Positions 1-64,000 of a DNA stretch of 64,000 bases are shown here, one piece after another (within the stretch, counting starts at the first letter, position 1; every line of letters begins with the position of its first letter). The stretch comes from Margaritispora aquatica (lineage: Eukaryota; Ascomycota; Leotiomycetes; Helotiales; Discinellaceae), in assembly GCA_007644065.1 (NCBI GenBank), contig VJWN01000011.1:682001-746000 (forward strand), written 5' to 3'. The position numbers and the translations under genes were made by a program. A model generated the notes under the pieces. That model saw only the letters and a program-made list of their open reading frames with translations, did no database searches and was not told the origin of the DNA.

Positions 1-258
1 GGGCTGTATGCGAATCGAGCACAAGCGCAGATGGCACTTAGCAATTGGGTCGAGGGAGCGATAGACGCTGAGCTCAGTGTTGAGGCAAAGAAGGTTGGAA
101 ATGCCAAGGCTTGGTGGAGGAGGGGTCGGTGTTTGATGGAGATGAGTAGGTGGGATGAAGCCAAGGAGTGGGTTGGGAAGGGGCTTGAAATGGAGGGCGA
201 TGAGGGTGATTTGGTTGCTCTCTTGAAGGACATCAACGCGAAGACTAAGAAGATTTGA
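1..258 (+). CDS. C-terminal part of a TPR protein, probably translocation protein Sec72
   Basis: The frame is open from the first base of the window (frame 1) to a TGA at 256-258, so only about 85 C-terminal residues are present and the start lies upstream. The readable part has the helix pairs of a tetratricopeptide repeat: YANRAQAQMAL, then AWWRRGRCLMEMSRWDEAKEW, then an acidic helix ending in KTKKI. This resembles the C-terminal TPR unit of fungal Sec72, a subunit of the ER post-translational translocation (Sec62/63) complex. That assignment is from memory of the family pattern. Another small TPR co-chaperone cannot be excluded because the N-terminal part is missing. Confidence 0.6.
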   Translation, partial: GLYANRAQAQMALSNWVEGAIDAELSVEAKKVGNAKAWWRRGRCLMEMSRWDEAKEWVGKGLEMEGDEGDLVALLKDINAKTKKI

Positions 259-1283
259 GGTTATGCGCTGATAAACATATTGCATTGGGCTCGGATTGGA
301 GTTTGGCGCATACGGCTGGATTCTTATAGCTGTGATAGTGCATCACGTTGCAAAATGAAGAACATCAATTCAAGCCATCACAGGCCATCAAGGTGATGCT
401 AGTTACTATCCTAGGCCGCTCACTTGAGTACAGCTTTGATTTTGCTCGATCCTGTCACTTGTGCAGTATGCACCATTCGTGCTCCTTGGATTTCCGTGCT
501 ATGGCGGTCTGGTTCCGTATTCTTCTCGTGTCTGAAAATAGTCAGGTCTTGGATATGAAGCTATCGTGAGCAACATGCTTGTCAAGCGTCAAGAAATGTA
601 TGTCAATGGGGCAACCCCATGGGGATTTTGCGGAGAATCCCCAGGGAGGCTGGTTGGAATGCTTCAGCATTGGAGTACTAGTCTAGATACTCGGCCTTCT
701 GCCAGCACGGCAAAGAGATTCGCGGGACGAAACCCGCTCTTCCAAGCTATTACAGCCGAGTCATTTTCTTGCCCAGGTATGCCACAATACTTGGTATAAG
801 TTCCAAGGAGCGGGGTAGAGGTGAAGCAATCAAAACATTTGCTTGATCTTTGTTTACACATCAGTCTAGAAACATCGCGAAAACGCCTCGAATATGACTA
901 GCGCAGAGAGAAACTTCATTAGACCAATCGGAACTGGTATATCACAGGTGCTACAGGAGAACCGTATATCATGCACGTGATACATGCGAGACAACAAGAT
1001 GCCATGCGAGGACTTCGTATGCCTGCATTGCGGTATTTGACGGCACGGTATCTTCCAGCTTGACCTTGAGCTTGACGCGAGCTTGCTGTATTCCAAGGCT
1101 ATTACTGCACCTCCAAGGTCTACCAAGTCGTAAGCTCACGAGCTTGTCTTGAATACACTAGTAATGAAAGTCAGGAACTGATGCAACTCACAGAGTAAGC
1201 TCCATTATTGAAACAGGAGGTGACTTAGACTACATCTTCCCCACCAAATACAATGGAGAGGACAATCTTCCCCAGCTTTTGTC

Positions 1284-1303
1284 CCCCCGTATGTCTCCGG
1301 GGG
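1284..1303. promoter_or_regulatory. Inverted repeat CCCCCG-N8-CGGGGG, candidate Zn2Cys6 site
   Basis: A perfect 6+6 inverted repeat with an 8-base spacer lies 184 bases before the MFS start codon. Inverted CCG/CGG triplets at fixed spacing are the usual form of binding sites for binuclear zinc-cluster dimers, and such a regulator is encoded nearby (5483-7396). The link is inference. Confidence 0.35.
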
Positions 1304-1400
1304 TTGCATTAAAGGCTCTTGGAATATCTTGGACTTTTGTTAGTTAAAGTGTGAGTGCCATGAGCATTTATTTTGTATTATCTTAAGCGAGTAGATTTGA

Positions 1401-1410
1401 GGATATAAGA
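1401..1410 (+). promoter_or_regulatory. TATA-like element of the first MFS gene
   Basis: GGATATAAGA lies 77-87 bases before the ATG at 1488 and is followed by a pyrimidine-rich leader (CATCTCTCTTCTTTT), the usual look of a fungal core promoter. Confidence 0.35.
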
Positions 1411-1487
1411 GACTGTCATCTCTCTTCTTTTGGTACCTCACTCCATCAAGGCATCTCTATCTACTCAACTCATCTACTACATCCATC

Positions 1488-3035
1488 ATGGCCCTTACTA
1501 CTTCTATCCAAGAAAAGCCTTCTGAGATCTTTCATGATGAAGAAATTGAAAAGCCCACCGTCAAGACGGACTATTCTGGAGCTCGAGAGAAGACTGATCC
1601 AAGAGAAATCGCTCTTGTGAAGAAGCTTGATCGCTGGATCATGCCGATGTTGTGGTCGATGTACTGGCTTAATTATCTTGATCGTAATGCAATTGCGCTT
1701 GCTCGATTGAATGATCTCGAGAAAGATCTGAAGCTTTCCAGCACCGGTACGTTGAACGAGAATCTCCTGTTTGAGTTCCTGTCACTAACGATATTGAAGA
1801 ATACCAAACCTGCGTCAGCATTCTATTTGTGGGATACCTTCTGGGACAAATTCCTTCAAACATGATCTTGACTCGAACCCGACCAAGTCGCTATATGGGT
1901 GTTGCCATGATGCTTTGGGCAGTCGTTAGTGGTCTCACGGCCCTATCCAAGAACTTCACTGGTCTTCTTCTCACCCGCTTCTTCCTTGGAGTTTGCGAAG
2001 CCCCATACTACCCTGGAGCCGTTTATCTTCTTAGCATTTTCTACACTCGGAAGGAAGTCGCGACCAGAATCGCAATTCTATGTAAGTTTTTCCAGACCTT
2101 CGGGATCTTTCAGAGGATTCTAACAAGAACTAGACACTGGTAACATTCTCGCAACCGCTTTTGCTGGTCTTATTGCAGCTGGCATTTTCCACGGTCTTGA
2201 CGATGCTGCTGGCATTTCAGGCTGGCGCTGGCTCTTCATCCTGCAAGGTGCAGTGACCTTTGTTATTGCCATCGTTGGCTATTTCGTCCTTCCAGACTTT
2301 CCACTTACTACTGTCTGGCTCACTGAAGAGGAGCGCCAGCTTGCCCACTCCCGAATGGAGCTCGATACCGTTGGTAACGAGGGCGAGACCAGCACTTGGA
2401 AAGGTTTCCAACAAGCTTATTCTGACCCCATGGTCTGGATCTTCTCTTTCATGGCTCACATGCATCTTGCCGCCAATGGATTCAAGAACTTCTTTCCTAC
2501 CGTCGTCCAGACTTTAGGATTCAACCAAACCATCACTCTTGTCCTCACTTGTCCTCCATATCTCGTCGCTGGTGCAGTCACTATTGCCGTTTCTTGGTCC
2601 TCTGGCAAGCTCAACGAGCGAACATGGCACATCACTATCTCCAAGGCGGTAGCAACGATTGGTTTCCTTGCAGCTTGCTTCATTCCAGCCACCAACACAG
2701 TGGGTCGTTATCTCTCCATGGTTATCTTCACAATCGGTACATACGGTGTCAATTCCCTGATCTTGGGCTGGACTGGTTCCACCTGCGGTCAGACCAAGGA
2801 GAAGAAGGCCGTCGCTATCGGCATCGTGACCACAGTTATGAACGCTAGTTTTATCTGGACTCCTTACCTTTGGCCAAAGAGCGATGCTCCTGGCTACCGC
2901 ATTGCGCTGGCTAGCAGTGCTGCTTTCTCCGTTGCTACTGCGTTGACTGCTTGGGTTGCGAAGTTCATGATGAAGAGGAAGAATACCCAGTTGAGGGCTT
3001 CTGACGATGAGGCTACGAACTTCTATGTTTACTGA
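1488..3035 (+). CDS. MFS permease, anion:cation symporter (allantoate/nicotinate permease-like) family
   Basis: Model join(1488..1746,1800..2081,2134..3035), 480 residues. Both introns have GT-AG ends and CTAAC-type branch points, and splicing restores a continuous frame (STEYQTCVSILFVGYLLGQ across the first, RIAILYTGNILA across the second). The protein has a hydrophilic N-terminus of about 50 residues, then about 12 hydrophobic segments. The loop GVCEAPYYPGAVYLLSIFY and the GWRWLFILQG / LPDFP segment are hallmarks of the DAL5/TNA1-like ACS family, which import small organic anions such as allantoate, nicotinate or related acids. It acts in the plasma membrane by proton symport (family knowledge). 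The substrate is not visible. Neighbours are a carboxylesterase and a zinc-cluster regulator. Confidence 0.9.
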
Positions 3036-3373
3036 GCTGCTGTTTCATGATGAAGATGTGTTAAAACAGATACAAACTTGTAACTAAGTTGCTGGTTTGA
3101 GAAGCAGGAGTCATTTCTTTCTGTCAGTTGGGATGATGAAATCCTGAGAATTTGAAGGGCTGCCCTACGGTTGAGGGCAGGCGATTTTTGCTCTTGGATA
3201 GTGCGTACTTGAACTTTGTCGCACTGATGACTTATGGCTATGATAGATGAAGTAAATGATATACTATTGAACAGATCCTCAAGTCCTTGAAATTCCCCAA
3301 ATTTGATTGCGTTTGAGTTCCATTCACACCTCAGAGCTGAAATTTTCAATCATCCAGCATCCTTTATATAAGT
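3036..3373. other. Convergent intergenic region
   Basis: The 3' ends of the MFS gene (plus) and the esterase gene (minus) face each other across 338 bases. AT-rich, consistent with two 3' untranslated regions. No other feature seen. Confidence 0.6.
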
Positions 3374-5077
3374 CTACCCTGCGAATACACTAGCCAACCT
3401 CATCAGCTCGCTCCACCTGTCATCTTTCTTAATTTCAATCGTCCCGTTTGGAGTTGCAACCTTGAACTCATCAATCGCCTTGGTACCATACTCATGTCCC
3501 GCACTTCCCTCAACAAACGCAGCCAAGTCACTTATCCAGTCCTGCATCAGCACACGCTCTTTTTCCGTAGGGCCATGCATGATGGAGAAGCTGGATCAAT
3601 TGTTAGTCGCTCAATTCGGGGACTCATAGGAGGAAAACTGGATAGGGAGGGGAGTGGGCACTCACTTCCAAAACGGCTTATCCATAGCGTGCGCCACGCC
3701 GAACTCTTTTGGTGCGACTTTTTCCGTGATGAAAGAAAGACGGTAAGCTATCCTATACCTCCAGATATCCTCGACTGGAACCCCGTGCACGTTTAGGCTG
3801 TTCGCTAGGAATCTTGATGGTGCTCGAACTTGACCGTCGGCAATGACGTTTCCAAACAGGGTACCCCATTCCTTCTTTTCCTCCGACTCGGGTAGTTTGT
3901 AGTGCTCTAGTACCCGGTCTGTCGTGTTTGAAGCATAATAGTTCCCTACTTGAAGTTTTAGAGATTCTAAATTTGGCTCGGGACCATTGGTGACAGAGTA
4001 CAGCGTTTCTTCGTTCAACACTTCGCCAATCAGTAGTTTGAAGTTGCGTTTTTTGAACTCGGCCGCAAAGACTCCACTGCGGTGGTATTCAATTATTCCG
4101 GGTTGAATGAAAGAACTGTCTGTCACGGGTCGAAAGGTGTGATGTTTAAGCTTCATGATGGCTCCAGTGAGTGTTGTGGCGTCGATTTCTCGTAATCGGG
4201 CTAATTTCTCTTGCCCTGAGATTGAGATAGGAACGGAGAAATGCGAGCAGAGCTCATCGAACTGCTCCTGGCATTCATGCACACTTTTTGGTTGCGTTGG
4301 AATTGCGTTTGATATCATCACCAACCTGTGGAAAGGAGTACTTTTCTCGTCGTCCTTTTGTTCAGTGTTCGATTGGAACTCAAACAACGTCTGCGCTTGT
4401 ACCGAATAAGCACCTGCACTCCTCCCAGCTAGAGTCACGTTTCCAGCATCACCACCAAAGAAGCCAATGTTCTCTTTCACCCACTCAATTGCCACTCTTT
4501 GGTCCCAAAGTCCGTAGTTCCCCGCCTCCCCATTCCCCTCTTCGACGAGGGCATCACCTGCCAAGAATCCAAAAACGTTAAGTCGGTACCCAATCGCCAC
4601 GACAATAGCGTTTAGTTTACCAGTAGAGATGAGTTCAGTGGGATCCATGCCCGGCTCATGCGAGGGCTCACCCATCTGGAACCAGCCTCCATGGAGCCAC
4701 AACATGACAGGCCATTTTCTTCCATTTTTCTCATCTTCGAGAGTTGGGACCGGTGTCCAGATGTTCAGAAACAGACAGTCTTCTGAGTATACATTGGTGG
4801 TTGGGAGGTGCTTGACAGCTGTGGTGTAGGTAGGCTGGGGACAGATAGAGCGGAAAGCTGTTGCATCGTAGGGTGTTTCTGAGGAGGGAGAGTATGTGTG
4901 ACAGCTTGGGAGAGGACGAGGTTTCCGCCACCGATGTGCCCCCGTTGGAGGAAGGGCATAGGGTATTCCTAGGTAGCGACGTGCTTTGGTGTCTAGTTGC
5001 ACTCCTTTAATTAGGCCTTTGGGACCGACATCGAGGAGTGTCTCGGTCTCTTGATACGCTGATAATGTGTTCCCCAT
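3374..5077 (-). CDS. Type-B carboxylesterase/lipase family protein
   Basis: Model complement(join(3374..3590,3666..5077)), 542 residues. The intron 3591-3665 starts GTGAGT and joins HAMDKPFW to NFSIMHGP in frame. Family signatures in order: SEDCLFLNIWTP at about 99-109, oxyanion-hole HGGW at 129-132, and nucleophile serine at about 220 in GRSAG (GxSxG). The acidic member probably lies in VLNEETLYS and the histidine in FGVAHAMDKPFW at about 465. All three catalytic positions appear present. The enzyme should hydrolyse carboxylic esters. No convincing signal peptide (MGNTLSAYQE start), so an intracellular enzyme is likely. It sits between an organic-anion permease and a Zn2Cys6 regulator, which fits uptake and hydrolysis of an ester substrate (inference). 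Confidence 0.88.
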
Positions 5078-5482
5078 GCTGTTCGTGAGTTATTGATAGC
5101 TCGGCCAAGAGATGTGATGGAGATAGGATAAGTCAGAAGATCTTGGTATCGATTTTGCAGTTTGAAAGTAGCGAACGAAGAATTGGTGAACAAATGTCGA
5201 TTGAGAAGGAATGAACTAAGAAGGGATATTCTTGGCCGACGGTTATGATTTCAAATAAATTGTATCCATTTTCGTAATTCAACCTGGTACGAGATGTGGA
5301 GGACCTAGTATCGGTGGGGTGGTCCGCCTCAGCTCGTCAATTTTAGCCAATGGGATGCTTTTGTTAGCGACGATGATAGGGGTTCCAATTCACATCGATA
5401 TGCTGACGAAGAAGATCGTATCTTCACCGAAGGTTATCATCAATGCATATCGCTATCAAGGAGATTGCATGTGAAACATGAC
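5078..5482. other. Promoter region of the esterase gene
   Basis: 405 bases between the esterase start and the stop of the upstream zinc-cluster gene, both on the minus strand. Contains CCG-A-CGG near 5236 and another CCG at 5321, possible zinc-cluster half-sites. No gene seen. Confidence 0.5.
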
Positions 5483-7396
5483 TCAAGTGGTGCCGTGCAA
5501 TATCCTCCTTACGGCATCCAAGCCAATTTCGCCACCCGTACTTCTTTTCATGTCGAAAACCCTACCCAATACTTTTCGAAAACGGGAATCGCAGATTCTC
5601 GATTGAAGCCACTCTTGATGAATTGAGTCATTTGTCTCTAGACATGCGATGAAGAGTGACCATTGAAACTCATAAACAGGTTGTGGTTCCCCGCCATTGC
5701 ACACGTGTTTAGCGAATAACAATAGCTGTGCCTGTGCATGTATCGCTTCAGGCAATGATTCGGCTCCGAAAAGGGTAGAAATACGCAGGAGGTATAATTT
5801 GGTGGCATGGAACATGGTTGCTGATGTTGCACAATTGAGTTTCATAGCTGGTTGAAGTGTCATCTCGGAAGATCCGTAGTAGAACACTGCACCGTATTTC
5901 TGGTCTATTAACTATTGCTCATTGGATTGGAATATCAGACTTACCACTTCTAGTCTATCAAAGTCACTTTTGATGTCAGCAAGTCGAGAATCGAAATTAT
6001 GTGCTATATTCATATTCCGGTGTGACGGCTCTGCTGACGTGGAATATTTACCAATCCTACTAACTCGGTAAGACATGATCAGCAAGTCAGCCATCATATC
6101 CATCGAAAGATTGCTTTCAATATCTCTGATGCTCTGGCTTATGGGATACTGCTTGCCCCAGTTCAATTGCAAAGCCAATCTCGAAGTAGCCTGAATGCAT
6201 GTCAGCAGTTGAGGCTGTGCCTCGAAATGTTCGAGCAAACTCGGTGTGCACCCTAGAAAGCAGCATTGGGTATCGATCTTGATGAGCCACATGATAAGCC
6301 TTGCAACAAGACTTCTCTCTGCCCTCGCTGCATCCACTCCTGATGGCTGAGTTGCTGTCGAAACGGGATTGGGGACAAGAAATAGAACATCAAGTGCTCG
6401 TTGTTTGATATATTGAGCTGTCGTGAAGCTCAAACGATCGATCTTCGAAGAACAAATGAAGTTCTGACGAGACATGTATGCATATACACAGTAAAGAGAG
6501 CCAAGAACACTGATATGGTCTGAATGATCCGCAGCCTGTAATGCTTCGGCTAAATATTTTGCACCAGTTTCGTAATGCTTCTGTGCGATTTTATTCTCTT
6601 GGGTCGGAGAAGATGATGGCGAGTGCAAGTCGTAGAGAGAGACGGCTAGTATCAAGTGAAGTAGCATATTCGAGCTTTTCACGCTGTGCTCAAGAAGAAG
6701 GGTAGTGGTAGACCACTGTGGATCTCTTGTGGTTTGCGAAAGAGAAAAAGACGTGCGAAAGTATGAAAGCGCCTCTTTCTCAATTTCACTGAGTGGAATG
6801 CCTTGTATTTGAACTTTCTCCATGTGTGCATCTCTGGAAAGATATACTGGTTGTAATTCATGCCCGCCAATCCTGGGCATGTACAGCGAGTCCTGAGGGT
6901 ATGGTAGCATCCACTCTTCGTTTAGACTCATGATACCACTTGTATCCAAAGCTTGAAGTGTCCCAGATATCATAGAAGTATCGGTCACAGGACTTGGGTA
7001 AGATGTTGACCAGTCCTCGTCCATTTCGCCATACAAGCCATCTGTGTCTTGTCCAAGGTGGTCGGAGGACGGAGGTCGGCTACACAGAGAAGGCAATGAA
7101 GTCGGTTGAAGGGAGCTTGGAGACCAAGATTCTGCTGGTCTTGACTTCAATGGCCCAAAGCCTCGACGTCGCTCTCCAAGACTGGGTAAAACACGTGAAA
7201 ATGGCTGCTCGCATTTGAGATTCAGACGAACGCATCTTTTGCACACAGGCAATGCTTCATCACACTTCACTCGCTTGGATCGACATGTCAAGCAACCTGA
7301 GATAAATCAGCATCTAATCGGCTGTCTTCTTGGACTTCTTCACAAACCGTGTTTGGAGCGATTGTGAGCCTTGGTGCTGCCACTTGGCTCGGTCAT
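5483..7396 (-). CDS. Zn2Cys6 binuclear-cluster transcription factor
   Basis: Model complement(join(5483..5899,5945..7296,7348..7396)), 605 residues. The first exon of 49 bases (MTEPSGSTKAHNRSKH) is joined by an intron that falls just before the first cysteine; the second intron (5900-5944) joins RLEV to KYGAVFYY. The zinc cluster has cysteines at 18, 21, 28, 35, 38 and 45 (CX2CX6CX6CX2CX6C) followed by a basic/proline linker. The middle region is a low-similarity helical fungal regulatory domain without a diagnostic motif that I can name. It is a nuclear DNA-binding regulator. Placed between an esterase and a divergently transcribed permease, it is a natural candidate for their pathway-specific regulator (inference). 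Confidence 0.88.
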
Positions 7397-7862
7397 TTTT
7401 CAGTCACCGATCTAGATATCGAAAGGCGTTGGACATTGAGTGCAGAGATTTCTGGTACAATATACACCTACAACAAGAGATCTCAGAGATAACATGATAT
7501 TCGCCTCAGTCTTTTAGCGATGTGGTGGGGATGATGCTGGGATGAAGATTACGACGTGGAAATTTACCCCCATGCTTGGCAAAGTATATATATCGATAAG
7601 TGGGACGTCGGCTCGAGGTCGGCAAATTCAGCCAATATTTATTCATGGTTAGCGACAGGTGGGGCATGTCGTGAATCGTTCATCGATATCATGCTTGACG
7701 TCGACTCCTATCTTGGTGTCTACAACATGTATCTTATCTCAACATCGGGGATGTTCACGCGGGGGAAGCGGATACTGAAAGTATAAACTAGCCCGATATC
7801 CTTTTCAAAGGAGATTTCTAGAACCAAACCTGTCTTCCACACATCAATCAAACAAGGCCAAG
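7397..7862. promoter_or_regulatory. Divergent promoter between the Zn2Cys6 regulator and the second MFS gene
   Basis: 466 bases separate the two start codons. A TATATATA run lies at 7585-7593 and a direct repeat CGG-N8-CGG at 7609-7622. The spacer length equals that of the inverted repeat at 1284-1303. A regulator bound here could act on its own gene and the permease (inference). Confidence 0.45.
7609..7622. promoter_or_regulatory. Direct repeat CGG-N8-CGG, candidate zinc-cluster site
   Basis: CGG at 7609-7611 and 7620-7622, 8 bases apart, about 240 bases before the MFS start and 210 before the regulator start. Such sites also occur by chance; support rests on position. Confidence 0.25.
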
Positions 7863-9786
7863 ATGGGATCATCAGAAGAGAAGATGAGCGTTGGTCAACA
7901 ATCATCATTAGAGACGAAGCAATCGCCAGTCGCATCGCAAGATATGGAGGACATGGCAGTTGGCCAAACTTTTGCATCTCCATCCATGGCTGAAGAGAAA
8001 CGTCTCCTATGGAAAATTGATATGCGGTAAGTGTTGCGATATACTTGTTTCTTGAAGCATCGAAAGATGAGCTATGGCTGACGCGTATGAAGATTGATGC
8101 CATTGATGATGTTTTCATACTTTCTACAATTCTTGGACAAGAGTAGCTTGAACTATGCAGCAATAATGGGCATTAGAAAGGACACAGTAAGTGTACTGCC
8201 TCTGAAATAAAACTGCAATCAATTTAACGCAATTGTAGCACCTCGTCGGCCAGCAGTACTCTTGGCTTGGAAGTGCATTTTACTTCGGATATCTCATTGC
8301 CAACTACCCTGCTTCCCTGGGATTCGTAAAATTTCCACTTGCTAAATTCTTGTCAGCTTCAATGTAAGTGTTATTGTACTACATTGGCCATGCCCTTGTG
8401 CTAATAAATTAGTGTTCTCTGGTCTATTGTACTCGCATGCCATGGTTCAGGCCAAAATTTCGTTGGACTTTGTGTCCTCCGTGTGTTCCTTGGCATAACC
8501 GAGAGTACAGTGTCACCCGGTTTCAGTTTGCTGACTGGAATCTGGTACAAACCATCTGAACACGCGTGGAGACACGGCATATGGTTTCTTGGTAACGGTA
8601 TCGCGAACACTTTCGGTGGATTGATGGCATTTGGCATAGCCCACATAAACGGTACACTCGAACCTTGGAGGGTAAGTACAAATTTGCTAGATTTCTGACC
8701 AAGACTGACCCTATATGTAGTGGCTCTTCATCATCTTCGGCCTCATTACATGTGCATGGGGTGTTTTCTTGTACTTTACGCTTCCAGATTCTCCTCTCAC
8801 AGCTAGCTTTCTCACTCCCCGAGAACGTGAAATCGCAGATCTCCGCCCGCAAAAAACGCAGCACAGCTTCAAGACAAATGAGTGGTCGAAGTCACAGTGC
8901 ATTGAGGCGTTGATGGACCCAAAGACATGGCTGATCTCACTGATCATTGGTATCGCTTCGATAACAAATGGAGTTGTCAGCAATGTTTGTCTCCATAAGT
9001 TATCCTTCTTTATGCATGACTAACATATGAAATAGTTCGGATCAATAATTGTCAACTCGTTCGGCTACAATGAGTTCCATACCATTCTTTTGCAGATGCC
9101 TTCGGGAGGATTCCAACTGGTCTCAGTTCTTGTCGCCACCTACACTGCTTCTCGTGTCCGGAAATCTCGCTTAATTATTGTCATTGCTGGATTCATTCTG
9201 GCACTTCTGGGCATTCTGTTGGTGAAGGAATTGCCTACGACCAACAAGATTGGAAGATTATTTGGATTCTGGATGATGATCGTATTCTCGTCGGCATTCC
9301 CATTGCTCTTGAGTCTTATGGCTAGCAGTAAGCTCTCATGTTCCCGTTGCTTGGTAACATATGTACTAACTCATTGGCAGACACTGCTGGCTTCACAAAG
9401 AAGGCCACTGTTAACGCTATCTTCTTTATCGGATACTGTGCTGGTAATATCGGAGGACCGCAACTTTTCAAGACAGTTGAAGCACCCAAATATCATGTGA
9501 GCTAAGATTCCATACATCTTCTTTCCATACTTACCGAGGCGAAAAATTACTGACAATATCCTCATAGACTGCATACAATGGTATGATTGCCTGTTTGTGC
9601 ATCTCAATCGCACTTGCAATTACCTTGAGACAATACATGGACTGGGAGAATAAGCGAAGAGATCGTGAGCAGGGTGTTTACATCGATCCAGAGCCAAAAG
9701 ACTCGGAGACAGAGGAGACAGAGACGACTACTGAACGTATCGTATTGACTGATTGGGAGAACAAGAGCTTCAGATACTATTTGTAA
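7863..9786 (+). CDS. MFS permease, DAL5/TNA1-like (ACS family), eight exons
   Basis: Model join(7863..8026,8093..8186,8239..8363,8413..8671,8721..8984,9036..9327,9381..9496,9568..9786), 510 residues. All seven introns are 49-71 bases with GT-AG ends, and the spliced frame stays open throughout. Landmarks: DKSSLNYAAIMG (first helix region), FGYLIANYPASLG, GITESTVSPGF, WRWLFIIFG, LPDSPLTA and a late FFIGYCAGNIGGPQLF helix. These match the allantoate/nicotinate permease branch of the ACS family. The cytosolic tail is acidic (EPKDSETEETET). Plasma-membrane import of a small organic anion is expected; substrate unknown. It differs clearly from the first MFS gene in intron pattern and loop motifs, so it is not a recent duplicate. 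Confidence 0.9.
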
Positions 9787-10407
9787 ATTGGAGGCAACAA
9801 AGAGACGTGAGGGGGTATTTTGTAATCATTGAATATTCATTCATCATGGTTTTACACCATAGATTAGCAAACAGAATTAGAAGAAATTCAACTGCCTCTC
9901 ACTAACGAACGAAGAAAATTCAACGTGTAATCCTCGAATCTGTGTACAGTTATAAATCATTTTTTGACGGAAGACTTTCACATGAAGCTCGGAACCTAAT
10001 CAGACCTTAATTATTCGACACTAGGGGTTTCATCACCCGCAAACAGTTAGAGAACGGAGCGAACAAACATAAATCACTCACTCAAGACAAGTCCAATTAA
10101 AAAAGATATGATGATTGCAGGAGGACCTGATAGCACTTTTACGGACTGAATCCGAGCCTAACTAGGGGACTTTGAAAGAGCAAAGAAGCTCGCTAAAAAT
10201 GCCAGGTCTTTAGTAGCGTCACTGTTGTGACTACTCACAATAGTCTACATTCTTAGTACAACTGCTTGGTCCCTGAGGTACATGCAATATCATAATGACG
10301 CAAATATTTGCCTTAAACTCTCCTCTGAAAGCAATAATACAAAAGCCACACGGCTGAGGCCTCAAACTCATAATGAATAACAAATACAAATGTTTCTACA
10401 GGTTTCT
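9787..10407. other. Intergenic region, 0.6 kb
   Basis: AT-rich, no gene or repeat recognised. It separates the permease cluster from the first member of the coiled-coil family. Confidence 0.5.
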
Positions 10408-11609
10408 TTAAGCTACTGCAATACTCGTTGCGTCCTCTATTTCCCTCGCCTGAGCATGGAGAAGAAAAACATCGGCGCGATTACGATTTCTCGTGCTTCT
10501 CTTGAAGACAGCAATGTGGCGCACCGCACGCTCCTTCGCCTCCCTGCTTATATCGTTCCTGGATGGTTGACTAACTCGTATTCGGACATCGCAATTTCGC
10601 ACCTTCTGTTCTTCTGTGGTGTATCTGTTGAAATTGCCTGGGTTTGTACCATAAAGCTCTTTGAACAAATTTTTCATGAGAGACGTCGTGGGGACACCAG
10701 AAGCAAATAGTGCCTCATCCGCTAGACCATGACCCCCATGCGCTGCGTTGTCGCCCAATCGAAGACTCTGTGTCGCGATTGATTCAATATCTCCCTCTGA
10801 AGCATTTGAAGCAGTATCTTGTATATATTTCCCATCCACATCAAGCCAACTCATTTGAGCCAAAGCTTGGAATAAGAAGCGAAGGCGAATTAGCTTTCCC
10901 ACATAGGCAAAGATCTTCAATCTCGACACCGAATCCGTCAGCCTTTGAACCACCTCCACAAGAATGGCATTTTTATCAACGAGTATTTCGATTTCATCCT
11001 GTGCCAGCTCATTTTGAATGTCGAAAGAGTCGACAGTCTTCTCCGCGAGATATATTTTCTGCTCAATATCGCAATCTCCTCTACATGTAGCTGTTCCTGA
11101 TGTTCTCGCTGTTCAATCCGGCTTTCAAGAATGTTGAGCTCACTTGTATGCGCCTCGAATATGTCCTCATGATCTTGAAGATCCTCTTTGACTGAGTGAA
11201 GTTCATTTTTCAGGTGTTGAATGAGTATGCTTTGAGAAGTGATTGTATTTCTCATCCGCAGAACTTCTCTCTTTAGTCCAATTTCTCACACCTGTGAGTG
11301 TGCAAGCGCGCAAAGCAATTCAACGAGTTCAGTTTGCGTTTTTGAAGATGCTTCTCTGTAGCATAAGTCGTTCGGAGATCCAGTTCTCTCGACTACCCTG
11401 GCGGAGGAAGTTATCAGATGCCTTTGCGTAGCTCTGTGATGGTGCAGTTCTACGACTTCAGCCTCTGCGCCTATCCGCAGTTCAGACTCGAGCTTGTATA
11501 TGGCTTTAAAATGCTCGGCTTTTCTTTTCCAGGTCTTTAACAGATTTCTACCGTCTGCGACGTGATGGTGCTGCTGCTGAAGCACGACCGAACCTTTTTT
11601 GTTCTCCAT
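10408..11609 (-). pseudogene. Family member A: decayed coiled-coil protein gene with shared C-terminal domain
   Basis: First in-frame ATG at 11609 (MENKKGSVV). The N-terminal coil runs to an in-frame TGA at 11286-11288 (…AHSQV-stop), and the same frame resumes as EIGLKREVLR. A frameshift near an A-run at about 11350 and another near AGCAGAAAATA at about 11060 are needed to keep heptads going into the C-terminal frame that ends at 10408. That last frame (about 200 residues including VDSFDIQNELAQDEIE) holds the family domain: VGKLIRLRF, LGDNAAHGGHGLADEALF, LFKELYG. No intron of workable size removes the lesions. Calling it a pseudogene is inference; sequencing error at A-runs could explain the shifts but not the stop. 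Confidence 0.6.
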
Positions 11610-12736
11610 TTGTGCTATTGGCCAATATTGTAATACGCTTTGAGAGTTGGTCTGTAAAATGTAAATCTCCAAATTGCAAAATCGTGAAGCTGGTTGCAAT
11701 TGATCGATTACTTTCGACTGTCGTTGTATCGGTGTATGGTGAATTTATCGAGGCGCGTTTTAGTATTTGATCACCCGAGTGGGCATTTTAGAGGAGTATT
11801 CAAGAACGAGAGCCTTACTGTGGATATTTGTTGACAAGCCACAGCCTGTCACAATTTGGACGAATGTCAAACCACACTTGATCATTCACTTTGATGGAAA
11901 TACCTTTACGCAGCAGAGCTTTTGAGCTCAGTACAAAGTTACTCTCAAAAACGCACCACCAGCGGGTAACGTATTCGATGGACATTGACTAGATACTTGG
12001 TCGTGGCAATGATTGACTTTTGAATTTATTTGGGGGTCTATTTCTTGAGAAATGTATCAAACTTACCCTGTTAAAGCCTCAAGTGAATCTTCAACCAGCT
12101 TGCTAAGCCGACATAGTTGTAAATGTACATACGAATCAAGCGAGCAATGCCAAGCTTCAAAGCCTTCAACATCCATCAATGACTCAGAGCGAGCACCGCA
12201 CGTCAGTCGGAATTGCCAGAAATAGATACTTCTGATGAGTAGCAAAATTCCCTATAATGCCTTTACACTTATGATCAATTATCGTCAATATGGCTCAAAT
12301 CATATAGCTATTGATTATCCTAATATCTTAAGTGGGGTCATGCTTAGAAAGAGAATGTCACAATCGCTTTCACATATTTTTAAGAATATAATTTTACCGT
12401 GATTGTTGCTGCAAGGCATGAGCGACTTACTTTCCTGGGATTTTGGAACTGTGCTTGCTAGTATAATTTGATTTTCTTACATGCTTAGGCAAGAGATTTG
12501 ACATGTATTGGAGTCAAGCAAATTATAACCTTGACTGCTAGTAAGCATAGGAATTGCATGTAAGCAATCCGAAGACATGCGATCATCTTTAAGTATTTGA
12601 AGAAATCAAGAGCTGGAAGAAGGATCACCGTAGTGACCCGTAACCTCCGAGAGCAGGTTTATTTGACAGTTAACCGGAAATATCTCCAGTGTACCAACGG
12701 TTCTCCATAATTTCCTCCGAACAAAACAATAACATT
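11610..12736. other. Intergenic region, 1.1 kb
   Basis: AT-rich. Short minus-strand frame at 12063-12245 has no ATG-supported model or family similarity. Nothing else seen. Confidence 0.5.
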
Positions 12737-13907
12737 TCATGGGACAACTTGACCACAAATCGCACTCAACTCTACAATCTGAGCTGTAGTCTTCTCCAAC
12801 TCTTCAAGTCGGCGTGTAAGATGGTTTTCGGCCACTGTGTTGCGCCTTTTGGTCCTAGCTAAAGGACCCAGCTTGATCCCCTCTGCATAACCAGCTGCCT
12901 TCCGTTCCAGCACGATGAAACCTCGACCACGCTTTCGCGTGGCCATAATTTGTCCCTCGCAGTTGTGAACCCTTTGGATATTTGTCGGAAGAAACTTGAA
13001 CAGCCCTGCTTCAACATCGTAAAGCTTGTGGAAGCGTCGACCCCAGGCTTCTTCGTCAAGAGCTTGAGTGATGAGAAGCGCTTCGTCCGCCTTCCCGTTA
13101 GCTTCATTTGCTGCCTTGTTTCCATCACCAATGAGGTTGGTGATGTCTGGATGGTTCTCCTTTGTCACTGATCCACTTATGACGATTAATGCTTGGGCGA
13201 CGAATCTGCTCCTAACCGCGACCCCAATTTCCAGTAAAGGCTTATTGTTTGTGCGTTCTTCCTCGAGGCCTTCAATGCGTATCTTTAGATCCATAATCTT
13301 CCTATTATTTTGCAAGCACATTCGTTCCCGAAAACCCAGCTGTTGTCGTACTCTTTCCCCTGCTTTCAATAGCTGCTCTGCTTTAGCTTTGTAAAAGCTC
13401 TTTCTCTTTCCCATCAATACTAGTCGAATTTTCAACACATCCCGAAGTCGAGTCGCAGGCAGAGCTTTCATCCTCTCCGTGATTTTTTGGAGCTTGTCGA
13501 AATATTCGTGATGAGTTTTCTCCACACGATTCTGCAGTGAAAGGATGGAATTGGCCTGCTCTTTGATCTGAGCATCTCTGAGCGCTAATTTTGTTGATGC
13601 TGCCTCTTTGCCCTTTAATGCGGCTTCTTTCTCCTTATTGGCCATCAACAATTCATGTCGTAATTGTGCCAGCTCCTGTTCCATTTTGGCTTGATCGTCA
13701 TTGCTTGTCGTGGGTAGCACGATGGCTGAACTTTCAAAAGAATGTGTTTGAGTGTAATGGATGACTGGAGAACAAAGCTACCGGATCCCTCCGATGTACT
13801 GGCAGTTAGACCTTGATGTGCTTCGTGAAGGTGTGATGGGGTATTTACCTTGGTTCGTTACTCAAGTACGCCATCCATCCTGAATCACTCCTAGTCGCCT
13901 GCGCCAT
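12737..13907 (-). CDS. Family member B: coiled-coil protein with shared C-terminal domain
   Basis: The uninterrupted frame covers 12737-13730 but has no ATG near its upstream end (in-frame TAG near 13778). A short upstream exon 13849-13907 (MAQATRSDSGWM start) spliced by GTAAAT...AAAG (intron 13731-13848) joins in frame at PSSAIVLPTT, giving 350 residues; an internal ATG (AKMEQEL) is the alternative start. Residues about 30-190 are lysine/glutamate-rich coiled coil (KEKEAALKGKEAASTK). The family domain follows: PLLEIGVAVRSRF, then GDGNKAANEANGKADEAL, then FHKLYDVEAG. A second basic coil (RKRGRGF, RRLEELEKTT) ends the protein. The histidine seen in paralogues is replaced (GNKAAN), so any chemistry relying on it would be lost here. 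Function unknown. Confidence 0.65.
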
Positions 13908-14477
13908 GATGATCTGGTCAATTATTTTCAATTGAATGTATACGCTAGGCTCTTTTGTTTATAAAACTGGATAGAATTAATTTATCGCAGAAAGTGCGTT
14001 GTTTGTCTTGTTGGTGAGTGCTGCGTACACAAGAACCGGAAGTCACGCAGCCGAAAATTGGGCAGCAGGTCAAATCTGTCAAATCTTACCAAAACAACCT
14101 CAATCTCGCCGCGAACAGACTTCCAGCTTTTCTATCAAATATCAATTCTGAGAAAAGAGTTCAAGAAAGAGAACGAGTTCATTCAATGGCGAATTTAACT
14201 TCCATCGCGCTTCAACTCTAACAAGGATACCACGCGTGACTGCAATGCAAACCTCGAGACAACTTCTAAAGTCCCAATCAATATTAGAGTCAATTATCAT
14301 ACCGAAATCTCTCTAGCCATAAATATATCAATATATCAGGCTCTACCTACTTAATGCCCACACTGAGTATCGGTGAAGCAGGTATAGCCGTCTTGCAGAC
14401 TGATAATAACTGCTAGTCGCCGAGATCAGTGAATCCTAGTCTTTCCTTCAGGATCCCTTCGTAAGTTCGACCCCTCC
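13908..14477. other. Intergenic region, 0.57 kb
   Basis: Lies between family members B and C. Plus-strand frame 14018-14221 shows no family features. Nothing further recognised. Confidence 0.5.
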
Positions 14478-16051
14478 TCACTTCTTTGCATTAACATCAT
14501 CTTCATTCTTCATGCCTGAAACCTTCTGCTTCGTAGTGGTTTGATGGTCAATCGCTTCTAGCTGTCGCTTACTTGTCTTGGCATCTTCAATTTGACCATC
14601 AGAAGAGCCGTGAAAATTGGCCGAGACATTAGCTCTCGATGCTCGGTCAATGAAATCAGCCGGCTTCTCAATGACTTGTACGTCACTATCCGAATCTTCT
14701 GCCTCTGGCAAGACTCTTTGTAAGGTGTATCGATCCCGTGGAACAGCCTTCGGACCACTCGCGATCAGTCCTAACTCAGTGTCAGATAAACTACCTGCAA
14801 CATGACTTTAATTAGAACAATAAGCAAACACACACCATTAATTAAAACTAGAGCAGTATTGCCTCGATTGGGCTTAGGTAAAGTCCTGAGAAGCTTTGTC
14901 GCCTCCCGCCCTAGACTGACTTTGCAGCGCTTGAATCCCACTCGATAGAGATTATTGAAAACGGTGTACATATCCTTTCTTCTGTATGCCTCCAGTGATA
15001 TAAGAGCAGCACAATCAGCCTCCTTGTTCTCGAAGTGTGCTGCTCTGGCTCCTTGCATGACGAGATCACTATCTTCGACTTGTTTGTATCCCATGAGCAA
15101 TGACTTCTTTCGCTCTAAGAACGACAGACGCACTTGGATGCCGATCTGGACTAGTGATTTGTTCATAATTGCTTTGTGCTGAAGGTCAAACACCTGAGCC
15201 TTCAGTGCCAAGATTCGCTTATCATTTTCCCGTGAACGAATGCGACTATTCTCTTTGAGTGGCCTCACTTACATTTTCAAGCTTGCAGCCAATTTGTCTG
15301 CCTTCAATCTTTTGCTTACAGCTTCTTCCAAAAACTGCGTGGTCTCAACCAACTGCTGTTTAGCTTTCTCAAAGTTATCCAACTCGGCAACAAGCTTAGC
15401 ACTCTCACCCTTGACAACTTCGAGTTTTCGGGTCGTGTTCATGTTGCTGACCTTTAGCTCAAGGCCTTTGATGGTTTCATCTCTCTTCGAATTCTCCGAT
15501 CTTTCAGCCATAAGTCTTGAGGACATCTCAGTGTTTTCTCGTTTCAGACGTTGAATTTCTGACCAAAATTCGTCTTTTGCAGAAATCTTTGGAAATTGCT
15601 TCGAAGTTGTTGCATTTCCTCATCCGGTCCTCTTTCTCCTTGTATAAGTTCGTAGTTGAAGCAAGCGTAGTAGTCCCATCAGGTCTCTGATTCTGAATCT
15701 TGTCAATTCTGAGTCGTGACCTCTCAGCGTTGAGATTTTTCTCTAATGCTGCTACTCTTGAGAGCAAGTTTTCTTTCTCGATTAGCAATTTCTTGTTCTC
15801 AAGACGCAAATTCTTCTTTTTGGCTCTCAATTGGCGAAGCGAGCTTTTTAATTTGGTTCTCCTAGTTCGCACAGGCTCCAAGTCTTTGGATGTCTTGGTT
15901 ACGACTCTTCATCCTTGCTCAGCTAGCTTCTGGCAACTTGAAGCTCTCTATTGCAGTTCGCGAGGTCAGCTTTGTTCGTAGCAATGGTCTCGCGTAGCAA
16001 TCGGTTGATCTCCAGGAGATCCTCTCTAAGCACATAGCCCTTTACAGGCAT
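14478..16051 (-). pseudogene. Family member C: coiled-coil gene with broken N-terminal half and well-kept 3' half
   Basis: ATG at 16051 opens MPVKGYVLREDLLEINRLL and reads 42 codons to a TAG; the coil then continues in pieces in three frames (about 15900, 15640, 15580) and meets an in-frame TAA at 15269-15271 (AASLKM-stop), after which the same frame continues into RIRSRENDKR. The 3' part is intact: SLVQIGIQVRLSF, GARAAHFENKEADCAAL, FNNLYRVGF, then a 41-base intron (14795-14835, GTGTGT...GCAG) that joins LING to SLSDTELGL, and an acidic tail with a stretch EAEDSDSDVQVIEK reading to 14478. The intact 3' half could be a shorter live gene; I favour recent decay. Confidence 0.55.
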
Positions 16052-17474
16052 CTCGCTTGTTGATTTCGGACGAAATGAATAATTTTTGTTTGTGGTTGAC
16101 TGGTTGTGTGATGTGGGAGCACAATTTGCAAGATAGCAGATTTGGCTATGATAGTGATTCGATGAGCCTATGTGAAAGTGAGATCGCGTTTCGAAGGATT
16201 CTAGATTCTGGTTGTGATAGTGAATCAGCTAGATTGTTGAAGACAAGGTGCGCTTTGTGAAATAGCGGATTTTACCATGATAATGAGATGCTACTGATAT
16301 GTGAAAGTGAGATTTCACCTCGAGAGATGGCTAATTTGGGTCATAGTGCTAAGTCAACAACGTTGTGTAAAAGTGAGATTGCACTTGGCGCGATGGCAGA
16401 TTTTAGACATGACGACAGGACAATGAGATTCTATGAAAGTGAAGTTGCGTTTCGATAAATGATTAAGGTAGGTTGTGGGTCTCCACAAGGACTGTGTTGA
16501 ATCTTACTCAATGTCTGTTTTCTGACAGTGCATTTCCAAATTTTAGCAATTCTAGTTAAAGGAAACAATCTAATTTCCACAGCTGTCAAAGGTTAGAGAC
16601 GCTTTGTCAAAAGAGTAAAATCGTGGAAAAAAAAAATTCTCAGCAGTAATAAAGGTACAATATAACATCATCCATATATTTCGTCCTTCATTTGATTTTC
16701 AATTTAATGCGAATATAATATAACTGATAAGCTAAAAGTGGTGAGTGAAGGGCTACATGTCAGAAGGAGATGCATACTGGTATGCCTGATGACTAAGTGA
16801 AGCGATAATTTATCTACAACAAGTTCAAAGCGAAAGTTTGGTGGTGCTTTTCTTGTTGAAAGTATTTCGTATAATGTTAGTTCAACTTGAAAAAGTTGTT
16901 AGAGGATGGATAGATTGGTTGGAAAACTACCAGATATAAGCATTATAAGATTACTTTGTACAAGTCCAACCGAAAGAACATAATAAGACGCTTGGTATTG
17001 CGGCTTCTAGCTGTTATTTCTCACTACACATCTGTTACTCTATACTTTTAGTTCTACATCTTAAAACATGTTGCGGTAATTTGAGGAGATGACCGAATTT
17101 TGGTTTGATTTTGTGGCAGCCAATGTATCTGTGTGCTAATTATTGACTGCCCTGCTCCACAAATATAAGCAAGTACCTAACCACACTATTTGCCCTCCTC
17201 TGATCTGTGTAGAACACTTAACAGTACCAAAAAGCTATATAGGACTGTCATCATAGTAGTGTGGTTGGTGCCTGGATATTATGCTCCGAGATTCTTCGAC
17301 AAATTTCCACTGCTAAATTCAAGGCCATAAATCCCACGTGCGGGAAGATTCAGAGACTTGACGAGCGTTCCCGGCAACGAATTGTTTAGTCCAATCCTTC
17401 GACTTCATTTCCCCATGGGTCCGCTCCGTTTCTTTGTCCCTCAAATCTTATCACCCCACCCTTCTGCTGAATCT
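16052..17474. other. Intergenic region, 1.4 kb, with tandem array
   Basis: Holds the 65-base tandem array at 16132-16457. The remainder (16460-17474) is AT-rich with no gene recognised. Confidence 0.5.
16132..16457. repeat. Degenerate tandem array, five units of about 65 bp
   Basis: Units begin near 16132, 16197, 16261, 16326 and 16392. Each has a head like (G/A)AT(A/G)GC(A/G)GATTT, a middle ATGATAGTGA and a tail TGTGAAAGTGAGAT(C/T)GC. Length varies by only one base while the sequence has drifted by many substitutions, and the unit is not a multiple of three, so it is not coding. It lies between decayed family members C and D. Confidence 0.7.
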
Positions 17475-18584
17475 TTAAGCACCCGTGCTTTTGATGATCT
17501 CTGCACCACTGTTAGTAAGATGCTGTGATTCTTTAGCAAAACGTGCTGTTTGCTTCGCACATCCGCCTTTGCCTCTATCTGATATGACGTCATTTATTTC
17601 ATACACAAGCTTTGATATTGTGGCAAGGTCTTGTTGATTTTGGCTACTTTCATCGAATGTCTTGATGGAATGAGCATGGCCTACGATTAATGTCCACCTC
17701 CATAAGAGCGACTGATGTAGTTCGAGGTACTCTGTATGTGCTCTTTCGAGGTAAGTTGACGGTGCTCTCATGATATCGGACCTTGCAGCTTGACCATTCA
17801 TGATGAGAGCAGTGTGATAGTCGATCCTAAGATCCATTACCTTACGAATAATGCATGGCCAGCCGTTTCTTTCGTGAAGATCCTTCTAGATATAAAGAGC
17901 CTTAAACGTCTCTGCTAAAGGATCGTCGTTTTCAAGAAAAGAATTATGGAAGAGAGCGAAGTCAGCATCTCCATTGGCATTGTGCACAGCTTTGTTTCCA
18001 TCCCTATTGATAGCGTGGTTAAAGCGAAACGTGCGGGTAGGTTCATTTGCATCATCATTCAGAGTTTTGCGCAAGAGAGATGAATGATGAAAGCTCTTGC
18101 GTCTCTGCTCTAAGTGACGTTTCCTGGCTGCCACACCCACGTCGATCAGTGGTTGTAGCTTGGTGCGGTCTGATTTCAAACTATTGATCTCCAATTTCTG
18201 CTCCTCCATCTTCAAATCCTGCTCCTGTAACTTCGATTTGAGTTTCTCGATCTCTAGATCCTTTGTATGAAGTGCTGCTACGTATCTTGACCACTTCCTG
18301 TCCACAGCTTGCAGCTCAGCCTGGTAACATCCCGAATTCTCAAGAGTACTCAAGAACCATGAATTCATAAGATAATCTGCTTCCTTTGCTCGTAAATTTT
18401 CTAATTCTCCCGCCTGAATCTGAAGCTTAACAAGATCGGTCATTCGTGCTGCTCATAAGTTCTCTAGATCTTCTGCCTGAATCGTGATCCTGGATTTATC
18501 TTCACTGGTCGTTTCCCCCAATCTTCGGATTATAGGAATTAGGGTTGCAAGCGTTGCTTTCAGATCTTGGTAAGAAAACGACAT
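17475..18584 (-). pseudogene. Family member D: one continuous frame cut by two in-frame stops
   Basis: ATG at 18584 opens MSFSYQDLKATLATL and the frame runs to TGA at 18453-18455, resumes without shift (AAR then MTDLVKLQIQAGELENL), runs to TAG at 17886-17888 and resumes again (KDLHERNGWPCIIRKV) to the terminal stop at 17475. The middle segment holds the coil (KLKSKLQEQDLKMEEQKLEI) and the family domain: LQPLIDVGVAARKRH, INRDGNKAVHNANGDADFAL, FKALYI. The repeats IQAEDLENL and IQAGELENL flank the first stop. Both stops could come from a single C-to-T change (CGA, CAG). The frame outside the stops is clean, so decay is recent. A shorter live product from 18443 to 17886 is possible. Confidence 0.65.
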
Positions 18585-19897
18585 ATTGACCGAGTGATTG
18601 ATGAAAAATCTTGGATAGTGCGGCGTGTAACTGTTGCTTCTCTTGTGTAATCAATGGTTAGATCGATTTGAGAGCTTGTAGATGGTCAATGGCAGAAAAT
18701 TGAATGGACACTTGAACGCATGCTTACCTTCTTCGAGGACTGTCAAAGATACAATCTCCTCTTCACTTCTTCCGAAACGCGAAGAGAGCTTCTGAATTTA
18801 AACAGCAATCAGGTTTTCTAAACTTATATAGATAGATTCTCGATCTGCTAGATATTTGAAGTGTTGATAGATACGTGGACAGCCATGGTGAATGAAGTGC
18901 TAATGGAAGGTCTGCAAGTGATCAAGCATATTTAAAACACGTGATAACAATCTCGCTTACCATTCCCATTTTGATTCAACTTCTGGCTACATCATAAGGT
19001 AGGTAGGTAAGGCGCTGCAAAAATAGATAGTAACGACGGTTTCTCTCTGCTATTGGGGTTATTGAAAATATGCATTGCAAACTTGAGGAAGGATTGAAGA
19101 GGAAGGACTTTGGCAAAAAGACATGCTAATGTAAGCGTGAACCCTGTGGTGACAATGCTGCAGTTATGTAAAGAGTCGTACTACGGATTGGAAGCAACAG
19201 TAACGAAAGAACTGCAAAGACTTCAATCATAAGATAGACTTGGAGCATGGAGCGAAAGGAATAAGATAAATTTATAATGTGCCATATTGTCATCCAGCAG
19301 GTGAAATGTCATGTGATTATGTAATCAGCCACCTTACCTTACCTAGGTAAGGTCTACGGTATCTCTAGGTAAGGTAAGGTGGGTAAGGCAAGTACCTTGC
19401 TTGATATATCACCCCTACGATCAATAGTTGGGTTTGCAGACCATGTAGAAAGATCAATGTGGAAATTTTCCTTTAGAATTTCTCTTTTTCAAGAAGCAAA
19501 TTCCCTCATGGGGTGATATCAAGATATCCTCATACAAATAAAATAAAACGTGATCAGATCCATTCGTTCTCGCCACTCCTGCTGAGTAAGTTCAATTTTC
19601 TTGGCAAATAGAGGGGTCGTTCCGTCCTGTCCTGTCAGCTTTTGACCCCACCAAAGAAATTCCAAACCCCTCCAGCCCACCACCACGCCCACATCTTATC
19701 GCTCCGATTGAGAAATCTTACCTTATTGCGACGGCACAAACATCTCCTGATCTATTCTCACCAACATCAGCAGATTTTTCACCTCCGAGAATTTGGAGAA
19801 ACTAGCAAACAAGCGAGTATCTCGAGGGTACATAAAGACAAGTTCATCGTTTCAAGAGCAAATCATTCACAATCATACCCCATAACATCACATAAAA
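18585..19897. other. Intergenic region, 1.3 kb
   Basis: Holds the ACCTTACC palindromic stretch at 19331-19398. The last 250 bases are the pyrimidine-rich leader/promoter of the transketolase-family gene. No other gene seen. Confidence 0.5.
19331..19398. repeat. Palindromic ACCTTACC/GGTAAGGT cluster
   Basis: A perfect 18-base palindrome, ACCTTACCTAGGTAAGGT, lies at 19336-19353 and is followed by more GGTAAGG copies (about 19366-19388). Related GGTAGGTAGGTAAGG occurs near 19000. It could form a hairpin or be a remnant of a short inverted-repeat element. Confidence 0.5.
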
Positions 19898-21814
19898 ATG
19901 GCAACAGCAACAGCAGATTTCGGCATTGATGTCTTTGCCAAATACAAGCCAATTGCCTTAGATCCGGCAAATCCGACGCTCACTGAGGAGCAGAAGGCAG
20001 ACCTTCTCTCCAACATCTCGCTTTTGAGAGACACAATCATCTATTTCACCTCATCCGGAGCTGCCAGAGGCGTTGGTGGTCACACCGGGGGTCCATACGA
20101 CACCGTTCCAGAAGTGTGCATCCTCGAAGCATTCTTCTTGCATTCATCCGAAAAATACCTCCCAGTCGTCTACGATGAGTCTGGACACAGAGTCGCCACC
20201 CAGTATCTTCTTGCAGCCCTCCACAAGCACATTCCATTTGAGCACCTCCTTCACTACCGTGAGGCAAACTCCAAGCTCCCAGGTCACCCCGAACTCGGAC
20301 TGACCCCAGGTATCGCATTCAGTTCTGGACGTCTTGGTCACCTATGGTCTTTTCTCAATGGAGTCTGCTTGGCTTACCCTGAGAAGACTGTTTTTATGCT
20401 TGGATCAGATGGATCTCAGCAAGAAGGAGACGACGCAGAGGCAGCAAGATTGGCTGTCGCTCAAAACCTAAATATCAAGCTCATTTTGGATGACAATGAT
20501 GTTACCATCGCAGGCCACCCAACTGATTATCTGAAAGGTTACAACCTCAAGAAGACTCTTGAGGGTCACGGGGTCACAGTTTTCGAGACTCCCGGTGAGG
20601 ATATCGAGAAACTGTACAGCGCTATCTGTGCTTCAGTCACCCACCAAGGTCCCACTGCAGTCGTTTGCAAGAGGAAAATGGCACCTGGAATCAAGGGTTT
20701 AGAAGGCACCACTCATGCTCACGATGTTATCGCAGTCAAGAATGCTGTTCAATACCTCGAAGACCGTGGCTACACTCAAGCTGTTGAGAAGATCAAGGCC
20801 ATCACACCAAACTCTGTCGCGTACCTTTACACCGGATCCAGCAAGAAAATGGCAGCCAACCGTGTCATTTTCGGTGAGGCAGTCGTGACTGTCTTGGAGA
20901 AGCTGTCAAAGGAGGAAGCCAAGGAGAAGGTGCTTGTCGTCGACTCCGATCTTGAGGGCTCAACCGGTCTTAGTGTAATCCACAAGGCCCGCCCGGAAGT
21001 CTTCCTCTCGTCTGGCATCATGGAGCGTGGTAACTTCTCGGCAGCAGCTGGTTTCGGCTCCGTCAAGGGCAAGCAAGGAGTCTTCTCCACCTTCTCCGCG
21101 TTCTGCGAAATGATCATCTCGGAGATCACCATGGCTCGCCTGAACTTCTCCAACGTCCTCTGTCATTTCTCCCACTCTGGTGTCGACGACATGGCTGACA
21201 ACACCTGCCATTTCGGACTCAACACCTTCTTCGCTGACAACGGTCTCATTGACGGCGACACCACCCGTCTTTACTTCCCGGCTGATGCAAACCAGATGCG
21301 CGCAACTGTCAGCAAGGTCTTCTGGGACGAGGGTATCCGTCTCATTCTGTCTACTCGCTCCAAAGTCCCTGAAGTGCTCAAGGAGAACAGTGAGGAGCTC
21401 TTCTACGGCCCATCGTACGAGTTCGTGCCCGGCGTCGACGAGTTCATCCGTACCGGATCAGCAGGATATGTTGTCACATACGGTGAGATGATCTACCGTG
21501 CCATTGACGCCGTTGACCGTCTCCGCGCCGAAGGCGTTGATGTCGGCTTGGTCAACAAGTCCACCCTGAATGTCATCGACGAGAAGTCCATGCGCATTTA
21601 CGGTGCATCGCCTTTCGTGCTGGTGCTCGAGTCGCTAAACCAGAAGACCGGATTGGGATCGAAGATGGGTTCGTGGTTGTTGGAGAGACAACTCACCCCA
21701 AAGTACAAGTACATTGGCACGAGCAAGGAGGGATGTGGTGGCTTGGGCGAGCAGATCTTCCATCAAGGATTGGATCCTCAGAGTGTGATGAAGGCAGTCA
21801 GGACTCTGATGTAG
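19898..21814 (+). CDS. Transketolase-family thiamine-diphosphate enzyme
   Basis: Single exon, 638 residues, ATG preceded by an A-rich CATAAAA context. The N-terminal domain has GHTGGPYD (about 61-68) and the thiamine-diphosphate motif GSDG (169-172) with partner DDND (198-201) that binds the Mg-diphosphate. The middle pyrimidine domain starts near NRVIFGEAVV and contains the FSTFSAFCEM and HFSHSGVDDMADNTCHFG segments; the C-terminal domain follows from about 510 (GYVVTYGEMIYRAID). Length fits transketolase (about 630-690). Canonical transketolase would move two-carbon units between sugar phosphates in the pentose phosphate pathway. Motif wording differs from textbook transketolase (for example GHPTDY in place of the usual sequence), so it may be a specialised paralogue with other donors. 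It sits as an intact island inside the coiled-coil gene cluster. Confidence 0.8.
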   Translation: MATATADFGIDVFAKYKPIALDPANPTLTEEQKADLLSNISLLRDTIIYFTSSGAARGVGGHTGGPYDTVPEVCILEAFFLHSSEKYLPVVYDESGHRVATQYLLAALHKHIPFEHLLHYREANSKLPGHPELGLTPGIAFSSGRLGHLWSFLNGVCLAYPEKTVFMLGSDGSQQEGDDAEAARLAVAQNLNIKLILDDNDVTIAGHPTDYLKGYNLKKTLEGHGVTVFETPGEDIEKLYSAICASVTHQGPTAVVCKRKMAPGIKGLEGTTHAHDVIAVKNAVQYLEDRGYTQAVEKIKAITPNSVAYLYTGSSKKMAANRVIFGEAVVTVLEKLSKEEAKEKVLVVDSDLEGSTGLSVIHKARPEVFLSSGIMERGNFSAAAGFGSVKGKQGVFSTFSAFCEMIISEITMARLNFSNVLCHFSHSGVDDMADNTCHFGLNTFFADNGLIDGDTTRLYFPADANQMRATVSKVFWDEGIRLILSTRSKVPEVLKENSEELFYGPSYEFVPGVDEFIRTGSAGYVVTYGEMIYRAIDAVDRLRAEGVDVGLVNKSTLNVIDEKSMRIYGASPFVLVLESLNQKTGLGSKMGSWLLERQLTPKYKYIGTSKEGCGGLGEQIFHQGLDPQSVMKAVRTLM

Positions 21815-22711
21815 GTGGTTTTGCGAGCGTGGTTGTTCGGTTGAATCTGAGATTGCAAATATGCTTTTGTTACGAGCTATGAAGGAGCAATGCGCAACGA
21901 TGAATGACGATATGGCTAGGATCCAATGCGAGCAATTTTTGACCTCTGTTTTTCAAACTCTCTTTCTTGTTGCCCGAGGCGTGTAGTTTGACTTCCAACC
22001 TTTTCGAGTGCTCGGTAATCTCTCAGCTTCTAAGCTGCTCAGTTGACAATACAAGACTACCTACTAATGAATGATCCCTCCTCGATCCGCCAGGTGGATA
22101 CAGCAGTCATGTGCATTTGCTCGACAGCCTACATATTCCTCAAACTTCTTACTTAAACCGACCGCTCTTGCCAAAAATGTCTGACATCTCCGCAACATCA
22201 TCGCATACATGTATACGTACAGTTCCAGATGAAGTCGTCCAGAGTAAAAACTCACGTGCTCCAATGCCCAGGCTCGCTTCCCCTGACCAAATCTTGGCTC
22301 TCTCCGTAGAAATTTCCGCCAGGCATCATCATCACATTGTTGAAATTGTTAGTATTATTAACTGCCTGATTCCTGTGTCTTTCTGAGCTAGCATTTTTGA
22401 AGATCAAGTGCGGTGGTGGCGTTTTTTAATTATAATTATGAACTCGAGCTTTAACATCCACGAGAACTACCAAGGGAATCACAATCAAATGTCAAAGGAA
22501 TACACGCAGTCTCATCTGATTTTCTACATTGTCTGTAGGGTTCAGAAACCTAGCAAAGCAAGCAACAGCAAATGCGTACCATGTCCCAAAATAAAAGTGA
22601 CACCATACGCCAGTCTCTGCAGGTTCCGACGAATCGCAGTCATGCCAGCGCATCTACTTGGTTACAGACCAGTTCTTCCCTACAATTACAATCGTCCAAA
22701 CAATCATCCAT
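21815..22711. other. Convergent intergenic region, 0.9 kb
   Basis: Separates the 3' ends of the transketolase-family gene (plus) and family member E (minus). No gene or repeat recognised. Confidence 0.5.
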
Positions 22712-24276
22712 TCAGACCTTTACGTTTTCAATTTGGTTGGCAGAGATACCATTAACAATGACTCGTGGAGGACGACCACCTCCATTCTTGTCGACACGGC
22801 GAGCCTCCTCGTGTTCCTTCTCCAGAACTTGAAATGCATGACGAAGCTCTGGGTTAGCCTGCAGCTGAACATCTGACTTAATGTCGAACTTTGGATAGAT
22901 AGCCTTAAACAGCTTGTCGAAGTTCTCATTAAAGACCTTGGCGTTCTGGAACTTGTAACGAGTGTTCATGTTGACCTTCCATTCGAGCATCTGGAGGAAC
23001 TTCTTGAAGTGACGGTATTCCCAAACGATGGCTGGTGTAACCTTATATGCATTCTCAAAGTCCGAGATAGCTACGCGTTTCTCAGGATGCTCGACAAGAA
23101 ACATACTGGCATCTGCAAGGATATTGGCTGACTTGAATGACTCAATTCCGTACCAGGCGATGGTAGGGTTGGTGCGACCAGGCTTCTCCTTGTCAAACTT
23201 ATTCGCACGAGTAAACAGTCCTATCTTCCAAAGGTGCTCTGTAAGCTCAAGACGCTGCTTCAACAACATATTTTCCTTCACTAGATCGGTCATAGATTGG
23301 GATTGGTGCTTGGTTCCGCTTCCAACAGATCTGTCACTGGCACTTTTGTTCTCGCCTCGGCTCGTCGCCTCTGCTACTGACTTCTCAAGTACCTCGAGCT
23401 CCCTCTCCTTGTCGATGATTCGTTGCTCAGCCTCCTCAAGTTTTGCCTTGAGAGCGTTCAACTCAGCGTTCTTAGCAGAAATGACTTCGTGATCCACAGA
23501 ACCAATTGTGACGACCGAACTGGTAGCATTCATGTTCCCGGAAGTGGAAGTCTGAGATTCATCTGTAGCCTTGGCATGATTTTCGTACTTCTCAATCCAC
23601 GAACGGCGGCTCTCCTCGAATAGAGTGGTCACATGCAGAACATCCATTTCTTTGTTGTAGAGTTCCTCCTTTGCATCATCGAGTGCTTTGTAGATTTCGT
23701 TTTCACGACTCTTCAGATCCTCGATTTGATCCTCAACGGGAGACATCTGGATTTTGATTTCAAACAGAGCGGCCTTGAAACGAGCAATATCTACTTCTCC
23801 TCGGTAGATAGCCATCTGGTCAATCTTGGCATTCGTTTGGAGGAATTTATCGCGCAACTCCTGGAGTTCACCGTCGGTCGCGAACACCTGTTCAACAGAT
23901 GTCAGCATGTGCTCGAGTAAAAGACGGTGTGGAATTGTTGTGAACAAGAAATAATCCATACCTTTGCGGATGCTGAATCATGCTGGGGAGCAAATTCGGC
24001 CAACTCTTTCTCCAGAGCCTCAAGGTCACCGGCAACTTGCTCGGCTGCGCTCTCTAACTCTTGCACCTTGCCTTCTGCGCTCTCTAATTCCAATTGAAGT
24101 CTCTCAATTTCTTCTTCCTTCTTCATCCATTCGAGCTTCTCCTCTTGGATCTGGATATCCAAAGCAGAAGTCGAGGTGACGCGGGTTTTTCTGGGAACGA
24201 TAACATCTAGATGAGTGGTAGGCGTAGCAGTGAGTGGAATTTGCGAGGTATTGTGGGGGCTTTCGTGTTGCTCCAT
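22712..24276 (-). CDS. Family member E: long coiled-coil protein with divergent family domain
   Basis: Model complement(join(22712..23887,23962..24276)), 496 residues; intron 23888-23961 joins SASAK to VFATDGELQE in frame. ATG at 24276 gives MEQHESPHNT. Residues about 40-260 are almost continuous heptad coil (ERLQLELESAEGKVQELE; LEEAEQRIIDKERELEVLEK) interrupted by a serine/threonine patch. The family domain is recognisable but worn: HLWKIGLFTRANKF, then ESFKSANILADASMF, then FENAYKVTP. The conserved histidine is absent. After it comes a segment shared with member F (EYRHFKKFLQML, then a helix ending FKAIYPKF). An extra 5' exon at 24502-24708 could extend the N-terminus in frame. Function unknown; cytosolic/nuclear scaffold-like architecture. 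Confidence 0.75.
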
Positions 24277-27016
24277 ATTGAGGTTTATTTCGCGCTGCGA
24301 CTTTTAGATATTAGCAGGTGCGCGCCAGTAAGAGCTGACGAGGATGAATAGAAGAACCAGCTTTGGTTAAAGAAGCTTGATAGGCGTATGTAAGACTGGG
24401 GCAGCGCAGTGTTGAGATTCGAAAGGAAGACCCGTGGTCAAGCACGATGGAGGTAGTTTGCAAATCTGCAGATCTGTGAATTGGAAAGAAGCAATACATA
24501 CCATGAGGATATCTTGTCGTAGCTGGTGATTGAAGATTGGATAAAGACCTAGAAGATCTTGAGGTCCCGCGAAGAACAATTCAGAGATAACGTAATTGTT
24601 TGAAGGAGGAGTTTGGGAAGATTCGCGATCGGAGGTCTGTTGATATAGCTGGAGAACTACGCTAGTAATAAGCGAACCTAGACTCGAGGATGGAGTCACG
24701 TTTTCCATCTTGAAAATGGCAGCTGTAGCCGGCCTTAAGAACTTCTGGTAAACTCGATGGTAAGGAAGGAAGGAAGCCAAGTGGAGATTTATAGGTTGGG
24801 CTTCGTCAGTCAGTCGCCTTGCCTTGATCGCCGTGGTGTTTATTTTGAATGGATCGACCTAGCCTGTCCCGCAAATTTAGAAACAGGTCGTGCTGCGCCA
24901 AAAGTGCGAAGATGCCCACAAATACCAAATAATATATATGCTCTACTGATTATACTCTCACTGTAAGTAGAAGAGCATTCGGCCTCTATCTCATGGTTAC
25001 ATAGTTTGTATTTGGCTTTGACACCATGTCTGCCTACCACAATAAGCTTGGCTTGCATTAATGCGGGGACTAAAGCCACCTCCTCAATCAAAAAGGGCAT
25101 TCCTTTTACTCTAAAGATTCAATATGCTCAAACATGGAAGATATTAGAAATGGTATTTCTTTAGTTAGACAACCTCCAACGCATGTTATTCAAAGATCTC
25201 TCTTGTTAGTCTAATAGATATTAGAAATTCGGCAAAGCATCGGTCTGCTTCACACAATAAGAATAATGCTTGTTAAGAGACAATACTTGAAGGAATTGTC
25301 AACGTGAATCACTGTACCTGGGCTACTACCCCTTCCCTTAGGGGCTATTCCGAGGCACTTTCTGCGTATCTTAAACATTGCTTCTTGCCTCGAACTGAAC
25401 TGCTTGGTTTATTTGACTTCCAAATTTATCTTCTACGTAATCTATTCTGCCACTCAAGTGTTTCCACTCTGTAGACACTGACAAACCAGTGCAAGTATGG
25501 CCATTTGTATGTAAGTCTCTTGTAGACTTCACCACCTTGTCCAATAACCAAACCTCAATCAACATGGTATAAAGTAGCTGCGATTATTGTCCTTTCAAAG
25601 GCCTGCCAATGAAGACATCTATGTAAATTGATCACAAAGGGGCTTGATATTAGTTGCACAGATGGACATCTAAACATCCCTGTGAAGGAAACTTCCATAG
25701 CGAGGCAGTAACCGCTCCGTAACTTCGCAATAACTGCTGATATTTGAGCATTCCAATATAGCCTTCATAGCAGCCTCTCAATTTCACCTTATCTTAGGTA
25801 TGTTCTGTTAGGAATTTTCCTTAGCTAGCAAAGTACTCTTGCATTGTAGTCAATAACTACAGCAGATCTGTCTCGACCGGGAAATTTTCCAAATCAAAAC
25901 TGCTCAAGAGCTCAAAATACAGTTTTGGCTTAGAACTGTCGTCTTAGGAGGTGACTCGAAAATTAGATTGACAAACCCAAAACTTGAGACTGAGAAGTGA
26001 TGTGAACATACAAACGAGGCAGATTTCGTCGAGCTTAGGCCAAATTTAGACACCATTTATTTGACGATGGAAAATCATGGTCCTTTGCAGAATTTCCATC
26101 GCCATTCTCTGTGGCAACGTTGTTCTCCAATGTTTAGTCATTCGGATTGTTTAGCTGGATCCCCAATCTGACCCTCGATTTCTGGATCACTTCATTCTTG
26201 TCCACCATATTTATCCTTGCTGTAAGTGATATGGTAGCTGATGCTGTGAATCAGTAGTTAGAGTTTCTCGAATAATCATCAAAAAGTGTTCTATAGAGGT
26301 AAATCTAAGACTCAGCCCATGCGGAGATTCCGATTCCGTAGCCTCCGTTGAATGCATCGCGACATTTGGGCCCTGCTCAGTGACCTTAAGATGAAGACGA
26401 CCAAATTCTAGAATCAAGATTTAATACATGGGAAAAATGAGCCTATGAGATTTTCATCTGCAGCCAGGACATCTTGATATACGAAGCTCATATTGAAGTG
26501 ACGGTCCAAAATAGCCGCGATGGTAGCGCTCGAAGTCCATGTTTTGAAGACTGTCAAAGGAACCCTATGCGCTTGCAAGATCCATTCTGAATTATGGCTA
26601 TCGCCGGCGAGTTGATTGCCACAGGAGGATAAAACTCTTCTGGACTATAAAACATGCAGTCAGATAGCATCTTTGTTATGACGATATGAGCGGTAATATT
26701 TCAACCATGGAATATGAATAAATGAATATATGTGGCAGCAAGTTTGAACTAATATTACGGAAGATCCTAAAGCGGACAGTAAATAAATTGGGAAAGAAGC
26801 CACAAACTTACTTTTTTCATCCTAGTAAGAAGTCTAGAGAAGCAGGATGCGGGGGTTGTTGATTGGGAAGCTATGAATCTTAGAATCACTTTACATATTC
26901 ACATTTTGAATTTCTACATGATATCAAGATTTTGCCCTTCATTTAACTTGTACGTGTTCTTTCGCTGTCTAGTCTGTGCAACCAAGCTTCAACCATGGTA
27001 AGAAACGTGGGTGTAC
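24277..27016. other. Intergenic region, 2.7 kb
   Basis: Contains a possible upstream exon of member E (24502-24708). A short minus-strand frame at 26211-26417 reads plausibly (FTSIEHFLMIIRETLTT) but has no extension or known domain. The rest shows no gene. AT-rich and repetitive in appearance. Confidence 0.45.
24502..24708 (-). CDS. Possible upstream exon of family member E
   Basis: ATG at 24708 opens MENVTPSSSLGSL and reads 69 codons to a GTATGT donor after QDILM. An AG acceptor at 24301-24302, ten bases after a TGCTAAT branch-point-like site, would join it in frame through eight codons (SQREINLN) to the ATG of member E at 24276. Phase and signals fit, and the TAA just upstream of that ATG would be removed. 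No protein similarity supports it; it may equally be chance or untranslated leader. Confidence 0.3.
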
Positions 27017-28354
27017 TTAGGCTTCATCTGAATCCTTGCGTGAATTGGCTCCAAACTCATCGTGGACGACATCCAGCAAATCAAAAGAAAGCTGAATGCC
27101 CTTCTTGACCCGGTATTCCTCCAACCTCAAAGCGTGGTGCTTGGCGAGGGCCCAGTTGTGCTCAATGGTGACAACTTTGAACATGGTGTTGGCTTCCAAG
27201 TTCTCCGTGAATTCCTTGTCATCCTTGAGAAGTCCTTGAGGGTAAATCATAGCAATCATTTCCTCCATCTCCTCCATGCATGCTGTGGCAACGTCCTCCT
27301 TAGCAGAACCTTCGATCTTGAATTGGCGCATATCTTCATGCATTCTCATCAGAGCTTGGAAGTTACGGAATTCGTAGTTATCCAGAACGACCTGTGGAGG
27401 AACACAGTAGGCTAAGTGGAGAGGTCAGTTGATTGTCAAGCATGATCGTTTGACTGGCCAACTTACATTCTTGGAATTTTTGATGAAAGACATCTGCAAC
27501 TGGTTGAGGGCGGAGGCGGAGAAACTCATTGTATAGAATCATGACAGCATCTGAAATCGGTCGTCCTGCATGCATAGCACAATTGCAAATGCGTGCACCT
27601 CTCCAGGAAGACTCTTCCAGATCCTGGGGAACGACAATTGCATCAAAGCTGAGCGCAAGCTCGCGGGCATTGTGGCCAATCTGGAAAAGAGGGATGAACA
27701 GCTTTCTCTCCTCTTGGTGCTTCTTATGCATCTTGTTGAGTGCTGCGCGGTTCTTCTTGCTTTCTTTTTCGAGAGCCTTCTTTGCGGAATTGATCTGCTC
27801 ATCCCTATCTTCGATTTCTATCTTAGTTTGGCGGAGAACAACTTCAAGCTTCTGGATGTTGTTAAATTGACTTTCTATGAAATTCCTCTGACCGGTGATT
27901 ACTTGTTGCTGCATGAGTCTTTCTTCATTGCGCTCAAGGGCTACAGCACGCTCTTCAATGAACTCACGATCGGCGATGACTTTGGCGCGCTCCTCCAAGT
28001 CTCGAAGATGATCTTGCTCGGCTTGCATGAATTCTTTCGCAGACCGCTCCCACAGTTCCTTGGTAGCATGATCATGCTCCTTAGTAGCGTGGTCACGGTC
28101 CTTGATAGCTTCATCACGCTCTTTGATTGCTTGATCGCGATCCTTGATAGCCTTTTCATAATCTGCGAGTGTGAACGCGCCTTGAGAGATCTGCAAGCAA
28201 CGTTAGCATTACACAAAGCCATGGATTGAAGGGTAAATACCTCTGATTGCGACATGTTTGCTTCTGGCGATTTGCTTGCCAGCTCTTGAGAATTTCTGGA
28301 GAGAATCTTGCTAAGGAAATTACCTCCCATCTTCAAGGAATCGTAGGAAGACAT
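27017..28354 (-). CDS. Family member F: coiled-coil protein with heptad-repeat block
   Basis: Model complement(join(27017..27411,27467..28190,28241..28354)), 410 residues. Intron 28191-28240 joins MSQSE to ISQGAFTL; intron 27412-27466 joins KFQE to SYCVPPQVV. Residues 53-80 are four tandem heptads of the form (I/T)K(D/E)(R/H)D-x-A, then coil continues to about 200 (RDEQINSAKKALEKESKKN). The family domain is FIPLFQIGHNAREL, then GARICNCAMHAGRPISDAVM (histidine kept), then FHQKFQE. The following segment NYEFRNFQALMRM...MIAMIYPQG parallels member E (EYRHFKKFLQML...FKAIYPKF), so E and F form a subgroup. Frame fully intact. Function unknown. Confidence 0.75.
28065..28148 (-). repeat. Coding 21-bp tandem repeat, four units (heptads)
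   Basis: Four successive 21-base units inside member F encode heptads IKDRDQA, IKERDEA, IKDRDHA and TKEHDHA. Unit length equals two turns of coiled coil, so the array can grow or shrink without breaking frame or helix register. Confidence 0.7.
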
Positions 28355-28789
28355 GATTTCAATCTTAAGTCTGAAGATTATCGGCTATTTGTTTAGCGAG
28401 CATACGGCCTCGAGTCCGCCGTTAGGTAGACAGTTCAAGGTTCTAGTTTGTTGCCAACCTTTAGTAGATGTTTGTTAGCAAAGGTTATGAGCATGCTTTT
28501 TTCTTCTTCAACCCAAACTACCTAAGCTGCTTAGTCGTCGAAAGTCTCGGCGCACTAGTTTTGTTGGATGAGTCGTCGACCATGACGTGCCGAGCTTGCC
28601 TTTTTGCTTTTTGCTACACCTACAGACGATTACCTTAGTACGCCCAAACAAGACACGAATCTAGCAATCAGAATCTTTTCTTCTCAAGGCAATTAGGTAC
28701 CAGATAATTCCTCAAAATCAAGCATAAAATACAAAGACCAACGGCATGTTTTCAGGGTTGCTTGAAAGAAGACAGGTTAAAATTTGTGT
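28355..28789. other. Intergenic region, 0.43 kb
   Basis: Promoter of member F on one side and 3' flank of HIS6 on the other. No further feature recognised. Confidence 0.5.
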
Positions 28790-29667
28790 TTAAGACGCCT
28801 GCCTTGAGTTCCACTCCACACATTCAACGAATGTAACACCAGATCCTCCAAACACATCAAGAGCACTGCCAATAGTCAAATCGACACGTCCATTACTCAA
28901 AGATCTCACTTGATCTAGGTCCTGTAGATTTCGTCCACCACCAGCATAGGTGACAGGAATATTGCACCACTGGGACAGCTTCTGGACGAGCTTTTCATCG
29001 ATTCCTTTCTGAAGACCCTCGTTATCTGCTGCATGGATTAAGAATTCGGAGCAGTAGGGTTCAAGAGATTTGATAGATTCTAGACGACATAAGTTAATAT
29101 TTTCTTCTTGAAACACGACCTTCATCATACCTTCATTGACCTCCATATCTGTCAGAGTTTGCCACTTGTTCATAGCCACAAACCAAGTGTCGTCTTTCCT
29201 CCGGCAACTGAGATCAATAACCAGTTTCTGCTTGTCTCCTCCAAGGTTCACGAGCACAGCATCAAGTCTCTCTTGCGAGAACTTTCCAGAAGGAAAGAGA
29301 AATGAAGTAATAATGACCTACTACTCCAATTAGAAAAAACTTCACCAATAAGGCGGAGACCGCTTACCCTTTCAGCACCCCACTCAATCCATTGCTTAGC
29401 ATTCTGGTCAGTGATGCCTCCTCCGACTTGAAGACCGCCAGGCCATTGGCTCAAAGCGTCTCTTGCAGCTTCTTCATTACCAGGACCAAGCATTATAACA
29501 TGGGCACCTTCCAATGCATTGTCCTTATATAACTTTGCAAAGTGGCTAGCAGGTAACTTCGACACATAGTTGGTCTTCAGATCCGCAGATGTTGTAGTCA
29601 GGGTCCCTCCCACAATCTGTTTCACTTGTCCTGAGTGCAGGTCTATACATGGACGGAATTTTGTCAT
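28790..29667 (-). CDS. HIS6: Phosphoribosylformimino-5-aminoimidazole carboxamide ribotide isomerase (histidine biosynthesis)
   Basis: Model complement(join(28790..29317,29368..29667)), 275 residues, close to the usual 260-270 of fungal HIS6. The intron 29318-29367 (GTAAGC...GTAG) joins GAER to VIITSFLF. The TIM-barrel start [20 protein letters not shown] carries the first catalytic aspartate; QVGGGITD and VIMLGPGN are phosphate/strand motifs, and [20 protein letters not shown] and [11 protein letters not shown] are typical of the eukaryotic branch. The enzyme opens the ProFAR ring to PRFAR, the fourth step of histidine biosynthesis, in the cytosol. It is head-to-head with FAF1, the two starts being 149 bases apart. 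Confidence 0.92.
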
Positions 29668-29816
29668 GGTTGCTGAGCTGTTTTAGTGAAGTGAGCTTGG
29701 AGGTTGGAGGAGGGGTTGTCAGAACAATTTCTGGGGAAATGCGGAGACATCCGGCAGAATCAAGGGTCTGGCAAAATAATTTCTCGACATCCACGACAAA
29801 CCTCATACGTCACAAA
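29668..29816. promoter_or_regulatory. Short divergent promoter, HIS6/FAF1
   Basis: 149 bases separate the two start codons. Both transcripts must start from this stretch or within the neighbouring leaders, so some co-regulation is expected (inference). No TATA box or named element stands out. Confidence 0.5.
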
Positions 29817-30757
29817 ATGGCTTCCATGCTAGGCAAAAGGAAACGACAGACTGTGCGAGTTTCAAAGAAGGAGATTGAGGCGCAAAGAGAAGAGAATTCT
29901 GCAGTATCAGATTCGGAGGAGCTTGACGCACAGGAGATATTTCGGCGACATTTCGAAGCTCAGTATGCACCGCTTCTAATTGCCCCAAAGAAAGCAAAGG
30001 TTGTAGAGCAGGCACCAGAAGAAGATTCAGAGGATGACTCTGATTGGGATGGTATATCTGAAGACGATGAGGATGGTGTCCAGGTCATTGAACATACCGA
30101 CGCACAGTCGCGAATGGCAGCAATGTCAAAGGAGGAGCTCAAGTCATTTATGGTAAGCTAAGGCAGACTCGTAGAGTGTAACTAATGGATGTGAAGAGTT
30201 CAAAAGTCCCTAAAAGTGCACCTACTATACCCACCATCCGCGACAAGGGAGGCGCAACAATTGCAGATGATGATCCTTCTGAGGCAGCAAATCTAAAGAA
30301 AGATCTTGCTCTTCAACGACTTCTGACAGAGTCTCACCTGCTAGAATCTTCCTCGAACCCTACACTTAGCGGAAATAACCGACATAAGGCTACAGAACTA
30401 CGTCTACAGGCTCTTGGTGCCAAGGAGTCAATATTGAAGCAGCAGAAAATGCCAATGTCGCATCGGAGGGGCATCATAGCAAAGCAAGTTGACAAGGACG
30501 AAAAGCGACGGAGAGAGGCTCGCGAAAACGGCATCATCTTGGAAAAAGCAACTGGAAGTACGAAAAAGGGTGGTGACACGAAGCGTGAGAGAGGTGTTGG
30601 AGCTCCGGTAGTGGGAAAGTTCTCTGGTGGGACTTTGAAGTTAAGCAAGAAAGACATCTTTGATATCGAGGGTCCTAAACGGAGTGGTTCCAGTAGAGGT
30701 GGTAGGGGTGGTCGAGGCCGTGGACGAGGTGGAGGAAGAGGACGAGGCTCGCGATGA
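29817..30757 (+). CDS. FAF1: FAF1-like 40S ribosome biogenesis protein
   Basis: Model join(29817..30152,30197..30757), 298 residues; the 44-base intron joins LKSFM to SSKVPKSAP. ATG at 29817 (MASMLGKRKR) or at 29829 (MLGKRKR). Acidic block (EEDSEDDSDWDG) near 70-85, a helical basic middle (MSHRRGIIAKQVDKDEKRRREAREN) and the C-terminal signature VGKFSGGTLKLSKKDIFDI are features of FAF1/C1orf131-type nucleolar proteins needed for 18S rRNA maturation in the small-subunit processome. The protein ends in an RGG/GRG-rich tail, an RNA-binding feature and possibly methylated (inference). It shares a divergent promoter with HIS6. Confidence 0.8.
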
Positions 30758-31010
30758 TAGAGACTATTGAACAAATTAATCGGAAGTTGGAACTGTTGAA
30801 ATATTCTACAATTACACATCTCTTTTGCAGCGCTACATCTCGAGTGATAGCATCTGAGGGTACCTTATGCCATGTTACACAGGGGAGTACATTATACCAT
30901 TGGATGCTTTGCTCTCCAATCGATTTTTAATATTCTCCTCAACATGCGCCTACTGTACCAATATGCAAACCAATGATTCTCACAACAAATCCAACCAGGA
31001 CACTACAAGC

Positions 31011-31988
31011 CTATGACTGCCCACCATCCATCATGACCTTTACCTGCTTCAAAAGCTCATCACGCCGTTTGATACACTTCTTCATGATCTCCCTCATTTC
31101 TACTACAGTCTTTGTCAATTCAGGGGAGGTGTCCATCGCATCAGACCAATCTTCAATATCTTCATTCTCGTTTTTGTTCTCCTTCAAACTCTTTAAGTTG
31201 TCCCTTTCGTTGTTGAACCGTGTTTGAAGCTTTCTAAATGCCTTTAGATCAGGATCTCGATATCTCGTTCTTCCAGTCTTGTACACAGAGACGCTTCCAA
31301 GCGTAGCAGTCATGCTGCGAGTGTCCTTATAGACTTGGGAGCTCTCTTCATTGTATTCATCGTAGCTCAGACCATAAAGCCTCTCGTATATCTCCTGAAG
31401 TCTCTCGACTGTCACCTCACTGTCGGACTTCTGATCATCTGTGCACTGCATGGCCATCAAAGATAGCACCGCGGTGTCTGCCATGATGTCGCCTTGATGA
31501 ATAGCGTCAACTCCCCTCGCGTTTATTGTCTTATCGGCCTTCCCAAATCCGCAAGCCTCTCGACTCTGCTCAAAGAATCGTTTTCTGACACTGATAGCAC
31601 ACTTCACTAGTGGTTCGTGGAGCTCAAATGTTCTCTCCATTTCCTCGAAGGTTTCATCATCCACCAAGATTGTTTTGCCGTCCTTGATGCTCTCATGTAG
31701 ATAATCTGGTACATCTATGTTCTGTCTCAACTCATCGTTTTCCTTTGTAATTTTTGTGTTCTGATCTCTTAGAGTGCGATTCTCACTCGTTAAACGTTCC
31801 ACCTTGAATTGGAGACTGTGTATCGAGAGCTGCAGCCGTGACAAGAGATCAGAATTATCTGCAGTCTGCTGTAACGATACTTCACCAATTTGTTGTAGGG
31901 TTCGTTGGATGTGTTTGCCTCTCTTTTTCCGATTCAAGACTTGGCTCAGAGACGAACGCGTTATATAAGTAAGCCAAAGAGAAGTCAA
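31011..31988 (-). CDS. Family member G: coiled-coil protein with shared domain, start unresolved
   Basis: Open frame of 326 codons ending at 31011; the upstream end at 31988 is a TTG, not an ATG, and an in-frame TAG lies just before it. An intron from GTAAGT (about 32050) to an AG near 31940 could attach a preceding frame (KTKFLPHNSAFV) but that frame also lacks an ATG, so the 5' end is unresolved. Coil at about 30-95 (LQFKVERLTSENRTLRDQN). Family domain: EPLVKCAISVRKRFFEQ, then ARGVDAIHQGDIMADTAVL (histidine kept), then YERLYGLSYDEY. A second coil (RFNNERDNLKSLKENKN; EMREIMKKCIKRRDELLKQ) ends the protein. Body intact; function unknown. Either a missed first exon or a gene that has lost its start. 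Confidence 0.6.
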   Translation of the reverse strand: MTSLWLTYITRSSLSQVLNRKKRGKHIQRTLQQIGEVSLQQTADNSDLLSRLQLSIHSLQFKVERLTSENRTLRDQNTKITKENDELRQNIDVPDYLHESIKDGKTILVDDETFEEMERTFELHEPLVKCAISVRKRFFEQSREACGFGKADKTINARGVDAIHQGDIMADTAVLSLMAMQCTDDQKSDSEVTVERLQEIYERLYGLSYDEYNEESSQVYKDTRSMTATLGSVSVYKTGRTRYRDPDLKAFRKLQTRFNNERDNLKSLKENKNENEDIEDWSDAMDTSPELTKTVVEMREIMKKCIKRRDELLKQVKVMMDGGQS

Positions 31989-33249
31989 GTTGACCTATAT
32001 CAGGAGAATTAGGTCAAGTACTGGCGAAGAAAGGAAGACTTTAATATTACTTACATAACGAAAGCCGAATTATGTGGGAGAAATTTAGTCTTCACATACG
32101 CGTCGCAGATGTTGGACCTAATGGTTTGCCTTTCACTGCAATGGATCTTGGTTGTGGCAATTTTATGATGTGACCTGAGAACAAGTTGTAGTGCTAATTG
32201 GAGAAGAAATTCAGGAAGTGGCTGGAGCGTAGTCGAAGTCAAAGCTGCAGGATTGCAATATCCAGAGAATCAGACCAGCAGTCATTAGAATTTAAGAGGT
32301 CCACAGAAGAGTCCTAGTTGTTCGATTTTTTAACGATTCCAGTCTGATTAATTTTTAACCACTTTTTGTTAGGACTTGCTTTAGTCGTCTGATACTCCTA
32401 ATTGCATCTGAGGCATCTGAGTCGTGAAGTTAGAATCGGTGTATGTCGTCGCTAGGCGAAGCGAAATATTATTTCACCATATCCATCCACAATCCTTGAG
32501 GTCACAAATGATTATCAATTAAAGCTTTAATAAAGCTGGTTGTATGGCGTGTTTTATGGCCTGTGATGAGATCGCAATTGATTCTCTTTCAGTCTTACTT
32601 CAATATTTGCCACTGCTTCGCTACTTAGGCTGTACTCTATTGTTCTAGCCCACTAGACATGAGTACTGTGTGATCAAAAGCACACAAGTGGGATGACTAG
32701 CAAGGCGGGGTTTCAGAAGAACTCTCATGGGGGCTAGTTGTGGCTAGCATGTACCAATGAAGATGTGTCTAGATGATGATTCTGCTTCTCCGCGATGCTT
32801 GGTGGTTTGCTCCATAGTCTCTACATTTATTGAAGGATAGAGGGACGAATAGGCGATTGATGCGAGGAGAAGAAGGAATTTTCAACCTCGCAATTCATAA
32901 TCATTACATCTTTCAATTTTAGAATCCATACCAAAAAACTGAGCACGTCGACGGGATGGAATAAGCATTTCAACCTTGAAATTTTGGTAAGGTGCTTGTT
33001 GGTAAATCAGATTGACCTCACTGGACTACATTAATTTTGAGACTTCAAAGTAAAAGAAGCCTGCATGTCGAGGTTTCAAGAATGCGGATGTCTCTTTCTC
33101 AAAATCACCTGGAAATAATTTCACGCTTCAAAAACACCGCCTCCAAGTTCACCCTGGATACGCCTTACTTCCCTCTCATCGTTTCCCACACACATCAACC
33201 ATTATTCGACAACAACTCATCATCAGATCACTCTGAATTGATCTGCACC
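31989..33249. other. Divergent region between members G and H, 1.26 kb
   Basis: Promoters of the two oppositely oriented family members. The minus-strand frame 32051-32242 may be part of a 5' exon of G (see G). No other feature recognised. Confidence 0.45.
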
Positions 33250-35037
33250 ATGGAGAAGCAAAAGAGATCACCTGTTGAGCAACAAAAGCTTCTACAGCAA
33301 TTTCAAACTCTTGTGATCAAACATCATGAGCTATCGACAGGCTTGCAGATCGACGACTACACGACAGCCTGCGAGAAAGTTAACTGCAAATACAAGTCTT
33401 CCAAAGATAAAGTCTTGGCATCATTTGAGAATATGAAGATGGTACGCACTTCACATCTGTCATATATGCAGCAATTGAAATTTATTATAGGTTCATGAGC
33501 GGGATGCTTTGATTTTGAGTGAAGCCTTGGGCAGCGATAACGAAGAGTATGCAGACGACAATGCTTTGACTTCAATCGAAAAGAGCAGAGATCGAAAGCT
33601 CGAACTGGTGGCTGCTCGCAAGTCGAAATTACTTGCAGCGCAGTTGCAGATTTACTGTTACAAGAAGAAAGATGTTGTGGTCTCTATCTTGGTGAGTCCA
33701 ACGTATCATATTGGGGTTTATTTACTGATAATACTTAGAGCTCAGCCGCTGCAATCAACTCTATCCTTACGGAACTACAAGATGGAGATGGTGGCAAATC
33801 AGAACAGAGCTCAATCGCGGATGTCTATGTTAAGCCCGACACCTTGACTTTAGCTAAAGAAGTCCCGACCGAACTTTCCGACAAGTCTGCGCAGCTCAAG
33901 GAAGTATGTGATGTGATCGAGGAGGAAAAGCAACAGCCCATGCTCAACACCAATGATTTGTCGATTCTTCTTGAGCAGGCAAATACAAAAATTGCAAGCC
34001 TCGAGCAGGCAGCTGAGATCGCCAATACAAAGATTGAGTGCTTAAATGGCAGGCTAGTCAAGGCTGAACGAGCAGCCGAAAAAACAAGCTTAAAAGATGC
34101 CAACTTCAAGGACAAATCAATTGTTGCAGTTGCTGCCAAGGATGTGTCATCATCTTGTAAAGAGTCGATCAACTGCTCCTGCGCTCTTGACAAACAAGAA
34201 CTTGTTCACAAATTAGAACAATACGAAGCTTCACACGCTTGCAAGTCTAAGGAGTTTCAGGATAAGCAGAATGAAGTTAAAGCACTTGTTGAGGAGCTCG
34301 AGAAATTATCCCAAAAGTCCGTAAACCTAGAAGGACAATTGAGAGACGAGAAAATCAAGTATGGGAATTTCGAGGTTGCTCTGGACACCACAAACAAGAA
34401 GTTGAACGTCGAGCTCGAGAAGGAGAAAGATGATCACTTGGTTGCCAAGAAAAAGCTTGCAGACGTCCAAAGGAGGCAGAAATACGTCGATGCTCTTCTC
34501 GAAGTAGGGAGGGATGCCCGTAATGGTTTTATGGAGATGGTTGATCGTCATTTTGATATCGATAGAAGGTTTATCCCACTGCATGGAGGAAGCTCAGACA
34601 AGAATATCGTCGACATTCGAAATACCAGCGTCCACGACGGCAACATCCACGCAGATATAAGCCTGTATGCGTTGAGATATCGACAGGTAAGCGATGTCTC
34701 AAGATTCCAACGCGTCTATGGTGTAAGCTACAAAAACGCGGCCTATTTGCATTGTCGTACCTTTGTTGAGATCGCAAATCTGCATGGTACGATGTACAAA
34801 AATAAGGCCTGGACGCCATACAGTGTTGATAAAGCCGAAGAAATGATTTTCAAGAAGCTTTACGACGAGTGTATGGAGCTATGGGCGGTAGAGGTTAAAT
34901 TGAACATGGAAAAGGGCAACCCAGTAGTTTTTGATAACTTCAATGCTGACACGCAGGTAATGACCAAGATATGTGCTATGAAAATCAGCAAGACCAAATT
35001 TATGAATTTGGAGCGTGCAAGGCAGTTAACTCAGTAA
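33250..35037 (+). CDS. Family member H: largest intact coiled-coil paralogue
   Basis: Model join(33250..33441,33491..33691,33739..35037), 563 residues, the only member on the plus strand. Both introns (48-49 bases, GT-AG) restore the frame: ENMKM to VHERDAL, and VVSIL to SSAAAINS. The N-terminal 150 residues are charged helices. Coil follows at about 170-330 (LEQANTKIASLEQAAEIANTK; ELVHKLEQYEASH). The family domain is DALLEVGRDARNGF, then VDIRNTSVHDGNIHADISL (arginine and histidine kept), then FQRVYGVSY. A C-terminal region of about 110 residues follows (CRTFVEIANLHG, EEMIFKKLYDECMELW). All splice sites and frame are clean, so this is the best candidate for a working member. Function unknown. 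Confidence 0.78.
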
Positions 35038-38000
35038 GACCAGAAGACTACAGACATTGCGAATCGACGCTCTACAAGCAGCACAACTGAAAGTCTGTAG
35101 CAAAGCTAATTGCTTCCAAGGCTGGCTTCAGTATATCTCTTGCCAACCGGTCTCTTCTAGACCTATTGCGGATACAGTATGGTTCCACGAGAGCTGTTGA
35201 GGATGTCACTTACCCTAACGCCATGAGATGAGAGAGGTCATGCTCATCTCTGGCCTGGAGATCTGATAACAGACAATCGGCAGTCGGCGCATAGGAAAAT
35301 GATTTCTCAAACGCAAAACCATGTTCACCTCGAATTTTTTCGTGAACCGTGATCGAATCACCAACTACAAGTGTGGATATATTTTCCCCCGCTGTGCTTT
35401 GCATCTGTGTTGTATTTTGTTATGCTGGAAAGCCCTTGTAGGGAAATGTCAATTGGAAGTCCTATTTAGTCACATGACTCATCCCCCTTTACTGCCGAAT
35501 GCAGGTGAAGCGAGTAATTTGTGGAGAAAGCTAAGTTTGGCGGTTTACATCTCTTCCTCTGCGAACAGAATTTACATGTCAATCCTTAGTAGATTAAGAT
35601 TTAAAAAGAGTTCACATGTGTGAAGTCACGCCCTGAGTTACGAGAAGTGAAAATTCTCTTCGGAGTTCCGGCTGGCCCAAGAAAGTCAATTGAGATGGGA
35701 CATGCATTTGCTTAGCCAATCTTCTCAAAGACGTCTTGCAAAACTTTCAAACTTAGATACACACGAATGTCTCTACCACCCCCACGGCATGTCCCGTTAA
35801 TTTTCAATTCAGAAATGTCTTCCTCCCTCTTCACCGCCAAAGTTACACACATTCAACTCCCGACTTGCAGACTCGCCAGCCAAAATCCCCAATCAGCAAT
35901 TTTCTCTTCCACCTGACCATCAAAATCACATCGCATTGCATCGCATCCCACGTCCCACGCACTCGTTATCGCTTTCCAGCAACACGCATCCGCACCACGA
36001 GATAGATCGACGGTTACGTGCATGAAGCATTTCGGATTGCATACCGTGCATCGCAGAGCCAAAATTGACCATTCCCTTTTAATTGCGCTCTTGCGCCATC
36101 TCCCCTTGCACCCGCTCTCCCGCGCTCCACCTCTCCGAGATCCAGCGGGGCTCCCGCGCCGCCACGATTCTGCACTCTCCCTCTTGCGACGTGCAACAGG
36201 ATCTGGGAAAAAGCAAAGCACGGTCATGCAATCACATGATTGTCATCTTTCTTCGTTATTTCACTTCGTCTGTTGACCTGCACTTATGATGTTTATGTAC
36301 ACAAGCGAAATAGAAGGCTTGCATTCTCGTTTGCTGGGGTATGCAGCAAAATTTGTATCCTTGCGAGCAAAAAGCATTGGGGGCGTCACATGAAAACCAT
36401 CCCCATCTTTTCTGTTGCACATCTAGCCTCGGGTGCACTTCCCAGACCCGACTCGGCCGCGGATCTGTTGCACGTCTTGCCAAGCACTGCCCTCTCAACC
36501 CCAGGGTCGATCTGTGTCTTGCCTTTCTCGCTCTTTTCGTCTTGTAGTCCGATTTGCTCGTTTATCAATCCATACAGACTCACTACCGTATTTTCTCACA
36601 CCGCCTCTTCGGAGGCCCGATCTAGTGGATCGAGGAGCGGGACGGTGCAGTTAGGTGAAAATGATTGGACAGAGAGACATGTTGCCCGAGGTGAGGTGGG
36701 TTTTGTTGCATGTCGTGATTTGCGAGGACAACTTCGAGGATTTCAATTGTCATTCATTCAATAGACACGCTCTGGTCATGTGATTAGCTTTATTGTTGGA
36801 ATGTTAGAATTTCAAATGTTTGATTTAAACTCTCAAGATGCAAATTACATAGAGACTTCAAATTAAATTTCAGGAAAGCGGATTGTATCTAGGGTTGTTC
36901 AGAATACTTTTCTAGTGTTGCGTGTCTACCATATTGCACGATTCGTGGACTAGACTTATCATGTCAAGTGAGGAATGTGGAGGAGAATGAGAAACATGTT
37001 TAACACGTATTCCCTGGAGATCAAGATTTCACGAAGCCGACGAGTCATCTTGCACGGTTTAGCTTTAGTGAAAGCTTGAGCCTTCGATATTGGTAAAATT
37101 TCTAAATACCTACCCTAGCTTGTGAGGGCGAAAATTTTCACATGATGCCCAGCTCATTCCACTCCAGGTTTGATTCATGTTGCTAGAACATCTTCGGCGA
37201 AGCGATCAAGTTGATGCTGAGATCTTCACAGCCCAGACGCCACCTTTAAATCCTTGGAAGATGTTGCAGACAGGAGTTCTTATCGTTAAAATGAATACGC
37301 TTCTGCTTTGATGGTGATTTGTTTTCATGCTGCTTCCGGCTTGTTATCATTCGCAGTAGAATCGCTACTTAATTGGCCAGAATCTGCAGTGATTCTGCTA
37401 ATTTAATGTCATGGACGATACTTGGTTGTATTACTTGTACTCCTTGAAGTGGTACAGAAGTATAACGATGAGGGTACAAGCTCATCATAGTTCCCTCCGG
37501 ATGGCTTCCGTGATGAAGTTATGTCTACTCATGGGACATGAGCTTGCTCTCAAGGCCCTGTCATTTGGGTGATCGACCCTTTCAACGTTCCCTTGAACGA
37601 CCTCCGTGTGATGGATCGTTCTATACAACATAACATATTGGATATGTTACGTGTCGTGACCAAGTACTTGTACCCGGGAACTCGTACGGCTTTCATTTGG
37701 TACTCTCGCGATACTCGCGACAATGATGACCGAATATCGAAGTGCAACAAAAACATGGACGATACATCATGGCGCATACCAAAAGAAATAATAGTTGGTA
37801 CCTGGCCTTTATGATTTCCCAATCACGAGATGGTGTTGAAGCCTCCCAAAACTTGACTTGATCCCAGCATGCCAGCATACCAATCCAACGTGGTGGGAAG
37901 CGATCTCGAGTGGTCTCAAGTGGAGCATTCCATCTCCCAGCCACCAAAAAGGACGACGAACGGGGTCACCAACCTCCATCATTGTATAGGGAAATTAAGG

Positions 38001-38698
38001 TAGATATTAATCAGATTCTCTGGTCGCGCACGTAATTCTGGATTTTTCTTCTGTCCTCATATCGATCGTTTATTGAACATTCCCAAGAATAATCGATTGT
38101 TCTCATTCAGTTATTCAATATTCAATAAATCCAGCCAACACACCTCCAGTTCCAGTTCCAGGTCTAGGCCCCGCCAATCAAGATTGTCGATAAGGATAAA
38201 CCTCAACGATTGTCCCCGCGTTGCATATTTGGCACTATTTTCAGGGTCAATCGAAGCCAGAACCACACCGCTGGGTGTCTTGGACGAGCAGACGGAGAAG
38301 AACGAGAAAGACCGAGAGTAATTCTTCATCCGATACTCAGTGCTTTAGTTCATCCCGTGTGTTTCCTGTTACATAGATCCAGGCGTGACAGGAGAGGAGA
38401 GGAGAGGCGAGGCGCACAGGTCATCAAAATACACTTCCACACACACGTCAATCTGTGACACGCTATATCGAATTCAGCCGAATCCAGCCAGCTAAGCAAA
38501 GCCTAGCACAGTATACCCATCTCGATTCCTTTGTGGTCAAGGCATAAACAACTTGTACAGCTGGAGTTATCCCTCCTCCACCCTCCCGCACAGGACCACG
38601 AATTAGAGTGCGCATTCAACTCGAAACGGAAGGCACCACCGAGGAGGTTCATGCGTTAAGGAAGCACTTTTGAAGCACCCTCTCCCTCTTCCCCCAAG
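35038..38698. other. Gene-free region, 3.7 kb
   Basis: No convincing gene on either strand. The stretch 35820-36300 is C-rich on the plus strand with frames in several phases but no ATG-to-stop model that makes sense. 38040-38698 looks like a long leader/promoter of the next gene, with a GAGAGGAGAGG purine run near 38390-38413. A non-coding transcript cannot be excluded. Confidence 0.45.
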
Positions 38699-40543
38699 AT
38701 GCATTCCTCAGCTTCAACTTCCCTAGAATATCCTTCTACCAATATCGACATTACTGAGATCACCACGCTAAATCTGCCGGCACCGCGAGACCTAAGAATA
38801 CGAAACAACAATCACCACAGGAGAACACTATCATCAATACAAACGCAAGGGGTGGGAGAGAGCAGGAATTCGAGCTTACAGAAACTATGGGCCGAGGACT
38901 ACTACGAGAGTGAAGATAACGAGGGAGGAAAGATCTTTGATTCAGAACAATACGAAGCTCCTTCAGCTCATTCCGATTCCAATACACTCCCTTTCGCAGG
39001 AGGAGGCATACAAGGCGAATCATTTCCCAAGAGGCCTGCTCGAACCCACCAGCGATCACTCACTTCCTTACTGCCTTTCCGAAACTCAACCTCAAGGAGC
39101 CCAGAAAGAAAACACAACTTACCACTGGAAGTGGATTTCTTTATGCCGACCCTTACTGGAGACAAAGACGGCGTGATAAACGTCGCAGATAAATCGAAAG
39201 GAGGTATAGCTTCCTGGTTCTCAGGCACATCTGCTCCTGTACCAGTGGGCATTCCAGCCATTGACCCAGACACGATACCGGACTTCTCACCTACCATCAT
39301 GGCAAGCAGAGAGTCGAGTCCAGAACGAAACAAGCTGAAGAAAAAGCTCACGATTCCTATACCAGAAAGTCAAGCTCCATCCTCGAATACGCCTACAAGA
39401 ACAAATACAAGTGCGACATCGTCTAGGTTCGGCGCATTGTTTTCTGCAGCCAAAACATCCGCAAAACCCGCCAATACGATTCAGTTACCTGCTTCCCAAG
39501 TTGAAAATGATGAACTCCTTGGGGATCTTCTTTCAGCTCTATACCCTGGACAAGGATTAGAAGAAACATTTTCACCAGCCGCATACAAGAATCTTCAGAT
39601 GACTGCCGAGGGTACGATTCTGAAACTTCAAAACGCCTATAGGAAAAGCCTCTCTTCAATTCATGAGAGTAGATCTGATCGAGATACCTGTCTGGAAGAG
39701 AAAGAGGATTTGGAGCTTCAAGTGCAGGTTTACGAAAGAAAAATTGAAGCATTCCGAGTCGTAGAGGCCACTCAAAAAGATGAACTAGAGAAGAAAAATG
39801 CCATGCTCCAAGAGCTAGAGGAGCAGCTTGCGGCCGAAAAACAAGCACGGGCAGAAGAAAAAGAAATCCGAGAGAAATCTATCAATCTATTAAAAGCACA
39901 AGCTTCGTTTCATGATAGTTTAGAGCATAAAGATAGCTCGGAGCACAAACACTCTCGCATGACAAATCAATCGATTGACTCAACGAACGAGGATTTGGGT
40001 ATCTCTACTGCACGCAGCAATCGAGACTCTCGAGCTTCAGAGATGTCCGAAGGAAGCAATGTAGATTACGAGGAGTCGATATTTACTCGTCGCAGCAATA
40101 CGCCGGCATTGCAGACCACACGTTCATCTTCCATGACTTCCATGAGCGTGTCAGAATCTGTGCCGGAGATAGGTCAAGCGTCTCTAGCACGAGTGGTTCC
40201 CAATCCAAGTCAACATCCCACTGCCAACACACCTGCCTTCCTCCCACGCCCGAAAGCCATGCAGCAGAAAAGCACGTTCCAGAAACTCCTCTCAGGCATG
40301 TCAAACACGCCTAGTTCTCCACTAGGAAACGATTCAGGAGCGAGAGACATGTACGAGGATATTGGCATGGGCGTCGAGAATTGCAGTAACTGTCGCGGCC
40401 AAACAGCTAGCGTAGCGTGGGATTCCGTCGGCATGATGAGGGCTGAGAACATGGGCTTGAAAGAGAGGGTTGTAGAGCTTGAGGAGGCATGCGATGCGAG
40501 CGTCAAGATGGTGAGGAGGATTTTGGCTGGGGATGATGCCTAG
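38699..40543 (+). CDS. Serine-rich coiled-coil protein, conserved-looking hypothetical
   Basis: Single exon, 614 residues. The N-terminal 290 residues are low-complexity, rich in S/T/P with several SP/TP and RxxS sites (QRSLTSLLPFRNSTSRSPERK), as in phosphorylated cytoskeletal or polarity proteins. Coiled coil runs at about 320-410 (CLEEKEDLELQVQVYERKIEAF; EEQLAAEKQARAEEKEIREK). After another S/T-rich stretch comes a compact C-terminal module with CSNCRG, SVAWDSVGMMRAENMGLKERV and a final short coil. That module is the likely conserved core. I do not recognise the family. Not related to the coiled-coil cluster upstream: no IG-x2-(V/A)-R or AD-x-AL segment. Confidence 0.8.
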   Translation: MHSSASTSLEYPSTNIDITEITTLNLPAPRDLRIRNNNHHRRTLSSIQTQGVGESRNSSLQKLWAEDYYESEDNEGGKIFDSEQYEAPSAHSDSNTLPFAGGGIQGESFPKRPARTHQRSLTSLLPFRNSTSRSPERKHNLPLEVDFFMPTLTGDKDGVINVADKSKGGIASWFSGTSAPVPVGIPAIDPDTIPDFSPTIMASRESSPERNKLKKKLTIPIPESQAPSSNTPTRTNTSATSSRFGALFSAAKTSAKPANTIQLPASQVENDELLGDLLSALYPGQGLEETFSPAAYKNLQMTAEGTILKLQNAYRKSLSSIHESRSDRDTCLEEKEDLELQVQVYERKIEAFRVVEATQKDELEKKNAMLQELEEQLAAEKQARAEEKEIREKSINLLKAQASFHDSLEHKDSSEHKHSRMTNQSIDSTNEDLGISTARSNRDSRASEMSEGSNVDYEESIFTRRSNTPALQTTRSSSMTSMSVSESVPEIGQASLARVVPNPSQHPTANTPAFLPRPKAMQQKSTFQKLLSGMSNTPSSPLGNDSGARDMYEDIGMGVENCSNCRGQTASVAWDSVGMMRAENMGLKERVVELEEACDASVKMVRRILAGDDA

Positions 40544-41481
40544 ATGAGGAGACCAGAAACTATTTGAGTGGGGGAAGAAACTGTACAAAGTCTACGGAAT
40601 GATTGAAGGGAATTGGCATACAGAGGAGTAAAGAGGACAGCTGATTTTTACATATACCCATTTGCATTTTGTATTTCACGGAGAACAAACAAGGAGCAGG
40701 GGGGAATGGATGAGAGAGGGGAAATTGATACTGTTACCTATATAGCAACAGCGTTTTGGTTATGTTGCATTGTCTTTGATGCCAGGGCATGGTATAGCAT
40801 GGCATGGAAGGTTGCTTAGATGGGAACTACCCGGTGCATTGCATTGCACTGCAAATTGGAGATAAGTGTACTTGTGGAGCAGTGTATGGTGGAGCAGAGT
40901 ATGGTTGAAATAGCATGCATGATGCTCTGGAGGCTCTGCAGTAGCGAGAAGCGTGTAGCGTGTAGCGTGTAGCTAGTAGGTGCTGAATGAATAAGAGGAG
41001 AGAAATTCATAATCAACATGGTTTCATTAGCATCGTATTCTTCGTGAGTTGTGGGCCGATTTTCACTGTCGGGATTTTGCAGGCATATGGAAGGTATTTG
41101 ACGTGTGAGATCGGAATTGTTAGATGTGCAAGTAAGTCTAAATGAATGTGTTCTGTTTTATGTGCACATTGATCACGAAAGCATATCGAAACATTGTTGC
41201 GGGTGGTGGAATGACAAGCCATCACGGCCTGCCATTCAAAAAGCATAATATCATTTTTCGTAGACCCGCCAATAATGGCAGGATCAAGATCAAGATCGCA
41301 CATCTAAATAATCCATCGCTTGCTTATATCGCATGGCATGGCATCGCTCGCTCGAAAGAACGTGGTGTCGGGTCTGCTGAGCTCCCCTTTACTACTTCCA
41401 CCTCGTGTGTTCTATCCTTATCTGCTACTACAACATTCAATGAAGAAGTCGCAGGAAGAGAAGGGGTAGGAGAGACACGAT
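40544..41481. other. Convergent intergenic region, 0.94 kb
   Basis: 3' flanks of the serine-rich gene and of HEM1. Contains a 7-base tandem repeat (AGCGTGT x3) near 40950-40971. No gene recognised. Confidence 0.5.
40950..40972. repeat. 7-bp tandem repeat AGCGTGT x3
   Basis: Three perfect units in the 3' flank of the serine-rich gene; simple repeat. Confidence 0.6.
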
Positions 41482-43375
41482 TTAAGAGGAGGCGCTCACA
41501 GCTGCAGCCGTAGCCTTGGTCTCTCTTTCGAGGAGAGCCTCCATGATTCCGACGGGCCCGCCAGCCTTAATCTCCTTCACAGCCTCAGTGACGCCTAGCT
41601 GGCTATCTGTCCAGAGGGGTTCGGGAGCCGCAAGGCCTTCCTCGCCGACGCCGATGAAGCCTCCCTCAGCGGCCCAGGCTGATGTGCGCTTGATTCCCAG
41701 CTCTGTCCAGACACTCTCCAGTGCGTCGACGAGATGGTCACGGAACTCACGCACGTGTCCAGGTGTAGGAGTGATACGTAGTCGCTCCTGGCCGACGGGG
41801 ACGGTGGGGTAGTTGATGCTTTGTACGTAGATTCCGTGGACGTCGAGGAGCATATCGGATGCCTTTTTGGCGAGCTCGGCGTTTCCGACCAGGACGGGGA
41901 TGATATGGGACGGATTCGGGATCACGGGGATATCTCGGGCCGCAAGGGAGTCTTTCACCGCACGGGTGTGGAGCTGTTGCAAACGGCGGTCACCCTGATA
42001 TTCCATCTGATATTCGATGGCGGTTTGTGCGCCGGCCATGGTAGCTGGTGGAAGAGAGGTGGTAAAGATGAATCCTGGGGCGAGGGAGCGGATTGTGTCA
42101 ACGAGCTTGGTGGAACCAGCTATGTAACCACCAACACAGCCATATGCTTTTCCTAATGTTCCAGTAATGATGTCGATGCGGTCCATGATGGTGCCAGAAG
42201 GACGTCCAGCAAGATGAGCTTCATAATCGAGATGTTCGGCGACTCCAGCACCATGTGGTCCGTACATGCCCACTGCATGTACTTCATCGAGAAAGGTGAT
42301 AGCACCATACTTGTCAGCAAGGTCACAGATGCCTTCAATTGGTCCAATACTGCCACACATAGAATAAACAGACTCAAATGCAATAATCTTTGGGACTTCT
42401 GCAGGAAGAGCCGCAAGTTTCGCCTCTAAATCAGCCAAGTCATTGTGTTTGAAGACGACTTTCTTGGCACCTGAGTGGCGTATTCCCTGAATCATAGAAG
42501 CATGATTACTAGAATCCGAAAGAATAACACAATCAGGAAGCTTGCTGCCCAGAGTAGCAAGTGTAGCATCATTGGCTACATAGCAAGAGCTGAATACCAA
42601 AGCCGCATCCTTGGCGTGAAGTTTGGCAATGGTGGCTTCAAGGCTCACCGCATGTTGATTGTGGCCTGAGATATTGCGAGTTCCACCTGCACCAGCTCCG
42701 TAGTTGTCTAAAGTATTGTGCATGGTCTTCAAGACTTGTGGGTTCTTTCCCATACCAAGGTAATCATTGGAGCACCAGACTGTGACTCTCTCGCTCTTGT
42801 TTGACATATGGGCGCGGGGAAATTCTTTAGCCAGACGATTGATGTTATTGAAGTAACGGTAGGACTTGTCCTTGTGCTTCTTGTCGAGTTCAGCATTATA
42901 GAATCCTTCATAGTCAAACTTGGCAGTGGCCTTTTGCTTGTGGGCAGCTGGCTGACGAGCTGGTTTGGCATTTTGGACGTATTGGGCTATATTTCTATTA
43001 GTGGGGTAAATTTTTCGAAAATGACTTCCACATACGTTTTTCACGTCCAAACAAGGTGTCCTCCACAGCACGAGCCTCACGAGTAGGGCTGGTATGCAAT
43101 TTGGCCTTTCCAGAGCTGACTTTGCCAGAGAAAGCCCTAATGGCACCGATGGCAGCAACGCCACCAAGTCCCACTTTGCTTGACTTTGCGGTCTGAACAG
43201 CGAGGGCTTTGCCCATGACGGGGCAGCGACGAGCAATGGTCTGCAGATTGGACATGCTGCCGCCGCCTGGAGAAGAGGGCTGGCGAGCTGATGTCGAGAG
43301 AGAACGAAGAGTCGCTGGAGAAGTCTTCATCAAGAATGGGCACATGGACTTCGATTGGCGAAGTACGGCGTCCAT
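41482..43375 (-). CDS. HEM1: 5-aminolevulinate synthase, mitochondrial
   Basis: Model complement(join(41482..42986,43036..43375)), 614 residues; the intron 42987-43035 (GTATGT...ATAG, CTAAT branch) joins GREK to PQYVQNAK. The N-terminal presequence is basic and carries two cysteine-proline heme regulatory motifs, MCPFLMK and RCPVMGKA, the known mode by which heme blocks import or activity of this enzyme. The alpha-oxoamine synthase core starts near FDYEGFYN and includes [10 protein letters not shown], the [12 protein letters not shown] glycine-rich loop, [12 protein letters not shown], and the PLP lysine at about 393 in GTLGKAYG. It condenses glycine and succinyl-CoA to 5-aminolevulinate, the first step of heme synthesis, in the mitochondrial matrix. 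Confidence 0.95.
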
Positions 43376-43680
43376 GGTGGGATAACTTGCGAGTCGCAAA
43401 GATATGGTCGCTTGGTTGAAAGGCAATGGGGGTTTTCTGTTCAGCAGTATATGGTGAAGACAGAAGAAAAGAATTGTGTTGAGAAAGTGAAAAAGAGTTG
43501 CGGATGCGGTCAGATTACCTTATGTATTTGCAGGTTCCACCAAATGCAAGCCTCGGATCGGTGGGAGAAGACATTTAGTGGGGATATTCTAGCCCCGTCT
43601 ACCCTGGAACCAAACTTTCTAGGGAGCGAGATCGCCGGCAATGCCCTGAAGGGTGTGCAAGCAACAATACCACTATTTCC

Positions 43681-43685
43681 ATTGG
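43681..43685 (-). promoter_or_regulatory. CCAAT box upstream of HEM1
   Basis: GTCCAATGG reads on the minus strand about 306 bases before the HEM1 start. Fungal hemA-type genes are known targets of the CCAAT-binding complex; the site itself is only five bases, so support is positional. Confidence 0.3.
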
Positions 43686-44930
43686 ACAATGTCATGTTGT
43701 AAGCACGTCGCTTTGCTATATTAGGAAGTAGATTCGACGCCTTCTCCAAGCCTCTGTCGCAAGAATCTTCCGCTGCGAGTTGGAAATAAGAGGCACTACC
43801 ACGACTACTACTTACTATTTACTACTCAATACTAACGAACGACGGACTTTCGTGAAAGCTGGGATCTAAACCTCACTATTTCCCAGCTGCCGGTTTTCGT
43901 CCTAAATTAAAATGTTTTCCTACACTCGTTTCAGTCGGGATCTGCTTACCCCACAATCTATCTATCACCGCCGTACCAAATCCCGAGGACAAGCAATGGA
44001 CTACTGACAACACGCCACTGATGATCCGACTACTGAAACACTGGACAGAACTGCCACTCCGTGTTATATCCGTACTCGCGTTTTGTGTAGTTCTGAAGAT
44101 ATATTGGCAATGGGTTTGCGCTTGGTTCTCAGCAGACTCAACAGAAAATACTTCGCCCATTATCTTCATGTTTGCGGAAAACACCAGTACCATATTTCAA
44201 TGGCCGATCATATGAGATAGTAAGTTCAGGAAAACTCAGAGCTTGAAGGATGAATGCGAAGAACGAAGCATTGCTGTACTGGAGATGGTTGGCTAACACA
44301 AATTTCGAAGAAAACGAAGAATAGGACATATTGTTAAGAGGATGGCACAACATTTAATCACAAGACCGCCAAGAGCACATCAAATTTATCGTTGGCAAAA
44401 TAGGACAGTCAACAAGGGGAGTGACAATCTTGGTTGTTCGAGTCATAGACCTCACAGACTTTCGTACTCGGACATCTCAGATTGTCTCGGGTAGCGTATT
44501 AATGTCCACTTCTCCGAGCACTCTGGAAACCGAGAACCATGGCCTGCCCTAGTTGCCGCCAAAAACTGCTAGTTGATCATTGTTAAATAAATCCTCACTA
44601 TTCAACGTGTCGAATGTGTAAAGTCGCTAAATTGAACACATCATTTACTCTGTGCCCGTACGCTAATGTGAAGCAAAACATTTCATGAGCTCTGATATAG
44701 TTTATTTGCATCTTCAACGCTCTTCCCATGACTTATTCCCATACATTCCAAATATAATGTAACGAAAACCCTTGACGTTTTCAGCAAATTCTCTTTTTTC
44801 TGATAGCATATGCTGACCTTCAGCATAATCCTGTTCCATATCCGCACGCAGCCAATAGAGCTCAGTAATGCTCCACTAACTACGCTGGGCTATATAGTGT
44901 CATCGCAATATTTCTAAGTTTCACAAGGTA

Positions 44931-44950
44931 GCTGCTGCTGCTGCTGCTGT
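44931..44950. repeat. CTG/CAG trinucleotide run
   Basis: About six to seven perfect CTG units in non-coding DNA, a simple microsatellite. Confidence 0.7.
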
Positions 44951-45840
44951 TCTCCAATTGTTGCCGCTGTTGGATCGGAAGTGCGTAGCAAAACGATCAA
45001 GCTAGTGCAAATCAGCAACATGGAAGAGCTCTGAAGCTCACCTCTCAAGTCAGATTATTGTCGATGACCGATCATTTCAGTGGCTGCTATACTGTCTCGA
45101 CCTGTTGTTTTCTCCTTCGAGTTTGAACAGTTGGGCTCGGCTATGTGGCAGTCAACATTGAGATCTTCTGAAACCTCATTTTCTCCATTTTAGAAGTCAT
45201 TAGTCTCTGCTGCTCGTTATCGTGCTAAAGATCGCAAAAGTTTCCCCATATCTAGCTGTGCCGTAAGCCAAATGTGAATATAGCAGGCTTACCAAGACTA
45301 TGATGCCAGCACTTGGTTGGGTTAGAAAGTTAAGGCATATATAGATTGTAGGTTCTGAATACCAAAGTTTTATTTTGAAGTATCGCAATCTAAATTTTAT
45401 ATGTATCCGATAATTGGAATCGCAGGCAAGCGTGGGCTCTTGACCAAGGTAGTCATCTGTAGGCAAGGCCGGAAAATTAAGTGGCACACGTCGTTAAATA
45501 CAACAAAGTTATGGTAAAAGCACAGTATGCTTTAGACACAAACATAGCACATGATTTCTCATTGCACAAACTGTGTTCAGTTTGCCAAATCATCTGAGAT
45601 GTCCATCAAAGTCGTGCTTGAGAGCCTGCAGGAGACTGAATAGGTAGGCAATCTAAGCGAACGTGCTGTCATGTGATTGCTTATGGGCGTGTTTTATCTC
45701 CGGCTTGGATTGCTAGGTAGGTAATCAGTCTGACATGCATGTCATAATCACTTCACTCCACTGGAGTTTGAAGCCGCGCAGCAACGCCAGTCTCAGCACT
45801 TTTCTGCTTCGTGTCGTTGAAATCAATCGCTGAATCGGTC

Positions 45841-47190
45841 ATGAGTGAAGCCTCACCAGATTCACGGGCAGTCGCATCTCCTGTCAGGACGCCCCACCCT
45901 CCACGAGATGGTGTAGAAAAACGGAGGCTTCAGAATCGAGAGTCCCAGCGCACGTTTCGTAAGAATTCGTTAACTACTTCGAATAGAAACTAACATAACA
46001 TAGGAGAAAAACAACGAAGGAAAAAGCAAGTCCTTGCTCAAGAGTCCAGACCTGAAGTATCTGGTGGTCAGAAACCGAGAGATTTGCTTCCTAGTGCCAA
46101 TACCTTTCTCGGTTCTGGAAAAGATACTCACCTTCCACAATTTTTAGATAGATTATCGAACGATGGCAAGGCAGCTAATTCAATACTCGACACCGAGGCT
46201 GGTGAAGCAACGCCATCGTGGTTCTTAGATCCGAATCTGGATTTCTCAAATGAAATGCCTACGGATCTATTCGATATGTCGTGGCAAGCGAGCCAGTCCA
46301 ACCTGACGATGACAGCACCAGTACCATTTCAACCCCCTGGTTTAGAGGGAAGCTTCAATTTCGATGAAACGTATCTGTCTAATCCGACCTCTTCTTTTAA
46401 TGAGATGCCAATGCAATCCACATTTGCATTGGCAAATTCGCAACCATCTTCTTACCCCACAGGTATGAATAACCAAATGGGTATGATCGCACACACAGGG
46501 ACACTCAGCTTGCTGCAAATTCCAGACACATTAGAAACACGAGACCTTCTCGAAAACGCCTTACGGCAAAACCATAACATAGGATCTATCTTTCTCGCTG
46601 GACTGAAAAGTATTTCAAGTGCTCCCACTATGGAAAGACTCCCAGACATGCGGTCAAACCATCTATCCCTACGTCAACTTTCTACAATGCAAGCATATCT
46701 AGCTAATGCCCGAGCCCTTCATTTCGATGTCCCTTCGCTCATGTATCCACTTGCGCCGTCTCCTTTTCATCAGGCACATCTCACCACAGTCACGACTGCT
46801 CAAGGATACATTTCAGCACTACCCGAGACACTGCCACTCCATCTGCGTCCAATTTCTGCTCAAGTTCTTCACGCACATTTGCCATTTCTAGATCTCCTTC
46901 CATTTCCGACACTTCGTGAGCGAGCCATCACTCTTGCTAGTATCAGTCCGCCAATGATATGTCTTGCAGAGCTTAAAAAAGATATTATGAACGATGGTCT
47001 GCTATGTTGGGGCGGAACAAACCGTGGAGGACAGCCGTGGGACATGAGGACTTGGGAAGCTGCAAGTTGGTTCTTGAAGAAATGGTGGATCCTTGTTGGA
47101 GGAGAGAGTGATGAAGTGAGGGAGGGTGCTAGATGGTGGAGACAACTACGAGGTGAAGAGCTAACGCCAAGGTTTCAAGAGGAGATTTAA
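45841..47190 (+). CDS. bZIP transcription factor with DUF3425 C-terminal domain
   Basis: Model join(45841..45958,46004..47190), 434 residues; the 45-base intron lies inside the basic region and joins QRTFR to EKQRRKKQ. Basic region at about 27-48 (VEKRRLQNRESQRTFREKQ) has the NRxSQRxFR signature of the fungal bZIP class. The C-terminal half matches DUF3425: HLPFLDLLPFPTLRERAI, an ICLAELKKDIMNDGL helix, then the CWGG...QPWDMRTWEAASWFLKKWW block. These proteins are nuclear regulators, mostly of unknown targets. Odd point: the expected leucine zipper after the basic region is replaced by AQESRPEVSGGQKP, so dimerisation must use other parts or has been lost. Confidence 0.82.
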
Positions 47191-47582
47191 CAAGAGAAGT
47201 GTATCGCAGCAAATCCCGCGGGTTCTGTTATCGAGTTTAGACAAGCTTGGTATTATCCAAAAGGAGCTCTTGAATGCTCGATACTTCTTAGATGGTAGAT
47301 CATCAAGCCTCCTGTGATTGGCTCAATCCCCATAATCATAACCAGGTCCAGTGATTGGCCTGTTTTTGATAATCAACGACCTTTCTAGGAAACAGTTCCA
47401 ACGTCAATTCGGAAAGTGGAACAAGATCTTAGTATAAGAGTCTTGAGAAGGTACGAACAAAAGTAACTTCCATTTTCCATACGAATTTTGAAGTGTTTCC
47501 CGACATCACTACTTTACAGCACTTGCCTACTCCGCCATCAATCACACAAACTTGTCCTAGGAAACTATTAACAGTCATCAAT
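47191..47582. other. Promoter region of the short-chain dehydrogenase gene
   Basis: 392 bases between two plus-strand genes; CCAGTGATTGG near 47346 includes an inverted CCAAT-like motif. No gene seen. Confidence 0.4.
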
Positions 47583-48764
47583 ATGACATCCAGACCAGAG
47601 TTCGATGAGAAGACTACTGCTGATGAAGTCCTTTCTGCCTTCGGTTCTGAGGTGACTGGCAAAACAAGTAAGCGAGAGAACCTATGTGCAGTTTCTAGCT
47701 TCTAATCATAAGCAGTCCTGATCACCGGTGTCTCTCCCAATAGTGTCGGAGAAGCGACAGTTATGGCAATCGGCCAATATAACCCAGCTCTTCTCATCCT
47801 CGCCTCCCGCACGGCTGCAAACATGTCCGCGGTCATTGCCAAAATCGCAGCGAAATATCCTTCTGTCCTACTCCGGGCTCTGAACCTCGACCTAGCATCT
47901 CTTTCATCTGTTCGTGCCGCTGCAGCTGAAGTTCTCTCCTACTCCGAAACGTCAATTGACATCCTCATCAACAACGCCGGTATCATGGATCTTCGGCCCA
48001 GCCGCTCGCTTAGCTCCGACGGTTTTGAAAACCACCTTGCCATCAACCATCTCGGCTCATTCCTCTTCACAAACCTCATCCTACCAAAGATCAAAGCTAC
48101 AAGTCATGGCAGAATTGTTGTGGTTGCTAGCAGCGCCACGATGATCTCTCCCTTCCGTTTCTCTGACCACAACGTCGAAAAGGGCGCTACCGATGTTCCA
48201 GAATCTGAACAGCCAGCTCTGCCGATGCTGCAGTACCTCCAGATTCCCACGGATACAGAATATATTGCTTGGGTCGCTTATGGTGCAAGTAAGACTGGAA
48301 GCATCTTGACGAGCGTTAAGTGGGCAGATGATTTGAAGAAGGACGGGATAACGGTGCTGTCGTTACATCCAGGAGGTAAGTCCATGAGTTAACTCGATAG
48401 TTATATTTGCTAATGTAATTGCGTCAGCAATTCGAACAAATCTGCAACGCACGACTACTGAAGCGGATCTTGGGTTGGCTGTGAGCATGTTCTGGAAGAC
48501 ACCCTCTCAGGGAGCGTCCACGACATTGGTAGCGGCTTTTGATCCAACCCTGACAGGTCAGTTCTCTGGAAGTCCCTTCACTGAACCCCATAGGTCATTA
48601 TACATGTCTAAACTGGTTACTGACTTTGCTGTCTAGGGTCGAGTGGAGCGTACTTGGACAACTGTCAGGTCGCACAAGCTCCAGCTTATGCAACCGACAG
48701 ACAATTGGCCGGAAAACTCTGGAAATTGAGTGAACAGCTGGTTGGGGAAGACTTTATAATCTAA
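47583..48764 (+). CDS. Short-chain dehydrogenase/reductase
   Basis: Model join(47583..47667,47716..48375,48428..48556,48637..48764), 333 residues. Three introns of 48-80 bases restore the frame, including across GKT to ILITGVS and SLHPGA to IRTNLQ. The Rossmann fold shows the cofactor motif TGVSPNSVGE (TGx3GxG-like, with the middle glycine replaced), the INNAGIM structural motif, the strand VVVASSATM with catalytic serine, and the YGASK catalytic pair. Length and the SLHPGAIRTNL segment fit the retinol-dehydrogenase/WWOX-like branch of classical SDRs, NADP(H)-dependent oxidoreductases of alcohols or ketones. Substrate unknown. No tailoring genes lie beside it. Confidence 0.85.
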
Positions 48765-51121
48765 TTTGCTTCATTGAGCTACCCATATTTTGCAACTAAA
48801 TGCATAGAGGCCATTCTATAATTGCGTGCGTCTTTTGAGTTTTGTTCCAAGAATCATCGAGCACACATCCAAAATAGGCAATAAACTTTCTTCGATCTCT
48901 ACCGATATTGATTGCTATGAGTGCAAAGGAGGTCGTATCTCCAGCGAAGTCGATCTGGTGAACGGTGGCGTTACCATCGACCTTGTCGGAGTTTATTTTG
49001 CGTCGGTTATTTTATCCTAGTTTCATTGTATTGTGTGCCTCATTTGACTTAAACCTTAGTAGAATGACGTTTGTAATTCAGTCCAGATGAAACTTTGATG
49101 CACTTGATCTAAGCTAGGGCTGTTGTTAGTGGGATTTTCAATGATGCGCAGATTTCGAGGCTGTCGACATTCGGTACCGTCAAACATCGATGGATAGAAG
49201 GTGAGTATAATACTATATCGTGCTGGAATATCATACACATTGAAAAAAAAATACAGATGGAAGATCTAGGAGAAGTTAACCCCAAATACTTGCGATACTT
49301 GAACCTTGTACATGGGCTAGATTTGAGCCAAAAATTTCCAGGCCTGTTCTTTATGCCTAGCTTTTTGCGTTTACAAATATACACATTGATTGAATTTGAA
49401 AATGATGGAGACGATAATAGACTGGCTTTCTTTGTTCAATGCTTAAGTTGTGTATAACTGAGCATCCATTACTATCTATCTACTTCCGCTCTGTCGTTCT
49501 GCCGCAATGAACTAGTGGGCCAAGCTCTTGGTAGCACTACCCACAGATCTGAAGCCTAACGTTGCGCTAAAATGAAAACCCAGCATCGCGTCTACGTGCC
49601 ATTTTCATCTCGTGCTCCCGCCACAAATCCATTTGATTAGGCCAGCAACATGATATTTTACTGACCATACCTTCGCTTCATACAGAAGACTGGTTGGAAC
49701 GAGGGTTATTATCATTCAAGTACGGAAACTCCTCACCAGGTGGGAAATATAAGCTTCTCAAGGGTTCAAGTGAGATGTGTATGGCCTCGCGTGATAACTA
49801 TAGTTTGTTACCGAAAGCCGTGAAGGAGTAGCTCTACGAGCTACAAACATGCGATTCTGATGGTTGTCTGTGTGTATCAGAGATCCTGTTACATGCCCTG
49901 AGAAATCAGAATCAACCGGTGAATGGTTGCTGTGGTAGTTTCCCATACTCAAGTGTAGTTGGGCTTGTGGAACTGCTGCTGAGAAAGACTTTCGTGTTAA
50001 GAAGTGACTATATATTACCCCAGTGATCGAGGCTATTGAGGAGAGGGGGAAAGAGCTGTGGTTTGGTAGTATGTACGCTTTGTTTGACAAAACTCAAGAT
50101 GCTTTTTGTCACCAGATTGGGCAAGAGTAATTCATCACCCGATAGTATCAAACGGTAACTTATAGCAAACTGGGATCGTATGCTTAAGCTTGCGTTTTAT
50201 GCCCACTCGGGCCGCATGCTTGCCACTGCCATACAACTAAATCAGAAGGCTTCATGCGTAATCAGCTTCATCTACGGAGGATAAGTCCATACCTAACACT
50301 GAGTTCAGTCTCGACACGCTCTCCCACAACGTATCAGCTGTTGCAACGCTCACTGGTAGTGTGTCGCAAGGAAATGCGCTTTGCTCATAGAACAGATTGA
50401 GTTGTAAATTGACCCACTTCACGGGAGCTTGTCTGAGGAAGACGCTCGAATATATCAGCGATTTTGATATATCCTGAAATTATCATAACCAAGCCACTCT
50501 ACTAAGAGTATTGTAGATCGTGTCTTAGATATATTGTACTTGCTGTCCCAGTATGGGTATCTGGTTCCCCTCAATAAGTCTACTGTCCACTTGAAAGAGC
50601 GTTCTCCAATCATGTCACATACTGCATGCTGAATAAAATCCAGGATCACTTGAGATTTCACTTCAGAATCTAGCTTTACTGACTAGAAGCTGTAAGATTA
50701 CAGTGAGAAACTACCCTAGGTACCTTCCAATAATTAAAGAGCATTTTAGAATGCATAGAATTAGTGCTCGGAATCAATTTCATTCAAAACGACATATCTT
50801 TCACCTGCATGCTCAGACTTCTGTTTTCGGTATAGTGTGCTTGGTTCTGATGTTAGGGATGCGAAGAGGCTGCATGTTGCTGAGGTTCAGTCGAGGAACT
50901 GTGGCATCAAAAAGACATCTTCTCTCGACAATGGGTACTTACCTGCTATAATATGTTAACATCAATTCAGTTGCAATGGACAGCACAGTAATGTAGTTTA
51001 TTTGATTTGGAGAAATACGTACTTGGAGATTGAAGCCGGAAAGAAAGTTCTCTTTCTCGACTCGGTTTACCTTTCAGAAACTAGTCATCCAAAGACCATT
51101 TTGCTTAGCCATTCTCGCAGT
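48765..51121. other. Intergenic region, 2.4 kb
   Basis: Only short unsupported frames (for example 49257-49457, ATG-started, 66 residues; 50703-50951). No RNA gene, repeat or mobile-element feature recognised. Confidence 0.45.
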
Positions 51122-52897
51122 TCACCGTCTCAATCTCTTTTTATCCGGTCCCTCGTCCTCTTCCTCATCACTCAAATCCGCATATTGTGTGACGGGTTGT
51201 GTTTCCTTCCAAGCATTTGTGAAGAGTGGATCATTCTTAGCTAATTCTGCATATTTGAGCAAAGCTTCTCTTGGATCTTCATCGCGCATGCTGCTAAGGG
51301 GAATATCTCTGTTGATATGGCTTGCATCCGGTTGAGAATTCATGAATGGTGTGACGCTTGGGATCTGGGGTCTTCGTGGATCTCGAGATTTTCCTGAGGC
51401 TGTCAAGCCGAGAGTCGGGTGGCGTGCATTGAAATTTGTTGCACTGGTAGGCATTGTACCATCTGTCGAAATTGAATCGCCAGATATCCCCACAGATTGA
51501 TCAGTGGTGAAGTTAGGGTCATCATCCACATGTCTTTTCTTTGGTGCGCGTGACATGATGTCTACAGCTCCTTTGATGGAGGTATTTGGATTGTAGAGTA
51601 CATGAACTTCTGAGTTGGCGGATCCAGTGATGATCTGGTTTATTTTTGGATGCCATTGTACTGTGATAAGGGTAGATCCAGGAGTAATAGGGGTAACCAA
51701 TTCAGGCTTCAAATTGCCAGAATTTAGTATATGCAAATGTCCTGTAACCGAGCCAGTGATTATGCTCGATCCATTCGGCGAGTACCTAATATTCGACATT
51801 GGATAATGATCTGTGGTCGATGGATGCGAAACTGAAACGACTGGACTCTTGAACTTTCGCGTGTCCCAGAGCTTGATCAGATTATCACCTCCTCTTGTGA
51901 CCACCATTCGCCCATCTGGGCTGATATCAACACCACCAGTCCATGCATTCCCAGTATGAGCGTCCCGAATCTCAGCAGCGGGTCTTGCAAAAGGCCCATT
52001 TCCACTCCACATGGCAAGACTGCCATCTAGAGCTGCAGCAACTAGGACATTGTTGCCTCCTTGTAGAGGGCTGCCCCAGCATACAGCAGTCATCCTCGTC
52101 CGACCTGCAGAGCCGGCTGCTCTAGATTTATGAACAATAACCTGTTTTTGCTCTCGCCTATGATTGACATCCCAGATTCGCAAGGTACTGTCCGTTCCAG
52201 CAGTTACGCAGATGTTCTTGTCCGTAGGATTCCACGTTCCCGTTGTAACCTCGGAGACATGTCCTTTGGTGATATTCATATCTCGCAAATACATATCTCC
52301 CTTCACAAACTCAGCCAGTACTTCGCCATCTCTGCTCATGATCTTAGCCTGCGGATGCGAAGATACGCAAAGGAATGTGCCTCCTGAGAGGGGATTGAAT
52401 TCGACATGGTTGATGGGATGGGTCTCGGAGTTTGCAGAAGTCTTCGCTGCACTTGGATCAACACTTTTGAATGCCCGTAGAGTCGTCGGTGTCATCGAAG
52501 CAAAGTCATGGAGCTTCAAGGTACAATCTATCGATCCTGTAACTAGTCGCCCTCCAGAGGGATCCAAGGATACAGTCGTGACGGCGCGTTCGTGTGTCTT
52601 GAGCAGCAGTTCATGAGAAACTGGATACTCATCATCTTCGTCATCATCGGAATCGTTGTCTGAGTCTGAATCTGAGTCTTTCGCTGCTGGTTCTTGTGTA
52701 GAAGCTCCCGCTTTTATATCGATAGAGGCATTGTCTAGGGCGGGTGCTTGAGCTATTGGTCTCTTAGTCCGTCCAATTTGCGCCGCGACATCTGCTTCCT
52801 TCGACTTCGTCCCAAAGGCCTGCGGTAGGAAGGCCCGCATGGACTCATCCACCTGCAGCTCTGCGACCTCGACCTCAAAATCCTCATCGTCGCTCAT
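51122..52897 (-). CDS. WD40-repeat protein, WDR70/gastrulation-defective-1 homologue
   Basis: Single exon, 591 residues from the ATG at 52897 (MSDDEDFEVEV). The frame stays open upstream (another 51 codons) but that part reads like a leader. Acidic N-terminus with DSDSDSDNDSDDDEDDE near 80-97, then about six WD40 blades from KTHERAVTTVSLDPSG to WHPKINQIITGS, with WDVNHRREQKQ and KLWDTRKFKSP as clear blade ends, and a basic/disordered C-terminal tail with YADLSDEEEDEGPDKKRLRR. The KHxxAVTxxxLDPSG opening, the RTRMTAVCW blade and the tail match the WDR70 (GAD1) family, nuclear proteins linked to H2B ubiquitylation and DNA-damage resection in fission yeast and man. Confidence 0.85.
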   Translation of the reverse strand: MSDDEDFEVEVAELQVDESMRAFLPQAFGTKSKEADVAAQIGRTKRPIAQAPALDNASIDIKAGASTQEPAAKDSDSDSDNDSDDDEDDEYPVSHELLLKTHERAVTTVSLDPSGGRLVTGSIDCTLKLHDFASMTPTTLRAFKSVDPSAAKTSANSETHPINHVEFNPLSGGTFLCVSSHPQAKIMSRDGEVLAEFVKGDMYLRDMNITKGHVSEVTTGTWNPTDKNICVTAGTDSTLRIWDVNHRREQKQVIVHKSRAAGSAGRTRMTAVCWGSPLQGGNNVLVAAALDGSLAMWSGNGPFARPAAEIRDAHTGNAWTGGVDISPDGRMVVTRGGDNLIKLWDTRKFKSPVVSVSHPSTTDHYPMSNIRYSPNGSSIITGSVTGHLHILNSGNLKPELVTPITPGSTLITVQWHPKINQIITGSANSEVHVLYNPNTSIKGAVDIMSRAPKKRHVDDDPNFTTDQSVGISGDSISTDGTMPTSATNFNARHPTLGLTASGKSRDPRRPQIPSVTPFMNSQPDASHINRDIPLSSMRDEDPREALLKYAELAKNDPLFTNAWKETQPVTQYADLSDEEEDEGPDKKRLRR

Positions 52898-53208
52898 CTT
52901 GGATTCTGTTAATGTTGTTGTTGTTAAGGTTTCGTGATTCGCTGGTAGGGATTTTGGTGGAGGTGCAGATGTTGCTGCAGAAGAGTGGAGCTTGCCGACG
53001 TCAATCAGCATCACCATGAAATATGTCGACTCAAATCTCTCGACCAACAATTTTCACTTTTCTGGTTCTGTGTTCGGACCAACCAGCATTATATCCTATC
53101 TTCTCCGTATAACTAATGGAATAGTGATCTGCCACACTCCCGTCAGTTCCGCGAGCTCCGGAGCCGCACTAGTGGGATGATATTTGTGTATCAGAACCAC
53201 CAGCTGCC
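52898..53208. promoter_or_regulatory. Divergent promoter, WDR70-like gene and NIPA-like gene
   Basis: 311 bases between the two start codons on opposite strands. No named element recognised. Confidence 0.45.
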
Positions 53209-55369
53209 ATGTATTATTACACCCCTACCACGATCAATGCAATGACCTTTGAGAACACTGAGAATGCGGCAATGGCAGCAGATCTGGACTCAATATACTT
53301 TGTGGGGGATGGCAAATCGGAATTACAACGGTGGTCGTCGTTGATTGGCATCATTACTGCAATCACTGGCAACATTTTGATATCATTCGCCCTCAATATC
53401 CAGAGATACGCCCATATAAGGCTCCACCAGGAGCACTTGCAAAGGAAAGAGAGGCTCAAGAAGATTGGAAAAGCTTCGCATGGTGGATATGGAACCAATC
53501 GAAACAATGGGGATGTTCAAGAGCATGGTGTCAGTAATGTGGACCGGCAAAATGAGGGACTAGATTCGTCATTTCATTCTGAATCATCGAATTCCTCAAA
53601 CGATGATGAGAATCAAGACTCAACATATCTACGGTCCCCCTATTGGTGGGGTGGAATTGTGTTGATGACTGTGGGAGAAGCAGGCAACTTTTTGGCTTAT
53701 GGCTTCGCTCCGGCTTCCATCGTGTCCCCATTAGGGGTTGTAGCACTGGTTAGCAACTGTATCATCGCTCCATGCATGTTAAAGGAAATATTTCGGCCAC
53801 GAGACTTCTGGGGAGTAGTGATTGCAGTTGCTGGGGCCGTAGTTGTTGTGCTCAGTGCAAAGCAGGGCGAGAAGAAGCTAGGGCCCCATGAGATCTTAGG
53901 TGCTATTACGACGATGGAGTTTGAAATATACATGGCTGTTACCGTGTTTTTAATAGGCGTCTTGTTGTGGGCGAGTCCAAGATATGGCAACAAAACCGTT
54001 CTTGTGGATCTCGGTCTTGTCGGACTATTTGGTTTGTTTTCCCCTCCTGTTTCAACGCATCTACTGATTATCTTAAGGTGGCTATACAGCTCTGTCGACC
54101 AAAGGGATAGCTTCAATGCTCTCCTCTACACTCTGGAGAGCTCTTACCACACCAGTAACATATGCCCTGTTCGCTGTATTGATTACAACCGCAATCATGC
54201 AAGTAAAATATGTAAATAGAGCTCTACAGCGATTCGACTCCACACAAGTAATTCCGATTCAGTTCGTGATGTTCACTTTGTCGGTCATTATTGGAAGTGC
54301 CATACTCTACCGCGACTTCGAAAAAGCTACTGCAGACAGTGTTGGAAAATTTATAGGAGGTTGTCTACTGACCTTTTCCGGTTCGTGGCTTATTACCAGC
54401 GGTAGAAAGCCACGAGATGATGATCTGGGATCGGAATCGGATTTTGAGGAAGGTTCAGATGAACGTATAAATCTTTCCGAGCAAGATCCCGAACATCAAC
54501 AACACAGCTCTGTCAGGCGAAGGCCGATACTACACGACAACGATGGAACTAATGACGACTTCAGTTCCCGCAGATCCTCTCACGTCAGTTTTATGGAAGC
54601 GTCTTCAATGCCTAGGATTACGCAGATGTTTTCCAACTCTTCATATCAGCCCAGTAGTCGACCCGTCCCAGCGATCTTTCCTGGGGATGATGGTGAGGAG
54701 ACACCACTGCTTGGCAATGTTCCAAGCACTTTGGAGAATGAAGATTTCCTCAGAGCCAGTCGGCATCCAGGAATATCAGCCAATGCTTCAACGCCTCAAT
54801 TACCGACTGAAGCTCAATTTGTGGCTGGTAGTTCGTTGATGCCGCCACCTGTTGCAAGAACCGCTTCGCAAGGCAACGTCCACACACATCCAAACCACCA
54901 AAATACACCCAATCCGCCGCAGCCCGATCGTCCAACGACGCCGGCAAGGCACTCGATATCCAGAATGATGCCCGGCCCACTACTTTCGCCGCTGTCAGGT
55001 GGTCTCAGTGCAGTTGTTGCAGACTCACTGATGCGTGGAATTGACGTGCCAGCACGAGGCAAAAGCTTCCGGCGGCCACGGCCAGAGTCAAAGAGAACCA
55101 ACTCCGGTTTACAGCGTCTATCGCGAGTAGATCTTGATGGCGAAGAGGAGGACCTAGGAACGTCTCCTCCCAAAACAAGTCCGAACGGAGGAGGGCGGGA
55201 TATGAGCAAGTCCTTGGATTCAAATCAAGGTCATAATAGTTGGTCGAGAATAACCAGAGCTCGAAGTCTAAGTACGACGTTAGGAGATCTTTTTCGGGGA
55301 AAGAAACACGACGTCGATAGTGCCGAAACACCTAACGACGAGGAGGCTGGGCCTAGTAGTGAATATTGA
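53209..55369 (+). CDS. NIPA-like magnesium transporter family protein (DUF803)
   Basis: Model join(53209..54031,54078..55369), 704 residues; the 46-base intron joins GLVGLFG to GYTALSTKGIA in frame. Membrane core of about nine helices from SSLIGIITAITGNILISFAL to IGGCLLTFSGSWLI. Family motifs: YWWGGIVLMTVGEAGNFLAYGFAP, SPLGVVALVSNCIIAPCML, and IPIQFVMFTLSVIIGSAILY-DFE. A hydrophilic serine-rich loop of about 60 residues separates helices 1 and 2, and a cytosolic tail of about 280 residues (acidic, then SPTK/RPRP-rich) follows the core. NIPA proteins move Mg2+ across plasma or endosomal membranes in animals; fungal relatives are less studied. Start could also be the ATG at codon 12. Confidence 0.85.
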
Positions 55370-56214
55370 ATCTTGTGTTTGAATTTGGATTTGAATTATG
55401 GCGTTGTTGTTGGATGCATATGGGTCGGTCCAGGTGCATATATGGATAGGATAGAGCTGGTTGTACAAAATTATCATGGTCTGATATGTTGTAATTAAGA
55501 GCAAGCGATTGAGCAGGCAAGACCCTAGTCAATGTTGGATTTGAAGTCCTCGGATCTACTCTTTCGTGGCGTTGTGCGTGGGTGGATTTTCTCATTCGGT
55601 ATCTATAGAAGACTTTCCTTTTCTGATTAATATTTGGCTGTTCCGTCTAGTATGTAGTCCATCAGAAGCACACTTGGGCGAAACAATAAGCCCTTGGCAT
55701 CTGATACCAATTTGCTTATGGATGGGATGATAGAGCATGCCTGCATTTGCGAATAGCAATTAGGTTGAAGTAGTCAGAACTGAAGTTGCCACTCCCAGCG
55801 CTTACCTTCTGAGTTTGCGACCAATAAATGATCATAAATTTGGCCCTTTTAATAGTTGTACATGACTTTTTCTTTCTTTATCCCAAGGTCGGGTTAGTAA
55901 GCTTGCTGGTTCTACCCAAACGCTAATCATGCACCCTCAGCTCACCCTCTCCTCACCTAACTCACCCAAGCAGCCTGAGCAGCCTGAGCAGCCACTCACT
56001 TGATTTCTAATCAGGCTAGCTATAGAGTACCGTTGTAGATAGAGTCTTTCCGTTTCATTTTTGTCAAGTTTCAGTGATGATTCCTAGGAAGCCCAAACAA
56101 GAATAGGGATCCACAGTTTACTATACGGCTTATGCGAGACGCAAAAAATATGACTAGCGCTCCATATAAAAGATTTGCTTAATCAACAGAAACTAAGATT
56201 GATTCCGTCAAGTA
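55370..56214. other. Convergent intergenic region, 0.85 kb
   Basis: 3' flanks of the NIPA-like and MDR genes. Holds a short tandem repeat (CAGCCTGAG, about 2.5 units) at 55971-55993. No gene recognised. Confidence 0.5.
55971..55993. repeat. CAGCCTGAG 9-bp tandem repeat
   Basis: Two full units and a partial third. The reverse complement (GCTCAGGCTG) recurs at 58226-58237 on the other side of the MDR gene. Confidence 0.5.
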
Positions 56215-57340
56215 TTATACAATCTTGACAACCACCGACCCGGTAACTTGGCCTTTCAATCCCCGAATCCACCCATCTCGCACTCCCTCGTCAGTAAACT
56301 CTTCAACGACAAAACCGACAGAAGGCTTCAGTCTACCATCCTCAACGAGTTTCGCAATCTCACCTAGTTGTCCACCATTCGGAGCCACAATGAAGAACTC
56401 CCCAGTAACTCCTCTCTCCTCTGCATCCTTCCATCCTTTCATCGTCTCCCATTCAGGAGGAGGTGATCCCATCGTCACGACTCGGCCGTTGTCCTTGATC
56501 AGTGAAAGGGACCTCTCCAGCGTGTTTCGACCAACGCAATCGAAAACATAGTCCACGGTGCCCACGACACTCTCCCACTCAAGAGTATTTCGATAGTCAA
56601 TCGCAATGTGAGCTCCAAGAGCCTTCAAATCCTCACTTTCTTTTCCCCCAAGAGCAACAATTGTCCCTGTCGGCCCAACAAGATTTCTAAGAATCTGGAC
56701 AGCCACTCTTCCAACTGCGCCTGTCGCTCCTGTTATCAAAACTTTCGAGCCAGGTTGTGCTACTAAACCATGCTCTTTGATCGCCTGCCAGACAGATAAC
56801 GCTACCCTTGGGAGACTCGTTGCATCAACAAAGTCCAGTCCTACGGGGATCTTGGATAGCCACTTCGGCTCAGTCACAGCATATTCTGCCATGCCACCTT
56901 GCTCATTCCAAAAATCTAAAAGGCCAAAGACTCTATCTCCTGGCGAGAAATTTGATGTCTTCGGGCTTGAAATAATTGTCCCTGCAATGTCATGGCAGGG
57001 GATACGAAGTGGGTTTGCCTAATTATGTTAGTAAACTTTAGATAGAGAGAGGAGAGATGTAGTTTGTAAAACATGTTTTAGAGCCTCTTCGCAGCAGCTT
57101 TTGATCCATGTCTCTCAGACTCCATCTATTTTGAGGATAACTTGCTGGTGGAGGTAAAGGCCACGTAAGTTCGTTGGGCGAAATACAAACCGCATGAACA
57201 CGAATAAGTGCTTGAGAAGCAGAAGGTTCAGGTACGGCTTGGGAGGGGTTGAATTTGAGAGAAGTGATATCGGCATTTGCTACGAAGCCAGCGTTATGAC
57301 TAGTGAGGTTGAACGCTTTCATGAGCTTGGGAATGGCCAT
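56215..57340 (-). CDS. Medium-chain dehydrogenase/reductase, quinone-oxidoreductase type
   Basis: Model complement(join(56215..57018,57146..57340)), 332 residues. The only intron that keeps phase is 57019-57145, with donor GCAAGT and acceptor TTAG, joining ELTWPLPPPA to NPLRIPCHDIAG; no GT donor in the region gives the right phase. N-terminal GroES-like domain (IRVHAVCISPNELTW, SPGDRVFGL), then the nucleotide-binding domain with ITGATGAVGRVAVQ and the VDYVFDCVGRNTLERS strand. The zinc-ligand residues of true alcohol dehydrogenases are missing, so this is a zinc-independent NADPH-dependent enoyl/quinone reductase type (inference from family). Substrate unknown. Confidence 0.8.
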
Positions 57341-58515
57341 AATTTTAGAGGATATATGAGGACTAATATTTTTGGGACTTTTTAAGACTTTGGCCGATTC
57401 ACTGAATAAGGCTGATAACTTATATAACAGTGTGGGAAAATAACCATATCTTTATGCCCGATGATTATTCAGCGTTGTTTGTGACGACCAGTTTGCCAAG
57501 GGATCACAAGCTGGCATCAGTTCAAGTGCACCAGTGAGAAACCTGTTCTCGAAAATCGAACATTATACGGCGGGGTACTACGTGATCGCCAGAGAATTAC
57601 ACTTCCGCGGAAGAAGTGAGTTCATCCGCATAGTTGGACAGCGTCATCTTCATCAGCGTTAGGTCTTACGAGCATATCCCACATTTTATCTTCTGATATG
57701 CTAGTACCAAAAACGATATCTGTGATAAATTTGTTTCTAGAAATGGTAGGAATTGTACAAGCAGAGTAAGATAAAGCAATTTCAAACTTAAGTGATATAG
57801 TAGATAATTCCTTCAGCCCATCAATACAATTGGATTGGTATATTGGCCCTTGCTTACGACAAGCATAAACAAAAACTAGTAGAAATGAAAACGAAACGCA
57901 TAGGGTCCAAACAAAGAGGAGTGGGTTAAATGCCGCTGAGATTCGTATCATATAAAATTGTCCTTATAGAATTAAGGAGACGCTGTAGAACGATAAAGCT
58001 GAGCTACCTATCACGTATGTGACTACTATAAGCAAACATCGATCCAAAATTATCTTAGTTCTGGACGAACATCGATCGTAAGGGAGCTAAAATAGGATTT
58101 TTGCTTAGAGACACGACAGGGAAAGTATAACCGGGCATCAAGGGAGCTGGAACGAGTTCCCTTTGGAAGCTAAAATGGCCTCTCAGTACATGGTCAGGCT
58201 GACTCTACTGTATGTAAGCTCCGGTTGCTCAGGCTGCGCTCAGGTTGTACTCAGGCATCCTTAGGATTGCTCACCCTCGGCTCAGTTAAAACGACAGCTG
58301 CTCACGTCTAAACACTAAAACGGAACTAGCGAAAAAAAAGTTGAGTCTGACTTATGTGGTGATCACATGCATTATGAAAGGCGCATGCTTGACACAAGTT
58401 CAGGGTAGATGATTCGAGATTGGATTTTCAATAACTGGATTTAAAGACAGGTCATCTACCTTAGACAGGAATCAAAACTAAGATTCATAGTACGAGGCAT
58501 AATCACAGTTAATTC
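57341..58515. other. Intergenic region, 1.2 kb
   Basis: A minus-strand ATG frame at 57622-57951 would encode 109 residues with one hydrophobic segment (FVWTLCVSFSFLLVFVYAC); no support beyond that. CTCAGG-containing degenerate repeats lie at 58224-58255. Confidence 0.4.
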
Positions 58516-59961
58516 ATGAACAATGTTCTCACTCACGCCATATTATTACTTCGCAAAATTCATGCCACCCACCTTCTTATATGTCTGCTTCTTTTCTGGT
58601 GGAACGACCAAGTTCTCTCTTCATGTAAAATCGCGATGTCATCCAACTACGAAGGACCCAATCGTCTTGCACTACTTGTGCTGATCAATCAATACAATCT
58701 CAATCAGATCCAGATCGCAAGCGATGTCCCTGGCGCTCAACCTAACCTCATTGAAGTGTGTTGCACACTTTCGCATAAACACAAAGGCATCGAATCTACA
58801 GGACAATTAGCAGAGAAATATAACAGAACACCAACACAGAAGCTTGCTCGTACTGGAACTTTGCAGCTTATCGATCTCTCCGCGTTGAAAAAAAATATCG
58901 ATCAAGCATACAAAGAAGGCATAAGCGCCGCAATTGAAAAGATTACAGAGGTCCTCGACCTTGCCATATGTGCTAATATACCCAAGACCATTGAACTTCC
59001 GACAAGCAACGATAAGTCACTGGAGGGGGAGAAGAGCTCGGCAGAAATATCGGTAGCTCTTCAAGTTCCTAACACCGATGCAGCAAACCAGCTATCTTGT
59101 CAAGATGCCAATGAGCACAAGACTATCAACCCCCTAAATATCGAGAACGAGCAACCGCGATCTTATGAAAACGGAAAATTTCCAACTAGAGAGAGTGTTG
59201 ATTCGTTCTTGAAGGAAGAAAGAGAACAGAATGAGCGGGTAGAAGAAGCAAGAAGGCAGCTTGAGTACTCCGCTTCTTTCAAAAAACTTAGGATCTCTCA
59301 AAAGCCATCTCTCAAAGACACTGCAGTAGTCGATACACAAGAAAATATTTTCGCTCCGCCTCACACGTGTTCGAGCACAACCTCTCAAACTCCTCAAATG
59401 AAAGCAAACAATTTCAAACTGAAGAAAAGAAAATCAAACCTCCAGAGCTTTGCTGGAAAAGTTCTCACAAGCAGCCGAATCCCAGGCCCCAGAACCAGAG
59501 TTTACGAAACGATCTCAAGTGTTCATCACCAGCGCAGCAGGAGTCCAGATACAGGCCGAACTACACGCCCAAGACACTTTCGTCGTTCTCGAATACCAGC
59601 ACCACCTCGGCTCGCTCCACCTCCATATATCTCCATAGAGCACACAAATCATGAAAAGGCCTTGGTGCATCACCATACTTCAAATGCAGCGAAACAATAT
59701 TACCGAGAGAGAGGCTCCGAGCCTACCAAGAAGGGGCTACGTGCTGGTACTTGGCCTATCGGCAAACTCCCAGTAATCATACGGCAACATTCAATAATCT
59801 ATCTCAAGCCCAGGGAGAAGATTCGTGACTCAATTTCATCAATCGTCAGCATGGTTGAATTTCTCAAATGGGATACACCAGAACATGGCGAAAGGGGCAA
59901 GAGACACGAGGAGCATTTGGCTCAAACACAGCAATTAGTCAATAGTAGTATTGAAAAGTAG
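58516..59961 (+). CDS. Unrecognised basic, serine/proline-rich protein
   Basis: Single exon, 481 residues from the ATG at 58516; a second ATG at 58636 (MSSNYEGPNRLAL) would remove a hydrophobic N-terminal stretch (HLLICLLLFWW) and is perhaps the better start. After about residue 40 there is a small folded-looking region (LALLVLINQYNLNQIQIASD, then a helix IDQAYKEGISAAIEKITEVLD), an acidic linker, a short charged coil (FLKEEREQNERVEEARRQLEY) and a long basic, arginine/serine-rich part with a likely nuclear signal (KLKKRKSNLQ) and RSRSPDTGRTTRPRHFRRSRIP. This composition suggests a nuclear protein. No family recognised. Confidence 0.6.
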   Translation: MNNVLTHAILLLRKIHATHLLICLLLFWWNDQVLSSCKIAMSSNYEGPNRLALLVLINQYNLNQIQIASDVPGAQPNLIEVCCTLSHKHKGIESTGQLAEKYNRTPTQKLARTGTLQLIDLSALKKNIDQAYKEGISAAIEKITEVLDLAICANIPKTIELPTSNDKSLEGEKSSAEISVALQVPNTDAANQLSCQDANEHKTINPLNIENEQPRSYENGKFPTRESVDSFLKEEREQNERVEEARRQLEYSASFKKLRISQKPSLKDTAVVDTQENIFAPPHTCSSTTSQTPQMKANNFKLKKRKSNLQSFAGKVLTSSRIPGPRTRVYETISSVHHQRSRSPDTGRTTRPRHFRRSRIPAPPRLAPPPYISIEHTNHEKALVHHHTSNAAKQYYRERGSEPTKKGLRAGTWPIGKLPVIIRQHSIIYLKPREKIRDSISSIVSMVEFLKWDTPEHGERGKRHEEHLAQTQQLVNSSIEK

Positions 59962-61070
59962 AAACATATAGGTGGTACAACGAGCGTGTAGAATTAACAG
60001 AGGCTTCCAACTCCAGAGACGGGGGAGCGGCGTGAGGCAATTAAGCGAGAAGTAGTCTTGGTGTGATCATCCAGCAGTTCTTATCACGTTGAGTTGCTAA
60101 GAACTGGCGCTCGGACCCAATGGGTGCTATTTACAAACTTATATGGTTAAATACAATTTAAAGGATATTCTTCTCTTACAATTTTAGTAATAGGATTTCG
60201 GGTCGGTATTTGGGATCGAATGCTTCGCGCCGTGATCTGAGTGGCTTATTCAAGCTCTATACTTCTTCAATTTCTTCGTAACAGTGTTGCCGAAAAGTCT
60301 TCGAATCTAGCAATCGATGCCAAGCCATAGTATGCAATTGGGCAGCACAGCTAGTACTCCTCCGCCAACTTGCGGGCTTCCCAATAAAGATTGGTATTTA
60401 ATCTGAGCAAAATGTGGAATTCACAAATGCCACACGGCAAGTTCCTGCAATTTCCTTTAATATTAATTTTGATGTGCGAGAATCCCCATAATCACTGAAT
60501 ATAGAGATCTGTGCAGTCAAATGTAGTCAAAATGACTTTTTGTGATGAGGAGTGGTTGTGAGGGCTTTGGACGTGCCACGCCATCATGAACGGCAGGAAA
60601 TGATATGATTATCTACCTAGGGATGAGTCATGTAGCGATTGCTAAGACTCAAATATCACCAATGCTACCCAACAACTTGGAATCTTCCAGCTCGTGCAGT
60701 GAGATTTTCTTTTGCAATTCCAACAGTACTATTGGACACCTGAGGAGGCCAACTATTAGCTGATCTGAATGAGCCGAAGGAATAGGTATAGACATTCAAT
60801 AGATTATGAGCTCTGCCCTTAAATACATTCGTATTACGCATTTGGGTCAAAATTCAGCATTTGTTCATGATTCGCGACACCCAGATGCTTGGTTAGTCAG
60901 TCAGTGTTTTGAGTTTGAAATGTGGTCAACAAGCAAGTGGTGCTCAATCGTTGATTCGACCAAATGCTACACGACATTCATACTTCAGTCCTTAACTGGG
61001 AATCTTGAATATATGACTTTATGTTCAAGATGGGTCGCTAATACATATCTTGATTCAAGTCAGTACGGTG
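59962..61070. other. Intergenic region, 1.1 kb
   Basis: AT-rich, no gene or repeat recognised. Frames at 60665-60850 and 60806-61099 are unsupported. Confidence 0.45.
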
Positions 61071-61913
61071 ATGCCTATAAATCTGGCTCCCGCAGGTAAA
61101 CAATGCATCAATCTACCGCCATCACTACTGCATGAAACCATGAACACAAAGACAGTAAAACTAGTTCAATCCATCAACCTTTCGAAGAACTTCGAAGAAG
61201 ATACAGAAGAAGCCAGAGAAAACGAAAAGACGTACCGGGAAGTAACCAAGCGCAACGAAATTCCATTCTTCCTTGGCCTTGATGGCTACGAACGGTATAC
61301 TACTCGCTGGCTGGAAGAGAGAGGCCATGTCCAACTAATACCTAAGACTCGGCTATGCGATTGCGACGCGACCTACTGCCGAGTATGTTGTCTGCTTCTT
61401 GGACTCAAGAAGCCAGTCTTGAGAGTGCCAGTGAAACGATATTTGGAGCATGGTGAGAAGGGATATCTTGCTTTCCAAGCCCTCCTTCGAATCATAGTGC
61501 ACAGCTTATTCAGCTCCCGGTTAATAGATCTATTGATTAAATACGATTTGACACTACACATTTCTTCACATGGTATGGTTCACTACAAAATCTTGGAGAT
61601 AGCGAGCACGATTTCCAAACTCAAGTCTGGTGGTGCTTGGACTATGGAGGGACCAAAGAAGTTGTCAAATGAAAGGCGGATTTTATACGAGCAAGTGGTG
61701 AATTATCTCGAGGAGTATGGATGGCGGGTGTCGACATGGGGAGTGGCAACTAACGAGTGGGTTCGTGCTTGGTGTGACAGGATACGACAAAGGGCAACAA
61801 AACGTGGGATTCTTTTTGAAAAGCCAATTGATTATGTTCGACGTCGGAGGCGCGAAAGACGCAGAGGGGATCTTGCTTATTGGAGTCGTTATGGTAGTGT
61901 TGCGGATGTGTGA
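61071..61913 (+). CDS. Unrecognised protein with C-x-C-x4-C-x2-CC motif
   Basis: Single exon; first ATG at 61071 gives 280 residues, while the ATG at 61140 (MNTKTVKLVQ) gives 257. An acidic/charged N-terminus (EEDTEEARENEKTYREV) is followed by PFFLGLDGYERYTTRWLEERG and then RLCDCDATYCRVCC, whose cysteine spacing suggests a small metal site or disulfide knot. A helical region follows (LAFQALLRIIVHSLFSSRLIDLLI) and a strongly basic C-terminus (DYVRRRRRERRRGDL). The LGL-(D/E)-G-x-E-x3-T-x2-W and C-x-C-x4-C elements recur in the gene at 62308, so the two are probably diverged paralogues. Function unknown. Confidence 0.6.
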   Translation: MPINLAPAGKQCINLPPSLLHETMNTKTVKLVQSINLSKNFEEDTEEARENEKTYREVTKRNEIPFFLGLDGYERYTTRWLEERGHVQLIPKTRLCDCDATYCRVCCLLLGLKKPVLRVPVKRYLEHGEKGYLAFQALLRIIVHSLFSSRLIDLLIKYDLTLHISSHGMVHYKILEIASTISKLKSGGAWTMEGPKKLSNERRILYEQVVNYLEEYGWRVSTWGVATNEWVRAWCDRIRQRATKRGILFEKPIDYVRRRRRERRRGDLAYWSRYGSVADV

Positions 61914-62307
61914 TTAAGTGTCAGAGCTCATCGACTGAGATTAGCCGAGGGGGTTTGTGGAGGTTCAAGGAGGCGTACCTCAAGAATATCATAGTCAGTT
62001 TCTGTTTACATAAAATAAAATGAAATACCTTAGTAACCACTGTCAGTGGATGCTCCGCTTTCGCTCCGCATTTAATTGTCCTTGTTGGCTTTCGAACTAG
62101 CCCTGATCGACCTCTTTTCTGTGACATTCAAATTGGTGTTTCAAACTACCACATCACTTCTCTAGCAGTTGCGACAACCTTCATCGTTTGCTCTCCTACA
62201 TTGATTAACCTCGTCACAAGTATTAATCGTACTTCCCTGAACCCGCCATCAAAATTGTTCTTCAGCATTGCCTAGGCTGCGCTGCTAGCTGTGCACTCGT
62301 CGAAAAC
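61914..62307. other. Promoter region of the right-edge gene
   Basis: 394 bases between two plus-strand genes. No named element recognised. Confidence 0.4.
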
Positions 62308-64000
62308 ATGGACCCCGAAGATCAACCAAAATTATCACCAACACTTATCCAGGAGGCATTAAATATGATTGACGAGCAGACAGATCTTCTCTTGAAGATC
62401 TCCCTGTTCGAGGATCTCGATTTCAGAATTAGCAAAGTCCGCCAGAAAGCTTTTAGTGTGATCAACCAGCAACTTCTCGAAGCAACGAAGAACCTTGAAC
62501 GATACCCAGAGTCTGGAGAAACATGTCCTTTTCTGGAACAGGCTTGTGCATTGCTTCTCAGGTTACAGAAATTTAAGCCACTCGACGAAGCAGATGCCAA
62601 CAATGTCTCTTTAACGCTCGATGCCCACGAATGTTCAATGATTCAAAAGCGCATCAGTCACCTTCTCTCAACCCCACAGTCACCTAAAAGTTTGGAAGAA
62701 GATTCGAGCATTCTGCAGAGGATTGAAAATCTCTACAACCTCTCATGTCGATTGCAAAACGAGCAGTTGCGGAGCGAGATCACCTCGGACATGAATATGA
62801 TGATAAGTTATCACGAGCAGGAAAGTCCGAGACTTGGATATGATGAGGAAGACGTAATGTGGGATCAGTGGAAGGCATTCTACTGTCTTGCCAAAAAAGC
62901 CAATTATGATGAAGGCACTTTCGGGTCTAACAGCAATCACAACAACAAAGTCGTGGGTTCCTCATCGGAGATGGAAGGTCTTATTGCAGGCGACCTTGAA
63001 GATGAAAACTTTCTTTTCAACGCGAAGTATCTCAAGGATATTAGGGATATAGATCCTCAGTGGCTTAGTCAAAATAATGACGACTATGAAGCTGAGTGGT
63101 CCGTCTCAAATTTGAGAATCCCCATAGTAGACTTTGGCGATGAGGACTTTCATTTCGACAAAACCTACCTTCATAATCCCGACGAATCGGCTCCACAATG
63201 GCTTGGTCTAGAGGGACACGAACACCAGACTTTACAATGGTTCGCTCGTATGGAAGGTACTCCGGATCGAGTTCAGAACATAACTCCTGCCAAATCAGAA
63301 GTCATTGAACTGACTGGAAAGAGCGAGTCTCTGAAAATATGTGACGTTGGTAGCCTACGCCTAGTTCAATGCTTTTGCAGCGATATATATTGCGTGGATG
63401 GCCCTGGCCCAAAGCGAGATAATGAGTAAGTACTGTCTTCTAGCGTTCATATGTGTGTGGGGTGGAGATGAGGCACTTAAAAATGTCCAGAAATTTATTT
63501 TGTCATTGTTTGAGTACTTTTTACTTCTTCATCTCACGGCTTTTCTCTTTCGAACGATGGCGCTGACTTACTCTAGTGATGAGGACCACCTCAGCCCCCA
63601 AGAATTGTATCGTTACGAAAAAGCCAGGAAAGAAGAAGCCGATGTCGAAATATTCATTGGAGACATTCTCCTGCACGCATCAGATTATCGCGCCCTTCTA
63701 CACGTGCAGGAATCGTTGGATATGGACGTCCTATTCTACTCAGTACAGATTGAAAAGCTCGCAAAAGGAAAGGCCACCGACTTTAAACCCCTCCGAGGCG
63801 ATCATCCGCTGAATCATGCACTCGTCACTCCTGCAGATTATCTACATAGAAGTCTTAAGTTCTACTACCTCCACTTATTTGAAAGGATACGTAATCTGAG
63901 GGATTATGATGTCAATTTAGCGGTGCTGGAAACTGTTCGGGGCCTAATTGCTTTGGAGCAACGCGATCGTATCAGTAGCGCAGCAGAGTCCGCTGATGAT
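62308..64000 (+). CDS. Unrecognised protein with internal W-rich repeat, cut by the window end
   Basis: Model join(62308..63425,63577..>64000); the 151-base intron (GTAAGT...CTCTAG) joins PGPKRDNE to DDEDHLSPQE and the frame is still open at 64000 (514 codons seen). N-terminal 150 residues are helical (LSPTLIQEALNMIDEQTDLLL). Two repeats of about 46-residue period follow, at about 229-266 and 275-311: EDENFLFNAKYL...PQWLSQNN and DEDFHFDKTYLHN...PQWLGLEG, each ending in a tryptophan. Next is VQCFCSDIYC (C-x-C-x4-C), matching the motif of the neighbour at 61071, and then helices (YRALLHVQESLDMDVLFY; SLKFYYLHLFERIRNL). No family recognised. Confidence 0.65.

Follow-up and report, generated by a model that had tools for sequence, protein, structure and literature searches.

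Fungal allorecognition and NLR-type families are fast-diverging, multi-copy sets of intracellular proteins that include both live and dead members; allorecognition proteins are further marked by allelic polymorphism and by incompatibility when cells fuse. The Spok drivers of Podospora likewise occur in multiple copies, and in these proteins an N-terminal coiled coil is followed by nuclease and kinase domains. HEPN proteins carry an R-x4-6-H catalytic motif that is mostly conserved and has been lost in some HEPN families. The HEPN superfamily is found across many conflict systems, as described in a published account (PMC3710099). A group of genes from the helotialean fungus Margaritispora aquatica resembles the allorecognition and NLR-type families in its fast divergence, its multiple copies and its mixture of live and dead members, and differs from them in that no NACHT/NB-ARC, HET, HeLo or other Pfam domain scored above the cut-off in the scanned pieces of the copies. 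A possible reading, put forward tentatively, is that these genes encode an intracellular, lineage-restricted family whose members would oligomerize through a coil and bind partners through a helical domain, an arrangement that would fit a recognition or conflict role.

The window, that is, the whole stretch of 64,000 nt analysed here (C3:682001-746000), belongs to a genome of 42.36 Mb in 49 contigs, and the contig bearing it and all copies found measures 1.58 Mb. The initial annotation had reported eight loci (A to H) within it. All eight were located where it had placed them, and six-frame reading recovered 8/8; the start proposed for H proved to be the ATG that opens its three-exon model. 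The introns in the E, F and H models are of the GT-AG type. The features are collected in the table below.

Table. Copies of the family, associated repeats and a neighbouring gene in the window (positions are those of the window).
Feature	Position	Strand	Description
Copy A	ORF 10408..11112; domain 10612-10971	-	six-frame ORF, profiles
Copy B	12737..13684; domain within 12860-13249	-	single open frame, 315 aa from first ATG
Copy C	ORF 14771..15268; domain 14897-15172	-	six-frame ORF, profiles
Copy D	17886..18452	-	coil-like part and domain; profiles
Transketolase-like gene	19898..21814	+	ordinary neighbour between D and E, taken as database control
Copy E	22712..24276 (exons 24276-23962, 23887-22712); domain and tail within 22715-23269	-	two-exon model, 496 aa, no internal stops
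Copy F	27017..28354 (exons 28354-28241, 28190-27467, 27411-27017)	-	three-exon model, 410 aa, no internal stops; second intron of 55 nt (27412-27466) immediately ahead of block 3
Tandem repeat in F	28057..28151	-	21-nt unit (one heptad), ahead of domain
Similar repeats in B and D	B 13597-13636; D 18187-18226		21-nt unit, ahead of domain
Copy G	31011..31994; domain 31326-31631	-	coil-like part, domain and tail in one long ORF; no start codon located
Copy H	33250..35037 (exons 33250-33441, 33491-33691, 33739-35037); domain 34471-34770	+	three-exon model, 563 aa, no internal stops

The view that A to H share common blocks was borne out above chance by two kinds of profile, weakly in the case of F. 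The first was built exclusively from copies located ~450-680 kb away, with zero window sequence, and was used in an unfiltered search of 2048 six-frame segments of the window. A to H were the top 8 of these segments: B (3.8e-10), D (3.7e-9), C (1.9e-7), G (2.7e-7), A (3.2e-6) and H (4.6e-6) were followed by E (0.4) and F (1.1) at ranks seven and eight, non-significantly, and then by the next best segment at 1.8. The second kind was built from 11 copies (A, B, C, D, G and H from the window; I1, J, K, M and O from outside) minus the copy under test, with E and F never included. These left-out profiles put 7/8 window copies at E-values from 1e-14 to 2e-4 (B 1e-14, D 4e-13, C 4e-12, A 8e-11, G 1e-9, H 1e-7, E 2e-4), with unspliced F at 1.5 and the best non-family segment at 2.2-7.5. 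Spliced F, the most diverged copy, scored 0.11-16 over the left-out profiles and 0.38 with all 11 copies, and it was absent at E<=20 from the results of a 10-copy profile search. A domain-plus-tail profile reached spliced F at 4.2e-4 with E included and at 1.0 without E, and a single BLASTP comparison of the tail of E with the last ORF of F gave 6e-4. F is thus the weakest member of the family and depends largely on E for its link, since significance required both splicing and a profile that includes E.

The same data bear on the scarcely credible explanation that these are unrelated coiled-coil proteins resembling each other through chance or composition. Charged coils do yield spurious matches, and E and F alone were non-significant with the outside-only profile. 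The profiles span the domain and not the coil, however, and six copies (outside-only) and seven copies (left-out) separate from the background. Furthermore, pairwise comparison of 13 copies gave more than 10 bits in the better direction for 29/78 pairs, versus 0/157 scored reversed decoys (decoy maximum 7.1). Chance resemblance is refuted by the profile tests for A, B, C, D, G and H, and the refutation is weakest for F. By sequence comparison, A to H prove to be one protein family missing from the libraries used, with F a weak member.

The cluster is not purely local, contrary to what had been supposed: elsewhere on the contig, at a distance of ~450-680 kb, are at least seven further copies. 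Whole-genome protein searches with eleven queries, together with a profile search of selected stretches, placed all of these further copies on C3: N, O, I0 and I1 at 1.164-1.174 Mb, and J, K and M at 1.363-1.368 Mb. The contig thus holds three groups with at least 15 copies (8 in the window, plus 4, plus 3), a lower bound, as the genome search scores first-look candidates only and the profile search covered 70 kb outside the window. With B as the query, the whole genome yielded six other places at E-values from 1.7e-4 to 0.007, corresponding to D, C and A in the window and to I1, I0 and J outside. Close pairs also occur among the outside copies (J-M 7e-13, I0-I1 2.5e-11, N-O 5.7e-9). Genome searches with H (cut-off 0.01), E, F and G gave no accepted second copy below 0.1. 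Among the off-contig matches returned, the best one covering the domain lay on C4 at E 0.41; two matches below 0.1, on C17 (0.034) and C34 (0.093), were confined, entirely or nearly so, to the coil part. The seven further copies had been missed in the initial annotation, as had a conserved C-terminal tail.

From N to C terminus, the proteins comprise a charged coil-like region, a ~85-residue helical domain containing blocks 1-3, and the common tail. In the consensus, block 1 ends in V-R-x-R-F-L-E, whole block 2 reads G-N-x-A-A-H-x-G-N-x-x-A-D-x-A-L and whole block 3 reads F-x-x-L-Y. In a 12-member alignment, 11 members of which include block 1, D231 and Y253 do not vary and R189 and A230 reach at least 90% conservation, with column identity averaging 18%. 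Block order, reported earlier as fixed together with spacing, holds in 13/13 measured copies; spacing is kept only roughly, with 32-56 residues from the R of block 1 to the D of block 2 and 21-34 from that D to the Y of block 3. AlphaFold models of B (pLDDT 67, pTM 0.51) and M (pLDDT 76, pTM 0.66) are both essentially all-helical; in them, block 2 makes up two helices joined by a turn. A fold search with these models gave no significant fold match, and the description of the C-terminal domain as unnamed stands, with no convincing family in Pfam, NCBIfam, PADLOC or PDB sequences. On the tentative reading put forward above, the binding partner of the helical domain would vary between copies, with a changing surface over a fixed core; the near-fixed core would comprise the R of block 1, the A-D of block 2 and the Y of block 3.

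Comparison with described domains is most direct for HEPN proteins of the DUF4145-like type (PF13643), and it raises the improbable alternative of a fungal HEPN-type RNase domain, whose R-x4-6-H site would lie in block 2 and which would act as a toxin-like or RNA-processing enzyme. The likeness lies in the helical character and in an R..H motif beside a turn in some copies; the R..GN.A.H of block 2 presumably resembles DUF4145, and the B model places the equivalent residues at a helix end and in the following turn. The motif is variable or missing, however: R-x4-6-H occurs in 6/15 copies, at spacings of 4, 5 and 6, and is missing from 9/15. The block 2 H is kept in 9/15 copies (counted by eye), and the most conserved residues are others. 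Moreover, the families matched by 12 domain pieces included no HEPN model (Pfam, PADLOC and NCBIfam, E<=10, with filters that drop most weak matches), no profile or significant fold match was obtained, and HepT chains appeared in the fold search at E 4-5, which is chance level. Blocks 2 and 3 also resemble a helical stretch of OspC3 (PDB 7wr1) in a PDB sequence profile search, non-significantly (E 0.055). The OspC3 stretch is presumably an ankyrin repeat; neither a repeat array nor the enzyme part of OspC3 was seen in the copies. Ankyrin repeats, which form arrays of several 33-residue units, were rejected, as the Pfam scans of fragments and domain pieces gave no ankyrin model and helix lengths in the M model lack the regularity of an array.

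A family of selfish killers or meiotic drivers, with copies acting as paired poison and rescue factors, is quite improbable. Clustered, diverged copies including dead members would be expected of such a family, and the copies resemble Spok proteins, judged without direct sequence comparison, in their coiled-coil-like N-terminal part and multiple copies. They differ in that no nuclease, kinase or other Pfam domain scored above the cut-off in the scanned copies (20 fragments and 12 domain pieces). Specifically, Pfam gave no HET, NLR or HeLo signature domain, either at E<=1 in the 20 fragments, where A, C, G and I1 are represented by incomplete gene models, or at E<=10 in the 12 domain pieces.

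Live and dead copies coexist, as had been proposed, with intact models or long frames set against the broken copies A, D, I0 and J. Long open frames occur in B, K, M and O; the starts of M and O, as of G, were not located. A reads as broken upstream, with an in-frame TGA at 11286-11288 and a frame change within the coil-like part; D has an in-frame TAG at 17886-17888 right behind block 3, after which the frame reopens at 17475-17885. I0 carries a TAG between blocks 1 and 2, the stretch of J aligned to M contains four stops, and N shows either a frame change between blocks 1 and 2 or an unrecognised intron. In C, an upstream open frame (15269-15619) and a downstream ORF (14478-14807) are plausible further exons. 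None of the N termini of B, E, F and H, at located or likely starts, is strongly hydrophobic, which suggests that the proteins are intracellular. The highest 19-residue hydropathy peak among seven proteins, 1.68 in H, lies just above the usual membrane limit of 1.6 and is borderline. E and F have a synonymous codon bias of 0.094-0.109, against -0.014 to 0.047 in the remaining copies; neighbouring genes range from -0.021 to 0.186, and the null maximum in 50 other frames is 0.095. The signal of E and F is weak, because one antisense frame of each scores nearly as high (0.091-0.094).

Searches of 5.8 billion proteins with H, the only copy queried singly, and with a 12-row alignment lacking E and F returned no homologue at E<=10. 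Candidates in this search are selected through exact 5-residue words, with ~8000 scored per query, so that distant homologues can be missed, and coils draw unrelated candidates. As a control, the transketolase-like protein of the window matched a Chlorociboria aeruginascens protein at 85% identity and others, e.g., from Cadophora, Lachnellula and Coleophoma, at 82-84%. These fungi are presumably all Helotiales, and their return by the control indicates that Helotiales proteins are present in the database. The absence of homologues at E<=10 therefore supports fast divergence or restriction, and the family is apparently lineage-restricted. E and F, which were in neither query, could possess conserved orthologues.

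Relationships within the family give little sign of recent local expansion. Among the eight window copies, D alone has its nearest relative inside the window in the 13-copy comparison, and the nearest relatives of the other seven lie outside. E and F are little informative here, their top scores (8.7 and 6.6 bits, respectively) lying close to the reversed-decoy maximum. Only 3/13 copies are closest to a member of their own group, against a permutation mean of 5.4 (p 0.93; the local pairs I0-I1 and N-O not counted), and no direct repeats of at least 30 nt were found between copies. With nearest relatives mostly outside the window and no such repeats, either the duplication is old or divergence is fast, and the copies in the window do not resemble a tandem array of recent origin. 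Thus, of the birth-and-death model proposed at first, a single diverged family with intact and broken copies is retained, and recent local birth is not. Great age fits the low similarity as well as fast divergence does.

On present evidence, it is equally likely that the copies form an old intracellular scaffold or coiled-coil family, diverging slowly since an ancient duplication on the chromosome, with broken copies reflecting plain decay and with no conflict role. Identities of 15-35% to the first alignment row and the lack of DNA-level repeats between copies accord with this explanation, as do nearest relatives scattered over three groups, the position of copies among conserved genes (transketolase-like, His_biosynth and FSAF1), the clean introns of E and F, and their slightly raised codon bias. 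Such a family would, however, be expected to have Helotiales relatives in the database, and none was found at E<=10 for the queries lacking E and F. Allorecognition, defence or another recognition or conflict role would fit the divergence, the broken copies and the absence of detected homologues, and is offered as a guess. Either way, a testable profile has been gained for a family unnamed in the Pfam, NCBIfam and PADLOC copies used. If lineage-restricted and polymorphic, the family would supply new candidate self/non-self or defence genes in Helotiales; if widespread and slow, it would represent a new domain of ordinary coiled-coil proteins.

On the same tentative reading, with or without a recognition role, the coil would form homo- or hetero-oligomers. 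The long charged coil described ahead of the blocks is seen as a charged, coil-like stretch. Its coiled nature is supported for H and O only by a crude heptad test (11 copies, 100 shuffles each), in which these two exceeded all shuffles. E and G came near the shuffle maximum, and A, B, C, D, F, M and N (7/11 copies) were not above it and lack a clear coil by this test. An unlikely extension is that the family represents a new fungal class of recognition or conflict proteins, in which coiled-coil oligomers with an undescribed helical recognition domain would be confined to one chromosome, the length of their coils varying through 21-nt (one-heptad) tandem duplication and their domains diverging to read different partners. 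The 21-nt tandem repeats in B, D and F, each unit equal to one heptad, suggest that the coils grow by whole heptads, and these arrays account for three of the six distinct tandem arrays in the window.

A protein database search with the transketolase-like gene between copies D and E of the coil-plus-helical-domain family (window 19898-21814) returned a 95% identical protein, P0001 (source code lgn), encoded on an 8.5-kb contig, and the flanks of the gene on that contig could carry orthologues of D and E. Four long ORFs elsewhere in the window (38660-40543, 58513-59961, 61017-61913 and 62227-63429) gave no Pfam match at E<=0.001.

Short tandem repeats precede the domain in copies B, D and F. 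Upstream of copy C, a 31-nt stretch occurs in four degenerate copies (window 16169-16460), three of which are separated by a distance of 66 nt. In the ORF behind copy C (window 14478-14807), an acidic stretch surrounding the sequence VQVIE looks like a putative SUMO-interacting motif.

Tandem repeats located before the domain in three family copies
Copy	Repeat unit	Window position
B	21 nt	13597-13636
D	21 nt	18187-18226
F	21 nt	28057-28151

On another contig of the same genome, an ORF at C4:228674 (L014, a stretch of that contig, 1474-1926) turned up as a chance row in one of the whole-genome protein searches; its start bears a putative likeness to a HeLo-type prion-inhibition domain.
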